From positions 1,922,001 to 1,986,000 of the forward strand of contig OZ017746.1 of assembly GCA_963969365.1 (NCBI GenBank): 64,000 bases of DNA, in the 5' to 3' direction. This DNA is from Asterochloris sp. CNOR1 (lineage: Eukaryota; Chlorophyta; Trebouxiophyceae; Trebouxiales; Trebouxiaceae). The translations under genes were made by a program, and so were the position numbers. The notes under the pieces were generated by a model that made no database searches, had not been told where the DNA came from, and saw only the letters and a list, made by a program, of their open reading frames with translations. Of this stretch, positions 1-64,000 are shown one piece after another (the stretch's first letter is position 1; the number at the start of each line of letters is the position of its first letter).

Positions 1-617
1 CCATCCTTAAAGCAGTTCAGCAGGCGTGCAGGACCTCCCCAGGTCCTGCTGGGACAGCCTACCTTGACCCAGACGCTCTGATTCCAGCGCACACGGCGCA
101 CCAAATCTTCATACTCCTTCCGCTTGCGCAGACGGTACTCTGCAAGCTCCTGCGGATCGCTGATTTTCTGCCGCGGAGGCTTGAAATCCTGCTCCTGCAG
201 CTCCTTGCTCTCCCGCAGGATCTGCTCAACAGTGATCTGCAGGCATGAAGTGGACAGGAGTGTGGCTCAGGCTCAGGTCGCCAGCTCAGGGCGCAGAGCC
301 GCTGGAGAGACCTGGACCCCTGATGCATGTGCCTGCGGCAGGCAGTGGGCAGAATGGACAGCGTCTAGAGCAGCTGAAGAGGCAGCAGGCTGAAAAGGCT
401 GTCTAGGCAACTCAGGCTGGACAGACAGCGTCCAAATCTTTGTACTGGCCTAGTGCTTGCGCTATGGCGGTGGTTGGAAAGTAGCACAGCGCGGGCACTG
501 CAGGAAGCCTATGTCCTGCACCTGCTGTGGAGCAGGCTGCTTGTTTTTGACTTGCGTTGCCCTTGGCAACCGCATCTCTGTGTCCTTCTGCCTGACGCCT
601 CCAACGCTGGACGCCAT
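1..617 (-). CDS. CRNKL1/CLF1: Crooked-neck/Clf1 (CRNKL1) pre-mRNA splicing factor, N-terminal part, gene cut by left edge
   Basis: Crooked neck is a HAT-repeat scaffold of the Prp19/NineTeen complex in the nuclear spliceosome. Two exons are visible. Exon 1 (617 down to 532) starts MASSVGGVRQKDTEM and ends in the family signature VKNKQPAPQQ, followed by a GT donor at 531. Exon 2 (236 down to 63) follows a CTGCAG acceptor and reads ITVEQILRESKELQEQDF, then PPRQKISDPQELAEYRLRKR and WNQSVWVK, ending at a GT donor at 62. The phases match and the join is the one conserved in animal, fungal and plant orthologues (NKxPAPxQ then IT.EQILRE). The HAT repeats must lie beyond the left edge. The start is chosen because it gives the usual short basic leader before the signature. 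Identification is secure; the rest of the gene is not visible. Confidence 0.9.
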
Positions 618-1159
618 GATGTCCTGCTCTGTTTGTCCTGTCCTCCTGGGGCCTTCAAGTGCTGCTTTGTATTGCCAGTCAGGCAACCAGCCGGGCCCTG
701 GCCAGTCCGAAGCAGAATTGTATGTGGCTTGCGATCTGCCTGACAGGGGCCCTTGCCCGCTAATTCAGAGGCTTGTGCATGCAGCAGGCCTGCCAAAACA
801 GGCGCTGTGCGGCTCTCAGTTCTCTCTAAATTTAGGGTTCAGCAACGTGTTCAGGGTCAGCCTTTGAGAGGCAGATTGGATATGCAATATGTCAGGCCTG
901 CTACGAAAGTATGCAGGTGGGCAGGGACGGCAAGGCTGCCTCATCTGACATTCCTGGACCCACACTCTGGGACAAACAATATGCTCCCTGCTGCTCTGCA
1001 CTACAGAGACATATATCCATAGAGGAAGCCCAGAGCCAATCTATCATGTCATTGCGTTCATTGGTGAGGTAGCAGGGGCTCCTGCTGTGCTGAAGAGGAG
1101 CCTCGACCTCAGCTTGCCAGCATGATGTATACACGAACCCTCTGTGCAGGCACCTTTGC
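618..1159. other. Intergenic region upstream of the Crooked-neck gene
   Basis: I see no convincing exon here. It should hold the Crooked-neck promoter and 5' leader (read leftward) and perhaps the 5' end of the small coiled-coil gene to the right. Open frames in this stretch lack conserved motifs. Confidence 0.4.
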
Positions 1160-1529
1160 AATGATTGGGGAGTTCAGGCATCATGCATGGCTGGCAAGGG
1201 AAGGAGCCAAGCACAAGCAGGAGCAGCTGGCCAGCTTTGAGGCAGATGTGCATTCCAGACAGCAGGCCATACAGCAGCACGACCAGTCTATTAAGGGTCA
1301 TGCCCTGCGCATCCAGCAGGCACAGGAAGTCCTTAAGGTAGAGCAGCTGGCCTGCTCAGAGGCTATGCAGACTACATGAAGACAGTCAGGCCATCTTGCC
1401 TGCCTGCAGAATGCTGAGAAAGAGGAGGCAGAACTCAACGGCAAGAAGGATGCCTTGCACAACAATCTCCAGGAGGCGCAGAGCAAGCTAGAGAAGCAGA
1501 AGGCAGACCTGGAAGGCAAAGCACATTGA
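1160..1529 (+). CDS. Small coiled-coil protein or gene fragment, function unknown
   Basis: I do not recognise this gene. Two stretches with coding character join cleanly. The first starts at an ATG at 1160 (MIGEFRHHAWLAREG) and runs to 1338, where AAG is followed by a GT donor. After a TGCAG acceptor the second runs from about 1411 to a stop near 1529. The joined product is rich in Glu, Gln, Lys and Ala with heptad-like spacing (HKQEQLASFEADVHSRQQAI, then NAEKEEAELNGKKDALHNNL), so a continuous coiled coil of roughly 80-100 residues is expected. It sits on the plus strand between two minus-strand genes. It may be the surviving part of a larger filament-type protein, because the start is not strongly supported and the end is abrupt. 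Confidence 0.4.
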
Positions 1530-1642
1530 GAACTACAGGGGTGACCTGGAAGTACTTTGAGAATTTGGAACACAGCATCTCTGGACCACAGTGGCGCCGT
1601 TCAACACTACTTGCATTCGTTCCATGAATTAACGGGGAGGTG

Positions 1643-2795
1643 TCATCTCAGAAAGGGCAGAACCAGCAGGGCGCCAACCAGGACCAAAACAGCCACAGAT
1701 GTGAGGTATGAGATCGGCTGACCCTTGCCTGGGCCGGCTGGGGTGGTTGAACCTTCAGGAAGTACAGGTGGCTGAGGATTTGCTGCTCTTTCCTGCATGC
1801 GAGCTGAATCTCTGAGATTAAGCAAAGTTGAGCAGAGCAGTAATGCTGCGCGAGCCAAGGCACGCATAGGATGAGCTGCAGAGGCACCCACAGGTGATGT
1901 GGCTTGCCTCTGCCAGCTGTTTTCGCCGCTCAGCCTCTTCAACCCAGTCAGGGAACAGCTTGCGAAAGGTGGGGTTCTTCAGGTTGTAGTCCAGCGACTC
2001 AGCTGCCCTCCGCTGCTTTTCAGCGCGGCTGCTGCTGATGCTGCCAGTGGTGGTCCCGTTCTCATACATGAAGCTAGCCAGACCTTGAAGGATGGAGCTG
2101 CACGCCCACATTGGGTTCCAGCTCTGCATGATGAGCAACCAGTCCTGAGCATGTCAGTAGCAAGCATTCCAATCATGAGCGTAGCCAGGCAGGGCAGCAT
2201 GTAAACGAGGGCATGGGCTGCTCACCTCAGGGTGAAAATCTGTCATTGAAAGGCAGAGCTTGGTGTTGGGGGCAAAGCGGCCATTTGGGGTGCACATCAT
2301 CAGCGATGGAGGCTTGTAGGGATAGTCTGGCAGGGCAGAAAGCAGTCCTCAGTCAAGCAGACTTGGGCCAGCAAAGGGCAAAACCGCCAGGCAGCTTGCA
2401 GCTGGTGCATGCAGCCTGGCCACACACCTGCTGGAAACAAAAGCTTGCCATGGTAGACGCCCCCTGCATACTCTGAATCCTTCTGCCCCTCGATCGTGTA
2501 GTGCCACCTGCAAGATTGGCTTACTCTGAGCAGCTGCCTTCTGCACTTAGGCAGGCAGGCAGGTGCAGGGCATGCAGCTGTTTGTGCCTCACTCCAATAA
2601 GTTCGTCGGGCTGGGATGAGCTTTGATGTTAGGCGGTGGGTCCTTCAGGAAGGCGGCATACTCCTGCATTTGGGCATGGACACTGTCTCAAGTCAGCACA
2701 TGCTGCTGGCAAGGGCGACCAGTTCTGCCACTAGATAGGGAAGGTGGCAGCAGTCACACCTTCTGCAAACGCGCGACGCAGGCCTTTGAAGCCAT
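1643..2795 (-). CDS. UBE2J2: UBE2J/Ubc6-type tail-anchored ubiquitin-conjugating enzyme E2
   Basis: ER-anchored E2 that accepts ubiquitin from E1 and passes it to substrates in ER-associated degradation. Six exons join in frame: 2795-2760, 2663-2593, 2507-2428, 2326-2226, 2123-1908 and 1792-1643, giving about 217 residues. The protein starts [20 protein letters not shown] and continues with [12 protein letters not shown] and [20 protein letters not shown]. The catalytic cysteine lies in [14 protein letters not shown]. As in other UBC6/UBE2J enzymes, the usual HPN triplet is replaced, here by [22 protein letters not shown] and [10 protein letters not shown] are family signatures. The C-terminus is a hydrophobic tail anchor ([20 protein letters not shown]) with one Arg after it. 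The fifth intron has a GC donor (GAG|GCAAGC at 1908/1907). Conservation of every exon leaves little doubt about function. Confidence 0.95.
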
Positions 2796-3291
2796 GCTGA
2801 AGGGCTGTCACCAAGCTGGCTATCTATGAATGATCACAGAGGCCTGTTCAGCTAATGTGAGCACCAGACGACAGCCCTGGTGGTGAGGTGGGGGCTTGCG
2901 CCAAGACTTATGTCAATGTCCCGATGATGTGTAAGGCAGATGGGTTTCCAGACATCGGACTGCCAGGTCAGGCACTTGGAACGGGTCAAAAGCAGAGTGT
3001 TTGACTGGCACATCCTGAGCAGACTTAGTTCCTGTTACAGGAAGACGCAGCAGGGGTAAGCAGCAAGATCTGCTCTGGTTGACAACTTACAGGGCAACAA
3101 CAGCAGATTGCTGCAGACCTCATTAATGCGGTTGCATTACATTTCAGCGTCTGCTGTGTTCCTGTGTCTGTCAAGAGTTCGGACTTGGGCTTAGCCAGCT
3201 GCACTGAATGCTTCATGTGCCTGGGCTGCAGGCCAGAGATAGCTGGGAGTCTTTTGGGTCTGGCCACGTTGGGCCGCCACAGTGAGGCCTC
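2796..3291. promoter_or_regulatory. Divergent promoter region between the UBE2J gene and the Lys-rich protein gene
   Basis: About 500 bases separate two divergent start codons (2795 on minus, 3292 on plus). No conserved coding signal is visible, so the stretch should hold both promoters and 5' leaders. I see no clear TATA element; the assignment rests on position. Confidence 0.35.
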
Positions 3292-4270
3292 ATGGGCAAG
3301 AACCAGCAACACAAGGCGGCACAGCGGTCCAGGCATGGTGGAGGGGATGGCGATGCTCCAGACTTGGCCAGTGGCGATGGGGTGGATGTCTCTTTTCACA
3401 CCCCCGAGTGGCACGCTGCCAGGTGCAACCCCTTTGTCAACTGTGTTCAAAAGTCACAGAGCTGATATTAATGCAGCAGTGCAGCTCAACCACGCTCTGC
3501 TGTCCACCATGCAGGCTGGAGGCACTCACGACAGAGCGCATGTCCTGGGAGGATTGGAAAAAGAAGCAGAAGGAGGAGGCTGCCATGATTGCAGCTGCTC
3601 AGGGCGATGAGGACAAGCTGAACAGGTGGGGCACACAGGCACTGCAAGGATGTGGAACCATGCCCCTCTCATCAGCATGCTGACAGGGAACCAAGTTGCC
3701 TGCCACGCCAAGCTTCCCGGCCCCATGCTGGTGCCTCGTCCCGTGGTGGGCCAAAGGTGCCAATGTGCGAGGCTGTGCCATGCATGCAGCATGCTTCACG
3801 TCTCCCTTTCCCCAAAGCTGCCACCGTGCAAGTGCCACTGAGCAAGTAGCACGTTTCATTTCTGCATGGCCTTTTCTCCTTGCAGTGCACACCTGCCACC
3901 ATGCAAGGCAAGACATGTGAGCAGCACAGCCCTGTATCTGTTCTGCAGCGAATTCAAAGCGCAGCTGGCAGCTGACAGGGATGCCCGGCTTGGTGGCCAC
4001 AGTGGCAGCTTGAAAGCCAAGGGAGGCATCAGCAAAGCTGGCAAGTCTTCAAAGGCAAAACATGGCAAGGACTCAAAACGGAAAGAAAAGAAGAGCAAAA
4101 AGTCCAAATCAAAGCATGGCAGGGATTCCAGTAGCAACAAAGTGTCAAAGAGGAGGAGGCAGAGCAGCAGTGAAAGCAGCAGCAGTGGGACTGATGCTTG
4201 TAAGGGCTCAAGACAAGCGCCTCAGGCTGCTGATGGCCCCATGCGCCTCAGTGAATTCTTTAGCTCCTGA
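3292..4270 (+). CDS. Small Lys/Ser-rich nuclear protein with HTPEWHAAR and WEDWKKKQKE motifs
   Basis: Three exons (3292-3422, 3515-3625, 3949-4270) join in phase to give about 187 residues. Exon 1 reads MGKNQQHKAAQRSRHGGGDG and ends with VDVSFHTPEWHAA. Exon 2 gives RLEALTTERMSWEDWKKKQK and exon 3 starts SEFKAQLAADRDARL. The order FHxPEWHAAR then W(E/D)(E/D)(F/W)KKKQKE is, from memory, that of an uncharacterised eukaryotic family also seen in plants and animals. The second half is a dense Lys/Ser tail (KDSKRKEKKSKKSKSKHG, serine runs), which suggests nuclear and nucleolar targeting and possibly RNA-linked work, as in FAM133-like proteins. It ends with MRLSEFFSS. The gene converges on the adrenodoxin reductase gene, whose stop lies 100 bases away. 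No catalytic motif is present and the role is unknown. Confidence 0.75.
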
Positions 4271-4370
4271 GGTCATGTCGGGCCATGATTGCAGCACGTT
4301 TCTGGGCAGAGCCCCTCACTCCAAATCGCGTGTGTGACCTGCACTCCCCTTTTGAAAGAAAAGAATTTAT

Positions 4371-7300
4371 TCAAGGGACATGCATCCTTAAGAGTTGCAA
4401 CATGTCAGAAGAATTGACGAATTTATCACGTGGGCGGCCCTGGGCCATTCCCCTGGCCAGCTCCTTTGCATCAATTCTCTCCCATTCCTGAAACGTCACT
4501 GGCTGAACGCTCTGAGCTTCAAGTAGTTTGAGCACCCCTGCTGCTCCAGGCTCCTGGACTGCAGGCTGGGGCAGTTGGGGCACATCCTCGGCAATGGAGG
4601 CCACAGTCTGCTGTGCGTCCACCAAGTTTGTGCCTGCACATGGTTGAGTGCACCTGGTCAGGACTATCAAGGGCATGGTGAGAGACGTGACGAGGCAACC
4701 AGGGCCTTGCTGTACATGGCGCTCTCACCAATGATGCCAGTGGGCCCTCTCTTCACCCAGCCGGAGACGTACAGGCCAGGGATGCACTTCTCGTCCCGAT
4801 CTGGCTGCAACACCTTGCCCAGCCTGCAGAGGGGCACAAAAGTGGTTGGGAAGGCTCCACCTTTTCAAGCCGATGAGCTTGCCGCCGGCCCACAGGATGC
4901 TGGTCACACCTGTTGGGGATGATGCCTGCTTTGGTGTCAAACGGCACACCCGGCATCGGCTCAGACCTGTAGCCAATGCTCTGCAGCACCAGGTCAGCAG
5001 GCAGCGCCTCCATCTGCCCCGTGCCCACTGCGCGCTGCCCCAAGCCGTCAGGCCCTGCCTGCAGCTGCGTGCGCTCAACCTGCACGCCGGCCACTCGACC
5101 GTCCTCCCCCAGGAAGGCAGCAGGGCTGCGCAGGAAGTGGAGGTGCAGGCTGCGTGTGCCAGCCCTGCAGCAGGGGCATGAGCGACTTTGCAGCGCTGTG
5201 GTCACCTGTCACCCCATGCTGCTGTGCAGGCGCGCTACGCCAGCCGCCTTGATGCAGCGTCTCCATCACAGCCAACTCCGCCCACTCCCTTAGACGTCAG
5301 TGAATCATGCTCAGGTGCAAATTAGAGCGCATACTATGCTGTGGCTGCCCACCCCTGGGGCTCTCGCCGGGCTGCCTTCTGCAGGATTTCAAACATGCGC
5401 TTCTTCATGCGCTGAGCCTTGAGCTCGGCCTGGTCAGCCTCTGTTAGCTGCAGCTGCTGGGTGTCCACACGCAAGTTGATACCCTCCATGTTCAGCACCT
5501 CCCTCAGCTCCTTGGGAGTGAAGGCCGCCTGCACTGCAGGTCATGGAGTCAGTGGGAGCAATGGGCAGGACAGACCTTGAGCGTGGGTCTGCTGCAGCCT
5601 GGAGCATGGAGGCAGCCTGCACTGCAGACTGGAGGCTTGAGGACAGCAGCGCAGATCTGAGCACTGATCTTGACGGGCGGCCAGCTGAGCCTCCATGCAG
5701 CCTTGACGACATGCTGGGCAGCACTTCCATCAGTGCAGATCTCCTCATGGGCCTCAATCCCCCAGCTTGCACAAGCAGGTGCAGTAGGTGCACCCTTCAA
5801 GTGGTCACTGGATGGAAGGATTCAGAGGCACACACTCAGCAGGTGAAGAAGGGCAAGTGTTGCTGCAGCACAACAGGGCTGAGCATCCACACAGCCGCTG
5901 AGCTGAGATCACCTGCACGGGGCCCCGCCGCCCCACAAGGTGCACCTCCTGCACAGCGCTGCGCCGCAGCTGCTCCAGGGCATGCGCGGCCATGTCGGTG
6001 CGGGCGAGGCGGTCCACCGGCTGCAGCAGGACGCGGGCGCAGTCCACAGCCACATTGCCCAGCCCCAGCACGGCCACGCTGCAGCAAGGCATGCTCGTGT
6101 GCCATGTGCTGGAACCTGCTGCCGCAGGAAGCAAGCACTGCTGCTGCAGGCAACACATGCACAGCATTGCCTTGCCTGTGGGCATTGGCCAGGTTTAGGG
6201 GCAGGTGCCGGTAGTCAGGGTGCCCATTGTACCACCAGACAAATTCCCTGGCTGACAGAATGCCCCCCAAATCCTGCACAGGGCAGCCGGACATCAGACC
6301 GCTCTAGCGCTGGATCTCAAGACATCCTGCTAGGTTCCAGGTGGCTGAGAACCCAGCAGCATGGCAACTGGCAGCATGCAGACTTGACTTCTGCCCCAAG
6401 ACGACGTCCTGCAACAGGGAGAGGTCATCCCGCTCGCGTGGGGACACCGTAAGGTCACAGTCTGGCACTTCTGAGGGGATTGTGTGGCATTGGCCCCACC
6501 TTGCCAGGTAAGTCCAGGCTCCTGCTGCTCTCAGCGCCATAGGCAAGCACAACCTGCAGCAGAGGGGGCCAGCGGGAGTGGGGCAAGTGCGCCAGTTTGA
6601 CGTGTCGGTCAGCCACCTCTGCCACAGTTGGGTGCAGGGGGAGCTGCAAGCTGGATTGTTCGAGGACCAGGATGCAGCGTCAGTACCAGCAGAGCCAAAG
6701 ACACCGGCTCTGTTAGGGCTTCTGAGGCTGTCTTGAGGGGCATCAGGCAGCATCGGATGCAGCAGAACATAGGCATGCATGTCACTGCCAGGGCCGACCG
6801 CATGGTAGTGCGCCCGCAGTTGGTCCACAGTCACATCCCGGCCGACATGCACATTGCCCAGGAATGTAGTGCGAGGGTCCTGAGCAACTTGAGTGAACTG
6901 GTGGATGACATTCTGCAGGCAGGTGGGCAGCCTCTGCATGCAAACATGTGGTTGTGCACGTCACCTCGCTGATGGCGGGGCAGGGGGCTGCAGGGGCGGG
7001 AAGCAGGCGGTCTGTCCTTGCACTTTGAGCACCACAGACAACTAGGTGAGGATAGGAGCCTGGCCTTGGTGTCAGGATGGTCAGGCGCCACTCCAGAGCG
7101 CACAAGGCCAAAGGGGCTGATCAGCCTGTCCTGCACCACCAGGCACACTCAGACCATGGAGCGATCTGATTCACGTGCTCTGAAACCAGGCGCACAATGA
7201 TGTCTACTCGCGCTTTCTGCTGGAAGGTCTTCAGAAGCTGCAGGGCAAGCAGCACTCCTCAGCGTCAGGCCATGCAGACATGCATGGTCAGAGCCGCATC

Positions 7301-7488
7301 CTGACTTGCCCTGTCAGCAGTGTAGAAGCCTGCTGGCCCACTGCCCACCACACAAAAGCGCAGCGGGTTGCTGCTAGGTTGGTTGCTGAAGCCTCTGCCC
7401 CACAATGGGCACTCAAAGACGAAAGTTCGAGGGTGCAGACAGCACTGCTGGTGCCTACGTGACAGGGACATGGCCAGATGCAGCATTG
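4371..7488 (-). CDS. FDXR: NADPH:adrenodoxin (ferredoxin) oxidoreductase, mitochondrial
   Basis: FAD flavoenzyme that moves electrons from NADPH to mitochondrial ferredoxin for Fe-S cluster, heme A and biotin-related pathways. Exons read down the minus strand. The first has a Ser/Arg-rich presequence followed by FCVVGSGPAGFYTADR (FAD GxGxxG). Next come LLKTFQQKARVDII, DRLISPFGLVRSGVAPDHPD, GNVHVGRDVTVDQLRAHYHA and VLAYGAESSRSLDLPGK. They continue with DLGGILSAREFVWWYNGHPD, VAVLGLGNVAVDCARVLLQP (NADP motif), VHLVGRRGPVQ and FTPKELREVLNMEG. The last are LVLQSIGYRSEPMPGVPFD, GLYVSGWVKRGPTGIIGE and WERIDAKELARGMAQGRPRD, ending LLRMHVP. The whole family length is covered. The first intron uses a GC donor (AGG|GCAAGT at 7310). 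I place the start at 7488 (MLHLAMSLSRRHQQ); an earlier in-frame ATG at 7639 would overlap the divergent bZIP gene. Confidence 0.94.
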
Positions 7489-7592
7489 CAATGCAGCTGT
7501 GGTGCTGCCACCATATGGTCTCCGATGCATGACCTAGCGTTGACTCCACGGGGATCAGGCTGGTGGACCTGCCAGCCTGGACAACAGCCATC
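7489..7592. promoter_or_regulatory. Short bidirectional promoter, FDXR / bZIP
   Basis: Only about 100 bases lie between the preferred FDXR start (7488, minus) and the bZIP start (7593, plus). If FDXR begins at the earlier ATG (7639) the two coding regions would overlap head-to-head. Inferred from gene positions; no core element is obvious. Confidence 0.4.
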
Positions 7593-9726
7593 ATGGCTGG
7601 GGGAGGTGCGGAGCCTGACAGTAAGCGCAGCAGCGGCAAAGTGGAAGGCTCGGCAGCCGGAGCCAGCCCCTCAACCGCAGCGCAGCTGTTTCAGAGCTAC
7701 CTGCAGGCCTACGGGGGCAAGGCGACTCCCAATGCGCTCCTGCCGCCGTTCCCAGGACTGTTTTCGGGCCAAGTGAGCTGCTGAATTGTTGGAGCAGGGC
7801 CCCCATTGTGCATGCAGGCAACTTGGTGCCTTCCCTCCCTGCAGCAAGTCCTCTATGGGGGCCTCCCCTTTGGTCTGGTGCCCTTCGGGCTGCCCAGCGG
7901 CGGTGCTGACATGGCGGCCGCCCCACCTGCGCATCAGCAGCCCAAGCCCCAGGTGGTGTCAGGAGAGCAAGTGCGTGGCAGGCATGCTGGGGGCTGACAG
8001 AATGCTGCCCAGATCGCTGAACGCTGATGTGTGGGCTGATGTGGCGCATGACCTGGCACAATGTTGATGTGGGCTCAGGAGCAGCTAGCTGCTGGCAGCC
8101 TTGGCCTGCTGGCTTGTGAGGGACCCCTGAGGCTCATTGCTGCATGAGTTTGCTGGTCCTCAAAGCCCCTAAAAGTGGCCCTCATCTACTCCAGCTGCGT
8201 GAAAACCAAAGACTTGATCCTGCAGCCTGCCTTGCTCTTGCAGTCAGAGGAGCGCACAGCGCCCCAGCTGCACCGCAGCGCAAGCCTGCCAGCAAAGAGG
8301 CCTCGGCCGGAGCCAGCTGCGGTCTCAGAGGTGACATTCTCATTAGCAGCTGCTCCCCCGTGCCCTGCATATGCCCACAGAGCACTTGTTCTACTGAGTC
8401 TTGGCACCCATTGGGTGTACAGCCCGCTAGATGAGCAGCATCCTCTTGTGCAAATGAATCCTCATTGCTTGCCTCCATGTTGGCCATAGTCAGTCAGCTG
8501 CATGCTGCTGCCTGCAGGATGCTGGCCTGCTCCTGTTGCCTGCAACCAATGGCTTGCCAGCACATCGGCTGTTGTGCTGCCTGCAGGATGCTGCCCTGAG
8601 CGACGACGAGCAGGACACCACCCAGATGCTGCAGCGCGACAACTCCCTCAGGTCGGGCAACCAGTCACCCACAGAGGGGGCCCAGGGTCTGGGGCGGACC
8701 CAGAGCATGTCGGCTGTTGTCGCGCAGCGCGGCAAGGCAGCCGTCGAGGTGCAGATCTGCTTGCTGTGACTGCTGCATCTCCACTAGAGGTCATCAATTG
8801 CTCCATCTACCCCTGGCATCGGCAATAAGCCTCAGCCCATGCAGCCCTCTAGGCTTGCTGGCGCAGGGCCGACATGAGCTGCACCTATGAGGCGTTCCAA
8901 TTTGCAGCCCTTGAATCTTGACCTGCAAGCCCGTGCTGCGAACAGCTCAATCGGGAGTCCGCCTCGCATGCACAGCAGGCTTCTCTCAACCTGTGCTGCT
9001 CTCTTTTGCAGGACGACCGGGAGGTGAAGCGCATGCGCCGCAAGCAGTCCAACCGGGAGTCCGCAAGGCGCTCGCGTCTGCGCAAGCAGGCCGAGTGTGA
9101 GCTGCTAGCCATCAAGGTCACTGACCTGGAGAAAGAGAATTCAACGCTGCGCATTGCCAATGGGCACCTTCAGGAGCAGGTCAAAAGCCTGCTGGCCCAG
9201 GTGGGTGCTGCGGGCCTTGTCAAGGTGGGTGGGTGCAAGGCAGTGTGTCCTGCTGTGTTACGCTGCCGCAGCCAGCCCACTTGGCAGCTCTGGCTGCAGA
9301 GGGATAGGTCAGGAACCTGCCAGCCGATGTGGTCTCCGTGCCCCTGCCTGCTTGAAGGCAGACTGGAAAGTCACCGGCAGCAGCCTGCTCCTAGGCAAGC
9401 CTGTGTCATGACTGCAGCTGCTGATGGCAGAGTTATAATGGTGCCACCAGCGCCTGGCTTTCATGAACACCTGCTGCTGAAGCTCTAGCCATTTGTCTCT
9501 CAAAAAGCCCAGGCCTGCTGACTCAGGCTGGCACCTTGCCCATCTTGCCCAAACATAGACCGTTGAGGTGCAGGACTGAGTGCCAGCAGGCCATTCAGGT
9601 GCTTGTATGTTTGTTGCGGCATGCCTGGCCCGTGCTGACTGCAGTTGTTTGCTGCCTGTACAGACCTTGTCATCCTCAGCCTCTCATGTGGTAGTAGAGT
9701 CCCAGCCCACCAAGCAGGCGTCCTGA
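7593..9726 (+). CDS. Plant-type G-box-binding bZIP transcription factor
   Basis: Nuclear DNA-binding regulator. Six exons: MAGGGAEPDSKRSSGKVEGS (from 7593), with LFQSYLQAYGGKATPNALLP; VLYGGLPFGLVPFG (from about 7844); SEERTAPQLHRSASLPAKRP (about 8245-8331); DAALSDDEQDTTQMLQRDNS (about 8588-8748); the bZIP exon 9012-9199; and a short last exon 9664-9726 ending SQPTKQAS. The basic region is NRESARRSRLRKQAE with the invariant N-x7-R spacing. It is followed by a leucine zipper with regular Leu/Ile positions (ECELLAIKVTDLEKENSTLR). The Pro/Gly-rich N-terminus with PPFPGLFSGQ and YGGLPFGL resembles the proline-rich multifunctional region of plant GBFs. The intron before the bZIP exon contains a decayed copy of the basic region (see findings). 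The last exon keeps phase after LLAQ, so the end is well supported. Confidence 0.92.
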
Positions 9727-11050
9727 CTTCCTTCTCCTGGCTGATCAAATGCCTCTCCTCCCCTCAGCCTGAACACGAAAGTCCTTTCTGCCTGACAACG
9801 ACTGACTGTGGCACCCAACATGGTCTCAGCCAACCAACCCTCTTGAGTACGCGTGAGAGCAGAGGCGAGCACACCATGAGACTAGAGATACCTGAGACTA
9901 GAGTCGCCAACAATTCTTGTGGGCCATGGGGCCATGCTGTATTTATTATACCCTGGCTGGTCATTCCATCAGCTTCTGTGTGCGTGAGTGGATCATGCCG
10001 TGTACAGTCTGACTCTTGTGTGCCTCCTTGGTTTGCTAAAGATCTTTGTGAGCTGAAAACCTGCAATTTTTCGATTCATACAATTCTGATGCAATACAAT
10101 ACTCTTGCAAACGGCAAGTCTCAAAGCTGTTTCTGGTCACAATGCTCAGGCCTTCATCAAATCAAGAGCCATGATGAGCTATCACATTGGGGTGCAGAGA
10201 TCACTTTGGGCAACCTACAACAGCTGTTGTGCAGGGGTCCAGCATCTTGCTGCTCAACAAAAGCAAGTCCTCCTGTGCAGTACTATCTGGCTAGCTTTTG
10301 GTGTGCCAGCTGGGGTCACTGCTTGTCAGATGCTTGACGGGATGTGAGCATTGGAACACTGCAGCAACCGTCGGTAGTTGTGAGGACAAAAGCTCACTCA
10401 GAGAACATTGCTGACTTGAAGCAACGGCTGGAATTCTGTTAGATAGCTGACAGCCCCTGTACATGCAGTGCACCTGGGCAGGGTTGGTCTAGATTCACAT
10501 ACTTCTGACCAGGCAGCGACCTTGTTGGCACAGAGCAATTGAACCTGCTATCGATGATTCACCTGGTTGAGAGGGGCCAGCAATCTGCCAGAACCAAAAG
10601 TTGGTGTTGGCACTGCAGCCAACTTATAACGTGCCCACCTCTAGGGCCGTCTCAGCACTCTCCAGCTCACTGAGCAGGGTCTCCCATCAGTCGACTACGT
10701 TTGCTCCACGATGGAGCATAGGTCAAGCTGACAGTCTGTCTTCGTTTCGCCTTCAATGGTGTTGCAGCGCTGAGACGTAGGTGAGCACAAGCTTGCTCGC
10801 TTTTAACGGGGTTTGACTGTTACCCAGCGGTCGCCTGTCTCAGCGAATTGTGGCGATTACAGCGCCACTTGCAGCAGTCGGCTCTTTAGTCTCGACTGTT
10901 GTTGGCCTTCCTGTGCATGCAGATGCCATCTGAGGCAGCACATGCACATTGCAGCAAGTGCAGCCACCATGTTTGAGCTGCAGGGTCCCTCCAATGGCCA
11001 CAGAGCACTGGGTCAGACATTGGTCCAGGGGCGCAAGCAATGGAATTGGT
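9727..11050. other. Gene-poor stretch: bZIP 3' UTR and upstream region of the next gene
   Basis: About 1.3 kb without a supported exon. A long open frame covers 9645-10337, but its composition is unlike the neighbouring exons and it matches no motif. The left part is likely the bZIP 3' UTR. It is more AT-rich than the coding sequence around it. I found no tRNA-like fold, transposon ends or simple repeat. Confidence 0.4.
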
Positions 11051-12105
11051 ATGAGTGATGCCAAGACCTCCTACAGGCAAGCACTACAGCCTGTCCTCAT
11101 GCAGACTGCACACATCTACACACAACAGCTGACCACCTACAGGTCTGGCGTCTGCATTGGCAATTGGGTGGAGGCTGATGTTGCGCAAGAGCTGGCAGCG
11201 CAGGCGACGTCTGCCAGGTTTACGGCCACAACAACCGTGCAGGACACCTACAGACCAGAGGTGATTTTGCATCACATGGTGTACGTGTCATCAAGCAGCC
11301 CCGGCACTTGGCATCACACCCTTACGCTTGCGGTTGCGCAGGGGCGGTATGGCAATGCAATGCTGCTCAGCGCGGTGCGGCAAGATTTGGAGCGCCAGCA
11401 CGCATGCACTGGGCGTGAGATGCTGTTCAAGCATGGAGGCATGGGGCAGCCCCCTGTCAGCTGCTATGCGTCACTGAAAGGCCTGACAGATGGTGAGCAT
11501 GCCCTGCAAATGACAAACATGGTTGCAGCCTCTGGCGATGCTGACCATGGCTTCAGGTGGCAGACTCATCGGCTGTTGGCCCTGCTGCAGCCCAAGTATT
11601 GGAGCTGCGACAGCCCAAAGTGGAGAACTTCCTTTGGATAGGGCAAAAGAGAAATGACAGCCAGGTTCCCTTGTCTGACAGCCGGCTGCAGCGCCTGCTG
11701 GCCAGCAAAATGCAGCAATGGAAGGCTGACAGAAACTGCCCTCGCTTCACAACCACCAGCAAGGTGCGGGCCAGGCACCCTCATGACTTGAACAGACTTG
11801 ATGTAGCACACACTCACTTCATGTTTCCCCTGCAGGACTCAATGGACAAGGTGGCACACCTGGCACGTGGCCATATGACAAAGCAGCCCGCTTTGGCACC
11901 CTCTTCCGCGGCAGAGGGAGGTCAGGGGTGAGTGACTGTGTTTGTCTTGTGCAGCACTGTTCACAGGCCTTTCCGCCTGATAAGTATTGCAGCGTCACAG
12001 CTAGTACCATGTTGCTCCTCCAGGGCACAGATTGGGCGCAAGGCTAAGGGCCCATGCTCCGCAACTTTTGATGCTTCATGGAGAAAGACTGGGCTCAGAC
12101 AGTGA
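11051..12105 (+). CDS. Unrecognised protein with GNWVEA motif; possibly axonemal microtubule-inner-protein-like
   Basis: I cannot assign this gene with certainty. From an ATG at 11051 the frame gives MSDAKTSYRQALQ, then LTTYRSGVCIGNWVEADVAQ, RFTATTTVQDTYRPE, and after 11340 GRYGNAMLLSAVRQDLERQ and GREMLFKHGGMGQPPVSCYA. A donor after GLTD (near 11493) joins to DSSAVGPAAAQVLELRQPKV, ENFLWIGQKRNDSQVPLSDS and RFTTTSK. The next exon is DSMDKVAHLARGHMTK. A strong GTGAGT donor near 11927 suggests a final exon (about 12022-12105) reading AQIGRKAKGPCSATFDASWR; without it the stop is at 11929. The GNWVE motif after a Tyr/Ser stretch and the two RFT.TT...D.(Y/M) segments recall small flagellar microtubule inner proteins (for example the CFAP68/CFAP107 style). 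That is inference from memory of motif style, not a demonstrated match. Confidence 0.42.
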
Positions 12106-12263
12106 GCCTGTGGGCCCCTTTACCCATTTCATTGGGCACGACAGATGGCTGCTGCAATGCAATGGCAGAAGGCCTTTTTGCTGCAGAACCCCATAATCAG
12201 CTAGAAGACAACAGGGCAGATCTTTAAATGGGAATGAATTGAAAGCAAAGGGACAATGGCGGG

Positions 12264-15200
12264 TCATGGGCCATTGTGGAGAGACATCTGCAGCTTGATC
12301 ATGCAGTGTAAAATTGTGAGATCGAACTCCTCCAGGCGAGCATGCAGTTCCACTGGCCGCATCTGAGCAGTGTGGAGGCTGATGGCAGACACTGAGACGA
12401 TGCTTAGCCACTGGGGCCCTGAGGCAGGCAGGAGCCTTGCACCTACACGGCAAACCATAGATTGGCAGTGTGGGATGGAGGCACGGTGGAGAAGAGGCAG
12501 CCCTCTGCACTGTGACACCATGATGCCAACCTCATCTGTCAGGTGCAGCGTGCAGTGCACCCTCACCATGCAGACCCAGCACAGCCAGCACGTCTAGCCC
12601 GCCATTCTGAAAAACGACCAGGGAGCCCGGAAGCAGCGCAAGCACGGGCGCTGCAGCAGCCAGCACAGGGGCATGGTCCTGAGCGCCTGCTAGTCTGTCC
12701 CCAGGCTGGAGGTGCAGAGCTGCGTGTGCAGCAGGGCAGTAAGCCAAGACAGGGGCCAGTATCCTGGGAGGGAGATGCGAGCCACCACTGGGAGGTGAGC
12801 TGACAGTATTGCATGCCAATAATGTGGACAACAGAAGGTCAGAAGACAAAGTCTGAGAGAGGCCGGAGAGGGAGAGGTATGAAGTGCCACCTGCACGGCA
12901 CAGGTGCTCATTGGTCAGCATGATGGTCCAGTGAGCACCCAGCGTGCAGCAAAGGCAGCTGCCTTGCTGAGCGCCTGAGGTATGCAGCAGAGACTCGGTG
13001 GCAGCCGATTGAGTGGGTGCCTCACCTGAGTGGCGCGCATCTCGCACAAGGGCGGGCTGCTGGCCCACGCCTGCAGAGGCTGCCAGTCCCGTGCTGACGG
13101 CCCCTAGCAGGTCCAGGGCACCGCTGAGGGGCAGGCCAACAGCTCCCAGCAGCCCCTGGCCAATGCCTGCAGGCCAGCAGTGATCAAGGGGCTTGATCAG
13201 AGCCTGCTACATGACGAGCTGATCAGCTAGTTACAAAACACAAGCTTCCAGCCAATCCTGTCAGTCTGGGGCACAACATGTGACAGCCTGTGCATCAGCT
13301 GACAATCATCAAGAAATCAGAGCGTTGCAGTGCCCGCTGTCCTCTGCAGGAGGTCACCTGACAAGATGCTCTGGCCGCTGCTGTAGCTCTGCATGGGCGT
13401 GCGGACAATGCCAACCAGCCCGGCAGCAAAGCCGCCATACAGGCCCTGCAGGCCGGCAGCGACCCCGCTGGCGAGATGCTCCACGCGCTGCGGGGGCAGG
13501 CCCCTGCAGCAGCGGCCAGCCATGTCCTTGTAGGGAAAATGCCAATGAACTGTGCTGCACATGACAACAGTGGTCTGCTGCGCCCCCACTGCTGCTGGCT
13601 GCACCCATGTTGGCTGCATGCTGGTGCTGCTTGACGCGGGCCAGGCAGCCCTGTGAATCAGAGGCTTGAATCGGCTGAGCACGCTGGCACAGGTCTGCTC
13701 TGAACCCACTGATGCAGGACTGGCCCCAGGCTGGATGTACCCTGGCAGCGCTTGACGCAGCAAGGCATGGTGGTCAGAGCTCAGCAACATGATTGCGTGT
13801 GCATGCTTTGCAACTTGCAAGCCACACCTCTCCTGCCCTCTGGCGACAACTGCGCGAATCAGGACCCGCGAGAAGGCACCGGTGAACCCGCTGATGGAGG
13901 CCAGCGTCCACCCCGAGACATGCCGCACCAGGCTCGCACTGCCAGCCCCCATGCCCCAGATGAACTGCAGCCACACACGCACCTTGCAGGGTGCTGAACT
14001 GCCAGCTGTAATGCCGTTGATGGCAGAGGCAAGCTGGGCAAGCATCCACTCCCAAGATACTGCAAGGTGCAGCAGCACTTTGGTGCAGGGTACCATTGAT
14101 CGAGGCTCCCAGTGCTCAGGAAGCGCCTGGAACAAGCTGTAGTACCATCTGCCTTGTGCATGTGGCTGTGCAGAATAAAATCCAGCACAGACCTGCTTGT
14201 CTGCTGCTTAGGCAGCACACTGCCTGACCTTTCCAAGCAGTCAGTTTGGAACATGGGCTGAAGGCTACTCACTTGGGATGGGGAGCGTGCCTCAATGGCT
14301 GCCAAAGGCATGGCAATCAGGTCAGCAAAGCCCTGCCCCACAGACTGCAGGAGCCCCGTCGGGTTCAGCAGGAGCTCCAGCGAGCCAATCATCTGGGGGG
14401 CGTTGAGCAGCGCCTCAGCCACATAGTGGGCCAGCAGCCCGTGCAGCATGATGGACGGGCGGAAGAGCAGGCTGTCTGCTTGGACTGCGGGCAGGCGCAG
14501 GGGTGACCTGGGCAGGCAGCACAGCTTGGTGTGAGGGCGTGTTGGCACCCTGCTGTAGATGCATCACATGCCTGGCCCTACAGCTGCAGCTCCTCATGTG
14601 CACGCCACAGATTTTTGGCAGGTCAGGCCCAGCAGGTGGCAGACACAGCTTGATGTAGGGCATGCCCAGGTGGCAGCTGCCTGCTCAGCTTCTTCAGGAT
14701 ACATTGTATGCAAGGCCCCCGAGGTCACAGAGGAGCCCTGCCTGAAGCCGAGGGCAGTCTCTGCCTGCCTGACCTGTGGGTGTCCAGAGCCATAGCCCCG
14801 CGCGTGATGTGCAAGTCCACCAGCAGCTGGAAGCGGCTGATGTGCGCGTGGCGGACCAGCAGGCGGCTGGCTGATGCCCCCAGCGCCTCTGCCAGCAGCT
14901 CTGCTTGCAGCTGCCCCGCAGGAGAAATCTGCCCCAGCGCCTGCCCTGCTGCAGGTGCAGGCAAACTGGCGTCCTCAAGCCTGCCCTGGCGCTGAGCGCC
15001 CGGAGACGCAGAGCTGCCAGTGCTCGCCACGGGGCCGGCACCTGGAGTCAGTGCTTCATGTTCCTGCCTGCTGGGGCTGCTGCTGGGGGCTGGGCTGCCA
15101 GCCTGGCGCATGTCCGAGCCCAGACGGTCCAGGGCCTGGCTGAGCTCAGTGTTGTTGCGGGCGTGCTCCAGCAGGCGGCTGGGGTTCGGCACTGCTTGGC

Positions 15201-18200
15201 TCCACCCACCAGCAGGCCCCCTGACCCAAGCAGCACCCTGGGGTGCACCCTGCTGTGCGTGGCTGGTACCAGGGGCAGGCGTCCCGCCACCTGCAGGTTC
15301 CCAGGACTGTGAGCTGCAGGTGCCACACACAATGGCGCTGCTTGTGCTGCAACAGGCAAATAGGACAAGCGATGGGCACAGAGCCCTGCAGGCGGTGCAT
15401 GCCCCACCTGATGCTGCGCTCAGCAGCTGCTGCAGGCGCTCCAGGAATGCCAGGTGGGCATCATCGATGGCAGCAGTCACTGTGGGCAGCTGCACCCTCA
15501 GGTGCTGCACCCAGGTGTTGCGGAAGGACATGGGCGGCGGCGGCCAGGCTGAGGCAACCCGGCAAACCTGCAGACAGATGGGGGAATGTGGCTGCAGCTT
15601 CCCTACAGTCCTTAGCAGGTCTGAGCAAATGCGCTGCAGCCCACAGATTGGCCACGGCTCCGCTGGCTCTGGAGGACTTCACATGGCTCAAGCACGGTGC
15701 AGTGACCTACACTGCATTGCAGGAATCCGTGTGGCATCCTCAGCTGTCCATAAGGCCCTCCTTTACGTCAAGGCTGCCCATCAAAGCAAGAGTTTGCCTG
15801 TCATGGCCAATCACTAGCGCCCGCCCCTCACCTCCAGGTCTACACAGAAGGGAGCCACTGTCCCCTTTGCTGACCTGCCCAGCGCGTTTTGGCCAGCAGC
15901 TGAGGCAGCCACAAACTGTGTCAGTACAGGGTGGCTGCTGCCCGGGACATAAGAGTCCAGCTGCAGCCCCTCTGCCTGCACGTGGGCACCCATGGCCACA
16001 CAGGCTGAGTGCCCCTCCGCACCTGCAGCACGGCAGCTTCAATTTGCACAGAGTTTCCAGGCCATATCGGAGCGATGCAGCATCGACATGCAGGCGTTGC
16101 ATGTGGCATGGGCCCTTCAAGTTGGCTGATGATGGAGCAGTGCAAGGTCAGGTGGCACCCTTCTGTCGCATTGCGCGAGACTGACTTTGGGCAGGCGCTT
16201 CTCGCTCGCCTGAGCATTTGCTGCCTCAGCTGGCTGAGGTGCAGCAGCAATGGGTGTGTCGTGTCAAGCAGAATGGACAAGTGCCCAGTGCAAGTGCCAA
16301 CCTGGGCGCCATGCCCTGAACATATGCAGCCCCAGCTGGCTGAGGTGCAAGCAAAACATCTCCACACTGGGGCTCAGCTGGTGCTGGTGCTGGTGTGGCT
16401 GTCGCTGGCCACGCCACCCTCTGGACGGCTGGGCAGGGGCTGGCCCCACCAAGCGGCGCCGGCCATCATCCCACAGGGAAAGCTGCAGAGCTTCGATCGA
16501 CAGCGTCACCGTGACTGGGACCCTGCTGCTGGCTGCTGCAGCTGGGAGCGGCTCCTCGCTGCTGGGCAGCTGCGGCTGGTGGGAGGCAGGCTTCACCAGG
16601 AGCTTCAGCGTGGCACATGCCCACTCCATCTGCACCTTGTACAGCCCTGCAGGCACAGCATGCAAGGCGTCACATGTTACACGTGCCACATTGGCAAGCA
16701 GGCAGTCTCTGTGATGCTCAGCAATGCATGCTTTGCCAACTTCAAAGCTAGGCCTACAGGTCTAAGCGCAGTGCCTCACCTGATGCAAAGGTGCCGGGCC
16801 GTAGGGCAAGTGGAGCTGACCACTCGCCTGTGGCTGAGGACCTGAATCGCACAAGCAGCTGCCGGGAGCGGGGACGAGCGGCTGCCTGCCCAGTGGCCTG
16901 CTCCAGGAAAGCCTCCTCCCCCTCAGAGTCGTCACCTGCACCATATTGTTGAAGATGCTTGGTATCGTAGAGCCGCTTGTGAGGCTACATTGCTGCTGCT
17001 TCAGGAAAGCCTCCACCCCCTCAGGTCGTCACCTGCACCATATATTTGAAGATGCTTGATGTCACAAAGCCGCTTGTGAGTCTACATTGCTGCTGCGCCA
17101 CAGGTTTGCAGCAAGGTACTTGCTGTCTGTGGCTCTTGATGTCGCAAAGAGGACGGTAATGCCAAAGAGTGACCGGCCACAGGCGGACTTGCACATCTGC
17201 CGACAGCTGCTGCTGCACAAATGTATGGGGCTGAAAGGGGCAGAAGGTGGGGTCCTGCATGGAGACAGCAAGCCATGCAAAAATGACTGCATCACATCAC
17301 ACAGGAGGCATGCTGGGCACGGCAACAGGTGCCTTGGGTGGTGAGATGCTTGTGAGGCTAAGGCTGGCTGCCACTGATGCACCAGCACCACTGACAAGCA
17401 CATGCCCTGCCATGAGCAAGAAGCATGGCAGCTGTGTATTCCTATCTGCGAGAACAACAGGGTCATGAACTTGCCTTCTGCAGCATTCTGGTCTGCAGCC
17501 AGTCCGGCATCTCTGTCCGCCTGCACAACGACTGTGTGCAGCGGCTTGCCCAGCTGCAACTCGCCGAGCTTGTCCCTGGCGGGCAGAAACAGGCCGACCT
17601 CGATTGCCGCGGGGGTCGCATTGGCCACGCGGCAGGGCGGCTGGCGGTCCTCAAACAGCACCTGCACAACAGCTTGCTGTGTTCAAGTGCAAGGCCGCAG
17701 ACAGCTGATGGCCTGCACAGAACACTTGCAGTTATTGAAGACCCTCTCTGGCCAGCATAAAGCTTGCTGAGACTTCTGACATGAGGAGCCGTGCTGCCCT
17801 TCATTCAAGATGCAGGGTGGCCAATACTTCGAGCATGGGTGAACCCGTTCAAGCCTTTTCTAACCAGGAGTAGCAGTAGTGGTGGTACTAAGATTGCCAA
17901 ATAATTGGAAGGCTGACTTGGACATAGAGCGCCGCAAAAGTCTGCATGCAGAGCTACTCACCAGGTGCATGCGCCCCGCTGTCTGCAGGATCCTGTAGGA
18001 AAGTAGCACAGGGGCCCCATTCTGCCCCTGCAGGTGCAATCGCTGTCGCCCACACGGCTGCGACAGGGACAGCATGCACTCCGATGTCTTGGTCTGGCTA
18101 TGCAGGACACTGCCCATGGAAGGGCTGGAATGAAGCTGCTGCGGGCTGGCTGGGCCGGGGCTCTGTTGCCCAGGCTTCAGGGTGAGCCCCAGGCCCACAA

Positions 18201-21200
18201 CCACCTGCTGCTTGATCTGCTGAGCAGCCTGCAGACTGGCAGCCTGCCAGACAAACGGCAGGGGGCTGCGGGCTCCACTGTGCACCCTGATCTGCCTCGG
18301 GTGACGGGGGGTGCCAGGCCCCATAGGCACCGCAGCTGTGGCATGCAGCGGCGTGAGCAGCAGGTCCCAGGGGGACAGGTTGCTGACGTGGCAGCCAGCG
18401 CAGACAGTGATGTGCATGACCTCTGGGAGGCCGCTGGGAAGAGGCACTCTGCTGCCTGCAGGCTGTGTGCCCTGGCCCCTGGCCTCGTGCCGCTCCATGC
18501 TGATGCTCACCGCGAGGTGGCAAAGAGCTGGCAGGTTGCCAGCCTGCCATTGTGCTTGGCCGGCTCTGCCCTTGACTGCGGCAGAGGCCCCTGGGGCAGC
18601 AGCAAGGGTGGGCTGGGTCTGCAGCAGCACCTGCTGCTGTCCCGCCTCCAGCGCAAAGAGCTTGGATCGCAGGCACAGGGGCAGGACCCCAGCAGTTGCT
18701 GCAGCCTCCAGCATCAGCAAGCCCTTGCCTGGCCTGATCTGCAATCACAGGCAGAGAAGAATCACACTCATGTGGCCATGCTCACACTCATGTGGCCATG
18801 CTCCACAGGACAGCATTTAGGCTGGCGTCAGTCTGGAGGCTGGCGTCAGTCTGGAAGCTGTACCCTGCGCTTGCTCTGCCAGGCCTGCTTAGCCATGAGC
18901 TCACCTGGAGCGGCCTCCAGTCCAGCGCCGTGCTTCTTCCTGGCGCAATGTGGCTGGGATCAGCCCCTGGCGCCTCCAGCACCAGTGCCATCCCAGTGCA
19001 GTTGTGCACGACCGTCTGGGGCAGCAGGGAGAGCCGCAGCACCGGGAGATCATCGGCCAGGCTGCGTGCAGCCAGCGTGCAGTTGAGTGGTGCCCCGCTC
19101 GGCTCCTGGATGCTGACTGTCAGGCTCTGCCCACTGCCAGGCATTAGCAGGTGACCCTGCTGGCGTTGGTGCCCGGCCAGTGCAGCGGTGCTGCCGCCGG
19201 CAGGCCTGGTCAGGACCTGGCAGAAGCCGCTGCCAGACAGGGCCAAGCTGGCCTTCCTATCAGCCCCGATAAACAGCAGTTGCGACCCCTCCGGCACCAG
19301 TGGCAGTGGCCGTGACTCCCCTGCCTGCGTACAGAAGCTAGTGCTCCTCCTGCGCAGACTGCTGCATTGCTGTAGGGCATCGCTGTCAGAGTCCACCAGT
19401 TGCCAGTCCACAGGGAAGGGCAGCATGTTGTGCGCAAAGCACAGCGGCCACAGGGTGACACACGTCTGGGCTGTCAGCCGGTCTGGGGCGCTGAGCTGGC
19501 TGTATAAGCCAGGGGCCACATCCTGGTGGGAGGCTGATGTGGGCGATGTTGGCACCCCGGCCCCTAGACCGCCAGCTGAGACAAGCTGCACCTGCACACA
19601 GCAGCAAGCCATAATGACGGCGTAGGTTGCCACGGCAAGCTGATGTGTCTGCTGCACTGCATGCCGCTGCAAAGAGCAGCCACTAAGCTTTGCGTCCCCC
19701 AGTCCTGTGAGCCAAGGCACTTTGTACCCAGCAAACAGGTATCAGAGTCGCACCTGGGGGGCACTGCCCAGACTCACAGCAGATGACCAGCCGCTGCCAG
19801 CACTCAGCCACACATGCAGTCTGGGCTCCTGCTTGCTGGGGAGGTGCAGTGGCATGAGCTGCACACTGCCCTGCAGTCACAAAGCACAGCAGTCAGATCT
19901 GAGTGTCATGTTGCAGGAGGGCAACCAGGATGTCAGCATGGTGTCAAGCTGGCAGCCAAAGCATGGCAGACGCAAAGCAGCACCAAGACTTTTTAGCCCA
20001 TACAGGGTCATGTGTGGTGTGCCCTGAAGACCCTGGCGACACATCAAACGCTGACCTGAGCCTGGCAAAGGTCCAGCGTCTCCCTGGGAGGCTCAGCTGC
20101 TGCTTTCGCCAGGCTGTAGTGTTGCGCCTGCCACCCCGCAAAGCACACCTGCACCCCCGGGGCCTTGCTGGCCAGCACCAGTGGCGGCAGCAGCTGAACA
20201 TGCCACTGGTGCTGCTGAGCCTTGCAGACCACTGCCAGCTCTGCCGTTGCGCCGTCTGCCCACTTCAGAAGGCGCCTGCAGCTGCCTGAGGTCATGATAT
20301 CCACTGGCCGGCACCAGAGTGGCTGCCCCAGCTGACCGGCGCCCTTCCCAGCCTGCAGCCATTGGCTGCTGCTGGCAGCCCCTGCTGATTCTGCACTTGG
20401 CACCAAATGCCCAGCTTCAGCGGCAGCAATGCTCAGCAGCTGCTGTGCACTGGCAGCCCAGGTGAAGCTGCAAGAGCAGCCAGGGGCCAGCCGAGCACGG
20501 CGGCCAGTCCCCGCCTGGGCCAGCAGCACCTCCAAAGGGCAACTGTTCTGTAATCTGATGGCTTGCTGTGCGGCTGTTGAGTTCAAGAGTGCATTTTGGC
20601 TGGCAGCGGCTGTGGGCCCCACTTCCTCAGTGATGACTGCTGCTGCTGAGTCTGAGTTGCCTAGGTCTGCATTGCGATGTGTACCTAGCCGTTTCACCGA
20701 AGCCTTGGTGAGCGCGACGGCTCGCAGGACCGCCCTCATCATTGTCTCACTCATCAGCACCACAGCAGTGCTGCCAAGCCTGCAGGCAGACCCACTTTTG
20801 AGGTGTGATGTGTGACCGTGTGCCAGTGCAAGTGGAAGCATGTGTGTCCATCTTCGCACATGTGCCAACGTCCACACTCAGTGCAGGCACATGTCTACCT
20901 TGCGCAGATGGCCAGCCCGTCCTGCTCAGGCTCTGGGCGTGGCAGCAGCAGCTGCATCTCAGTGACATCCAGCAAGAGCTCTTTGACTTGCTCCAGGTGC
21001 ATGCTCTGAGTGCTGCTGCTGCCAGCCTGGCTTGAGGTGCTGGAGTGCTCCAAACCAATGGCAAACTTCATGCCCTCCAGCAGAGGCTCCATGCTGAGGG
21101 TGGTGGCCTGATGAACATGCGCTGCCAGCAGCCCGTATGCAGCCAGCGAGGCTGCATGTGGCCAGCTATGAAGACCCACCTGCAAGAAGATCCTGCATAT

Positions 21201-24200
21201 CAGCTGAGCAAGAAGGCAGACTGTTTAAATGAGGTAGCACAGCAGCCGTGATGGCCTGTGATCCAAGGCCAAGCAATTGTGGACCCCTCCGGGTCTTCAG
21301 CATCTGCATGCTCAGGGGCCTTAGGCAGCTTGCTGGCAGCAAATCAGCAGCCCAGCATACACCGCGCCTGATCTGCCTTGCCTGACATCAGGCTCATCTA
21401 CACTACAGGCACCCAGCAGCCACTTTGCCCACATTTGCAAAGCAAGCGTACCAGCATGTGCCTACAGGTGACGGAGGCGACCTCCTCCACCAGTGGCAGG
21501 TCATCCCCTTCAGGACTGAGCTCAAGCAGCAGGCGGGCTTGCAGGCCAGGGCACTGCAGGGTCGCAGTGGCCTGCACTGGCTGCAGAAGTGGCAGGGCGC
21601 TGGGGGCTGGGTTGACGCGCAAGGCGGTGAGCACCTGCTGCTCTGAAGCGTGCTGGCTGGAGGCATCCCAGCACAGCTGCCACTCCTCTGCAGCCACTGG
21701 CTCTCCCTGCAACTCCGCGCAGCACAGCAGAAGCTTACATGATGCTGCCTTTGGTCTTTGACTGCCCTACTATGCAGCAGATGCAACAGTCTCCAGAGCA
21801 ACAAGCAGCAGGGAGCCATGCCGCGCACAAGGGCTGCAGCTTCACTGAAAAAGTCCATCAGGTGCTTGTGCTGGACGGTGGCATGCATGGCCAGCATTCA
21901 CGGCAACCCCTTGCGCTGGGGACAGGCAGTCAGTCCTCACCTCCACAAGAAACAGCAGGTCTGCAGGGGAGCTCCCGCCCGGCACCTCCTGCCTGATGGC
22001 CACCCTCACAAACTGCTCTGCGTCTGGGTGAAAGAAGGAGAGCTCTGGCTCAGCCCCAGCCAGCATGCTTGCTCCGCCCTCGACGAGCAGCTGCAGCACT
22101 GGGCGGGGCCACGGGTAGCGCCAGCAGATCCAGCTCTCTGTGCTGCCAGTCCAGGGGAGCAGGCCAGGCTCTTTGCTTCCAAGGCTGACCTGCATAGGGC
22201 CTACAGCCAACACCAAGGAGGGTCGAAACTTTGCACGTGACACTGGCAGCTGGCAGACTTACTGCTTACACTCACGCCTCAGCTTTGTGCAACTGCTGGG
22301 CAGCCCAGGGAGGGCAGCTGTACTGACCGGTCCTCTGCTGAATTCTCAGCAAGCAAAGTGAGATCACCTGGCCTTGAGGTGGCAGTAGATGCCAGAGAAA
22401 ACATGCCGCAGCGCAGGTCGTCTGGCAGTGGTCCAAATTGGCCCTTGTGTGGCTCCAGTGCCTGACTGCACACAGGAAAGTTGCTCTGCAGGGTATCTGG
22501 CCCCTGCTGTGGGCTCTGGGACTTAGACTCTGCGCTGCTGGCTGAGCTGCTCTTCAGTACGGATCGTGCAACTGCTGCCAGGCAGGCTGCTGATGCTGGG
22601 GACAGCACCAGCAGCAGGGAAGATACTCTGACAGCAGCTGAGAAGGCCCCAGGTGCCTGGCTTAATGAAAATGTCAGGTGCAGATCAGCTGGCTGCAGGA
22701 CCTGCTGTGAGGCGAGCTCGACGCCTGCATGAAAAAGCATGCTCTGTCGGCATAGGGATGTCAGTCAACTGCAAATGTGACTGAGCTGTACACAAAAGAT
22801 TGAATGGGTAGCTGGCTCAAAGCAACAGCTGAGCTGCACATGGCAGGGTGCAGGTTATGACCATGGACCTCCAGTGACCGTGTCTACTGGCTGGCTGTGT
22901 CACACTCTTTACCTGGAGAATGCACCTCAACCCTAGCGGCCACCACAGACATGTCCCCACGCCTGAGCTTAGGCTCCTCAGTGCTGAGCAGCTGGCGGGC
23001 GTCTGTTCCAAGCCCATCATGCATGATGAACACCACATCCTCTGTCTGCAGCCTGATGTGCGGCAGCTCTGAGGCGGGGCTGGGTCGCATGTTGGCCCTG
23101 CAAACGCCTGCCTGTAGGCTTGCGGCCACGATGAGCTGAATACCAGCCACTGCCAGCTTAATGCTGGTAGTGCTGGAAGCCCCAGGTGGCTGTGGGGCTT
23201 CTGCAGGTGGCATGGAGGGAGGAAGTAGGTCAGGCATCACCTATGCTGGAGTGGCAGCAGACCAGGAGCTACATGCCCAGCAGGCACTGCCCCCCAACCG
23301 GCAGGAGGAAGGTTCAAGCTGTGGGTTGCCAGGGTGGAAGCTGTCAGCAGAAGCATGGTTAGCAAAGCTGCCGCCTGCCCTGCATTGTGTTCACCTGCCC
23401 TGCATGCGGCCTGCAAATTAGCAACTGCTGCCTGCACAAGGCCGCGCAGGGCCTGCACAGCATCTGCCTGCACACGCAGCTGAAGTGACTCCGTGCTGAG
23501 TACCACATCAGAAGAAGCACCAGCCTCGAGGCGGTCAATCTTTGAGTAGGTCAGCTGCAGCCCCTCTTGCTGTCCTAATGCCTTGCACCTGTAGGGAAAG
23601 TTGAGCAGTGAGGCTGTAGCTGCTGCTTCTGCCAATGCACTGCATCTGTGCAGGGGCCTGCTGTGTGTACTTATGTCTGCCAAAACGCTGTGTGTAGTAG
23701 TATCATGTGTTCCTGTGAGACTGCATTGCTTACCGCAACAAGTAGGTGGGTGGGCATGGATGCTGCTGCATGCCAACCTCAAGCAGCCGTAGCCAAAACT
23801 GCACTCTCTTGTGGTATACTGGAGCACAGTGAAAGCCAGATGGCAGGCATTGGCCCTGCGCCGCCTGCAGCCACATACACAAACACAGTCCCTGTCCTTG
23901 ACAGAAATGACCTCACACTTTGCAGGAACCACTGCTGCGGGTGACAAGCTCAGGAACACCAGGCAATTGTGCTACATATACCTGCTGCGCAGGTGATGAT
24001 CAGCTCAACGAAACCAGACAGTGATTCGACATGTGCCTGCCACAGAGCCAATGAGCACTTCAGCATCACCAGGCCGGAGCCATGTCCTTGCCCAGCAGAC
24101 CCTGCGCCTCACCCAGACTGTGTGGCTGGTGTAGTTGACAGAGGCCTGTTGCATCGCAAAGCTGCACTCAGCGCCACAGTCTACCAGGCGCACAGCCCCC

Positions 24201-27200
24201 ACCACTGTGCGAGCAGACAGCGCGATGGTGAGCTGCTTGCGCTGTGGTGCTGTCATTGGGGGGTACCCGGGGGTCACAGGCAGCATGGGCCCCACAGAGG
24301 TGCAGTAGGCAAAGTGCTCCAGGGTGTGCAGCTGCGCACAGTCCAGCTGCAGGCTGACGTCTGCGACTGTGACAGCAACCGTGGCATCCCTGCCCGCGCT
24401 GAGCTTGGCCGAGGTGACAAACACGAAGTCTGGTCCCTGCTGCCGCCAGATGCGGCTGCTGGTGCTCTGAGATGCATCAGCCGCCACTTCCGGACTGTCT
24501 AGGGCGCTGTGCAGATGGCCTACTCTTATGTCTAGAGCTGGCAGCAGCACCTGCACCGGCATGTTCCAACAATATCAGACACGGCATACTGCAGGGGCTC
24601 AGCAAGGCACACTTAAGTCTGCTGCACCAGCATGGCTCTCTCTTTACTGCTTGGCTCTCTCTGCTTTGGACAGACATGCAGCTGACCTGCCATGGCATCC
24701 CACAGGCCAGGGGCCGCTGGAGCTTGAGGGCCACTGCAGGCTGTACGTGGTTGCTGCCCCTGCCGGTGCCAATGTGCACGGTGCAGCTATTGCTGCTAAG
24801 CGCCCAGGAGGCCGAGTCCAGCCGTTTCTGGGGCAGGCCCCACAGCTGCGGATCTGTGCTGGCTGCCAGCCCTCCGCCAAGTTGGGCTGCCACCAGGCAC
24901 TGCTCCATGGTCACTACGATGTAAGACAGCCAAGGTGTCTTCCCCAGGTCCCACTGCTGCTCGGGAGCCAGCGCCCTGTCTGGCAGAGGGCAGCGAAAGC
25001 TGCGACTGGCCTCAGCCTGGGCTGCCCCAGTAGCCGCAAGCATGGCAGCCACCTGCTGTCCAGAGAAATGCAAGTCGATTGGGCTGATGGCTGCACAGAG
25101 CAGGGCCCCTTCCGGTTCCTTCGCGAAGCTGCTGGCCTGGTCTGTCAGTTGCAGCAGGGTCTGGACCTGCAGGGTGCTGCTGGCACCCTGCACCTGCCAG
25201 GCAGCATGGGGCGTGGCCGCATTCCCTGTTTCATGCTGATCAGGAGCAGCCCGGCCCCAGCTCTCTGCGGTGGCAACCTGAAGCTCCACAGCTGCTCGCA
25301 GCCCGTACCTGGCAGCTCCCCCATGTGGGATTTTAAGGAGGCTTGCTGTCAGGCTGTCAGGGTGTGAGGCTGGCTTCACGGGCCCAAGGAAGCAGCTCAT
25401 CCTGCAGCCTTGCATTAACACCACACCAGCACTGGCATCATGCGCTGTAAGAGCGGCTAGCTCAAAGCTTGCAGCTGAGAGGGTGAGTGTGTCTCTTGAA
25501 GCTCGCTCCAGCCACTGTGCTGGTGGCCTGCTGCCTTGCTGATGAAGTTGAGCTGCAGCTGGGCCGTCCTGCCCAACTTCAGCTGCAGCCTGTGAAGCTG
25601 GCCCTGGATCTGCGGCAAGCGCAGCAGCTTTGGGAGCAGCCCACATGCCCAGCATGTCTGTGGCAAAGCCGGGAATGTATGCGCATGTGATGTGAGCTAG
25701 ACCGACCACCACATGCTGTGCGCAGGAAGCCTTGCTGGGCTGCCGTAGCTCTGCTGCTGCTGTGATGACAGCAGCAGACTCCCCGTTAGTGATGTGCCAT
25801 TGCAGCTGCAGCCCGAGAGGCTCCTCATCCGCGTTTTTCAGACCTGGGCTGTCAGACTGCGTGCTTGGCAGCAGGCTGATGACTGTCAGGGCTGGGCCAG
25901 CAAATTCGCTGTAGCCAGGCTCTGACAACCTGTGCTGGAGGACCGCGCTGTCCGCCGATGTCTGGCTTGACGCCCTGCTGAGACCTGACTGAGCCCTACC
26001 CAGCTCGCTGCCTTCTGCAGCAGGCGGGCCTGCGCCGTCACTGGGACTGGCCCAGGCCACCGGCCTCAGCAGGTGTAAGCTCTGTAGCTCCAGCTGAACC
26101 GACTGCAGAGCCTCAGCCACTATAGAGGCTTCTGCCACAATGCCACACCACTCCAGCACCACACAGGGCAGCCCATTCTGCTGCCGACGTGGCGGCACAG
26201 AGGAAGGTCTATCAGCGGGGCTACTGCCCAGTTGAGGTGTGCGAGGAGCGTCCATCTGTGAGAATGCCTCCTCCAAATCACCCCTGTAGGATCCGGCAGT
26301 CGCTATTGCGCTGCCAGACTGGCGGCCAGCAGCAGTCTGGGTGCTGTGTGGTTGCGTCTGGGGCACCCTGGAGGACGGCAGGCTGCGTAAATGCTCCTGG
26401 ACTTGAGGGCCTGCTGTGTCCTGTGGCAGTGGAGCCAGTGTGGCCTCCATGCTGCGCCTGGACTGCCTGAGGCCATCCCGCTCACATAGGGGCAAACACT
26501 CAACCAAGCCGCCTGCAGCAACACAAGGAAGTGTGCACTCAATTGCTCTGCAGCTCCCCATGCACTTCAGAACAGCACATGTGCTCTGCACGCTACTAAT
26601 GAGCTTGATTCCTCAGAGCAAGATGTCCATGAAGTAGCCCTGAATGCGGGCTAACCCTGGAGCACGAGCCTCAGGCTCCAGCTGGGCTGCGGGGCGTTTG
26701 CTAGGGCAGAGTCCACCACGCCATCTGCCTGTGCCTCCAAAGCTGCCGCCTCATCTGTGACAAAGCCCCAGGCCTTGCTCAGCAGGCCTCCAATGCTGCG
26801 GGCGTCTGGTGGCACAGGTGCCGCTTCAGGCTGTACAGAGTCTGCAAGGCACCCATCATCTTGTGATGCAGGATGTCAGGTCATCTGAATGTGTTGTGGG
26901 CAAGCCGTTCATTGTCTCATTTTGGCTCTGAGGCAGGCTCTAACATGTACCACAAGTACAAAAAGACAAAGTTGTCTTCCCAAGGTGAATGAGCATCAGC
27001 ATGCTGCTGACATGATGCTGGCGCCGGTGTTTCAGCTCTGCCTGTGCTGCAAATGCAAAAGTAGGTGGCAGCGGAGGTCGCACTGCATTGTAGTCTCAAG
27101 AGCTAGCTCTGTCAATGCTTGGCATGCAGACATGGATGGCACCGCCAGTGATGCAAAATAGAAGGACATGGGTGTCTGCAGCCACAGCTTCAGGTTGTGA

Positions 27201-29158
27201 TTGCCACTGTACACCAACCTGGGGCAGGCCCGGGCTCTGGACCTGGTCTGGGAGGCTCCACAGCACCAGCAGGCGCCTGCTCGCTGCCACTTATGCCAGC
27301 TGCATGGACAGGAGTAGCTGCTCAGCAGGTGCAGTCTCTGCAGAAGTGCAGCCATGTCTGAGTCCGAAGCAGCTGCTGGCATCGTGATGACAGGTGCTGA
27401 TGACGGCTGCTGGCCTCTGTCCTGCATGCAGAATGTGAGATCCTGCATGTAAAAACTCGTTTCTTAGATTTTCCAGTTGCAGCACCGCTCGCTGCCGCAC
27501 AGCTACACCTCATTGGAGGCCATCACACAGCGCACCTCCTGAGCGCAAGAATCCTGGCACCGCCGCTGCAAAGCTTCCTAGCCACTGCACCTGCTGCGCA
27601 GTGACAGCCGCCCTCACTGGCTTCACCAGCACATCGATGAAGGCCTCGGCATGCGACACTGCCGCCACATTGCTCAGCAGCGCCATCACAGGCGCCAGCG
27701 CCGCGATCTGGACCAAGGGCAGCTGCAGGAGGGGCTGCTGGCCAGCCTGGGCCAGGGCTTGCACCCGCCAGCGCTCAGTCAGCGTCACAGACAGGCTGGA
27801 CACTTCCACGACCTTCTTGAGCCACTCCTCAGGGGCCTGCACAGGGGTCACAGAAACCTGAGAAACACCATATGAGGGAAACAAGGTGTTGCTCACAGCC
27901 ACTCAGGGTGCCTTGCGAAGGATTTCAAAGTGTGTTGCAGGCTGAGAGCTGTATCATGACGTCATGCATCCCTTGCTTGGACCAAGGCTGTGTCTTGAGC
28001 GGCAGAATTTGTGTAAACCTCCGCCCTGACAGCATCTGGGTTACATGCAGCATTAGCAGGATGCATAAGCTGCTGTGGGGCCTGTCCGCTGGCAGGAGCT
28101 CTGATTAGCAGCAGAGTCTTTTCAGGATTCAGGCAGCATAGCAAGGCAGGCAGCACCTCAAGCTCCTCTTGCCAGCCGTCCTCCGATGTGCAAGCCATAA
28201 TGGACTTGCACGTCAAGGTGGCCATTGTGCCTCCCGCCGCCAGCTTGACGATCAAATTGTTGATGGTCACAGTGACGTTGAAAAGCGTGTGCATCAGCAT
28301 GGAGGTCAGCGACCCCATCCAGCTGGTGCCTGCTGCAGCAGGGCCACCTGCAGTCAACCAGCCTCACATCGGCCAAGTGCAAGCGCAGGTGCAGCACCGC
28401 AGAGGTCACCTCCATGCTCAAAGAATCAACAAGCTCAACAAGGCACCCCAGCAGTGCCTGCAGCTGCACCAGATGGAATCCAATTGCCCTGCAGGCTTTC
28501 CTAAGCAGCATGGCAGCACAGGCCCCAGCAGACTAGCAGGTGCGCCTTCACACCACCGATGGGGTGCTGGTAGCATGGCACCTTCTAATTTTGGCGCGGC
28601 TGGCCGAGGTGCTTCATGATCTGCATGCACTGGCTGCTCTGCTAGCAGAAGCTCCACTGTTTCCAGCTGCACCTGCATTTCAGGCATTGCCAGTCAGGCA
28701 CAGAAGTGAGCCTGCCAGCCTTTGACGTCAAAGAGGGCAGCCAAAAACTTCAGGCCCGCCATGCTGTCCTGAGTGAGCTCCTGAGTCCAAGGCAGGTCAG
28801 AATATTGGCGGCCATGTATACAATCATCTGGCGCCAGCAACACAGCACTGGAAGGCCCCTGGCAGGCCTGAAATTCAATCGCAAGGGGCAACTTCACACG
28901 TGCCAAGGCAAGCGCCACCTGAATCGGCTGTGTGGCCAGGCTGGTCCAAGGGATGACGATGCGCAGCTGTCGCGCAAAGGCGCGCTCCACCCTGACAGGC
29001 AGCTTGTGCAGCAGCTCATCAAGATCCAGCTCCAGGTTTTGTAGCACTACTGAGCCCCGTGACAGCGACACCCTCAGGTTGCTGCTAGCCTGCCCGTCTG
29101 CTGACTTGATGAAGCGTCGCAGCAGGCGGGACACCACTGGCGTCAGCAGGAGCTCCAT
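12264..29158 (-). CDS. VPS13B: VPS13B-like (Cohen syndrome protein-like) giant bridge-type lipid transfer protein
   Basis: VPS13 proteins are long hydrophobic-groove bridges that move lipids between membranes at contact sites; the B type acts at the Golgi. The start at 29158 gives a chorein N-terminus, MELLLTPVVSRLLRRFIKSA, then VVLQNLELDLDELLHKLPV and LRIVIPWTSLATQPIQVAL. It is nearer to VPS13B (SYVTPIL, ELRIHVPWTKL) than to VPS13A/C/D. VTVTINNLIVKLAAGG follows (about 28.3 kb). Many exons of beta-rich repeat sequence lie between 27.9 and 21 kb, including a long uninterrupted one (about 26.59-24.48 kb). The SHR-binding-type region spans about 21-16.8 kb, including VRFRSSATGEWSAPLALRPG. The C-terminal module (14.3-13.0 kb) has VAAGLQGLYGGFAAGLVGIV and GIGQGLLGAVGLPLSGALDL. 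The last exons (12.8-12.26 kb) fit the VPS13B tail (VLALLPGSLVVFQNGGLDVL) but their phases are uncertain. Exon boundaries inside were not all resolved. Confidence 0.87.
16905..17100. repeat. 98-bp tandem duplication across a splice acceptor in the VPS13B-like gene
   Basis: Two near-identical 98-base units, 16905-17002 and 17003-17100, each start AGGAAAGCCTCC and carry CGTCACCTGCACCATAT and GCCGCTTGTGAG. On the minus strand each holds a GGTGCAG|GTGACGAC junction. The downstream (left) unit is the working acceptor, leading to DDSEGEEAFLEQATGQAA. The upstream unit has a frameshift and lies inside the intron. Confidence 0.9.
18762..18855. repeat. Two short intronic tandem repeats (20 bp x2 and 18 bp x2)
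   Basis: TCACACTCATGTGGCCATGC occurs at 18762-18781 and again directly at 18782-18801. GGCTGGCGTCAGTCTGGA occurs at 18820-18837 and 18838-18855. Both lie in a VPS13B intron, between a donor near 18902 (CAG|GTGAGC read on minus) and an acceptor near 18741. Confidence 0.9.
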
Positions 29159-29529
29159 GAGCAGGCTTCACCTGAAACGCATACTTGCACATGTCACCCC
29201 TAGCAGCCTGGCACAAGCAATTGTTTGCTGATCAGTTGGGGGCAGATGGCCTTCAGCAATCACCTTGCTTTGCCAGATCTCGTGGGGATCAAGATCAGGT
29301 AGACCTGATTGAGGTCAAGTTGGCACAGCCAAGCGTGCTCTGGACACTTTGTACAGCAGGACTGAAGCTTTCCGGGAAAGCTATGTCAAGGGGAGCCAGG
29401 CACTCATCAGAAGGAAAGTATAAGGCCTCTGAGATGGCTCTGCTTCACAAATGTGAATCAGGAGTCAGGACCACTGCCCATGGCCACGAGCGATCTGGAG
29501 AGAATGCTTTTCAGAAGGTGGAACTTATT
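29159..29529. other. Intergenic region between KDSR (3' end) and VPS13B (5' end)
   Basis: About 370 bases between two minus-strand genes in tandem. It should hold the KDSR 3' UTR and the VPS13B promoter. A plus-strand open frame (29185-29853) crosses it but runs antisense to the KDSR last exons and shows no motif. Confidence 0.4.
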
Positions 29530-31193
29530 TTACTGTTCTTGCTTGCGCACTTTGATGACAATGCGGTCGCAGATGAGTCTTACCACACACAGTATAAGTA
29601 CAACTATGGGCTGAATGAGGCAGGAGACAATGACAGGGAGGTAGCGAGGGGACAGGCTGGCCATGTTGTCCATCAGCAAGTTTTGGACAACGTCTGGCGA
29701 GGGCAGGTGGTACAGCTTGCGCTCAATGCCGCGCATGAGGGACTTTGCCACCTGCAGGCAAGAGTGAACTGCCAACCAGCAGCCTCCAGGGTGATGCAGC
29801 AGACAGGGGACTCGCCTGCTCTGGCTTGTAGACGCTGCCAACAGCCTTGCTGATCTCTTTGCACTCCTTTGACTGCAGCAATCATTGCCAGACATCACCA
29901 GCTGCTTCAAACAGGTAAGAATGACACATGGAAGACACCACACACCTTGGTCTTGTTTTCCTCCTCATAGCCTGGGGTGGCAGTATCTGGCGGGTAGCCA
30001 ATGCTGAAGGTGATGCCGGTGCCTTGATACTGCAGGGCACTTGTGTGGCTTGACACAGGGCTGACGCAGCCGTACAACAGCTGCTGCAGATCCATGAAGC
30101 AGAGCCCCATCAGCATCACAGCTGCAGCGCAATTCCATTGTGGGCTGGGCTGTGGCATGCTGGCCCACCTCATTCCGCAAGCAGTCTCCCAGGCCTCGCA
30201 CTGCCCACTTGGTGGGTGCGTATGATGAGAATCCAGCAAAAGCTGCAGGTCAACTGAGGTGTCAGCTCAAAATAGGTCTTCAGTGTCTGTGGACCACACG
30301 AGGCACTACTTGGGAGCCTTAAGGGCCCAGCCTGAAGAGGCTAAGACATCATGCATACTTGAGAACAGACACATGCAAAGATACTCACAGCAGATCGCCG
30401 CTGCAGAGGCGATCATGACAACCTGGCCTCTCCTGCGCTTGGCCATGCCTGGCAACACAGCTTTGAGGGTATGCACAGTGCCCATATAGTTTAGATCCAC
30501 CAGCCTCCTGAAGGTGGCCAGGTCTGTGTCGTCAAACCTAGCTGCAGGCATGCAATCATACTGTTCACCGGGTGCAGAAGCAGGCAAACTGGCTGCAGGC
30601 TTATAGGCTTGGTTTCCAGGGCTGCCAGGTGGCTTCAAAAGCAGTCGGTCAGCGAAATAATCAGCTGATAGCCTGCCTGGGACAGATGCTCCAGCATTGC
30701 AGATCAGCACGTCCACAGGCCCAAAAGCAGTCTCTGCATGCTGGATTGTGTTGGCCAGCTGCAGGCACAGATACGCAGACTTTCAGACCAAGCAGAGCCC
30801 GGAAACAGGGCTTCGTGGGGAGTGCTCTCCCACCTCCTGCGGCTGCGTCGTGTCTGCTGCCTTGATCAGCACTTGCCCCTGGTGGCTGGACTGCCTGCCA
30901 ATGATGGCCTCAAGCTCTGCCTGAGCTGCCTGCAGCTTGGATGTTGTTCTGGCAATCAGTGTCACTGCTGCTCCTCGGCTCACAAACTCCTTGGCAAGGC
31001 ATAGACCAATGCCAGTGGACCCTCCTGTTATGACCACATGCTTTCCTGCACATTGAAAGGGGTGTGGGTATGCCAGATCTGCGCAGGCAGGTCCATGCCC
31101 TGTCTGCCCACCTGGGTACCTGACTTTGCTCGCAAAGAGTCCCATGAGACTGGCGGCGACCAGGACAGTAGCCCCAGCCAGCAGTAGAGGCAT
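29530..31193 (-). CDS. KDSR/TSC10: 3-ketodihydrosphingosine (3-dehydrosphinganine) reductase
   Basis: ER-membrane short-chain dehydrogenase that reduces 3-ketodihydrosphingosine to dihydrosphingosine with NADPH, the second step of sphingolipid synthesis. The start at 31193 gives a hydrophobic N-terminal anchor (MPLLLAGATVLVAASLMGLF). A donor (CCAG|GTGGGC) joins to GKHVVITGGSTGIGLCLAKE, the TGGxxGIG cofactor motif. Then come SRGAAVTLIARTTSKLQAAQ, MDVLICNAGAS, FRRLVDLNYMGTVHTLKAVL, QVVMIASAAA (catalytic Ser) and FAGFSSYAPTKWAVRGLGDC (YxxxK). FSIGYPPDTATPGYEEENKT is the family-specific PPDTDTPG motif. The last exon ends with two hydrophobic stretches (YLPVIVSCLIQPIVVLILCV) and the basic tail IKVRKQEQ, with the stop at 29530. 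All family elements are present. It lies directly downstream of, but separate from, an uncharacterised plus-strand gene. Confidence 0.93.
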
Positions 31194-32723
31194 GAAGCTC
31201 TCGCAAGAAAGGAAGAAAGCAAAGCAGCAGAGCTGGCAACAAGTTGCTGCCCGCGCCTGGTTGCCTGTTCGATAGTACCTGAGCAGCCTCCAGTCAGGGA
31301 TCAATTGGGCTGCAGGAAGAGCTCTCCCGCCGTAGAGGAAATGGCTTCGGCAAGCGCTGACAGGCCGCCCCCACGATGGTGCGGCCTATCTGCAGTGCCT
31401 GCACTCACCGAGACGGGAAAGTTCTGACTGCTGCTGCCAGCTGCCATGTCGGAAAAGAGGTGTCTCCAGCTTTGTTACAGCGTCGCATCAAGCAGCGACC
31501 CAGCACCCCACTGCATGTCCTTGGCATCGAGTGCGACTTTCTCGTGCACCTCTGGCAATGGCCTACAAGCCCAGGCCTTCACGTGTCCATGAAGGCCGGC
31601 AGGTGTGCAACATATACCCAGCTGCTCCAATGCTGCAGGAAGCGCAAGAGTGCTCTGAGCAAGGCAGCGTCTGATGTGAGTCCCCAGAAGGTTTTGGTGG
31701 CAGCCCACAGCGGGCCCATCAAGCCGCAGCTGCCCCCTCAGCATCTGTTGCATGCTCCTACAGACCCAGGTCAGGCCCCAAACAACCCTGCTCCCAGCCC
31801 CTCCGCCTCCCCCAAGTTTCGCTTGCACCCTCTGTGAGGCTTGAGCCTGCTATATGGCAGCCCACTTGCTTGGCTGTACAAAACCACTTTGCATCTAACA
31901 GCTTGGCTTGGGACAATGGCTGTGCTTGATGTCAGCTCACGTTATGCCGGGATGCCTGCCTCTGAGACGGGTTGTTTGTTACCATTGAGGCTGCTGTCCT
32001 TGATGCAGGATTCACCAGACGTGGGCTGGCAGATGTGAAGCTTGGGTCTCAGACAAAGCTGGCTTCCACCCCAGAGGAGGCAGGCAGCCCTGCCATCAAA
32101 GCCCACATGGGAGGCTGCGAGATGCAGCAGCGACACACGTCAGGGCAGCCTGGCAGCTCAGGCAGCGGTTGGCCCGCACCAGATGCCCTGGCCCGCACCT
32201 TCTCAGGCCACAGGCGAACAAGCACCTGGACGCCTGGCACTGCAACAACAGGTGGGACACATGCACCAGGCGCCCAGATGGGTCCAGGCCGCCATGTATG
32301 GAGCAAACATGCTGCAGTGTCACCCGACGCAGCTCCGGCACTGCAGTGTGAATTGAGACACAACCACCACCGCAAGAAGTGGCACTCCATGCCTACCTCA
32401 TTAGTGTGTGTCACGCTAGCCCCCTAAGCAGCCCGTGGTCTGCACATGTTGCCTCCACATGCGACCTTGAATAATTTGGGGCACAGGCGCAGGTGCCTCT
32501 GCAGCCTGTGGCCATGTCAGCAACATGTGGGCATCCCTTCACGCAAGCCTGCCCAGTCAGCGTTGCCCAGCTCTGAGTTGTCGTCACGCGTGGCATGTAT
32601 TGGATTGGGACACAGGCGCTGCCTCTGCAACATGGTGTGAAATTTGAACTATGTCAAATTGCAGGTCCGCCCGGGCAACATCGCCGCTCCAGCTCTGGAG
32701 ACCGGATTGATCCAGGTGCCATC
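31194..32723. other. KDSR promoter and a stretch with weak coding signals
   Basis: About 1.5 kb between KDSR (minus) and the Pro/Ala-rich gene (plus). A plus-strand frame from an ATG at 31376 stays open to 31837 (starts MVRPICSACTHRDG, ends in a Pro/Ser tail SPSASPKFRLHPL). Another plus frame from 32042 to 32356 contains GEQAPGRLALQQQ. Neither shows a recognisable domain, and I cannot decide whether they are 5' exons of the next gene, a separate small gene, or noise. Confidence 0.3.
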
Positions 32724-34742
32724 ATGTCAGCATCAGCTGCTCTGCGGCGCACCAGCCGTTCCAGCGGCAGCGGCCAGCTGACGCCCAGCAGGCCCCCGCC
32801 CCCTCCCCCATCGGTGGCGCAGGCTGCAGCAGCAGCAGGTGGCGTGGTGCCCCAGGCACAGGTGAGCCAACACTGCGCGCATCCTGCAGGCCATGCGCAC
32901 ATGCGAGCCGCCATCTTTATCCCCAGGCGTGCCTGCATGCAAGGCACAGGCTGCAGCTGCGGCAGGTGGCATGGTGCCTGTGCCTCGTAACCTGCTGAGA
33001 AGCTTGAAGGTGCAGACAGCGTCTGGAGGATCGCAGCAGCTGGGGACACTGATCTTGCCCACATTCACAATGCAGATGGAGTACTGCATCCGGTGCTTTG
33101 TTAGGTGGGCAGTCTTTTCGGCGCTCGTCAGCTGGGCGCGCTTTCAGCAAGCACTGCCTGCACTGTGCATTGCCTGCATTGTACCTCTGTCATCTGCAGG
33201 TGCGGGTGACAAAGAATGTTGGTGGGGATGTCAGTCTGATCAGCTGGGAAGACCCCGTGCTGCCTGCCAAGGAGGTGTACAGCGCAGTGCTGACTGCTGA
33301 TGGGAAGCATGCCCTGGTCAAGACACCTTCAGGTGAGGGCAGCAAGACTGACATCTTGGCAACTTTTGTATTTTGCCCTGCTGACAGGCAGGCTGAGCCA
33401 ATGTCATGTGAGCAGCAGCAGGGACCCATGCAGAGGCATTGCTGCCACCCCAAAGCAGTGGGCATGACAGCTTGCGGGGCCGGCACATGTTGGGGCAGCT
33501 GGAACAGCCATGGCGACCTTGTGTCATGACTCCTGGGAATGCGTTGGAGCTGCTGGCTGCCACTTTGTGGGGCAGAGCAGGTGGTCATGCTGCTGGCTGC
33601 TGGTTCTCTCGTCTAGCAGCATTCACAAACTCGACCCAGCTGGCTGCAGATGTGGTGGGCCAGAGCAAGACGATGAGGCTGCTGGCTGCCTTTGCTGTAC
33701 CCTCAGCAGCGAAGCCCTGGTGCACGCTGGCTTCAGACCTGGTGGGGCACAGCAATACAGAAGTGGTGCTGGCTGGCTCATTGGACCCTCTCAACCCACC
33801 TGGCTGCAGACGTGGTGGGCCAGAGCAAGACGGAGGTGCTGCTGGTCAGCGAGACTGCAAGCCCCAGCCTGGCCGACATCATTCTGGGCCCTCTGAAGCA
33901 GCGAGAGGCGCAGGGCAGCCCCCAGCAGGCTGTGGGCTTGCAGGCAGGGGCCACTGACAGCCCAGTGGGGACGCTGTCAAATGCCAGCAGCTGGGGCACC
34001 CCCACGCAGGCATCCCCGTTGGGTGTACAAGGGCAGAGGCAGCTGCAGGCGCCAGTGGCTGGGAGCTCACCAGGCAAGCTGGTTGCATGGTGTCCCCCTG
34101 CTGGGCATGGTAGTGGGCTCACCAGCTGCACTGGGTACTGGCTGGGGGCCGCCCAGGCAAGGAGTGCACTCCCGCATTTCTGCATGAATTGCCCTGCACT
34201 GTCTCCCTCCAAGGTGTATGCACTTCCACCAGGGAAGCATGAGCAGGCCTTGCATGCAGGGCTTGATGTGTCAACTTTGCTCTGGGGCCAGTCATCAGCT
34301 TCTTGTATGCAACCGAGATTGATGTGAGCACTGTGTGCTGCTTCAAGTGGCTGAAGCTGGTGCATGCTGCTGTTGAGGGACATCTGCCCACCCAGCACAT
34401 TTGATGTCGTGCAGCTTTGGGGCTGCCGTGCTGGCTTTAGCCCAGAGTTTTCGCAACTTGTCAGATCGCCTAGCTTCACCCTTGGCTGAGGTAGATTTGC
34501 CGGGCAGTCATATGTGCAGCAGACTTGAAAGTGCTCAGGCTTCACCTGCCCACTGTGCAGGAATTCAGCTGGGTCCCCATGAGCCAGCGCATGCCCCGCC
34601 AGCCATGGGCTTCAGTGCTGGATCCCTCCTGGGATGCAGGTACAGCACAGGGGCCAGCAGTGATCGCGGGTGGGCAGCAGGCATAGGAGCGACACCTGGG
34701 CAGGTGCGCAGCCTCCGCGATAAAGTTTGCCTGGCTGCCTAA
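32724..34742 (+). CDS. Unrecognised Pro/Ala-rich protein with exon duplications
   Basis: I do not recognise this gene. A first exon (possibly opening at a TGCAG acceptor at 32664, with an ATG at 32724) reads MSASAALRRTSRSSGSGQLT, a run of prolines, and VAQAAAAAGGVVPQAQ. It joins in phase to 33201-33331, VRVTKNVGGDVSLISWEDPV and YSAVLTADGKHALVKTPS. That joins in phase to an exon starting at 33810, DVVGQSKTEVLLVSETASPS and LADIILGPLKQREAQG, with a Gly/Ser/Pro-rich tail. A GC donor (CCAG|GCAAGC near 34074) and an acceptor near 34560 lead to IQLGPHEPAHAPPAMGFSAG and a stop at 34742. The strand, phase joins and codon pattern support a real gene. The regular strand-like central part suggests a small folded domain, but no family came to mind. 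Decayed copies of two exons lie in its introns (see repeats). Confidence 0.5.
32820..32990. repeat. Exon-segment duplication, period about 127 bp
   Basis: CAGGCTGCAGCAGCAGCAGG (from 32820) followed by TGGCGTGGTGCC recurs as CAGGCTGCAGCTGCGGCAGG (from 32947) followed by TGGCATGGTGCC. The first is coding (AQAAAAAGGVVP); the second lies in the following intron or an optional exon (AQAAAAAGGMVP). Confidence 0.75.
33640..33860. repeat. Three copies of an acceptor plus exon start
   Basis: CTGGCTGCAG|ATGTGGTGGG at 33640, a mutated copy CTGGCTTCAGACCTGGTGGG at 33727, and CTGGCTGCAG|ACGTGGTGGG at 33800. They encode DVVGQSKTMRLL, DLVGHSNTEVVL and DVVGQSKTEVLL. The third continues as a long open exon; the other two appear to be intronic relics or alternative exons. 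Confidence 0.8.
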
Positions 34743-35464
34743 CAAGCAAGGGCTGCTTCTGCTCGAGGAGGCATGTTGAGTCCTGCACGCTGCACCGCAC
34801 AGGCAGCAGGCTCTTGTAGGCCAGGGCGGTCTTCCAGCTGGGCCCGCTGCAGGGGCATCGTTGGACTGTGGTTGAGTCGCCATGACAGCCAGCAGTTCAG
34901 CAACACATTCCTGGTGTGCATGATGAGCAAGCCAGCAAGCCACATTGCATGATGCAAGTACGCTCTGGCTGGTGCTGATGAAGAGATGCAGCTTGGCATG
35001 GCTGCTTGCTGATCCGCAAGTATATGTACTTGTTGGCACTGATCTCTATGCTTGCTGTGCAGCAAAGGGCAGACTCAGGGCCGCTGCCCAGCGCTGACAA
35101 CCCACAGCAGCTGCCTCAGAGGCTGCCTGCCTTCACGCAGCAGCAGCAGCAGCGCATGTCAGAGTCTGGGCGCAGCCCAACATTGGTTGCAGATTCTGTC
35201 AATCCATTTGGGGAACGTGCTGTGTTTACATAGTAGCTTCCATTACACCCACCCTCCTTCCAAAATTGAGTGACCCACCTCAGTGCGCAGTCGCATGCTT
35301 GACACCTATGCTCCTGTTTCAGAGGAACGTTTGCTCCATTACCTCCATGCTTGCGAAGCCAATTTTGACGTGTGCACAGTTCTGGTCTGAACATGCTGTG
35401 TCTCAAGTTGTGACATAGCCAAATCTAGGTTTGCGGCGACGGGAGTTCAGGCTCCTGTTCAGCC
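34743..35464. other. Stretch with one possible short exon or small gene
   Basis: A plus-strand frame at 35006-35233 reads MLIRKYMYLLALISMLAVQQ, a hydrophobic start, then a Pro/Gln tail with NPQQLPQRLPAF and SVNPFGERAVFT and a stop. A TGCAG-type acceptor lies just before it. It could be a last exon of the Pro/Ala-rich gene, giving a membrane anchor, or a small secreted protein. Nothing else is supported here. Confidence 0.3.
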
Positions 35465-36676
35465 ATGGCATCAGAGCTGTCCCAGCTGATCGAAGGTAAG
35501 TTCTTGTGTGCAACAAGAGCTTACTCTTGCCACACTCTGCAGGATTGCAACCAACCTTGACATAATGATGGCTCTGTGATTTGCTCGCCTTGCGGCACAT
35601 TCGTCTGGTGGCGCTTTAAGCCTCAGTTTGTGCTACAGATGAGCTGAAAAAAGTTGAAGGTGGTGCGCGAGATGAGCACCAGAAACGGCTTAGCAGCCTC
35701 AGAGTCAAGGTTAGACCCAGTCAGTGTGGGTCGAAGCAAAGGGTCCCTGCAGCCTGTTGACTGTCCAAGAACATCATCTTCATGCAACAATTCAGGGCAG
35801 AGGACACAGGCTCTAGAACTCTTCCACCTCTCCTGCTGCAGACTGCACGGCCTGGAGACAGCACTCAATCCTCAGGTGTGGTCAGTCGGCTGCATGGCTG
35901 GTGGCAGCAATTTTTGAGCAGCAGGCGCCAGCTGGTGTTTGCTGGCATCGTGGTCAGCGCGCTGCTGCTCATGGCAGTGGTTGCAGCCGCCAAAGGCAGA
36001 GGCCAGGCCTCCACCCCTGCAGGTGCGTGTGCTGTCCACACAGTGCTGCACATAGGAGCTATGCTTGAGACAGTACTCCACCTGCATGAGCAGGCAGCTG
36101 CTACCAGCCGGATGCACGCCTCTGGCTGGGCTTCAATATGTTTCCCAGTCCTGTCACCTCTAAACAAGAGCTGTTCACTGACACGCAGGCTTCAGCCGCA
36201 GCACCATGGTGTCGCCTTCTCCTCCTGGCGCCAGCGCCAATGCGCTGCCTACCAGCACTAGCAATGAGGCCCTCAGCGCCCTTGGCATGGACTCGAACTC
36301 CTCCCAGATGAGCACAGCAGACCTCAATCCCACTGCCATAGCCGCTGTCAGGAATGGGACTGCAGCTGGCACCCTCCCTCAAGCTGGCAGCATAGTTGAT
36401 GAGGCAGCAGACAGCAGCACAGAGGACGACGGGGAGATCAGCAAGCTCGTGGCCAGGCATGATGAGGTTATGCAAAGGGTGGCTCGCACAAACGACAGGG
36501 CAGAGATTGATGGAAATGACTTGTCCAGTCTGCCTGACAATCTCAGCCTGGCTGAGGCAGAGAGCTTGGAGGCCTTAAATGAAGAAGTGAACGAACTAAA
36601 TGAGCAGGAGGAAACAGACATGGACTTTGCGGATTCTGAGGAACTGGCAGATGAGAGAAAGACAGGACATCGGTAG
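35465..36676 (+). CDS. Single-pass membrane protein with acidic C-terminal domain, unknown function
   Basis: Four exons (35465-35495, 35639-35709, 35842-36022, 36189-36676) join in phase to about 256 residues. The N-terminus is charged and helical (MASELSQLIEDELKKVEGGA, then RDEHQKRLSSLRVK). After LHGWWQQFLSSRRQ comes one hydrophobic segment (LVFAGIVVSALLLMAVVAAA) bounded by basic residues. The remainder is Ser/Thr-rich, then strongly acidic and helical (STEDDGEISKLVARHDEVMQ, LAEAESLEALNEEVNELNEQ), ending ADERKTGHR. There is no signal peptide, so a signal-anchor topology is likely. The long acidic helical tail suggests a coiled coil or binding partner. The acceptor for exon 3 was chosen for its pyrimidine-rich tract and correct phase. 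It converges on DHFR-TS, with the two stops 61 bases apart. I know no matching family. Confidence 0.65.
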
Positions 36677-36737
36677 CATACTGTCTCAGCATGTTTTGTC
36701 ACAGTTCTGTTTAATGATTAAATGATCTGCATGCAAG

Positions 36738-41141
<4,404 letters not shown>

Positions 41142-41262
41142 GCTGGGAACCTTGATCTTGTAATGACTGGGCTAGCGGAAGCACAGATCAAGGGACAAAC
41201 TGCTGTAATTGCACTGCATTTGGCAGGCTTGACTGAAACGTTGACCCTTCTGGTGCCGCAGC
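41142..41262. promoter_or_regulatory. Short bidirectional promoter, DHFR-TS / putative mitochondrial protein
   Basis: The two divergent start codons (41141 minus, 41263 plus) are only about 120 bases apart, so both promoters and leaders must share this interval. Inferred from position; no clear core motif is seen. Confidence 0.45.
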
Positions 41263-42809
41263 ATGGCGGTCTGCCCCTGCAGCAGAGCAGCAGGCAGCCT
41301 CGTCAGGGTTCTGAGCTCGTGGCAGGGCCAATTGTGTCACCCCCTCGTCCTGGATCAATCCATTCAGCGGAGGTGGGGGAGCGCCAAGTAAGCATGCTGT
41401 TGGTCTGTGGTGTGTCGATGTAGCAGCTGAGACCCAGCCTTCGCTGCTCATGAACATGCACATGCAGAGCGATCTGCTCATTGTGCCTGGCCATGCTTTG
41501 CAGATCTGGCCTGCATCTGCTGGCACGCAAAGTACACCGTCGGAAGACAGCAGAGCGCACAGGCTTTGATCTCCAGACTCATATGAAGGTGGTGATCTGC
41601 TGCCGCCTGCATAAATGTGCAATTCTGATCATGCAAGAAGGGGAGCACTTGCGCTGCAGGACCTGTTAAATGGGCGGGAGGTGGGTGTGTTCTGGGACTG
41701 GCGCTCTGCAGGCATTCCCTTCAGGCATGCCACCAAGGTTCCAGCACCACTACAGGTAGGGGCCTCTTTGGCTGTGCCACTGTCTGCCATGAAACAGGGG
41801 TTGTGGCTTGGCTGACCTTTTGTGTGTGCTTCTTGGATTCACCTGCCTGACCTGGACGCCCCATCTCTGCAGGAAATGTTTTTGGGCTGGGGTGCCCCCA
41901 AAGTGACAACTCGGATCTATACGGACCGCGGCCACAACCCAACGCCAGATATCACCTTCAAAAGGCTCATGCTGCAGGGTGTGCCCATCTTCCTGACTGG
42001 AGGGAAGCAGAGGTGGGGCCTTCACACCAGAGAGGCTCTGCATGTTGGCTCTGGCCTTCACAGCCACTACTTGTGTCCCCCAAGATGCAAGCAGCAGCTC
42101 TCTAAGTAGCTCCCGATGTGGCCAGCTGCAGCGCCACATGCTGCTGGCTTTTTGTGGAGCTCAGCACTTTGCACTATCTGCACCTGCATTCCCACGGGGG
42201 ACAGCTGCTGCTGCTGAGGAAGGCTGAGGCACAGAGGTGGGCTGCGCAGTCGCCCCGTCACTGCCATGCAGGGTCCAGGTTCCACACATCATGCGCCGCG
42301 ACATCATTGAGTTTGTCAAGCGCACACAGGGGGCAGTGTTCATCATGAGCACAGACCAGTCCTTCTCAGCGGACCTGGAGTGGGTACGGTCCATGTCCGG
42401 TGTTGGCCTCACAATGGGAGACATTGAGAACCCTCCCAAAGCCTTCACCTATGACCATGGGCCTGGATGGACGCGTACACCTTTAGCCAAACTAAGCGAC
42501 GCAGGCTTTGTTCTGAACTACAACCCCAACCCTGCAAAGCAGCGGCCATTTCTGGCAGAGGTCTGGCTGCAGAAGATACGCACATGGGTGGTGGCAGATC
42601 TGCAGGCCAGCTGGCAGCACCGCAGCTTTCGTGTGCTGAAGCAGTGGGTTCTCAAGTGTGACCGGCTGGACAGCAAAGGGCCCCCACCTCCTCCAGAGGA
42701 GGATGAAATGTCAGAAGATGACGGGGAGGAACTGACAGTTCAGGAGCAGGCACTTTTTGATGAACTGAATCGCGAGGGCCACAGTCAGAAACACGACAGG
42801 GATGACTGA
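41263..42809 (+). CDS. Unrecognised protein with a probable mitochondrial presequence
   Basis: Five exons (41263-41387, 41504-41588, 41660-41755, 41873-42012, 42272-42809) join with matching phases to about 327 residues. The N-terminus, MAVCPCSRAAGSLVRVLSSW then LDQSIQRRWGSA, lacks acidic residues for 30 positions and has an RRWGSA cleavage-like site, typical of mitochondrial import. Next come LARKVHRRKTAERTGFDLQT, GREVGVFWDWRSAGIPFRHA, MFLGWGAPKVTTRIYTDRGH, NPTPDITFKRLMLQGVPIFL and TGGKQRVQVPHIMRRDIIEF. The last exon has VKRTQGAVFIMSTDQSFSAD, TPLAKLSDAGFVLNYNPNPA and WVLKCDRL, then a Pro/Glu/Asp tail. The first four exons are basic and compact, compatible with a ribosomal or RNA-binding role, but no known family comes to mind. 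It converges on the golgin gene with stops 66 bases apart. Confidence 0.68.
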
Positions 42810-42875
42810 GGTTGGGGGTGCACTGAATGTGGAATGACAAGTCAGTCAATATGCTATGTTTGCTGTGACGGGGCG

Positions 42876-45800
42876 TCAGGAGGCAGGAGCAGAGTGGTCA
42901 GCAGCAACGGAGCTGTCAGGTTGCTGGCCTGGCTGCTCCTGCTCCCGGCCTTTGAAGGCAAGCTGCTCTATCATGAACTCGATCTGGTCCTTGTACAAGT
43001 GTTTTACATCCATGAGGTCGTTTCTGAGCTCCTCTAGACGTTCATCCTTCTCCCCTAGCATCTCTGTGGCTGCTGCCAGCTGCTGCTCCACATGCTGGCG
43101 CTCCCACTGGGCCTGCTCCAGCTCTGCCTTTGCAGAGGCAGCAGCATCCTCAGCCCCAGCTGATGCCACCAGCTCCTCAGCTAGGCTGCATGCATGGAAA
43201 GGCACCTTGAGCATGTTGTCCTCGCAGGGCGGCTGCACCTCAGCCCAGGCTGCTGCAACAGGCTCCTCAGCCAGGCTGCACGCACACAAGCCAACCTGAA
43301 GCATGGACTGCTTGAGCAGCAGGCAGAACAGGGACCTGGCTGCAACCTGAGCTGTGGAAATAACGAGCAGTCAAGTACACAAAAAGCATGCAGGCTGTGA
43401 TGGCCTCCTGTACGACACACTACCAGGCAGAGCCAGCACAAGATGCATGTCCCCCATGCATCCCAGAGCTCCACCTGTCTCGCGTGGCTTCAAGCCTTGC
43501 CAGCTGATCTTGCAATGAAACGATCTGGTCCTCCTTATGCCTGACAGCATCTCTCAGGTGCTCCAGCTCTGCTGCCAGACCCTTGCCACTGCCAGACGAG
43601 CTGTACAGGCTGGGCCCTGCACAGCAATGTCTTATGTCACCCCACCATGGCCGCAGCAGAGTCAAGCAAGTGCATGGCAGCTGGAAATGCCCACATGGCG
43701 ACTTACAAGCAGGCCAGCCTTTGTGACCGTGGCCTCAACCCACCTTGACCCCAGCCCTGCCTACCAGGGTCTCCTGCAGCTACGGGGCTGCCTGTGCTGC
43801 TGTGGCTGGCCTGCCGGGCCAGATGCTGCTTCAAAGGGGCCAGATGCTGCTTCAAAGGGGCCAGCTGTGGCTCCTCGCCAACCCTCACCAGTTTCCAGGA
43901 GTAGCCTGCAGCCACAAGCTGCCTCAGCAGCAGTCCAGCCATGGAGCTGTCCGTCTAAAATGTACAGGTGCTTGTGCTAGGCGGTGCTCACAGTCCAAGG
44001 TGGCCGCCACTCTGCACTGCCCGCCCCGCAGGGCCAAGCATGGGCCCATAACCCTTTGGGCCTGTTGCTCTGACCCTAGGTGACACGGCTCATGAAGGTG
44101 CTCCAGCAGGTCCAAATGCATTACAATCGATCGATGCACCTGGGGCTGCCATAGCGGGGGGCTCCCCTGCCGCCACAAACCCGCCGCTGCTGGTGGAGGC
44201 TAGTCGAGAGGCAGCCACGCGCTGCTCCATGACCTGCAGGCGGGCGTGAGCCTCTGCCAGCGCCTCTGCCCCGCTGCGCTGCTCCAGCTTGACCTGCAGC
44301 AGACAGCAGATGTTTTCAAGCAAACCCACTGAAGCAATCACCAGTGTGGCCCGTCAGCCCTCTGCTGAAGACCAGGCTTAGCTGGATAGGAGGCGTGAAG
44401 GCCTGGTCTGGGCTGCCAGCAGTGCAGGTGGCATTGAGAACATGCGCAGGCATGCTGCCTTCCTCTGCTACCGCCTTTGAGCCGCCTTTGACAGGCTGAC
44501 ATGGTGGGCAAGAAGGCAGGCAGGTCCGTGTTAGTCTTTACGCACCCTCAGAAAAGGGGGCAGAGGGCGAGCCAGTCAGCATGCCTGACCTGCAGCCTGC
44601 ACCTTGGATGTCACATTGTGGGCCAGTTGTGGGCCAGCCAGTGACAGCTTTTGCACTGACCTGCTCAGCCATCATGGCCTCAGCCTGAGCATGTTCCTGC
44701 TGAGCAGCAGCCAGCACCTGCTGGGCTGTTGCCTGCCCTGCCTCTGCCCGCTGGATGCGGTCGGCCCATTGCAGCTGCTGCTGCTGCACATCGGTGAGCT
44801 CTGCAGCCAGCACTTCAGCCTGTCTGCTGAGCTGCAACCTGCCAGTGTGCAGGCACGCATTTGCTGCCTGCGCATGATGCAGCAGACGCTGCAGACTTCA
44901 AATGATGCTCTGCATCGCAGCCCAGCACACGCTGCACTGCTGCCCCACCAGCCTAGGACCTGCAGACACTGCCTGCCTGCATTCTAGCGCAGCAGATGCA
45001 CCTACCTGCACGCAGGTTGGCTATCTCTCCTCTGGCCGCCTCCAGCGCTGCAGCCATGCCATTGGCCCGCGAGTTGGCGGCCTGCAGGCGCTCCCCTGCA
45101 ATGCGCTCACGCTCCCCTGCACTGGCTGCCCGTCCCTCTGCCTGGCTCAGGCGCTCCAGCAGGCTGCGCTCTGCTGCCGACCAGGCCTCAGAGTTGGCAG
45201 CAAGCCGCTGCCTGCACGTGAGACATCACCTGATTACAGCAACTAAGCATCAGACGTCCCTCAGGAACCTGCAGGGTTGATCGCTCACCCCTGACTTGTC
45301 GCTGGGAGCCAGGATTGACCCACAGCACAGCAGTGCCTGCATCAATGTCTGCTGCGCACCCCACATGGCAGTCAGCTGACCAGCGCAGCAGTGCTCACCT
45401 GCATGGCCTCCAGCTGGCGCAGCAGAGGCCGTGTGGCCTCGGGGATGTTGGAGGCCAGCTCCTCGTGCCGCGCCTCCGCCCCCTGGCAGCGTCGTTCCAC
45501 TTCCCGCAGCTCTCGCTGCAGCATGTCCTCCCTGCAGGCAGGAGGCTTGACCTCAGCTGAACATTGCTCCCCAATCTGGCCACTGACTCCTATCAGTGCA
45601 CCCTGCAGTGCTGCGTCTTCTCCCGGCGGGGTCCAGCAAGTTTGGCGGCGCTCCAGCTGCCTGTGCTGGCGCCCAAACGCTGCAGTGGCCTGCATGCCAG
45701 AACCTGCATGCCGGACTCGGCCAAAACACCCAGCAGCAGCGTACTGCCAGTACGCTGTGTTGAGGAAGTGCATGTCGAGCATTTCGCAGTCCCACCTGAG

Positions 45801-48800
45801 ATCAGCTGCAGCCCGCTGCCGCTCCAGGCCTGCCCGCAGCTCTGCCACTGTCTCTGACAGGGCGTCTGCCCGCCCCTCAGCCTCCTTGAGCTTCTTGCCC
45901 AGGCCCCCCTTGGCTGCCGCAGCTGCGCGCTCCTCAGCTGCCAACTGCAGCAGCAAGTTGAGGCATATCGAGGGTGGGGAGGCATGCTGACCACACAGGC
46001 ATCATCGTCAATTTAACAGAACTGGGCAGTCTCACCTTTACGGAGGTGAAACATTCAAGGCAGTGAGCCCAATTGGCCAGGGAAGTATCAAGGGGAACTC
46101 ACAGGTCATGCTTACATCTTCCTTTGCTGTCAGGTGCAGTCATCAGGATGCATCAAGAAACTGCACAGCCATGGGCGCAAAACGACCCTGACCTGGGCCA
46201 GAGACCATTCTTGCACCCGAGCCAGGTGTGTTTGTTGCAGGCTCATGTAGTCCAGCACCAGGCAAGGGTAGCCCCACAGACGATCACACCTGAGAGGAGC
46301 GTGACTGCTGCAGGAGGCCCTCATAGTGCTGCTTCTGCGCCTCTAGCTCAATCTTGTGCTTGTTAGCTGCTGCTGCCATGTCAGACTCCAGCCGGGCCTT
46401 GGCCTTGGCAGCCGACTCGATCCTGGCTTCCTCAATTGCCCTCTTGGACTCTATCTTGGTAGCCGCTGTCTCCATTTCCTTGATCTGCACGGAGAGCAGC
46501 CTGGTTGGCTGGTAGGCATGGCCACCAGTAGCCCATCTTGCACAACTCAGTCAAGGCAAAAGCGGCTGAAGCAGCACGTCAGGATCAGAGTGCTCCAGCA
46601 GATCTAGATGCAGAATGGCCTCCGGCCTGTGCTTGACAAGCGTCAAACAAAATTCACCTGTTGGCGCAGCTTCTTTATTGTAGCTTCCAGGTTCCCCTGC
46701 TTCCTGCTGAGCTGCTCCCCCTCAGCCATCACCTGCAGGCAGGGCCCGGTGCCGCCGACTCAGTGCAAGCTGCCCAACTGGAGCAGACACAGGCTGCTGC
46801 CCCCATGGGCCGACCAGGCAGATACAGGCTGCCACCACATTGAGCCTAAAGAGCAGGCAGGCCAGAGCATCTGTCAAGGTGTTGCTGCGCTCTCACGGCA
46901 GTGTGGCAGCTTAAGAACATACCTGGGCTATAATGTTGTCCTTCTCTTTCAGCAGTTCATTCACGCTGTTGAGCTTTTCAGAGCCCCGCCGCAGGGCATC
47001 ACGCTCCTTGGTCAGGGCATACACCTGCACCCAGCCACAGGCAGGGAGGCTGCAGCACACAGGGCTGCCAGGCTAGCTGCATGCCCTGTCAGCTGTCTCC
47101 AATCATCACAAGAGCATGACTGCGTCAGCTGGCCTACCATGAAGGGCGATGCCACACAGCTGGTGCCTTGTGGAGGCAGCTGCTGAGCGCACCTTACGCT
47201 CGGCTGTCGCACAGCGCGCTTCAAATTCTGCCTGGGCAGCCGCCAAGTCGTCCTCAGAGACCTTGGCAGCCTTGCGGGCCAGCTCCTCATTGCGAGCCTG
47301 CACATCCAGGGCACACTTCAGTAGTCCTCCGGTGTAAGCTGCTTTGTCTTGGCTTTGCGCACTGCAGCTGCTGAGCCAGAAACAGCACTGTGCAGGCTGC
47401 AGCTTGATTCCAAGAGCGACACCTGCCTCTCATTACCCCCCATGACCAACGTGACGGTCCCACATGACCAGACACGCAGCATTGCAGTCCTGTGGGCCAC
47501 TCCTGACATCCGCAGCTGCTCACACGCAGCTCACACCACCAGGCTGCGTGCTCCGCACCTGTGGCACCCCGCCAGAGCCTTCTGCCCCTTAGGCAGAGTT
47601 GGAGGCTCACCATGATCTGGTCCTGGACGTGCTGCATGTCGGCAAGCTCCTGACCCTTGCGCTCAAGCTGCAGCTCTCGCGCCTGCAGGGAGGCCTGCAG
47701 CTGCTGCGCGACCCGGCGCAGCTCCTGTGGCCCCAGGGCAGCCAGGTCCACGGACTGCGTGCCCGGACTGCCTGCAACAGGCCACATGCCAGTGTTGGGC
47801 TGCCAACAGGGTGGCCTGCGCAGCATGTGCATTCATGACACTGTGCACTGCCAGCTGGGACGCATGTGCAGACCTTCACAATGAAGGCCTGCACTGCAGG
47901 AGTTGCAGGAGCAAACAGCAGGCAGCAGAGCCGCAGGGCAGCAGTCATGAGGAGTGACAAGCTTTGGGGGCCAACTTGACGATGAATGCCTTGCCTGGGG
48001 CGCCCCTGGCTGCCACACCAGTGCTGCCCTGCTTGCTGGGGCTCAGATGCCCATTTGCCAGGGGCTCAGCGTGGGGCGATGAGCTGCTGCCCTGGCTGCT
48101 GGCATCATCTGGGTGCCCAGCCTGCACAGCATCTAGCCTGGGGACCTCAGCCTGAGCGGCGCCTGGGCGGCTCAACGTTGATAGGCCAATGTGTCCGGGT
48201 CCAGGTTGCTGCTGCAGCTGCAAGTCATGGGCAGCGTGCTCTGACCCGAGCTCTCTGGCCGGCCCCACCTTGGCATCTGCCTGGAGCTCTGCAGACCGAT
48301 GAGCAGCCATGGCTCCAGCTTGCTGGGCATGGGGGCCTGTCTTCTCAGCAGCTGCCAGTGCAGAGGCAAATACCTGGCGGACCAGACCTGCCACTGCCTG
48401 CCTGTCCTCGTGGGGCAGGCTGCCCTGCCTTAAGGGGGCCTGCTGCGCCACCTCAGGCAGCTGCCCTCCGACATTGCCCTCTGAAGCGGCCTGCACAGTG
48501 GCTGACTGCTCCACGCTGCGGGAAGCAGCTTGAGCTCCCTGCTGTTTTGAAGCAGCGGCCTCTGCATGGGGCTGAGCTGCAGCTGCCGAGCTCCTCACAG
48601 CTCCGCTAGCTGGCTCCTCAGTGGAGGCCTCTGGTCTGACTGCAGCTGACCCCTGTGATCGCTCCGTCGCCCCGCCAGAGTGGCCTTCCTCGGCATCATG
48701 TGGCAGCAGCACCTCTGTGGCAGGCGCTGCCGTGCTGCTGGCGCCCTGTGAGGAGTTTGCTGGACCTGGGAGGCCCCCACTCAGCTTCCGCGCCTGCAAC

Positions 48801-49521
48801 TTGGGCCGGAGAGACGGCCGCGACCCTACAGAGCCACCGCTGGCTCTCCCTCTCCTGGTGCTCAGCCCAGCAGGGCCGATCTGTGGGCCTGCCTCTCCTT
48901 TGGCATCAATGGGCTCCTGCAATGAGGTCTGGCTAGACTGATCCGGCCAAGTGCTTGACTGTAGGGCCGTCCCGTGCCTGCACGGGCTGCCAGGTGCAGC
49001 AGGTGACTCAGCTGCTGGCCTCTCCGCCTGCAGGGTCACGTCGTGACCTTCAGTGTGCAAAAGATGGACAGTAGCGACATATCGAGCTGCAGGGGGGAGT
49101 GGCCCGCAGGAGCGGGGACTCAAGCCTGCACAGGTGTCTGCCAGGGGCTCAGGTGCTCTGTCAAGGTTGCAGACCTGGCCATTTGGAATTTTGGCCTCGG
49201 CCTTGGGTTGCGTAGGCGCTGCGCCAGAGAAATCCCCAAATTCTCCCCAGCCGTCTGCATGGGACATGATTGTCTGATTGAAGTCGGACCAGCTTCTTGT
49301 AGATGCCACTCAGGACAATGGCAGACACAGAGAGGCTCCACACCTAGACCCCCGCCACCTTGCCATTCCAGAGAGGCCTTGCTCTGCTGCCCTCCAGTGC
49401 CATCAGTGCTCTGGCTGGGCCGCAGGTTTTGTTCAATGTTCTGCTCAAGATCGGCCTTCAGCTTTGAAAAGCTCTCCTGGAGATTGCCCAACCCAGAGTT
49501 AAATTTGAAGTTAGAGAACAT
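42876..49521 (-). CDS. GC5/TMF1: TMF-type golgin (golgin candidate 5)
   Basis: Long coiled-coil Golgi tether that binds Rab6-type GTPases. The start at 49521 gives MFSNFKFNSGLGNLQESFSK, LKADLEQNIEQNL, like the N-terminal amphipathic segment of plant GC5. A large low-complexity exon down to about 47.95 kb is rich in Ala, Gln and Ser, followed by many coiled-coil exons. Diagnostic stretches are CQGAEARHEELASNIPEATR, PLLRQLEAMQ (plant GC5 has an almost identical ESTRPLLRQIEAMQ), and the C-terminal TMF domain. There RD|SLAEELVASAG joins over an intron and leads to LAAATEMLGEKDERLEELRN and DLMDVKHLYKDQIEFMIEQL. The stop is at 42876. The start is the one nearest the conserved segment; an in-frame ATG at 49539 is also possible. 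Several internal exon borders were not resolved. Confidence 0.9.
43141..43320. repeat. 90-bp duplication of an acceptor plus exon start in the golgin gene
   Basis: AGCTCCTCAGCTAGGCTGCA (43171) and GGCTCCTCAGCCAGGCTGCA (43261) are 90 bases apart within two similar units. On minus, the left-hand copy is the working acceptor (SLAEELVASAGAEDA). The right-hand one lies upstream in the intron and still reads CAG|CCTGGCTGAGGAG, coding LAEEPVAAAWAE. Confidence 0.8.
43819..43864. repeat. 21-bp tandem repeat, two full copies
   Basis: CCAGATGCTGCTTCAAAGGG plus one G, at 43819-43839 and 43840-43860, followed by a partial CCAG. On the minus strand it encodes APLKQHL twice, in or beside a golgin exon. Confidence 0.9.
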
Positions 49522-49951
49522 TGTGGCGTCTTCCTTCAATGGACAGAAGTGAATTGGCTAAGCCAGGCAAGCGCCATCAGTCAGTCAGGTGAGCTCAGGG
49601 GGTTAGCCCTATCATAGGGTTTAGTCAGCAGCGAGCCTTCGAAAGGCACAAGAACAGCGGCTTCATTTGCGGAACAGCATGGCTTCATAGAAGGATGCTG
49701 TCACAGGCTTCACTCAGGGAGGCCTGTGAGTTGTGGCAGCCTGCGAAAGCATGTTTTCTGCTCCAGGCCTCAAACCTGGCATGCTGCGTTGTAGCGTCCA
49801 CCATACTGTTCTGAGACGATGACTCGTTCTTGGCCATCACATGGCCAAGGCTACTGACATGCCGCCTACCTTGAGAGTTGTGCATGGCAACTGCTTCTGG
49901 CAAGATCAGAGTGGCTCAGCTGGCCTTGTGCATGCCCTGCAGGGCGCTGAG
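49522..49951. promoter_or_regulatory. Divergent promoter region, golgin / BRWD gene
   Basis: About 430 bases between divergent starts (49521 minus, 49952 plus). An upstream in-frame ATG at 49841 could extend the BRWD protein by 37 residues, but the added sequence has no family resemblance. No core promoter element is clear. Confidence 0.35.
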
Positions 49952-52900
49952 ATGGGAGATCAGGAGTTGCAACAGGAAGTGAACTTCTTGATCTTACATG
50001 CGCTGAGATCAGGCCCATGCGGCGAGGCAGCTGATTTGCTGGAGCAGCAGCTGGCACAGCATGGTCTGCTGCCGACAAGGACTGATGTCACAGGTAAGCA
50101 GTCTCCTTGCAGAGCCACAGCTCCTGAGAGTGTCCAGATCTGGCTGGGGTGTCTTGGAGCAGGCTGAGCGCCAAAGTGTGAACATTTTCGTTCTTGCTTG
50201 AAGAGCACACCTCACATTGAGCTGAGATTTTTGCATGCAGGGAGGCAACAGCAGCTGAGCTATGACGCCTTGGCAACACGTTTCCAAGGCCTGGGCTCTG
50301 ATGCCCTCCCCCGCATGCTGCAGCAGCTGCTGGTCAGCAGCGGCCAGCCGGGCAGCACCACACTGCTGGGATCAGGTTGGTCCCTGGCCATGCTTCCTAC
50401 CACCAACAGCACCGCCCAGTGCTTATGCAAAGGCATCATTGTCACTGGCCAGTGACAGGGGCTGTTGTTGCTGTTATGACTAACTCAATCAACATCTTAC
50501 GGCAGCCCCTGACAGGCCAGTGGCCTGACCCATGCCGTCAGCCGCTAGTGCCTGCCTCTGAATGCAGGCGCCTTCAGCCTTGTGCCAGGCATGGAGCCCT
50601 TGCCTTCTGCCACAGTGCCCGGCTGGATGCGGCACCCTCACCCGTCTGGCGGGCTGGCAGGACGCCTGCTTGCACGAGAGACGGCTGTGGTACCCAGCTT
50701 GCACCAGCCCCATGCTGCGCTGCCCCTGTTCACCCAGATGCAGGCCATGCAGCACCAAAGCACCACCCGCGGCCACGACTTGGCCGTCTTTGTGGTCGAC
50801 GTGGACAGCAGGGGCCGCTATGTCTTCACAGGCTCAGATGATCAAAATGTCAAGGTACGCAGCAATCAGCTGCCAGCTTCAGCCTGCAGTGAGTGTGGTT
50901 GGGGAGTTGTTGTGGGCCCCCATCCCTGCGCCTCTGCAGGGGTTGCATCTTGTCAACCCCTGCCCCTGCATGACCCCTCCAATGCACCCAGTCAGCCTGC
51001 CAGGCATGCGAGACGCCCCTTGATGTCTGCAGATCTGGGATGCACAGACAAGCATGCTGGTGTCAAGCTGCCGGGGTCACCAGCACGATGTCAGCTGCCT
51101 GACGGTCAACTGCACCGATGCCATTCTGGCAAGCGGCTCCTATGACTGCTTCATCCGCACCTGGGGCCTGGAGGTGAGCTCTCAGCCTGTCTGCTGTGCT
51201 GTGTGCATCCAGCACTGATCTGGCTGAAGGTTTAAGGGTTTTGGCAAAGTACATTGTTGATAACCAGGAGAGTGCAGGCTAGGCCCGCTTGCTGTTGCCT
51301 GCACCTGGCATGGGCCAGATGCTGTGTTGCAAGCGGGCATGACCCCAACATAGACCAGCGGCAGTTTGTGAAGAGAGTAAGCCTCCAGGGCTCCTGAAGG
51401 AGCTGCCAGCATCTGCGCTTGTGCAACAAGGCACTTTCGTCTTGTGACCACCAGTCATGATTGCTGACCATGTCCAGAGCATGTCCCCAGCATCAGCAGC
51501 TGTCCAAACAATTCAGAGTATAGTTGATGCAAACAGTCTGTTGGGCTGCAGGGTCACGCCGAGGTGGGGGAGCCCGGTGCTGTGCTGAAAGGCCATGAGG
51601 GGGCCATAAATTACGTCACCTTCCACCCTCACCAGCCTGACCTGTTGCTGTCCTGTGCCAACGATGGCACCTGCCGCATCTGGAATGTGCTGGACCAGAG
51701 CTGCAGCCCTGTGGTGCTGGACATGCGGCAAGGCTTTCAGCAGCCGCCAGCCCCAGGTGGGCAGCTCTTTAACTGCTGTGGCCTCAGGCGTCCAGCTCAA
51801 CCAGGTGTTGCCTCCATTGCTGGTACATGCCCCGGCCGCATATGCTGCTGTGAGCCCCACCTACCCACCAGCAGGGGACCAGAAGTTGACAGCCAGGTCT
51901 CACTGGCTGGAAGGGCATCTGCCAACGCCTGGCAGCTTGGCGCTGCATTAGGCTCTGCGTAGGTGATCTGCCCTGAGGGTCTCTTTCTTTCCTGCCAGGA
52001 GCCGCAGCAGGAGCAGCGGCAATGTCAGATGCTGCCAGGGGTGCAGAAGCGGCTGCATCTGCAGCTGCCAGCCTGGCCCCTGCGGCTGTGAGTGCTGAGC
52101 ACCCAGGCACCTTTGCAGCTGCTGTCAGCGGCAGTGCACTTGGTGAGGAGTCCCAGAGCCCTGAGCCCCTGCTGGGTGGGGTTGATGGGCGAATGCAGAC
52201 AAGAAGGGGCACGCGAGTGGGGCCCACTGGCACCCCCTGGCCTGTATCAGCAGGTCAGTGGTGACACACCAAGAAGTCCAGCCAAGTTGAGCTTGTAAAC
52301 CAACACATGGTCATTTCTGCCAGTCCATATGCTGCTGCTGCTGTTTCAGCCCCAGCAGGTGCTTCTGCCAGCCCACACAGCCAACAAGTCTGCTGTTCCT
52401 GAATGAACACTCCTGCTGTCTCAGCTTCAGCAGGTGCTTCAGCAGGTGCTTCACCAGCCCAAACAGTCAACAAGGACCCTGCCGCTTTGTATTGACTACA
52501 CTGGTATGCTGCAGTTCCGATGGAGGTTGACGATGCCCCAGTGCAGCGCCGCCAGACGCGGCAGCAAGCCGCTGCTGCAGCTGCCAGTCAGCCACAGGGG
52601 CAGCCACTCTCCCAGGAGGCACGCCTGTGGCCTCCTGCTGAGGCAGATGATGACAACACCCTTCCTGATGCTGATGCACCCCCGGCCCAGGAGCTGTCTG
52701 AGGAGGTAGGCACACACCTGAAGTCTGCAGCGCACCCCTGGATGGTCTCACCTGCAACAGCACCATGCTTGTTGAGCCCTCTGGGTCTGAGCGCAACTCC
52801 CATGGGGGTGCCGTGGCGCTGGTACGCGGCTCCTGTGGGGGTGGCCGCCTGTGCACTGGGCAGGACGATGGGTGAGGGGTTGCAACCCCCATGACTCTGC

Positions 52901-55900
52901 TGTCATTGTTTGGTGCTGACTGCAGGCACTGGGAGAGGCCTTGCACCTCGTGGTCTGTGCCTGGAGCCGGGATGGGCGCACTGTCATCGCAGCTGGCAAG
53001 GACGGGCACATCTACATGTGGGGGCAGGAGAGGCAGCTCGCTGGCGCAGCCAGTGGCCTGGGGAAAGCAGCTGCCCTGCCCTGCGCTGCCGCTGGCAGCA
53101 GTGCGAGCACCAGCCAGCAGCCCACGTTTGTGTCCCACCCGTTGGGTGCTGGCCCAGTGCCGGCCACCACAGACGAGCTTGACCACTGGCACCCCCAAGG
53201 CCGCCTGTGCGGCCACACAGGCTGCATCAACGCCCTGCTGTTCAGCAAGGATGGGCAGCAGCTGGTCAGCGCTGGCGCAGATGGCACAGTACGGGTGAGT
53301 AGGCATGGTTCCTGTCGTCAGCAATCTGTCTAGTGTGGCAGGAAAGGCAGTCTGCTGGCTGCAGAGGCTGCAGAGGGCAGCAGCTGGGAGCACCAAACCT
53401 GGCAAGGGATTCACAGGTAGAAGCAGCATCTGACAAGCACACCACAGTGCATCAGTGCATGTTGCTTCCCCAAGACGCCTGAGCTTGCAGCAAGTAGGGT
53501 TGTGCAGTAAGGCATTCACCTCAAGCATCAAGCACTGTGTGCAGGTTTGGCAGCACTACGATGAGTCAAGGGGTGCTGCAGCCTGGCGGCCCAGGTTGGT
53601 GCTGGTGGCTCAGCTGGAGGAGCAGCAGCCCGGCCGCCGCCGGCGCAAGGCCCCCAAGCCTGTGAGGGACCCCATCTGGACGGCTGACGGACTCAGGGTG
53701 AGAGCTGCAGCTGCTGGCCTCAATTGCCAGAAAGCCCTGCAGAGCGGCTTGCAGGAGGGCCGGTGCAACAGCAAGTCTTCCAAGTGGGGCCTGCAAATTG
53801 CCACAAGATCTGCAGCTGCAGGACCAATGTCAAGACTGCGAGGACACCCAGGGGCCATGAGCTTGCGGTTGCAGCGCCCCTCAGGCTGGGATGCAGGGCT
53901 CCTACCTGCACTGCACATCTGGAGTTGACTTGCATGCAGATTGCAGCAACTCAAGGCAGCACTTCAGGGGCAGTGCGTACCAAGCCAGCGTGGTGCCGCA
54001 AACCTGAATGCTTCCAATGGCAGCTTGGTCGGTGCCATGCAAGCAGGTGTGAGCTGCCCTGCTCTAATCTGTGGGTCCTCCTTACTGCAGGCGGTCACCA
54101 CCTGGATGTGCAGAAAGCATTGTACTTGCATGGGCTTTGCAGCGTCCGCCATGAAAAGCTATGTGGGAAGCTGGTTCTACGTCGTATCTCAGTACCCAGC
54201 ACCTGTCTCGCCTGCCTGACGGCAGAGCCGGGCGGCGAACTAGCATCGTGAAAGGCAAGCACGCCTGGCAAAACTGGCTGCAGGTGCTGGCACCCACAGG
54301 CAACACAGTCTTTGTGTGGAGTGCCCACTCCGGCAGTAGGCTACACACGCTGACTGGCCACCAGGGCATCATCACAGTTTTGGAGGGACACCCTGTAGAG
54401 CCTCGCCTAGCCTTCACAGCCGATGTTGAAGGCGCCATCTGTATCTGGGACGTGGAAGCTGGGGCGCTTCTGAAAAGGTGTGACTAACGCCTGTGCTTGT
54501 CTGCACTGCGCACTCATCACGCTTTCTAGCAAGAAGGATTGAGCTGAACAGGAGCAATCTCGAACTGGTGCATCTCCTGCATCTGAGAAGGCAGTGCTCA
54601 GTGCGCAACCTACATTTTGCATCCCTGCTGCGCAACACTCAAGCTGTTTCTTGGATTGGCCCTCCCTGCTTGCTGCTGCTGCTCCCTCTTAGACACAGTC
54701 GTGCCTCCCTGTCTCTATCCTCACGACATCATGCAGTGCAGCAGACAGATGTTTGTTGTCCCTATGTGCGATGCTTGTGCTGAAGCTGTGCAAACCCTGC
54801 AGTTTCTCCACCCGGCATACAGACCCCAGCGGAAGGGGCTGGGTCGACCCCTTGCCAGTCCTGGACGGTCGCTGGCTGGCAGATGGGAGCGCCCTGGTGG
54901 TCAGCGACAAGGCCGCCAACTGGCACTGCTACGGCCTGGGGCCTGGCTTGAGCAGGTGGGGTTGCAGGGCCACTGCAGACGACATCATCAGGCTTGGGAC
55001 ACATGCACCTTGGCCACTGGCTTCCCTGCTCACCCTTTGTGCGGACCCGAACAAAGAACTTTCTCGCTACAATCCACCATCAGGTCCTCTCTCAAGCGCA
55101 GTACGGCCCTCAGCTTGAGAGACTCTGAGGCTGTCACTTGTGCTGTGCAGGCAGCGCATAAAGTTTGATCAGTTCTTTGTCGAGGAAAATGAGGATCTGG
55201 AGTGGGATGCCCGCGGCAATGTCATCTTCCTGCACACCCAGCGCCCAGCATTTCTCTGCAGGTGCGGCAGAGGCGCCTCACATGCTCACCCTTGCCTTCA
55301 GTCAAAGCTGCCCTGCTGAGCTTTCACAAGCGCATGCAGGCCTGTCCCCTCCCTATGCACCAAGCCATGACATTCTGTGTCATTGAAGCATTGCACACTC
55401 CGAAATGCTTGCCTGGCCTCAACCCCTGTGCATCAAACCCAGCTGCGCGTATGGCGCTGCCCAGCCTGATTGGCTGCATCCCCTGGGCCTGCAAAACAGT
55501 CCTGCCTGTGGAGCCAGCCCCGCCTACTGGGGACTGTCCAGTGGAGCCCAGTGTACACCAAACTTCACACAGAAGCACTGTACTTTGTAGGGGCAAGCTG
55601 TGCAACATTGCCAGCCAGCCCTATGGGCAGGCATACCAGGAGGCGTATCAGACAGGCAACCTGGGCACCCTGAGCGTGGATGAGGCGCAGGACCGCAGTG
55701 CCTGGCACTTCAGCCATGGGCGCCCAGCTGGTGCTGATGAGGTGCCACCAAGCGTGGTCCTGGCGAGGCAGGCAGCCAAGGTGGGCTGGTGCCTGTGTGG
55801 GCAGGCATAGATCAGAGCTGATTTGCTGAAACATTTCCAGGTTGGAGGCCGCACTGACAGCTGTGGTATCTGCTGGCTGCTGGCAGGCGCCCTGCAAACC

Positions 55901-58900
55901 AGAAGGTCACGTTTGTGCAGCTGCGCTGTACGCGCTTTGGCAGCTTTGCTGCTGAGCAGCCTGCACCCAGATTCTGGCAGGCTTACATGTGCCGAACATC
56001 AGTGAAGTCTGGGGTCCCAAAAGTGGAGCTTGACCTGCTGCAGGACAGACGGCGACCTGGCACCTTCCACCTGGCTGAACTTGCTGCTGAGGAGATGTAT
56101 GCTGAGCACCGGCAGAGGGAGGCTGACGAGGCTGCTCTGGACCAGGCCACAGCTGCAGAGCAGCAGCAGCAGCCGTCAGCCAGCCAAGCAGTCCCGCCGG
56201 CACCTGGTGCTGGGGCCGCTCACAGCGGGACTGTACCTGATGCAGTCGATGAGGTGAGCTGGAGTGTTGTGGGAGGTCAGCGCCCAGCAACTGCACTTCG
56301 CTTCCAGGTGGGCCTCACCTCTGGCCAGCAGAACAACGGCAGTGGGGCCATGTCTGCTGGAAGCAGATGTTGTTTGAGTGCTTCCTGCAGTAGCCTGAAG
56401 ATGGCATCACAACCAGGCGTCAGAAGCGCCCCTGCTTCGGTATGGTCACCTCTGCAGAGCGACTTCCAGTATGATTGGCACACATCTGCAGGCCCTGAGG
56501 CCCGTCAAGGCTGCTGCACTGCCCTGGATGCAGTTTGAGTCAGGTGCCCATACTGAGGCAGATGAGGACAGTGACTACCTGGCCTCAGCTGACCTGGAGG
56601 ACGATGATGACCTAGATGCAGACGCCGACTTCATTGCTGAAGAGGAGCGCTCACCTGCTCCCAGCGGTGAGCTGCTGAGCAAAAGATGTTTGAGCTTTAT
56701 AGAAAGCTGGGCCCAAAGGCACTGTGAGAAGCTTTTGGCGTGCTCCTGCCAATACATGATATGATGACATTGATGTTTTTGATGGCAATGATCCATCATT
56801 GCAGAGGGGGGGCATTCTCCCGTCACAATACTTGAGAGCTGCTAGGTAAAGGTAGATTGGTTCATAACACATACTTGACGCAATGACATGAAAGCATGTG
56901 TGTGGCATACCTTCAGGGCACCAGACCTCTGAGTTGGGGAGCAGTCAGGCAACCATCAGCCGCCGCCCGCGGTGATGCCTGCCCTTGGGACAAGGGTTGC
57001 TGCTCTCTTGCAGCTCTGTGAGGCCATGTGGCAGTGGCGCAGTGGGCAGCAAGACTGCGCCTGTCAGCCCAACCTATGTTCGCCTTTCAACACAGTCTGT
57101 GTATGCCCTGCAGAAGGGCAGCAGGCGCAGCCGCAGCAGGCAGGGATCAGCCACCCCAGCAGGGCTGATAGGGCGCGGCGGCGGTGGGAGCAGCAGGTCC
57201 CTGGCAGCGAAGATGAGGACGATGGCTCCCTCAGCGACGACGGGGATGACCCTGACTTGGAGGCGCAGATGCAGGTGGGCTTGCCATTGTGCAGCAGCTG
57301 GCTGCGTGTTCAGGGACCAGCAAGGCTCACAGGGTTCTGCCTTAGATGCAGGTGAAAGACTGTTGTGCTGCTGGGCATGGGTTGTACAGACACACTCCAG
57401 GTGGGGTTACACAATCTAACCTAGAGGTGCAGTTGCAGGGAAGTGCCTGGATATGCAATGGCTATCTGGATGGGCGGGGACCAGCAGGGCTGAGACCTGA
57501 AGATGTAGAGCCAGATTGGGCACTGCCCTGGATTGATGAGATGCTGGACATGGCCTGTGTACACAGGCGCAGCTGTGGGCAAGGCACTGGCTGCAGAGCT
57601 GCTGGGCTGTGTAAAGTCGGTTGGGCTGGGTGCTGGACATGTAGATGCAAGTTGTGCTTCATCTGTGCGCAGGCTGCCAACCTAGGTCCTCAAGGGACAC
57701 ACCCAGGTGGCGCAGCCATCCCTGCAATGGCTGCTGTGCCGTCTGCGCGTGCTCTGCATGTTATTGACTTGGCTGGGGGCACTTAGGATGGCTTCTGGGG
57801 CCTGGAGGCAAAAACTTGGCACCTTGGCTGTTGTTATGACCAGCGAATGTCAGGGTGGGGACTGGAGGCTCATTGCACGTGAGCCACCAACCAATCACTT
57901 GGCAGTCCGCATACATCGGGACTTGGAGCACATGTGAAAGTTTGGATGTGTGCATGGCCAGGGGAACCAATGCTGGGCTGGAGGCACATATGCTGATGGG
58001 CCTGCTAGCCTGCACAGACTGGTAGGCCCTTGTGCATGAAAAGGGAGCCATCGAGTGGGCTGCGCCCTGAAGGTGCAGCCCCCTAAAGGGGGGGCGTTGG
58101 CAGGGGCCCAGCCACACTGTTGTTATGGGATAGGGACAGCAAGCTGGTCTGGCCATAAGGGCCGAGATTACAGAAGCACTTGGTGGCCGTTCCAATGAGG
58201 TGGGGTCACCTGCCTAGCCCGCAGAGTTTATCTTCTGGGCGTTCCTGCAGCAACCTGTCGCATCGAAGTGGAGTCAAACAGCCTGTGTGGTAGCCAGCCA
58301 GCTGCTGCCAGGCAGCTCCCAAGGTCTGGCGCAAAGCCCAGCGCTGTGCAGGCTGAACTGTCAGAGAGCGGGAACGAGGCAGGGCCCTCCCGGCGTCAGC
58401 CCCAGCGGCGGCGGCGGCGCAAGCGGCGGCGTCCGCAGCAAGAGCCAGAGCACGGCGAGGAAGAGGCAGGGGAGGCAGGCTGGCAGATCCCAGACCCTGC
58501 AAAGGAGGCAGCTGATGCGGGTGCTGTTGGACTCTCACAGCAGCCGCAGCGGCAGAGGCGCCGACGCAACAGGCAGCAGCCACAGCAAGTGCCCGACAAG
58601 GACGAGGCAGGCTGGGCCGCCCCGGACCCTGTGAGGGAGGCAGCTGACGGGGATACAGCTCTGCCTCTGCGTCGGCCGCAGCGCCAGAGGGCGCGGCGCC
58701 TGAGGCAGCGGCCGCAGCACAGGTGTGACGACAACAAGGCAGGGGAGCAAGACTGGCCCGGCCCAGAGCCTGCAGAGGAGGCAGCTGCTGCGGGTACTGG
58801 TGGCCTGCCACGGCGCCCGCAGCGCCATGTGCGCCGGCGGCTGCCACCAGAGGACTCCAGCTCAGACCAAGCGGCAGGAGGCGATGCTGCACCATCCTGG

Positions 58901-61900
58901 GCAGCACCTGCCGATGCTGCTCCTGCAGTGCAGCAGCAGGGGCGCACCCGCAGCGCTGGCGGCCAGCAGCAGCAGCAGCTTGCCCGGCCTGCAGAGGCGT
59001 ATGAGTGGCTCCAGGTGGGTTGAGGAAATCAGTAGTTCACCTCTTCTCAGCCTGATCTCAGAGGACCTGTCTATTCTAGTAGCAATGTGACTTGCCAGCA
59101 TGTTGCCCGACCGCCAACTGCAACATCACAACACTCAGGACCTATACTGTTGACTGCAGGCCTGTGAGCCTGAGCCTGGGTTGTATGTGCCCCAGGTTGG
59201 CGATGAGGTGCTCTACTTCCGCAGCGGCCACCAGGCTTATGCAGAGGCTGCTGGCGCTGACCTGGGCAGCAGGCCTCCCTGGGACCACTTCCAGGTGCAT
59301 AATGCACTTGCTGCTTCTGCAATGCTGGGTGTTCATGCGGAGGCTCTCAGGACCATTTGGAACTACAGGGGCCCACAAGCCTCTGCTGCTGCATGTTGCA
59401 TTGTCAGGATCCACTCATCCTGCACACAACTTGCAGCAGCCTGCGCAGGACCCCTCAGGCTGCCGCTGCCTGCTCACCTGTAAGCCTGCCTGGCACAGCA
59501 AAGGGTGGTTGCAGGGGTAAGGCTCCTTCTTATCTTGGTGGCAGGCACCCAGCTGGTTGCGTGTCCTTGCTTCAAGCCCCAGCTGCCTCCCCTGACTGCC
59601 TGCCTGGCCCTGCAGGAGTGCCGCGGAGACCCAATGGACTTTGCCCTGCCCTGCACGGTGACAGATGTCACCTACAGGATCCAGCAGGGCAGGACTGTGC
59701 CCCAGGTGGAGCTGGAGGAGCACAAACATGGCATCAGGCTGGCAGTTGACCTGCCCGCGCCCTCGGAGGGGCACTCCGAGTTTGTTGTGCCCTACGCCCG
59801 GTGGCCTCTTCTGTCCAGCAGGGCTGTCTGGCAGGAGGGGGACCACTGCCAGGTGGGTCCTGCTTGTCTGGACATTCGGCATTGTCATGCCCAATCCAGG
59901 TCATGATCGTAGTGTCAGCACATAGCTGACTTGGAGCATTGCTGGGCAGGTGTGCCCGTGTGACTGGTCACTAACGGCTGCCAAAAGCACTGGTGAATCT
60001 CAGCACACAGCTGCGCTGCGGCATTGCTGGATCAGCAGGCCCTTCCGTGGCACGTTGCGGCAGCTCTTTGATCAGCGTCACCACTCAGGTTTTGTTTTGC
60101 CCCTGAGCGTGGCTGCCCCTGGATACTTTGCTGTGTGCACAGATGACTGCGTGCATTGTTGCTTCACTTTGCTGCAGGTCTGGTTCTCAGAAGGAAGCCA
60201 GTCTGGCAGGTGGTGGACGGGGCAAGTCCTTGATGTGAGGCACCACAATGCAGAGGATCCCTGGGAGCAGCTGTACATTGAGTACGGCAAGGTGAGAGAT
60301 GGCATCCAAGTCACAACACATAAGAGCAAGCCCCGCCTGTTAGTGACATCCAGCAACCATGCGCAAAGCGCATGCCATCTACTCAAGTGAGGTCCCTCCT
60401 GATCAGGGCATTGTCTGCCTGCTTTGGCTGTGCCAGCGACACACAGCTGCTCCCCAGGAAGTTAGCAGGGCTGTGCAGCCAGGCATGGGGCGGCCTGCTG
60501 CTGGAGCATACCATGCTGCTGGTCTGTGTCCAGAGCGGAGCAGTCATTGCTCGCCATTGACGGCATAAAGTTTGCAAGTCAGCACAGGGCGCCACTGCTG
60601 CAGGAGAACTATATGGATCCAGATGCTGAGCAAGAGCGGCATCAGCTGAGCCCCTGGGAGTTGTTCCTCCCTGGCACCACCCGGGAGCAGGCAGCTGCAG
60701 AGTTGCCTGTCTTGGCTGAGGAGGTACAGACAGCAGCAGTGCTGGCCCTGCATCAGGCTGCGCAGGACCCCAGCTTTGAGCTGCTGCTGGAGACGCCTGC
60801 AGCTGATGCCAGCTTTCCACTGGCAAGCGGAGGTGTGTGCACTGCATATGCCCGCCAAAGTCTGGAAGATGAGGCTGCTCAATGGTGCTTGTACGTGACT
60901 GGCATTCTAGCATCCTGCGAAGTCGCTTAGATTGCCTGTCATGGCACCTTGCAGGCAGGCACAATCTCACTCTGCCTGCCCCCAAGTCTCCAACAGCAAG
61001 CTGCAGGGCGCTTGGCCATACTTCAAGCCCCTAAAGATTTGCATCATCTAGCTAAATCAGATGCTCTTGACAACTTCAGCCTCATCCTTTAGCCCCTCAG
61101 CTCCCTTCTCCTGCCATAGCAGCTGCAGCCTGCAAGGCGCTGCCCCTGGACGACCACCTTTGAGCCTCCATGCCCCTGGCCTGCAGAGGGCTGCATCTTC
61201 TACAATGCCAGCATCCCACTGCCCATGTCGCTGGCCATCATTCTGTCCCGCCTGGAGAACAAATTCTATCGCAGTTGCAAAGCCCTCAGGCGGGATCTGC
61301 AACTCCTGGCAGAGAATGCAGCGGAGTTCAATGGGGCTGATAGTAACCTTGCTGCACAAGCTCAAGGTGGGTGTCTGCGGGCTGTCCCTGAGGTCATCAC
61401 TTGAGTACACAAACTGAGTTGAGCCAAGGCAAATGTCTGAAGAGGTGCTGCAAAGGTGCCAGCCTCCTTGGAGGCGCCATTTTGCAGGGTGGACCGAGCT
61501 GCTGCCAGGCCACAAGCTGAGGCTTGAGAATGCTTCCAGCCCAGTCTCACGGTGACTGATACACGATGTACTGCATGCATGCCAGCATCCTGGGACTGTT
61601 AGCTGTGCCGCAAAGAGAGTCAGCTGCGTGCTGCTGGACTCATGCACTTTGCCTCCTCTACCCTCTTGCCAGACAATCTGCCCCTCTTCAGGGTCAAATG
61701 CTCCATTGCTGCTGCCTGCTGTTGTTGAACAGCGCGGTGTCCACAGCTGATGGCAATTTAATCCACCTAATCCCAAGATGCCCCTGCTAAAGGGCAAAAC
61801 TCCCCATTGTGCAGGACTGGTGACTCAGCTGACGGCCAAGATCGACACCGTGCAAGCTGCCTGTGACAGGCCCGCGCCCTGCACCACATCAGGGAGGGAG

Positions 61901-62659
61901 AGGACACAGCTGCAGGCAGAGCGGGACCTCGGCAGAGTAGACGCTGCAGAGCCGCGTCACGCTGCAAGGGACCATCAGACACTTGAGGCTGCCAGCACAT
62001 CACAGCCTGGAGCTGCTGTGGGCCAGCAGCCGCAAGAAGCTGCTGCTGCTGGCCCTGACGAGGGTGCAGCGGCACAAATGATGCCACCATATGAGGCTGC
62101 CACTGCTGGCCATGCTGAGGATGCTGCAGACATCCTGCAACAGCTGCATCAGCGACAGCAGCATGAATCTGGCACCGCTGGCCCCAGTGAAACTGCCACA
62201 GCGCAGGCGACTGGCCCTCGCGCTGCTGCTGCTGCCTGTGCGGACAATCTGCGGGGTGGGCAAGCTGCTGGTGCCAGCGGTGCCAGCAGCGATGCAATGA
62301 ATGACACGGCTGCAGATCTAGATGTTTCAGATGGCGTGGCAGGGGGGTCTGGCGTCTCTGAGCAGAGCTGCGGCGCACAGCACCCAGCGCAGAGCCAAGC
62401 TGCGTGTAATATGAAGCGCAACAGGGGCAGCAGGACCGCTGACGACAGTGCTGGGACCCACCCAGAGCCCATTCCTGGCAATTTTTTGCGTGTAGGCCTG
62501 CGAGCTGACCGCAAGCAGCCCGACAGGTTCAACCCAGACGTTGTCCCTTGCTGTGCACGCCCCAGCAGACTTCAAAACACTGGAAGGGGTCACACCCCGC
62601 GGCGCAGCACCAGAGCCCAGGCAGGGCAAGTTGCTTACGCAGAAAGCGATTCTGATTGA
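49952..62659 (+). CDS. BRWD/PHIP: BRWD/PHIP-type WD40 and bromodomain protein
   Basis: Chromatin reader and CUL4-DDB1 substrate-receptor family. The start gives MGDQELQQEVNFLILHALRS with LLEQQLAQHGLLP, the helical N-terminus. WD40 exons follow: VFVVDVDSRGRYVFTGSDDQ (50.8 kb), DVSCLTVNCTDAILASGSYD (51.1 kb), HEGAINYVTFHPHQPDLLLS (51.6 kb), VCAWSRDGRTVIAAGKDGHI (52.97 kb), LTGHQGIITVLEGHP (54.35 kb). KFDQFFVEENEDLEWDARGN (55.2 kb) is the BRWD linker. Acidic exons (56.5-57.3 kb) and a repeat-rich basic region (58.3-59.0 kb) precede VGDEVLYFRSGHQAYAEAAG (59.2 kb). CRGDPMDFALPCTVTDVTYR and WFSEGSQSGRWWTGQVLD are the BRWD tudor/chromo-like modules. The bromodomain (61.2-61.37 kb) has IPLPMSLAIILSRLENKFYR and AENAAEFNGADSNLA. 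The final exon (61.8 kb on) ends RRSTRAQAGQVAYAESDSD. About thirty exons; many borders not resolved. Confidence 0.92.
52341..52475. repeat. Tandem copies, 75-bp period, in the BRWD gene
   Basis: A segment from 52341 (TTTCAGCCCCAGCAGGTGCT, then CCAGCCCACACAGCCAACAA) recurs from 52416 (TCTCAGCTTCAGCAGGTGCT, then CCAGCCCAAACAGTCAACAA). The second copy also contains an internal short doubling of CAGCAGGTGCTT. Each copy has a pyrimidine-rich CAG acceptor look. Confidence 0.8.
58388..58860 (+). repeat. Four coding repeats of about 44-49 residues in the BRWD protein
   Basis: Units begin near 58391, 58538, 58670 and 58811 (spacings about 147, 132 and 141 bases, all whole codons). Each has a Pro-Gln-Arg basic cluster (RRQPQRRRRRKRRRPQQ, SQQPQRQRRRRNRQQPQ, LRRPQRQRARRLRQRPQ, PRRPQRHVRRRLPP). 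In the first three it is followed by an acidic Trp segment (EEAGEAGWQIPDPAKEAADA, DKDEAGWAAPDPVREAADG, AGEQDWPGPEPAEEAAAAG). Confidence 0.9.
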
Positions 62660-63371
62660 AGGCATTCAGCACCCATTGTTGAGCACTCCCTGGCCCAACA
62701 GCATAATGTCCCAGTACTGTTGGCCCTCAAACTTACACCCTGGTTTTGCCCTAAATCTCGTGAACTCAGGCACAGCACAGCTGTCGTCACAGACTTAGCC
62801 AGGCCGCTTCCGTGGTGATCTGCCACGAAAGCTGCGTGAGCCACCAAAGTTCTGTTTCACGCCAGTGCTTGTTCCTGACTTCCGGGAAGTTAGAGGAGGT
62901 GAATTACCATGGGGGCTGAGCACCTGTAGCCGCCTCCACGAATGCCTTACGGAAAATTTGTCTCGGAAGGGACTGAGAGTGTTACAGTCTCTCTCTTGCT
63001 GCTGCCAAGCTGTGTGCTGCAGGCCTGCCGGGAGTAGGTGTTGCCTGCTTGAAAAGTGCAAACCCCGCAGATGGTCCCTAGTGGCTGCAGATGCACCCCC
63101 CTGGCCAGGTGCAGGTGGCAATCTCCGTGCTGAAGACAATAACAGGCTTCAGGCGGCATGTCTGGCAGGCCAACGAATGCGCGCAGGCCGACCAACAATC
63201 AGCTTCTGTGAGGCCTGCCTTAACGTTCAACATGCACGCCCCTGTGGCGATCCACTGGTCTTCCTTGCCTGAACTTGACAGTCTCCCGCCGCTCTCTCAC
63301 CTTGTCCGCGGTTCAGCATTCTCCTGCTGGATGCAGCGCTGGTGTCACCGTGGCCCATGTGCCTGCTGCAG
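62660..63371. other. BRWD 3' UTR and intergenic stretch
   Basis: About 700 bases with no firmly supported exon. A minus-strand frame (62795-63139) ends in a basic Gly/Ser/Arg tail (FGGSRSFRGRSPRKRPG) and could be the last exon of a minus gene, but nothing on either side confirms this. Confidence 0.3.
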
Positions 63372-64000
63372 GTATCGCGCACACTTTAGATGGGAGCACT
63401 ATCAGCACCAGCTGGCCCAGCAGATGGACTTGCCGGATGAGACTGAGGCATGTGCCTCAGTCACATCCGCCTTCCTGCAGGTGACAAGCTTTGTGGTGGC
63501 TCTGGCGCTTGCATTCAATTGCAGTGCATGCCCGCCGTCATGTGAGCTGTGAGACAAGCACTGCACAGCCGGTCACATAGGCAACAACCCAAGAGAGCGC
63601 TGCTGCAGGTCCTGGCCACTCTTTTTGCTGTGGAGCAGCGCAGGACCAGCGATCCACGCAATGTGCTGGAGGTGAGGGCCCCTCACGTGGGCCTCTCCTT
63701 TGCGCCGCCAGTCTCCCACCTGCTGGCCAAGTGTCAACAAGCCTGGCTGCCAACATGTGCTGGGTGCCTGCAGATGCTGTCCAGCAACACCCGGCGCACC
63801 AAGGTGGTGGAGCTCTCCAGCGGGACCCACAGGTCAGCAGCCTGTGCCCGGCTGGCTGTGCCACCACGGACTGCTGCATCCCATCAGGCCCACCAGGGTG
63901 TGGAGCTGCCGTTGGCTGGAGCTCAGCGGTGCCTGCCAGGAACATGGGGCAGCCCATCCAGTGCCCTTCAGAGAGGAGGGGCTCCAGCACAGAAAGCAAC
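63372..64000 (+). CDS. Unrecognised gene, partial at right edge
   Basis: Three exon-like blocks on plus have correct splice signals and matching phases. 63372-63480 (after CTGCTGCAG) reads YRAHFRWEHYQHQLAQQMDL, PDETEACASVTSAFLQ. 63609-63671 reads VLATLFAVEQRRTSDPRNVL. 63774-63832 reads MLSSNTRRTKVVELSSGTH. Donors are GTGACA, GTGAGG and GTCAGC. A further open plus frame runs to the window end. The helical, Leu/Arg-rich pattern suggests an alpha-helical protein, but I recognise no family. The 5' end was not found; it may start upstream of 63372 or within 62.9-63.3 kb. Confidence 0.45.

Follow-up and report, generated by a model that had tools for sequence, protein, structure and literature searches.

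Decayed local copies of splice junctions in Asterochloris introns look like ordinary tandem duplication sifted by selection

Introns of the green alga Asterochloris sp. CNOR1 carry decayed copies of neighbouring exon edges together with their splice sites. The presence of decayed local copies in this genome is confirmed. Copies at junctions are probably explained by short tandem duplications falling at random, by retention of the outermost splice site, and by decay of one side only. The pattern looks like ordinary mutation plus selection, not like a special intron-making process; the explanation is largely ordinary, and the apparent tie to junctions needs no junction-linked process.

The material amounts to 304 kb, made of a 64-kb window (the whole stretch of OZ017746.1 that was analysed) and of 240 kb from three further places. 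Local direct self-matches, defined in the window scan by an offset of 20-400 and a score of at least 17, number 25 in the window, against 0-2 in five dinucleotide shuffles. In the 304 kb, after application of a complexity filter, 168 matches were found, compared with counts of 3, 10, 3 and 6 for four bands at far offsets. Omission of the filter raises the total to 182, with two far bands yielding 4 and 3, and a weaker excess persists at offsets 401-781 (18 matches). Local inverted matches, which served as orientation control, are at chance level (7 vs 4). Direct, nearby copies, as expected of tandem duplication, are far above chance and inverted ones are not, and the process is therefore direct tandem duplication; small arrays with recurring offsets are also present. 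The claim that such duplication is recurrent, local, of varied ages and spread among unrelated genes is borne out. One 301-bp query, taken from VPS13B, was compared with the complete genome and matched only itself. No tRNA gene was detected when the window was scanned for them.

Table 1. Local duplications at or near splice junctions in the window (positions are those of the window; in, intron; ex, exon; A, acceptor; D, donor)
Gene	Feature	Coordinates	Strand	Score, identity and class
	Acceptor and exon start 5510-5539 (junction 5528/5529); intronic copy 5598-5627, 88 bp gene-upstream	5510..5627	-	18; 80% identity; in->A
bZIP	Exon start and its acceptor, 8575-8598 (junction 8586/8587); copy in the intron at 8506-8529, offset 69	8506..8598	+	22; 96% over 24 bp
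bZIP	Weak pair: exon-start segment 9037-9064; copy 8935-8962 in preceding intron, offset 102	8935..9064	+	16; 79%
VPS13-like (VPS13B)	Nearly complete 97/98-bp tandem duplication over acceptor 16935/16936	16898..17096	-	56 and 25; 72+29 bp, 89-93%
Pro/Ala-rich	Exon-end segment (exon end 32861); copy in next intron, offset 127	32816..32978	+	28; 89%
Pro/Ala-rich	Three-copy array, offsets 73, 87, 160; acceptor 33809/33810 in last copy, upstream copies intronic	33630..33845	+	42, 30 and 25
DHFR-TS	Exon segment 37980-38010; decayed intronic copy 38138-38168 upstream, offset 158; third copy at 148-bp offset to 38312	37980..38312	-	27 and 34
DHFR-TS	Acceptor and exon start (junction 39007/39008); intronic copies at offsets 93 (38996/39089) and 333 (38991/39324)	38991..39364	-	20 and 17
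DHFR-TS	Exon end with donor 39943-39969 (junction 39950/39951); intronic copy 40 bp gene-downstream (39903)	39903..39969	-	19; 85%
Golgin-like	90-bp (30 codons) in-frame duplication 43148/43238 over acceptor 43275/43276	43148..43305	-	34; A->ex
WD40 (BRWD-like)	Exon end with donor 57274/57275; intronic copy, offset 164 (57252/57416)	57252..57491	+	20; 63% over 76 bp
	Further junction-type pairs	16209/16315; 34040/34123		

The earlier note listed eight places with decayed intronic junction copies, naming the genes without coordinates for each place, and the places were assigned to pairs in the present analysis (Table 1). Six of the eight (VPS13B, Pro/Ala-rich, three in DHFR-TS, BRWD) score at least 17 and have the copy in an intron. 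The bZIP pair 8935/9037, in a gene with a Pfam bZIP_1 domain, lies near the edge of chance, though by eye an intronic TTTGCAG is found close to the position expected for the copied acceptor. In the golgin-like gene the second copy is exonic: the model uses the upstream, inner acceptor, so that the exon has been lengthened and not the intron. The golgin pair, and the Pro/Ala-rich pair with offset 127, are among those removed from the 304-kb set by the complexity filter. In the VPS13-like gene the model treats the last copy as functional and leaves the upstream one in the intron (class in->A at exon-score cut 4), and the raw model placed a donor in the upstream copy too. In DHFR-TS the match to thymidylate synthase continues across the functional exon (37980-38010). 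Gene models are ab initio, and we infer the actual splicing of each gene from them.

According to the explanation favoured here, short tandem duplications, mostly with offsets of 20-200 bp and sometimes repeated into small arrays, would arise randomly along the genome, plausibly by fill-in of staggered breaks or of adjacent nicks, or by slippage. When an acceptor or a donor is covered, the spliceosome would keep the outermost site and leave the mRNA unchanged; the inner copy, exon edge and splice site included, would become intronic and decay. Duplications over an exon edge thus seem to persist in introns because splicing keeps the outer site. Copies crossing a junction are also easier to see than purely intronic ones, because one of the two arms is exonic and decays slowly. 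Duplications falling within exons would survive mostly if their length is a multiple of three; offsets are multiples of three in 13 of 15 exon-internal pairs, and in 19 of 59 intron-internal ones. At an exon score of at least 4, units joining an intron end to an exon start, or an exon end to an intron start, are represented among the 168 by 25 pairs of class D->in and 29 of class in->A, and the functional site is outermost in 54 cases, inner in one and exon-side in none. On raw models outermost and inner sites number 39 and 6, random placement giving about 17 and 6. Two pairs of class A->ex, the type of the golgin pair, emerge when the complexity filter is omitted, and they tell against the favoured explanation.

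Compared with random placement on raw models, pairs lying within introns (43 vs 45.0) and within exons (18 vs 21.5) occur about as expected, D->in (22 vs 8.7) and in->A (17 vs 8.5) pairs are 2 to 2.5-fold in excess, and A->ex (0 vs 6.1) and ex->D (1 vs 5.9) pairs are depleted. Plain random placement ignores selection and unequal decay, and was dropped as a null in favour of a simulation in which random tandem duplications are filtered for unchanged mRNA, and decay faster in introns than in exons. The simulation fits the junction counts in rough quantitative terms. Scaled to 43 intron-intron pairs, its first version yields 17.4-19.6 D-in (observed 22) and 17.9-19.4 in-A (observed 17) pairs. The same version fits poorly exon-to-intron (20 observed vs 10.4-12.8), intron-to-exon (6 vs 9.7-13.6), intergenic (4 vs 8.4-9.2) and exon-exon pairs (18 vs 5.2-7.6, the simulated figure hinging on an assumed survival of 0.3). 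Raw models over-call genes and leave only 4-11% of the sequence intergenic; worry over low-scoring exons led us to repeat the main test at five exon cut-offs. With matched ages (0.1-0.5 substitutions per site; of three ranges tried, this one comes nearest to the mean identity seen in the data, about 0.80) the odds of observed to simulated junction pairs are 0.89, 0.94, 1.06, 1.10 and 1.30 (p 0.11 to 0.74). With constant-rate ages they range over exon stringencies from 1.01 to 1.78, being 1.4-1.8 in the stricter sets (1.40, p 0.042, at an exon score of at least 4; 1.42, p 0.034, at 6 or more). An earlier variant skipped units ending at a junction edge, which the final version keeps. At the strictest exon set (score at least 8) the observed junction share of 0.545 compares with 0.455 in the earlier variant (p 0.029) and 0.479 in the final one (p 0.11) for ages 0.1-0.5, and with 0.383 and 0.402, respectively, for ages 0-0.5 (p <0.001 in both).

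Young duplications are in short supply; this is the remaining oddity and counts against the favoured explanation. Pairs above 95% identity make up 4% of the 168 and 4% of the 116 loci, against 14-18% when duplications are simulated at constant rate. It may be imagined that short tandem duplications once arose in a burst which has now mostly stopped, that junction-crossing events with the outer site kept lengthened many introns, and that exon edges were possibly preferred to a modest degree (up to about 1.4 to 1.8-fold); we regard this combined scenario as rather unlikely. Targeting of the duplications to splice junctions, through breaks linked to transcription or splicing such as R-loops at exon edges, for instance, is likewise rather unlikely. 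The excess of D->in and in->A pairs over plain random placement, the odds obtained under constant-rate ages in the stricter exon sets, and the single age-matched variant with p 0.029 speak for targeting. Against it, no significant excess is seen at any of the five cut-offs with matched ages, pairs within introns hold the share expected at random, and both sides of the intron are affected, with 49 donor-side (25+24) and 36 acceptor-side (29+7) pairs at an exon score of at least 4. The bias toward splice junctions suggested in the earlier note is not supported, and its acceptor bias is, if anything, reversed, since donor-side pairs are the commoner on raw models (42 vs 23, p 0.025). A process linked to acceptors was rejected on these grounds, the donor side being at least as frequent. 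The simulation is symmetric, yet the donor side prevails on raw models, and this counts against the neutral model as well.

It is quite improbable that only pieces of 20-40 bp were copied from nearby as short templated insertions during end joining, in place of whole-unit tandem duplications. In many matches the aligned part is indeed just one-fifth to one-third of the offset. Matched segments are short overall (median length to offset 0.34, vs 0.52 simulated), and this counts against the favoured explanation. A first, permissive flank-extension score gave a median of 16.3 against 13.6 in controls, with junction classes near control at 13.7-14.8. That score was superseded by a stricter test, in which homology past the matched segment is found, weakly, in 30-42% of the 82 testable loci (of 116) against 5% of controls, a proportion such as simulations of old full-unit duplications also give. 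In VPS13B homology over the whole unit is clear (97/98 bp). Templated end-joining insertions are expected in both orientations, but inverted copies are at chance, and the small arrays with repeated offsets are a further argument against them. Equally improbable is that copies are retained because they serve as alternative splice sites or as cassette exons, a use contemplated in the earlier note. An AG or GT is still present in many copies (12 of 17 and 14 of 22, respectively), but arm identity alone predicts a neutral retention of 11.4 and 13.0. Use of the inner site would leave the frame open in 3 of 39 cases, against about 5.5% at random junctions, and in the DHFR-TS copy 38138-38168 a stop is seen by eye in the corresponding frame.

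Recurrent intron gain through duplication of an AGGT-containing exon segment, the Rogers model, fares a little worse still. One clear case is found, a predicted 89-bp intron (G000 C2:1008412-1008500) in which donor and acceptor surroundings align with a score of 30. It is the only one of 692 predicted introns reaching a score of at least 14 (0.2 expected) when donor and acceptor are self-aligned at an offset equal to intron length. At lower cut-offs donor-acceptor similarity stays near that of shuffled pairs (19 vs 22.7 at 8 or more, 5 vs 4.3 at 10, 2 vs 0.9 at 12), and copies in the window sit within longer introns in the gene models. AGGT intron gain was accordingly rejected as a general cause, and the notion of an intron-creating habit of this genome finds no support. 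Chance or low-complexity likeness of CTG/CAG-rich sequence retains almost no probability: the acceptor consensus (CTGCAG|G) is very strong and weak single cases such as the bZIP pair approach chance level, but far-offset bands of the same sequence and inverted matches refute it for the set as a whole.

Tandem duplication crossing a junction is already published, in potato. In an RdRp gene of that plant, one tandem genomic duplication spans the boundary of an intron and an exon, and another, of 83 bp and within the first intron, left gene structure unaltered (PMC4974935). In the former case a new spliced intron and an inserted exon resulted, as supported by RNA-seq; in Asterochloris the usual outcome, judged from gene models, would rather be lengthening of the intron, which then harbours a defunct inner copy. 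Extra splice sites and adjoining exon sequence derived from tandem duplication are common to Asterochloris and to the Rogers AGGT model and the tandem-duplication introns of Drosophila (PMC2891723; review PMC3443670). There, a newly gained intron is bounded at either end by one member of the copy pair, a form clearly seen in only one of the 692 predicted introns of Asterochloris. Among the literature matches listed, no title concerns intron expansion via duplicated splice sites or junction-crossing duplication.

Within-gene duplication tied to introns is reportedly the subject of one further published study. The preferred reading, random duplication followed by outermost-site retention and one-sided decay, illustrates that a random mutation process can seem linked to splice sites once selection and unequal decay have acted on it. 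A null model is gained as well, combining outermost-site survival and one-sided constraint, against which claims of intron gain drawn from intron-exon self-matches may be tested. Should the shortage of young duplications hold across the genome, repair or replication would seem to have changed in this lineage.

Degraded copies of splice junctions and exon edges, reported in the earlier note at eight places in the window, are borne out, and the observation stands. Ungapped direct self-matches (offsets 20-400, score at least 17 at +1/-1) number 25 in the window versus 0-2 in five shuffles, and 168 in a 304-kb sample versus 3, 10, 3 and 6 in equally wide bands at offsets of 3, 6, 10 and 15 kb; offsets 401-781 hold 18. 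With the complexity filter off, local matches are 182, versus 4 and 3 in two bands. Local inverted matches are not above chance (7 vs 4) and, taken with the direct excess, this makes direct tandem duplication the likely source of the copies. Merging reduces the 168 pairs to 116 loci, including 32 that host more than one pair; locus density is about 8.0 per 10 kb in C3:1000001-1040000, versus 2.7-3.8 in the window and in the C1 and C2 samples. As matched here to pairs, six of the eight places pass the threshold with an intronic copy, bZIP is borderline, and the golgin copy is exonic.

The sample includes the window (G000:C1:1922001-1986000), 100 kb each of contigs C1 and C2, and 40 kb of C3, from a genome of 56.4 Mb in 21 contigs. 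Window G+C is 54-64% in 2-kb blocks; genome size, G+C and intron density are similar to those of the lichen alga Asterochloris glomerata, for which passages of a published description give a 56 Mb genome, G+C of 56-62% over 98% of it, and 9 introns per gene (PMC6652019). Genes were modelled by a two-strand hidden Markov gene finder trained on the same 304 kb, yielding 692 introns (median 203.5 bp) with CAG/GTGAGC-like donors and CTGCAG/G-like acceptors. Pfam matches were obtained for four of five full or partial window proteins (thymidylate synthase plus dihydrofolate reductase, bZIP, WD40 repeats, ubiquitin-conjugating domain), and the fifth query, a short piece, gave none; VPS13 and golgin are names assigned in the earlier note, and BRWD is Pfam-backed for the WD40 part only. 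The intergenic share is just 4-11% in the raw models versus about 26% in the passages on Asterochloris (PMC6652019). Raw models therefore probably over-call genes, and the main test was rerun without low-scoring exons, on sets of 760, 633, 564, 495 and 424 exons; by our own arithmetic, published densities predict about 526.

In the raw models, relocating the 168 pairs at random gives 45.0 intron-intron (43 observed), 21.5 exon-exon (18), 17.8 exon-to-intron (20), 18.1 intron-to-exon (6) and 10.1 intergenic pairs (4). Pairs reaching from a donor into the intron (22 vs 8.7 expected), or from the intron to an acceptor (17 vs 8.5), leave the outermost site in use in the models, and those placing an extra site inside an exon are scarce (acceptor-to-exon 0 vs 6.1, or 2 with the complexity filter off; exon-to-donor 1 vs 5.9). 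Outermost and inner sites are 39 and 6, versus about 17 and 6 at random. At exon score at least 4 the pattern is sharper, with 54 outermost sites (25 donor, 29 acceptor), one inner and none exon-side; the pairs are here 85 junction-type, 66 noncoding-noncoding and 17 outside the comparison (15 exon-exon, 2 others). Offsets are divisible by three in 13 of 15 exon-exon, 19 of 59 intron-intron and 19 of 85 junction pairs. Outermost-site use, exon-side rarity and triplet offsets in exons are marks of purifying selection on mRNA. The acceptor bias proposed earlier runs opposite to the data, since donor-side pairs outnumber acceptor-side ones (42 vs 23, p 0.025, raw models; 49 vs 36 at exon score at least 4), a surplus outside the predictions of a symmetric simulation model.

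Uniform tandem duplications were simulated, rejecting those changing the mRNA and keeping the outermost site; noncoding sites decayed at full rate and exon sites at one quarter, other exon rates being also run. Per 43 intron-intron pairs, the first version matches donor-intron (17.4-19.6 vs 22 observed) and intron-acceptor pairs (17.9-19.4 vs 17), and misfits exon-to-intron (10.4-12.8 vs 20), intron-to-exon (9.7-13.6 vs 6), intergenic (8.4-9.2 vs 4) and exon-exon pairs (5.2-7.6 vs 18, the simulated value being fixed by an assumed survival of 0.3). The odds of junction to noncoding pairs, observed over simulated, from the loosest to the strictest of five exon cut-offs, are 1.01, 1.23, 1.40, 1.42 and 1.78 at ages 0-0.5 (p 1.00, 0.25, 0.042, 0.034, <0.001), 0.89, 0.94, 1.06, 1.10 and 1.30 at ages 0.1-0.5 (p 0.57, 0.72, 0.74, 0.57, 0.11), and 0.56, 0.77, 0.83, 0.85 and 1.00 at ages 0.15-0.5 (p 0.003 for the first, at least 0.15 for the others). 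Observed mean identity, about 0.80, is nearest to ages 0.1-0.5 among the three ranges; ages 0-0.5 give about 0.85. In a variant at the strictest cut-off the junction share is 0.545 versus 0.455 simulated at ages 0.1-0.5 (p 0.029) and 0.383 at ages 0-0.5 (p <0.001); at ages 0.2-0.5, raw models, simulated junction pairs exceed those observed. The observed share can therefore be explained without a special junction process, though a modest one may operate.

Only 4% of pairs, and 4% of loci, exceed 95% identity in the 304 kb, versus 14-18% in a constant-rate simulation. It seems, therefore, that the duplication rate was formerly higher, or that an unmodelled loss or counting effect removes young events. 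Among the 82 loci with enough flanking space for the test, 30-42% show homology past the matched core (control 5% by construction); simulated full units give 77-83% at ages 0-0.5 and 15-40% at ages 0.3-0.5.

Copied sites show no sign of function in motif retention, reading frame, or the DHFR-TS copy listed in the table. Of 17 copied acceptors, 12 retain AG (11.4 predicted from arm identity), and 14 of 22 copied donors retain GT (13.0 predicted); inner-site use would leave an open frame in 3 of 39 cases, versus about 5.5% at random junctions. Donor and acceptor surroundings are clearly alignable in one of the 692 predicted introns.

Individual loci (window positions, unless a contig of assembly G000 is named)
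Location	Feature	Observation
16896-17110	VPS13B duplication	AGCAG-like short repeats at unit edges, as microhomology would give (by eye)
38138-38168	DHFR-TS copy	Carries a stop in the matching frame (by eye)
58382-58843	WD40 gene, long Arg/Gln/Glu-rich exon	Decayed in-frame repeats, offsets 141, 147, 273, 282
C2:1008412-1008500	89-bp predicted intron	Ends mutual duplicates; sole clear AGGT-type candidate
C3:1036069-1036532	Array of ~81-bp units	Several with predicted donor and acceptor, resembling a repeated mini exon-intron unit

Given this single clear AGGT-type candidate, and a junction share which the age-matched simulations roughly reach without a special process, the reading of the copies as a junction-linked habit able to make introns is not supported. 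Passages in the literature describe, in potato, a new intron from a duplication over an intron-exon boundary and an 83-bp intronic tandem duplication (PMC4974935) and, in Drosophila, introns arising via tandem duplication of proto-splice sites (PMC2891723), a route also covered in a review (PMC3443670). The copies in Asterochloris sp. CNOR1 look like products of the mutation seen in these cases, usually with another result.
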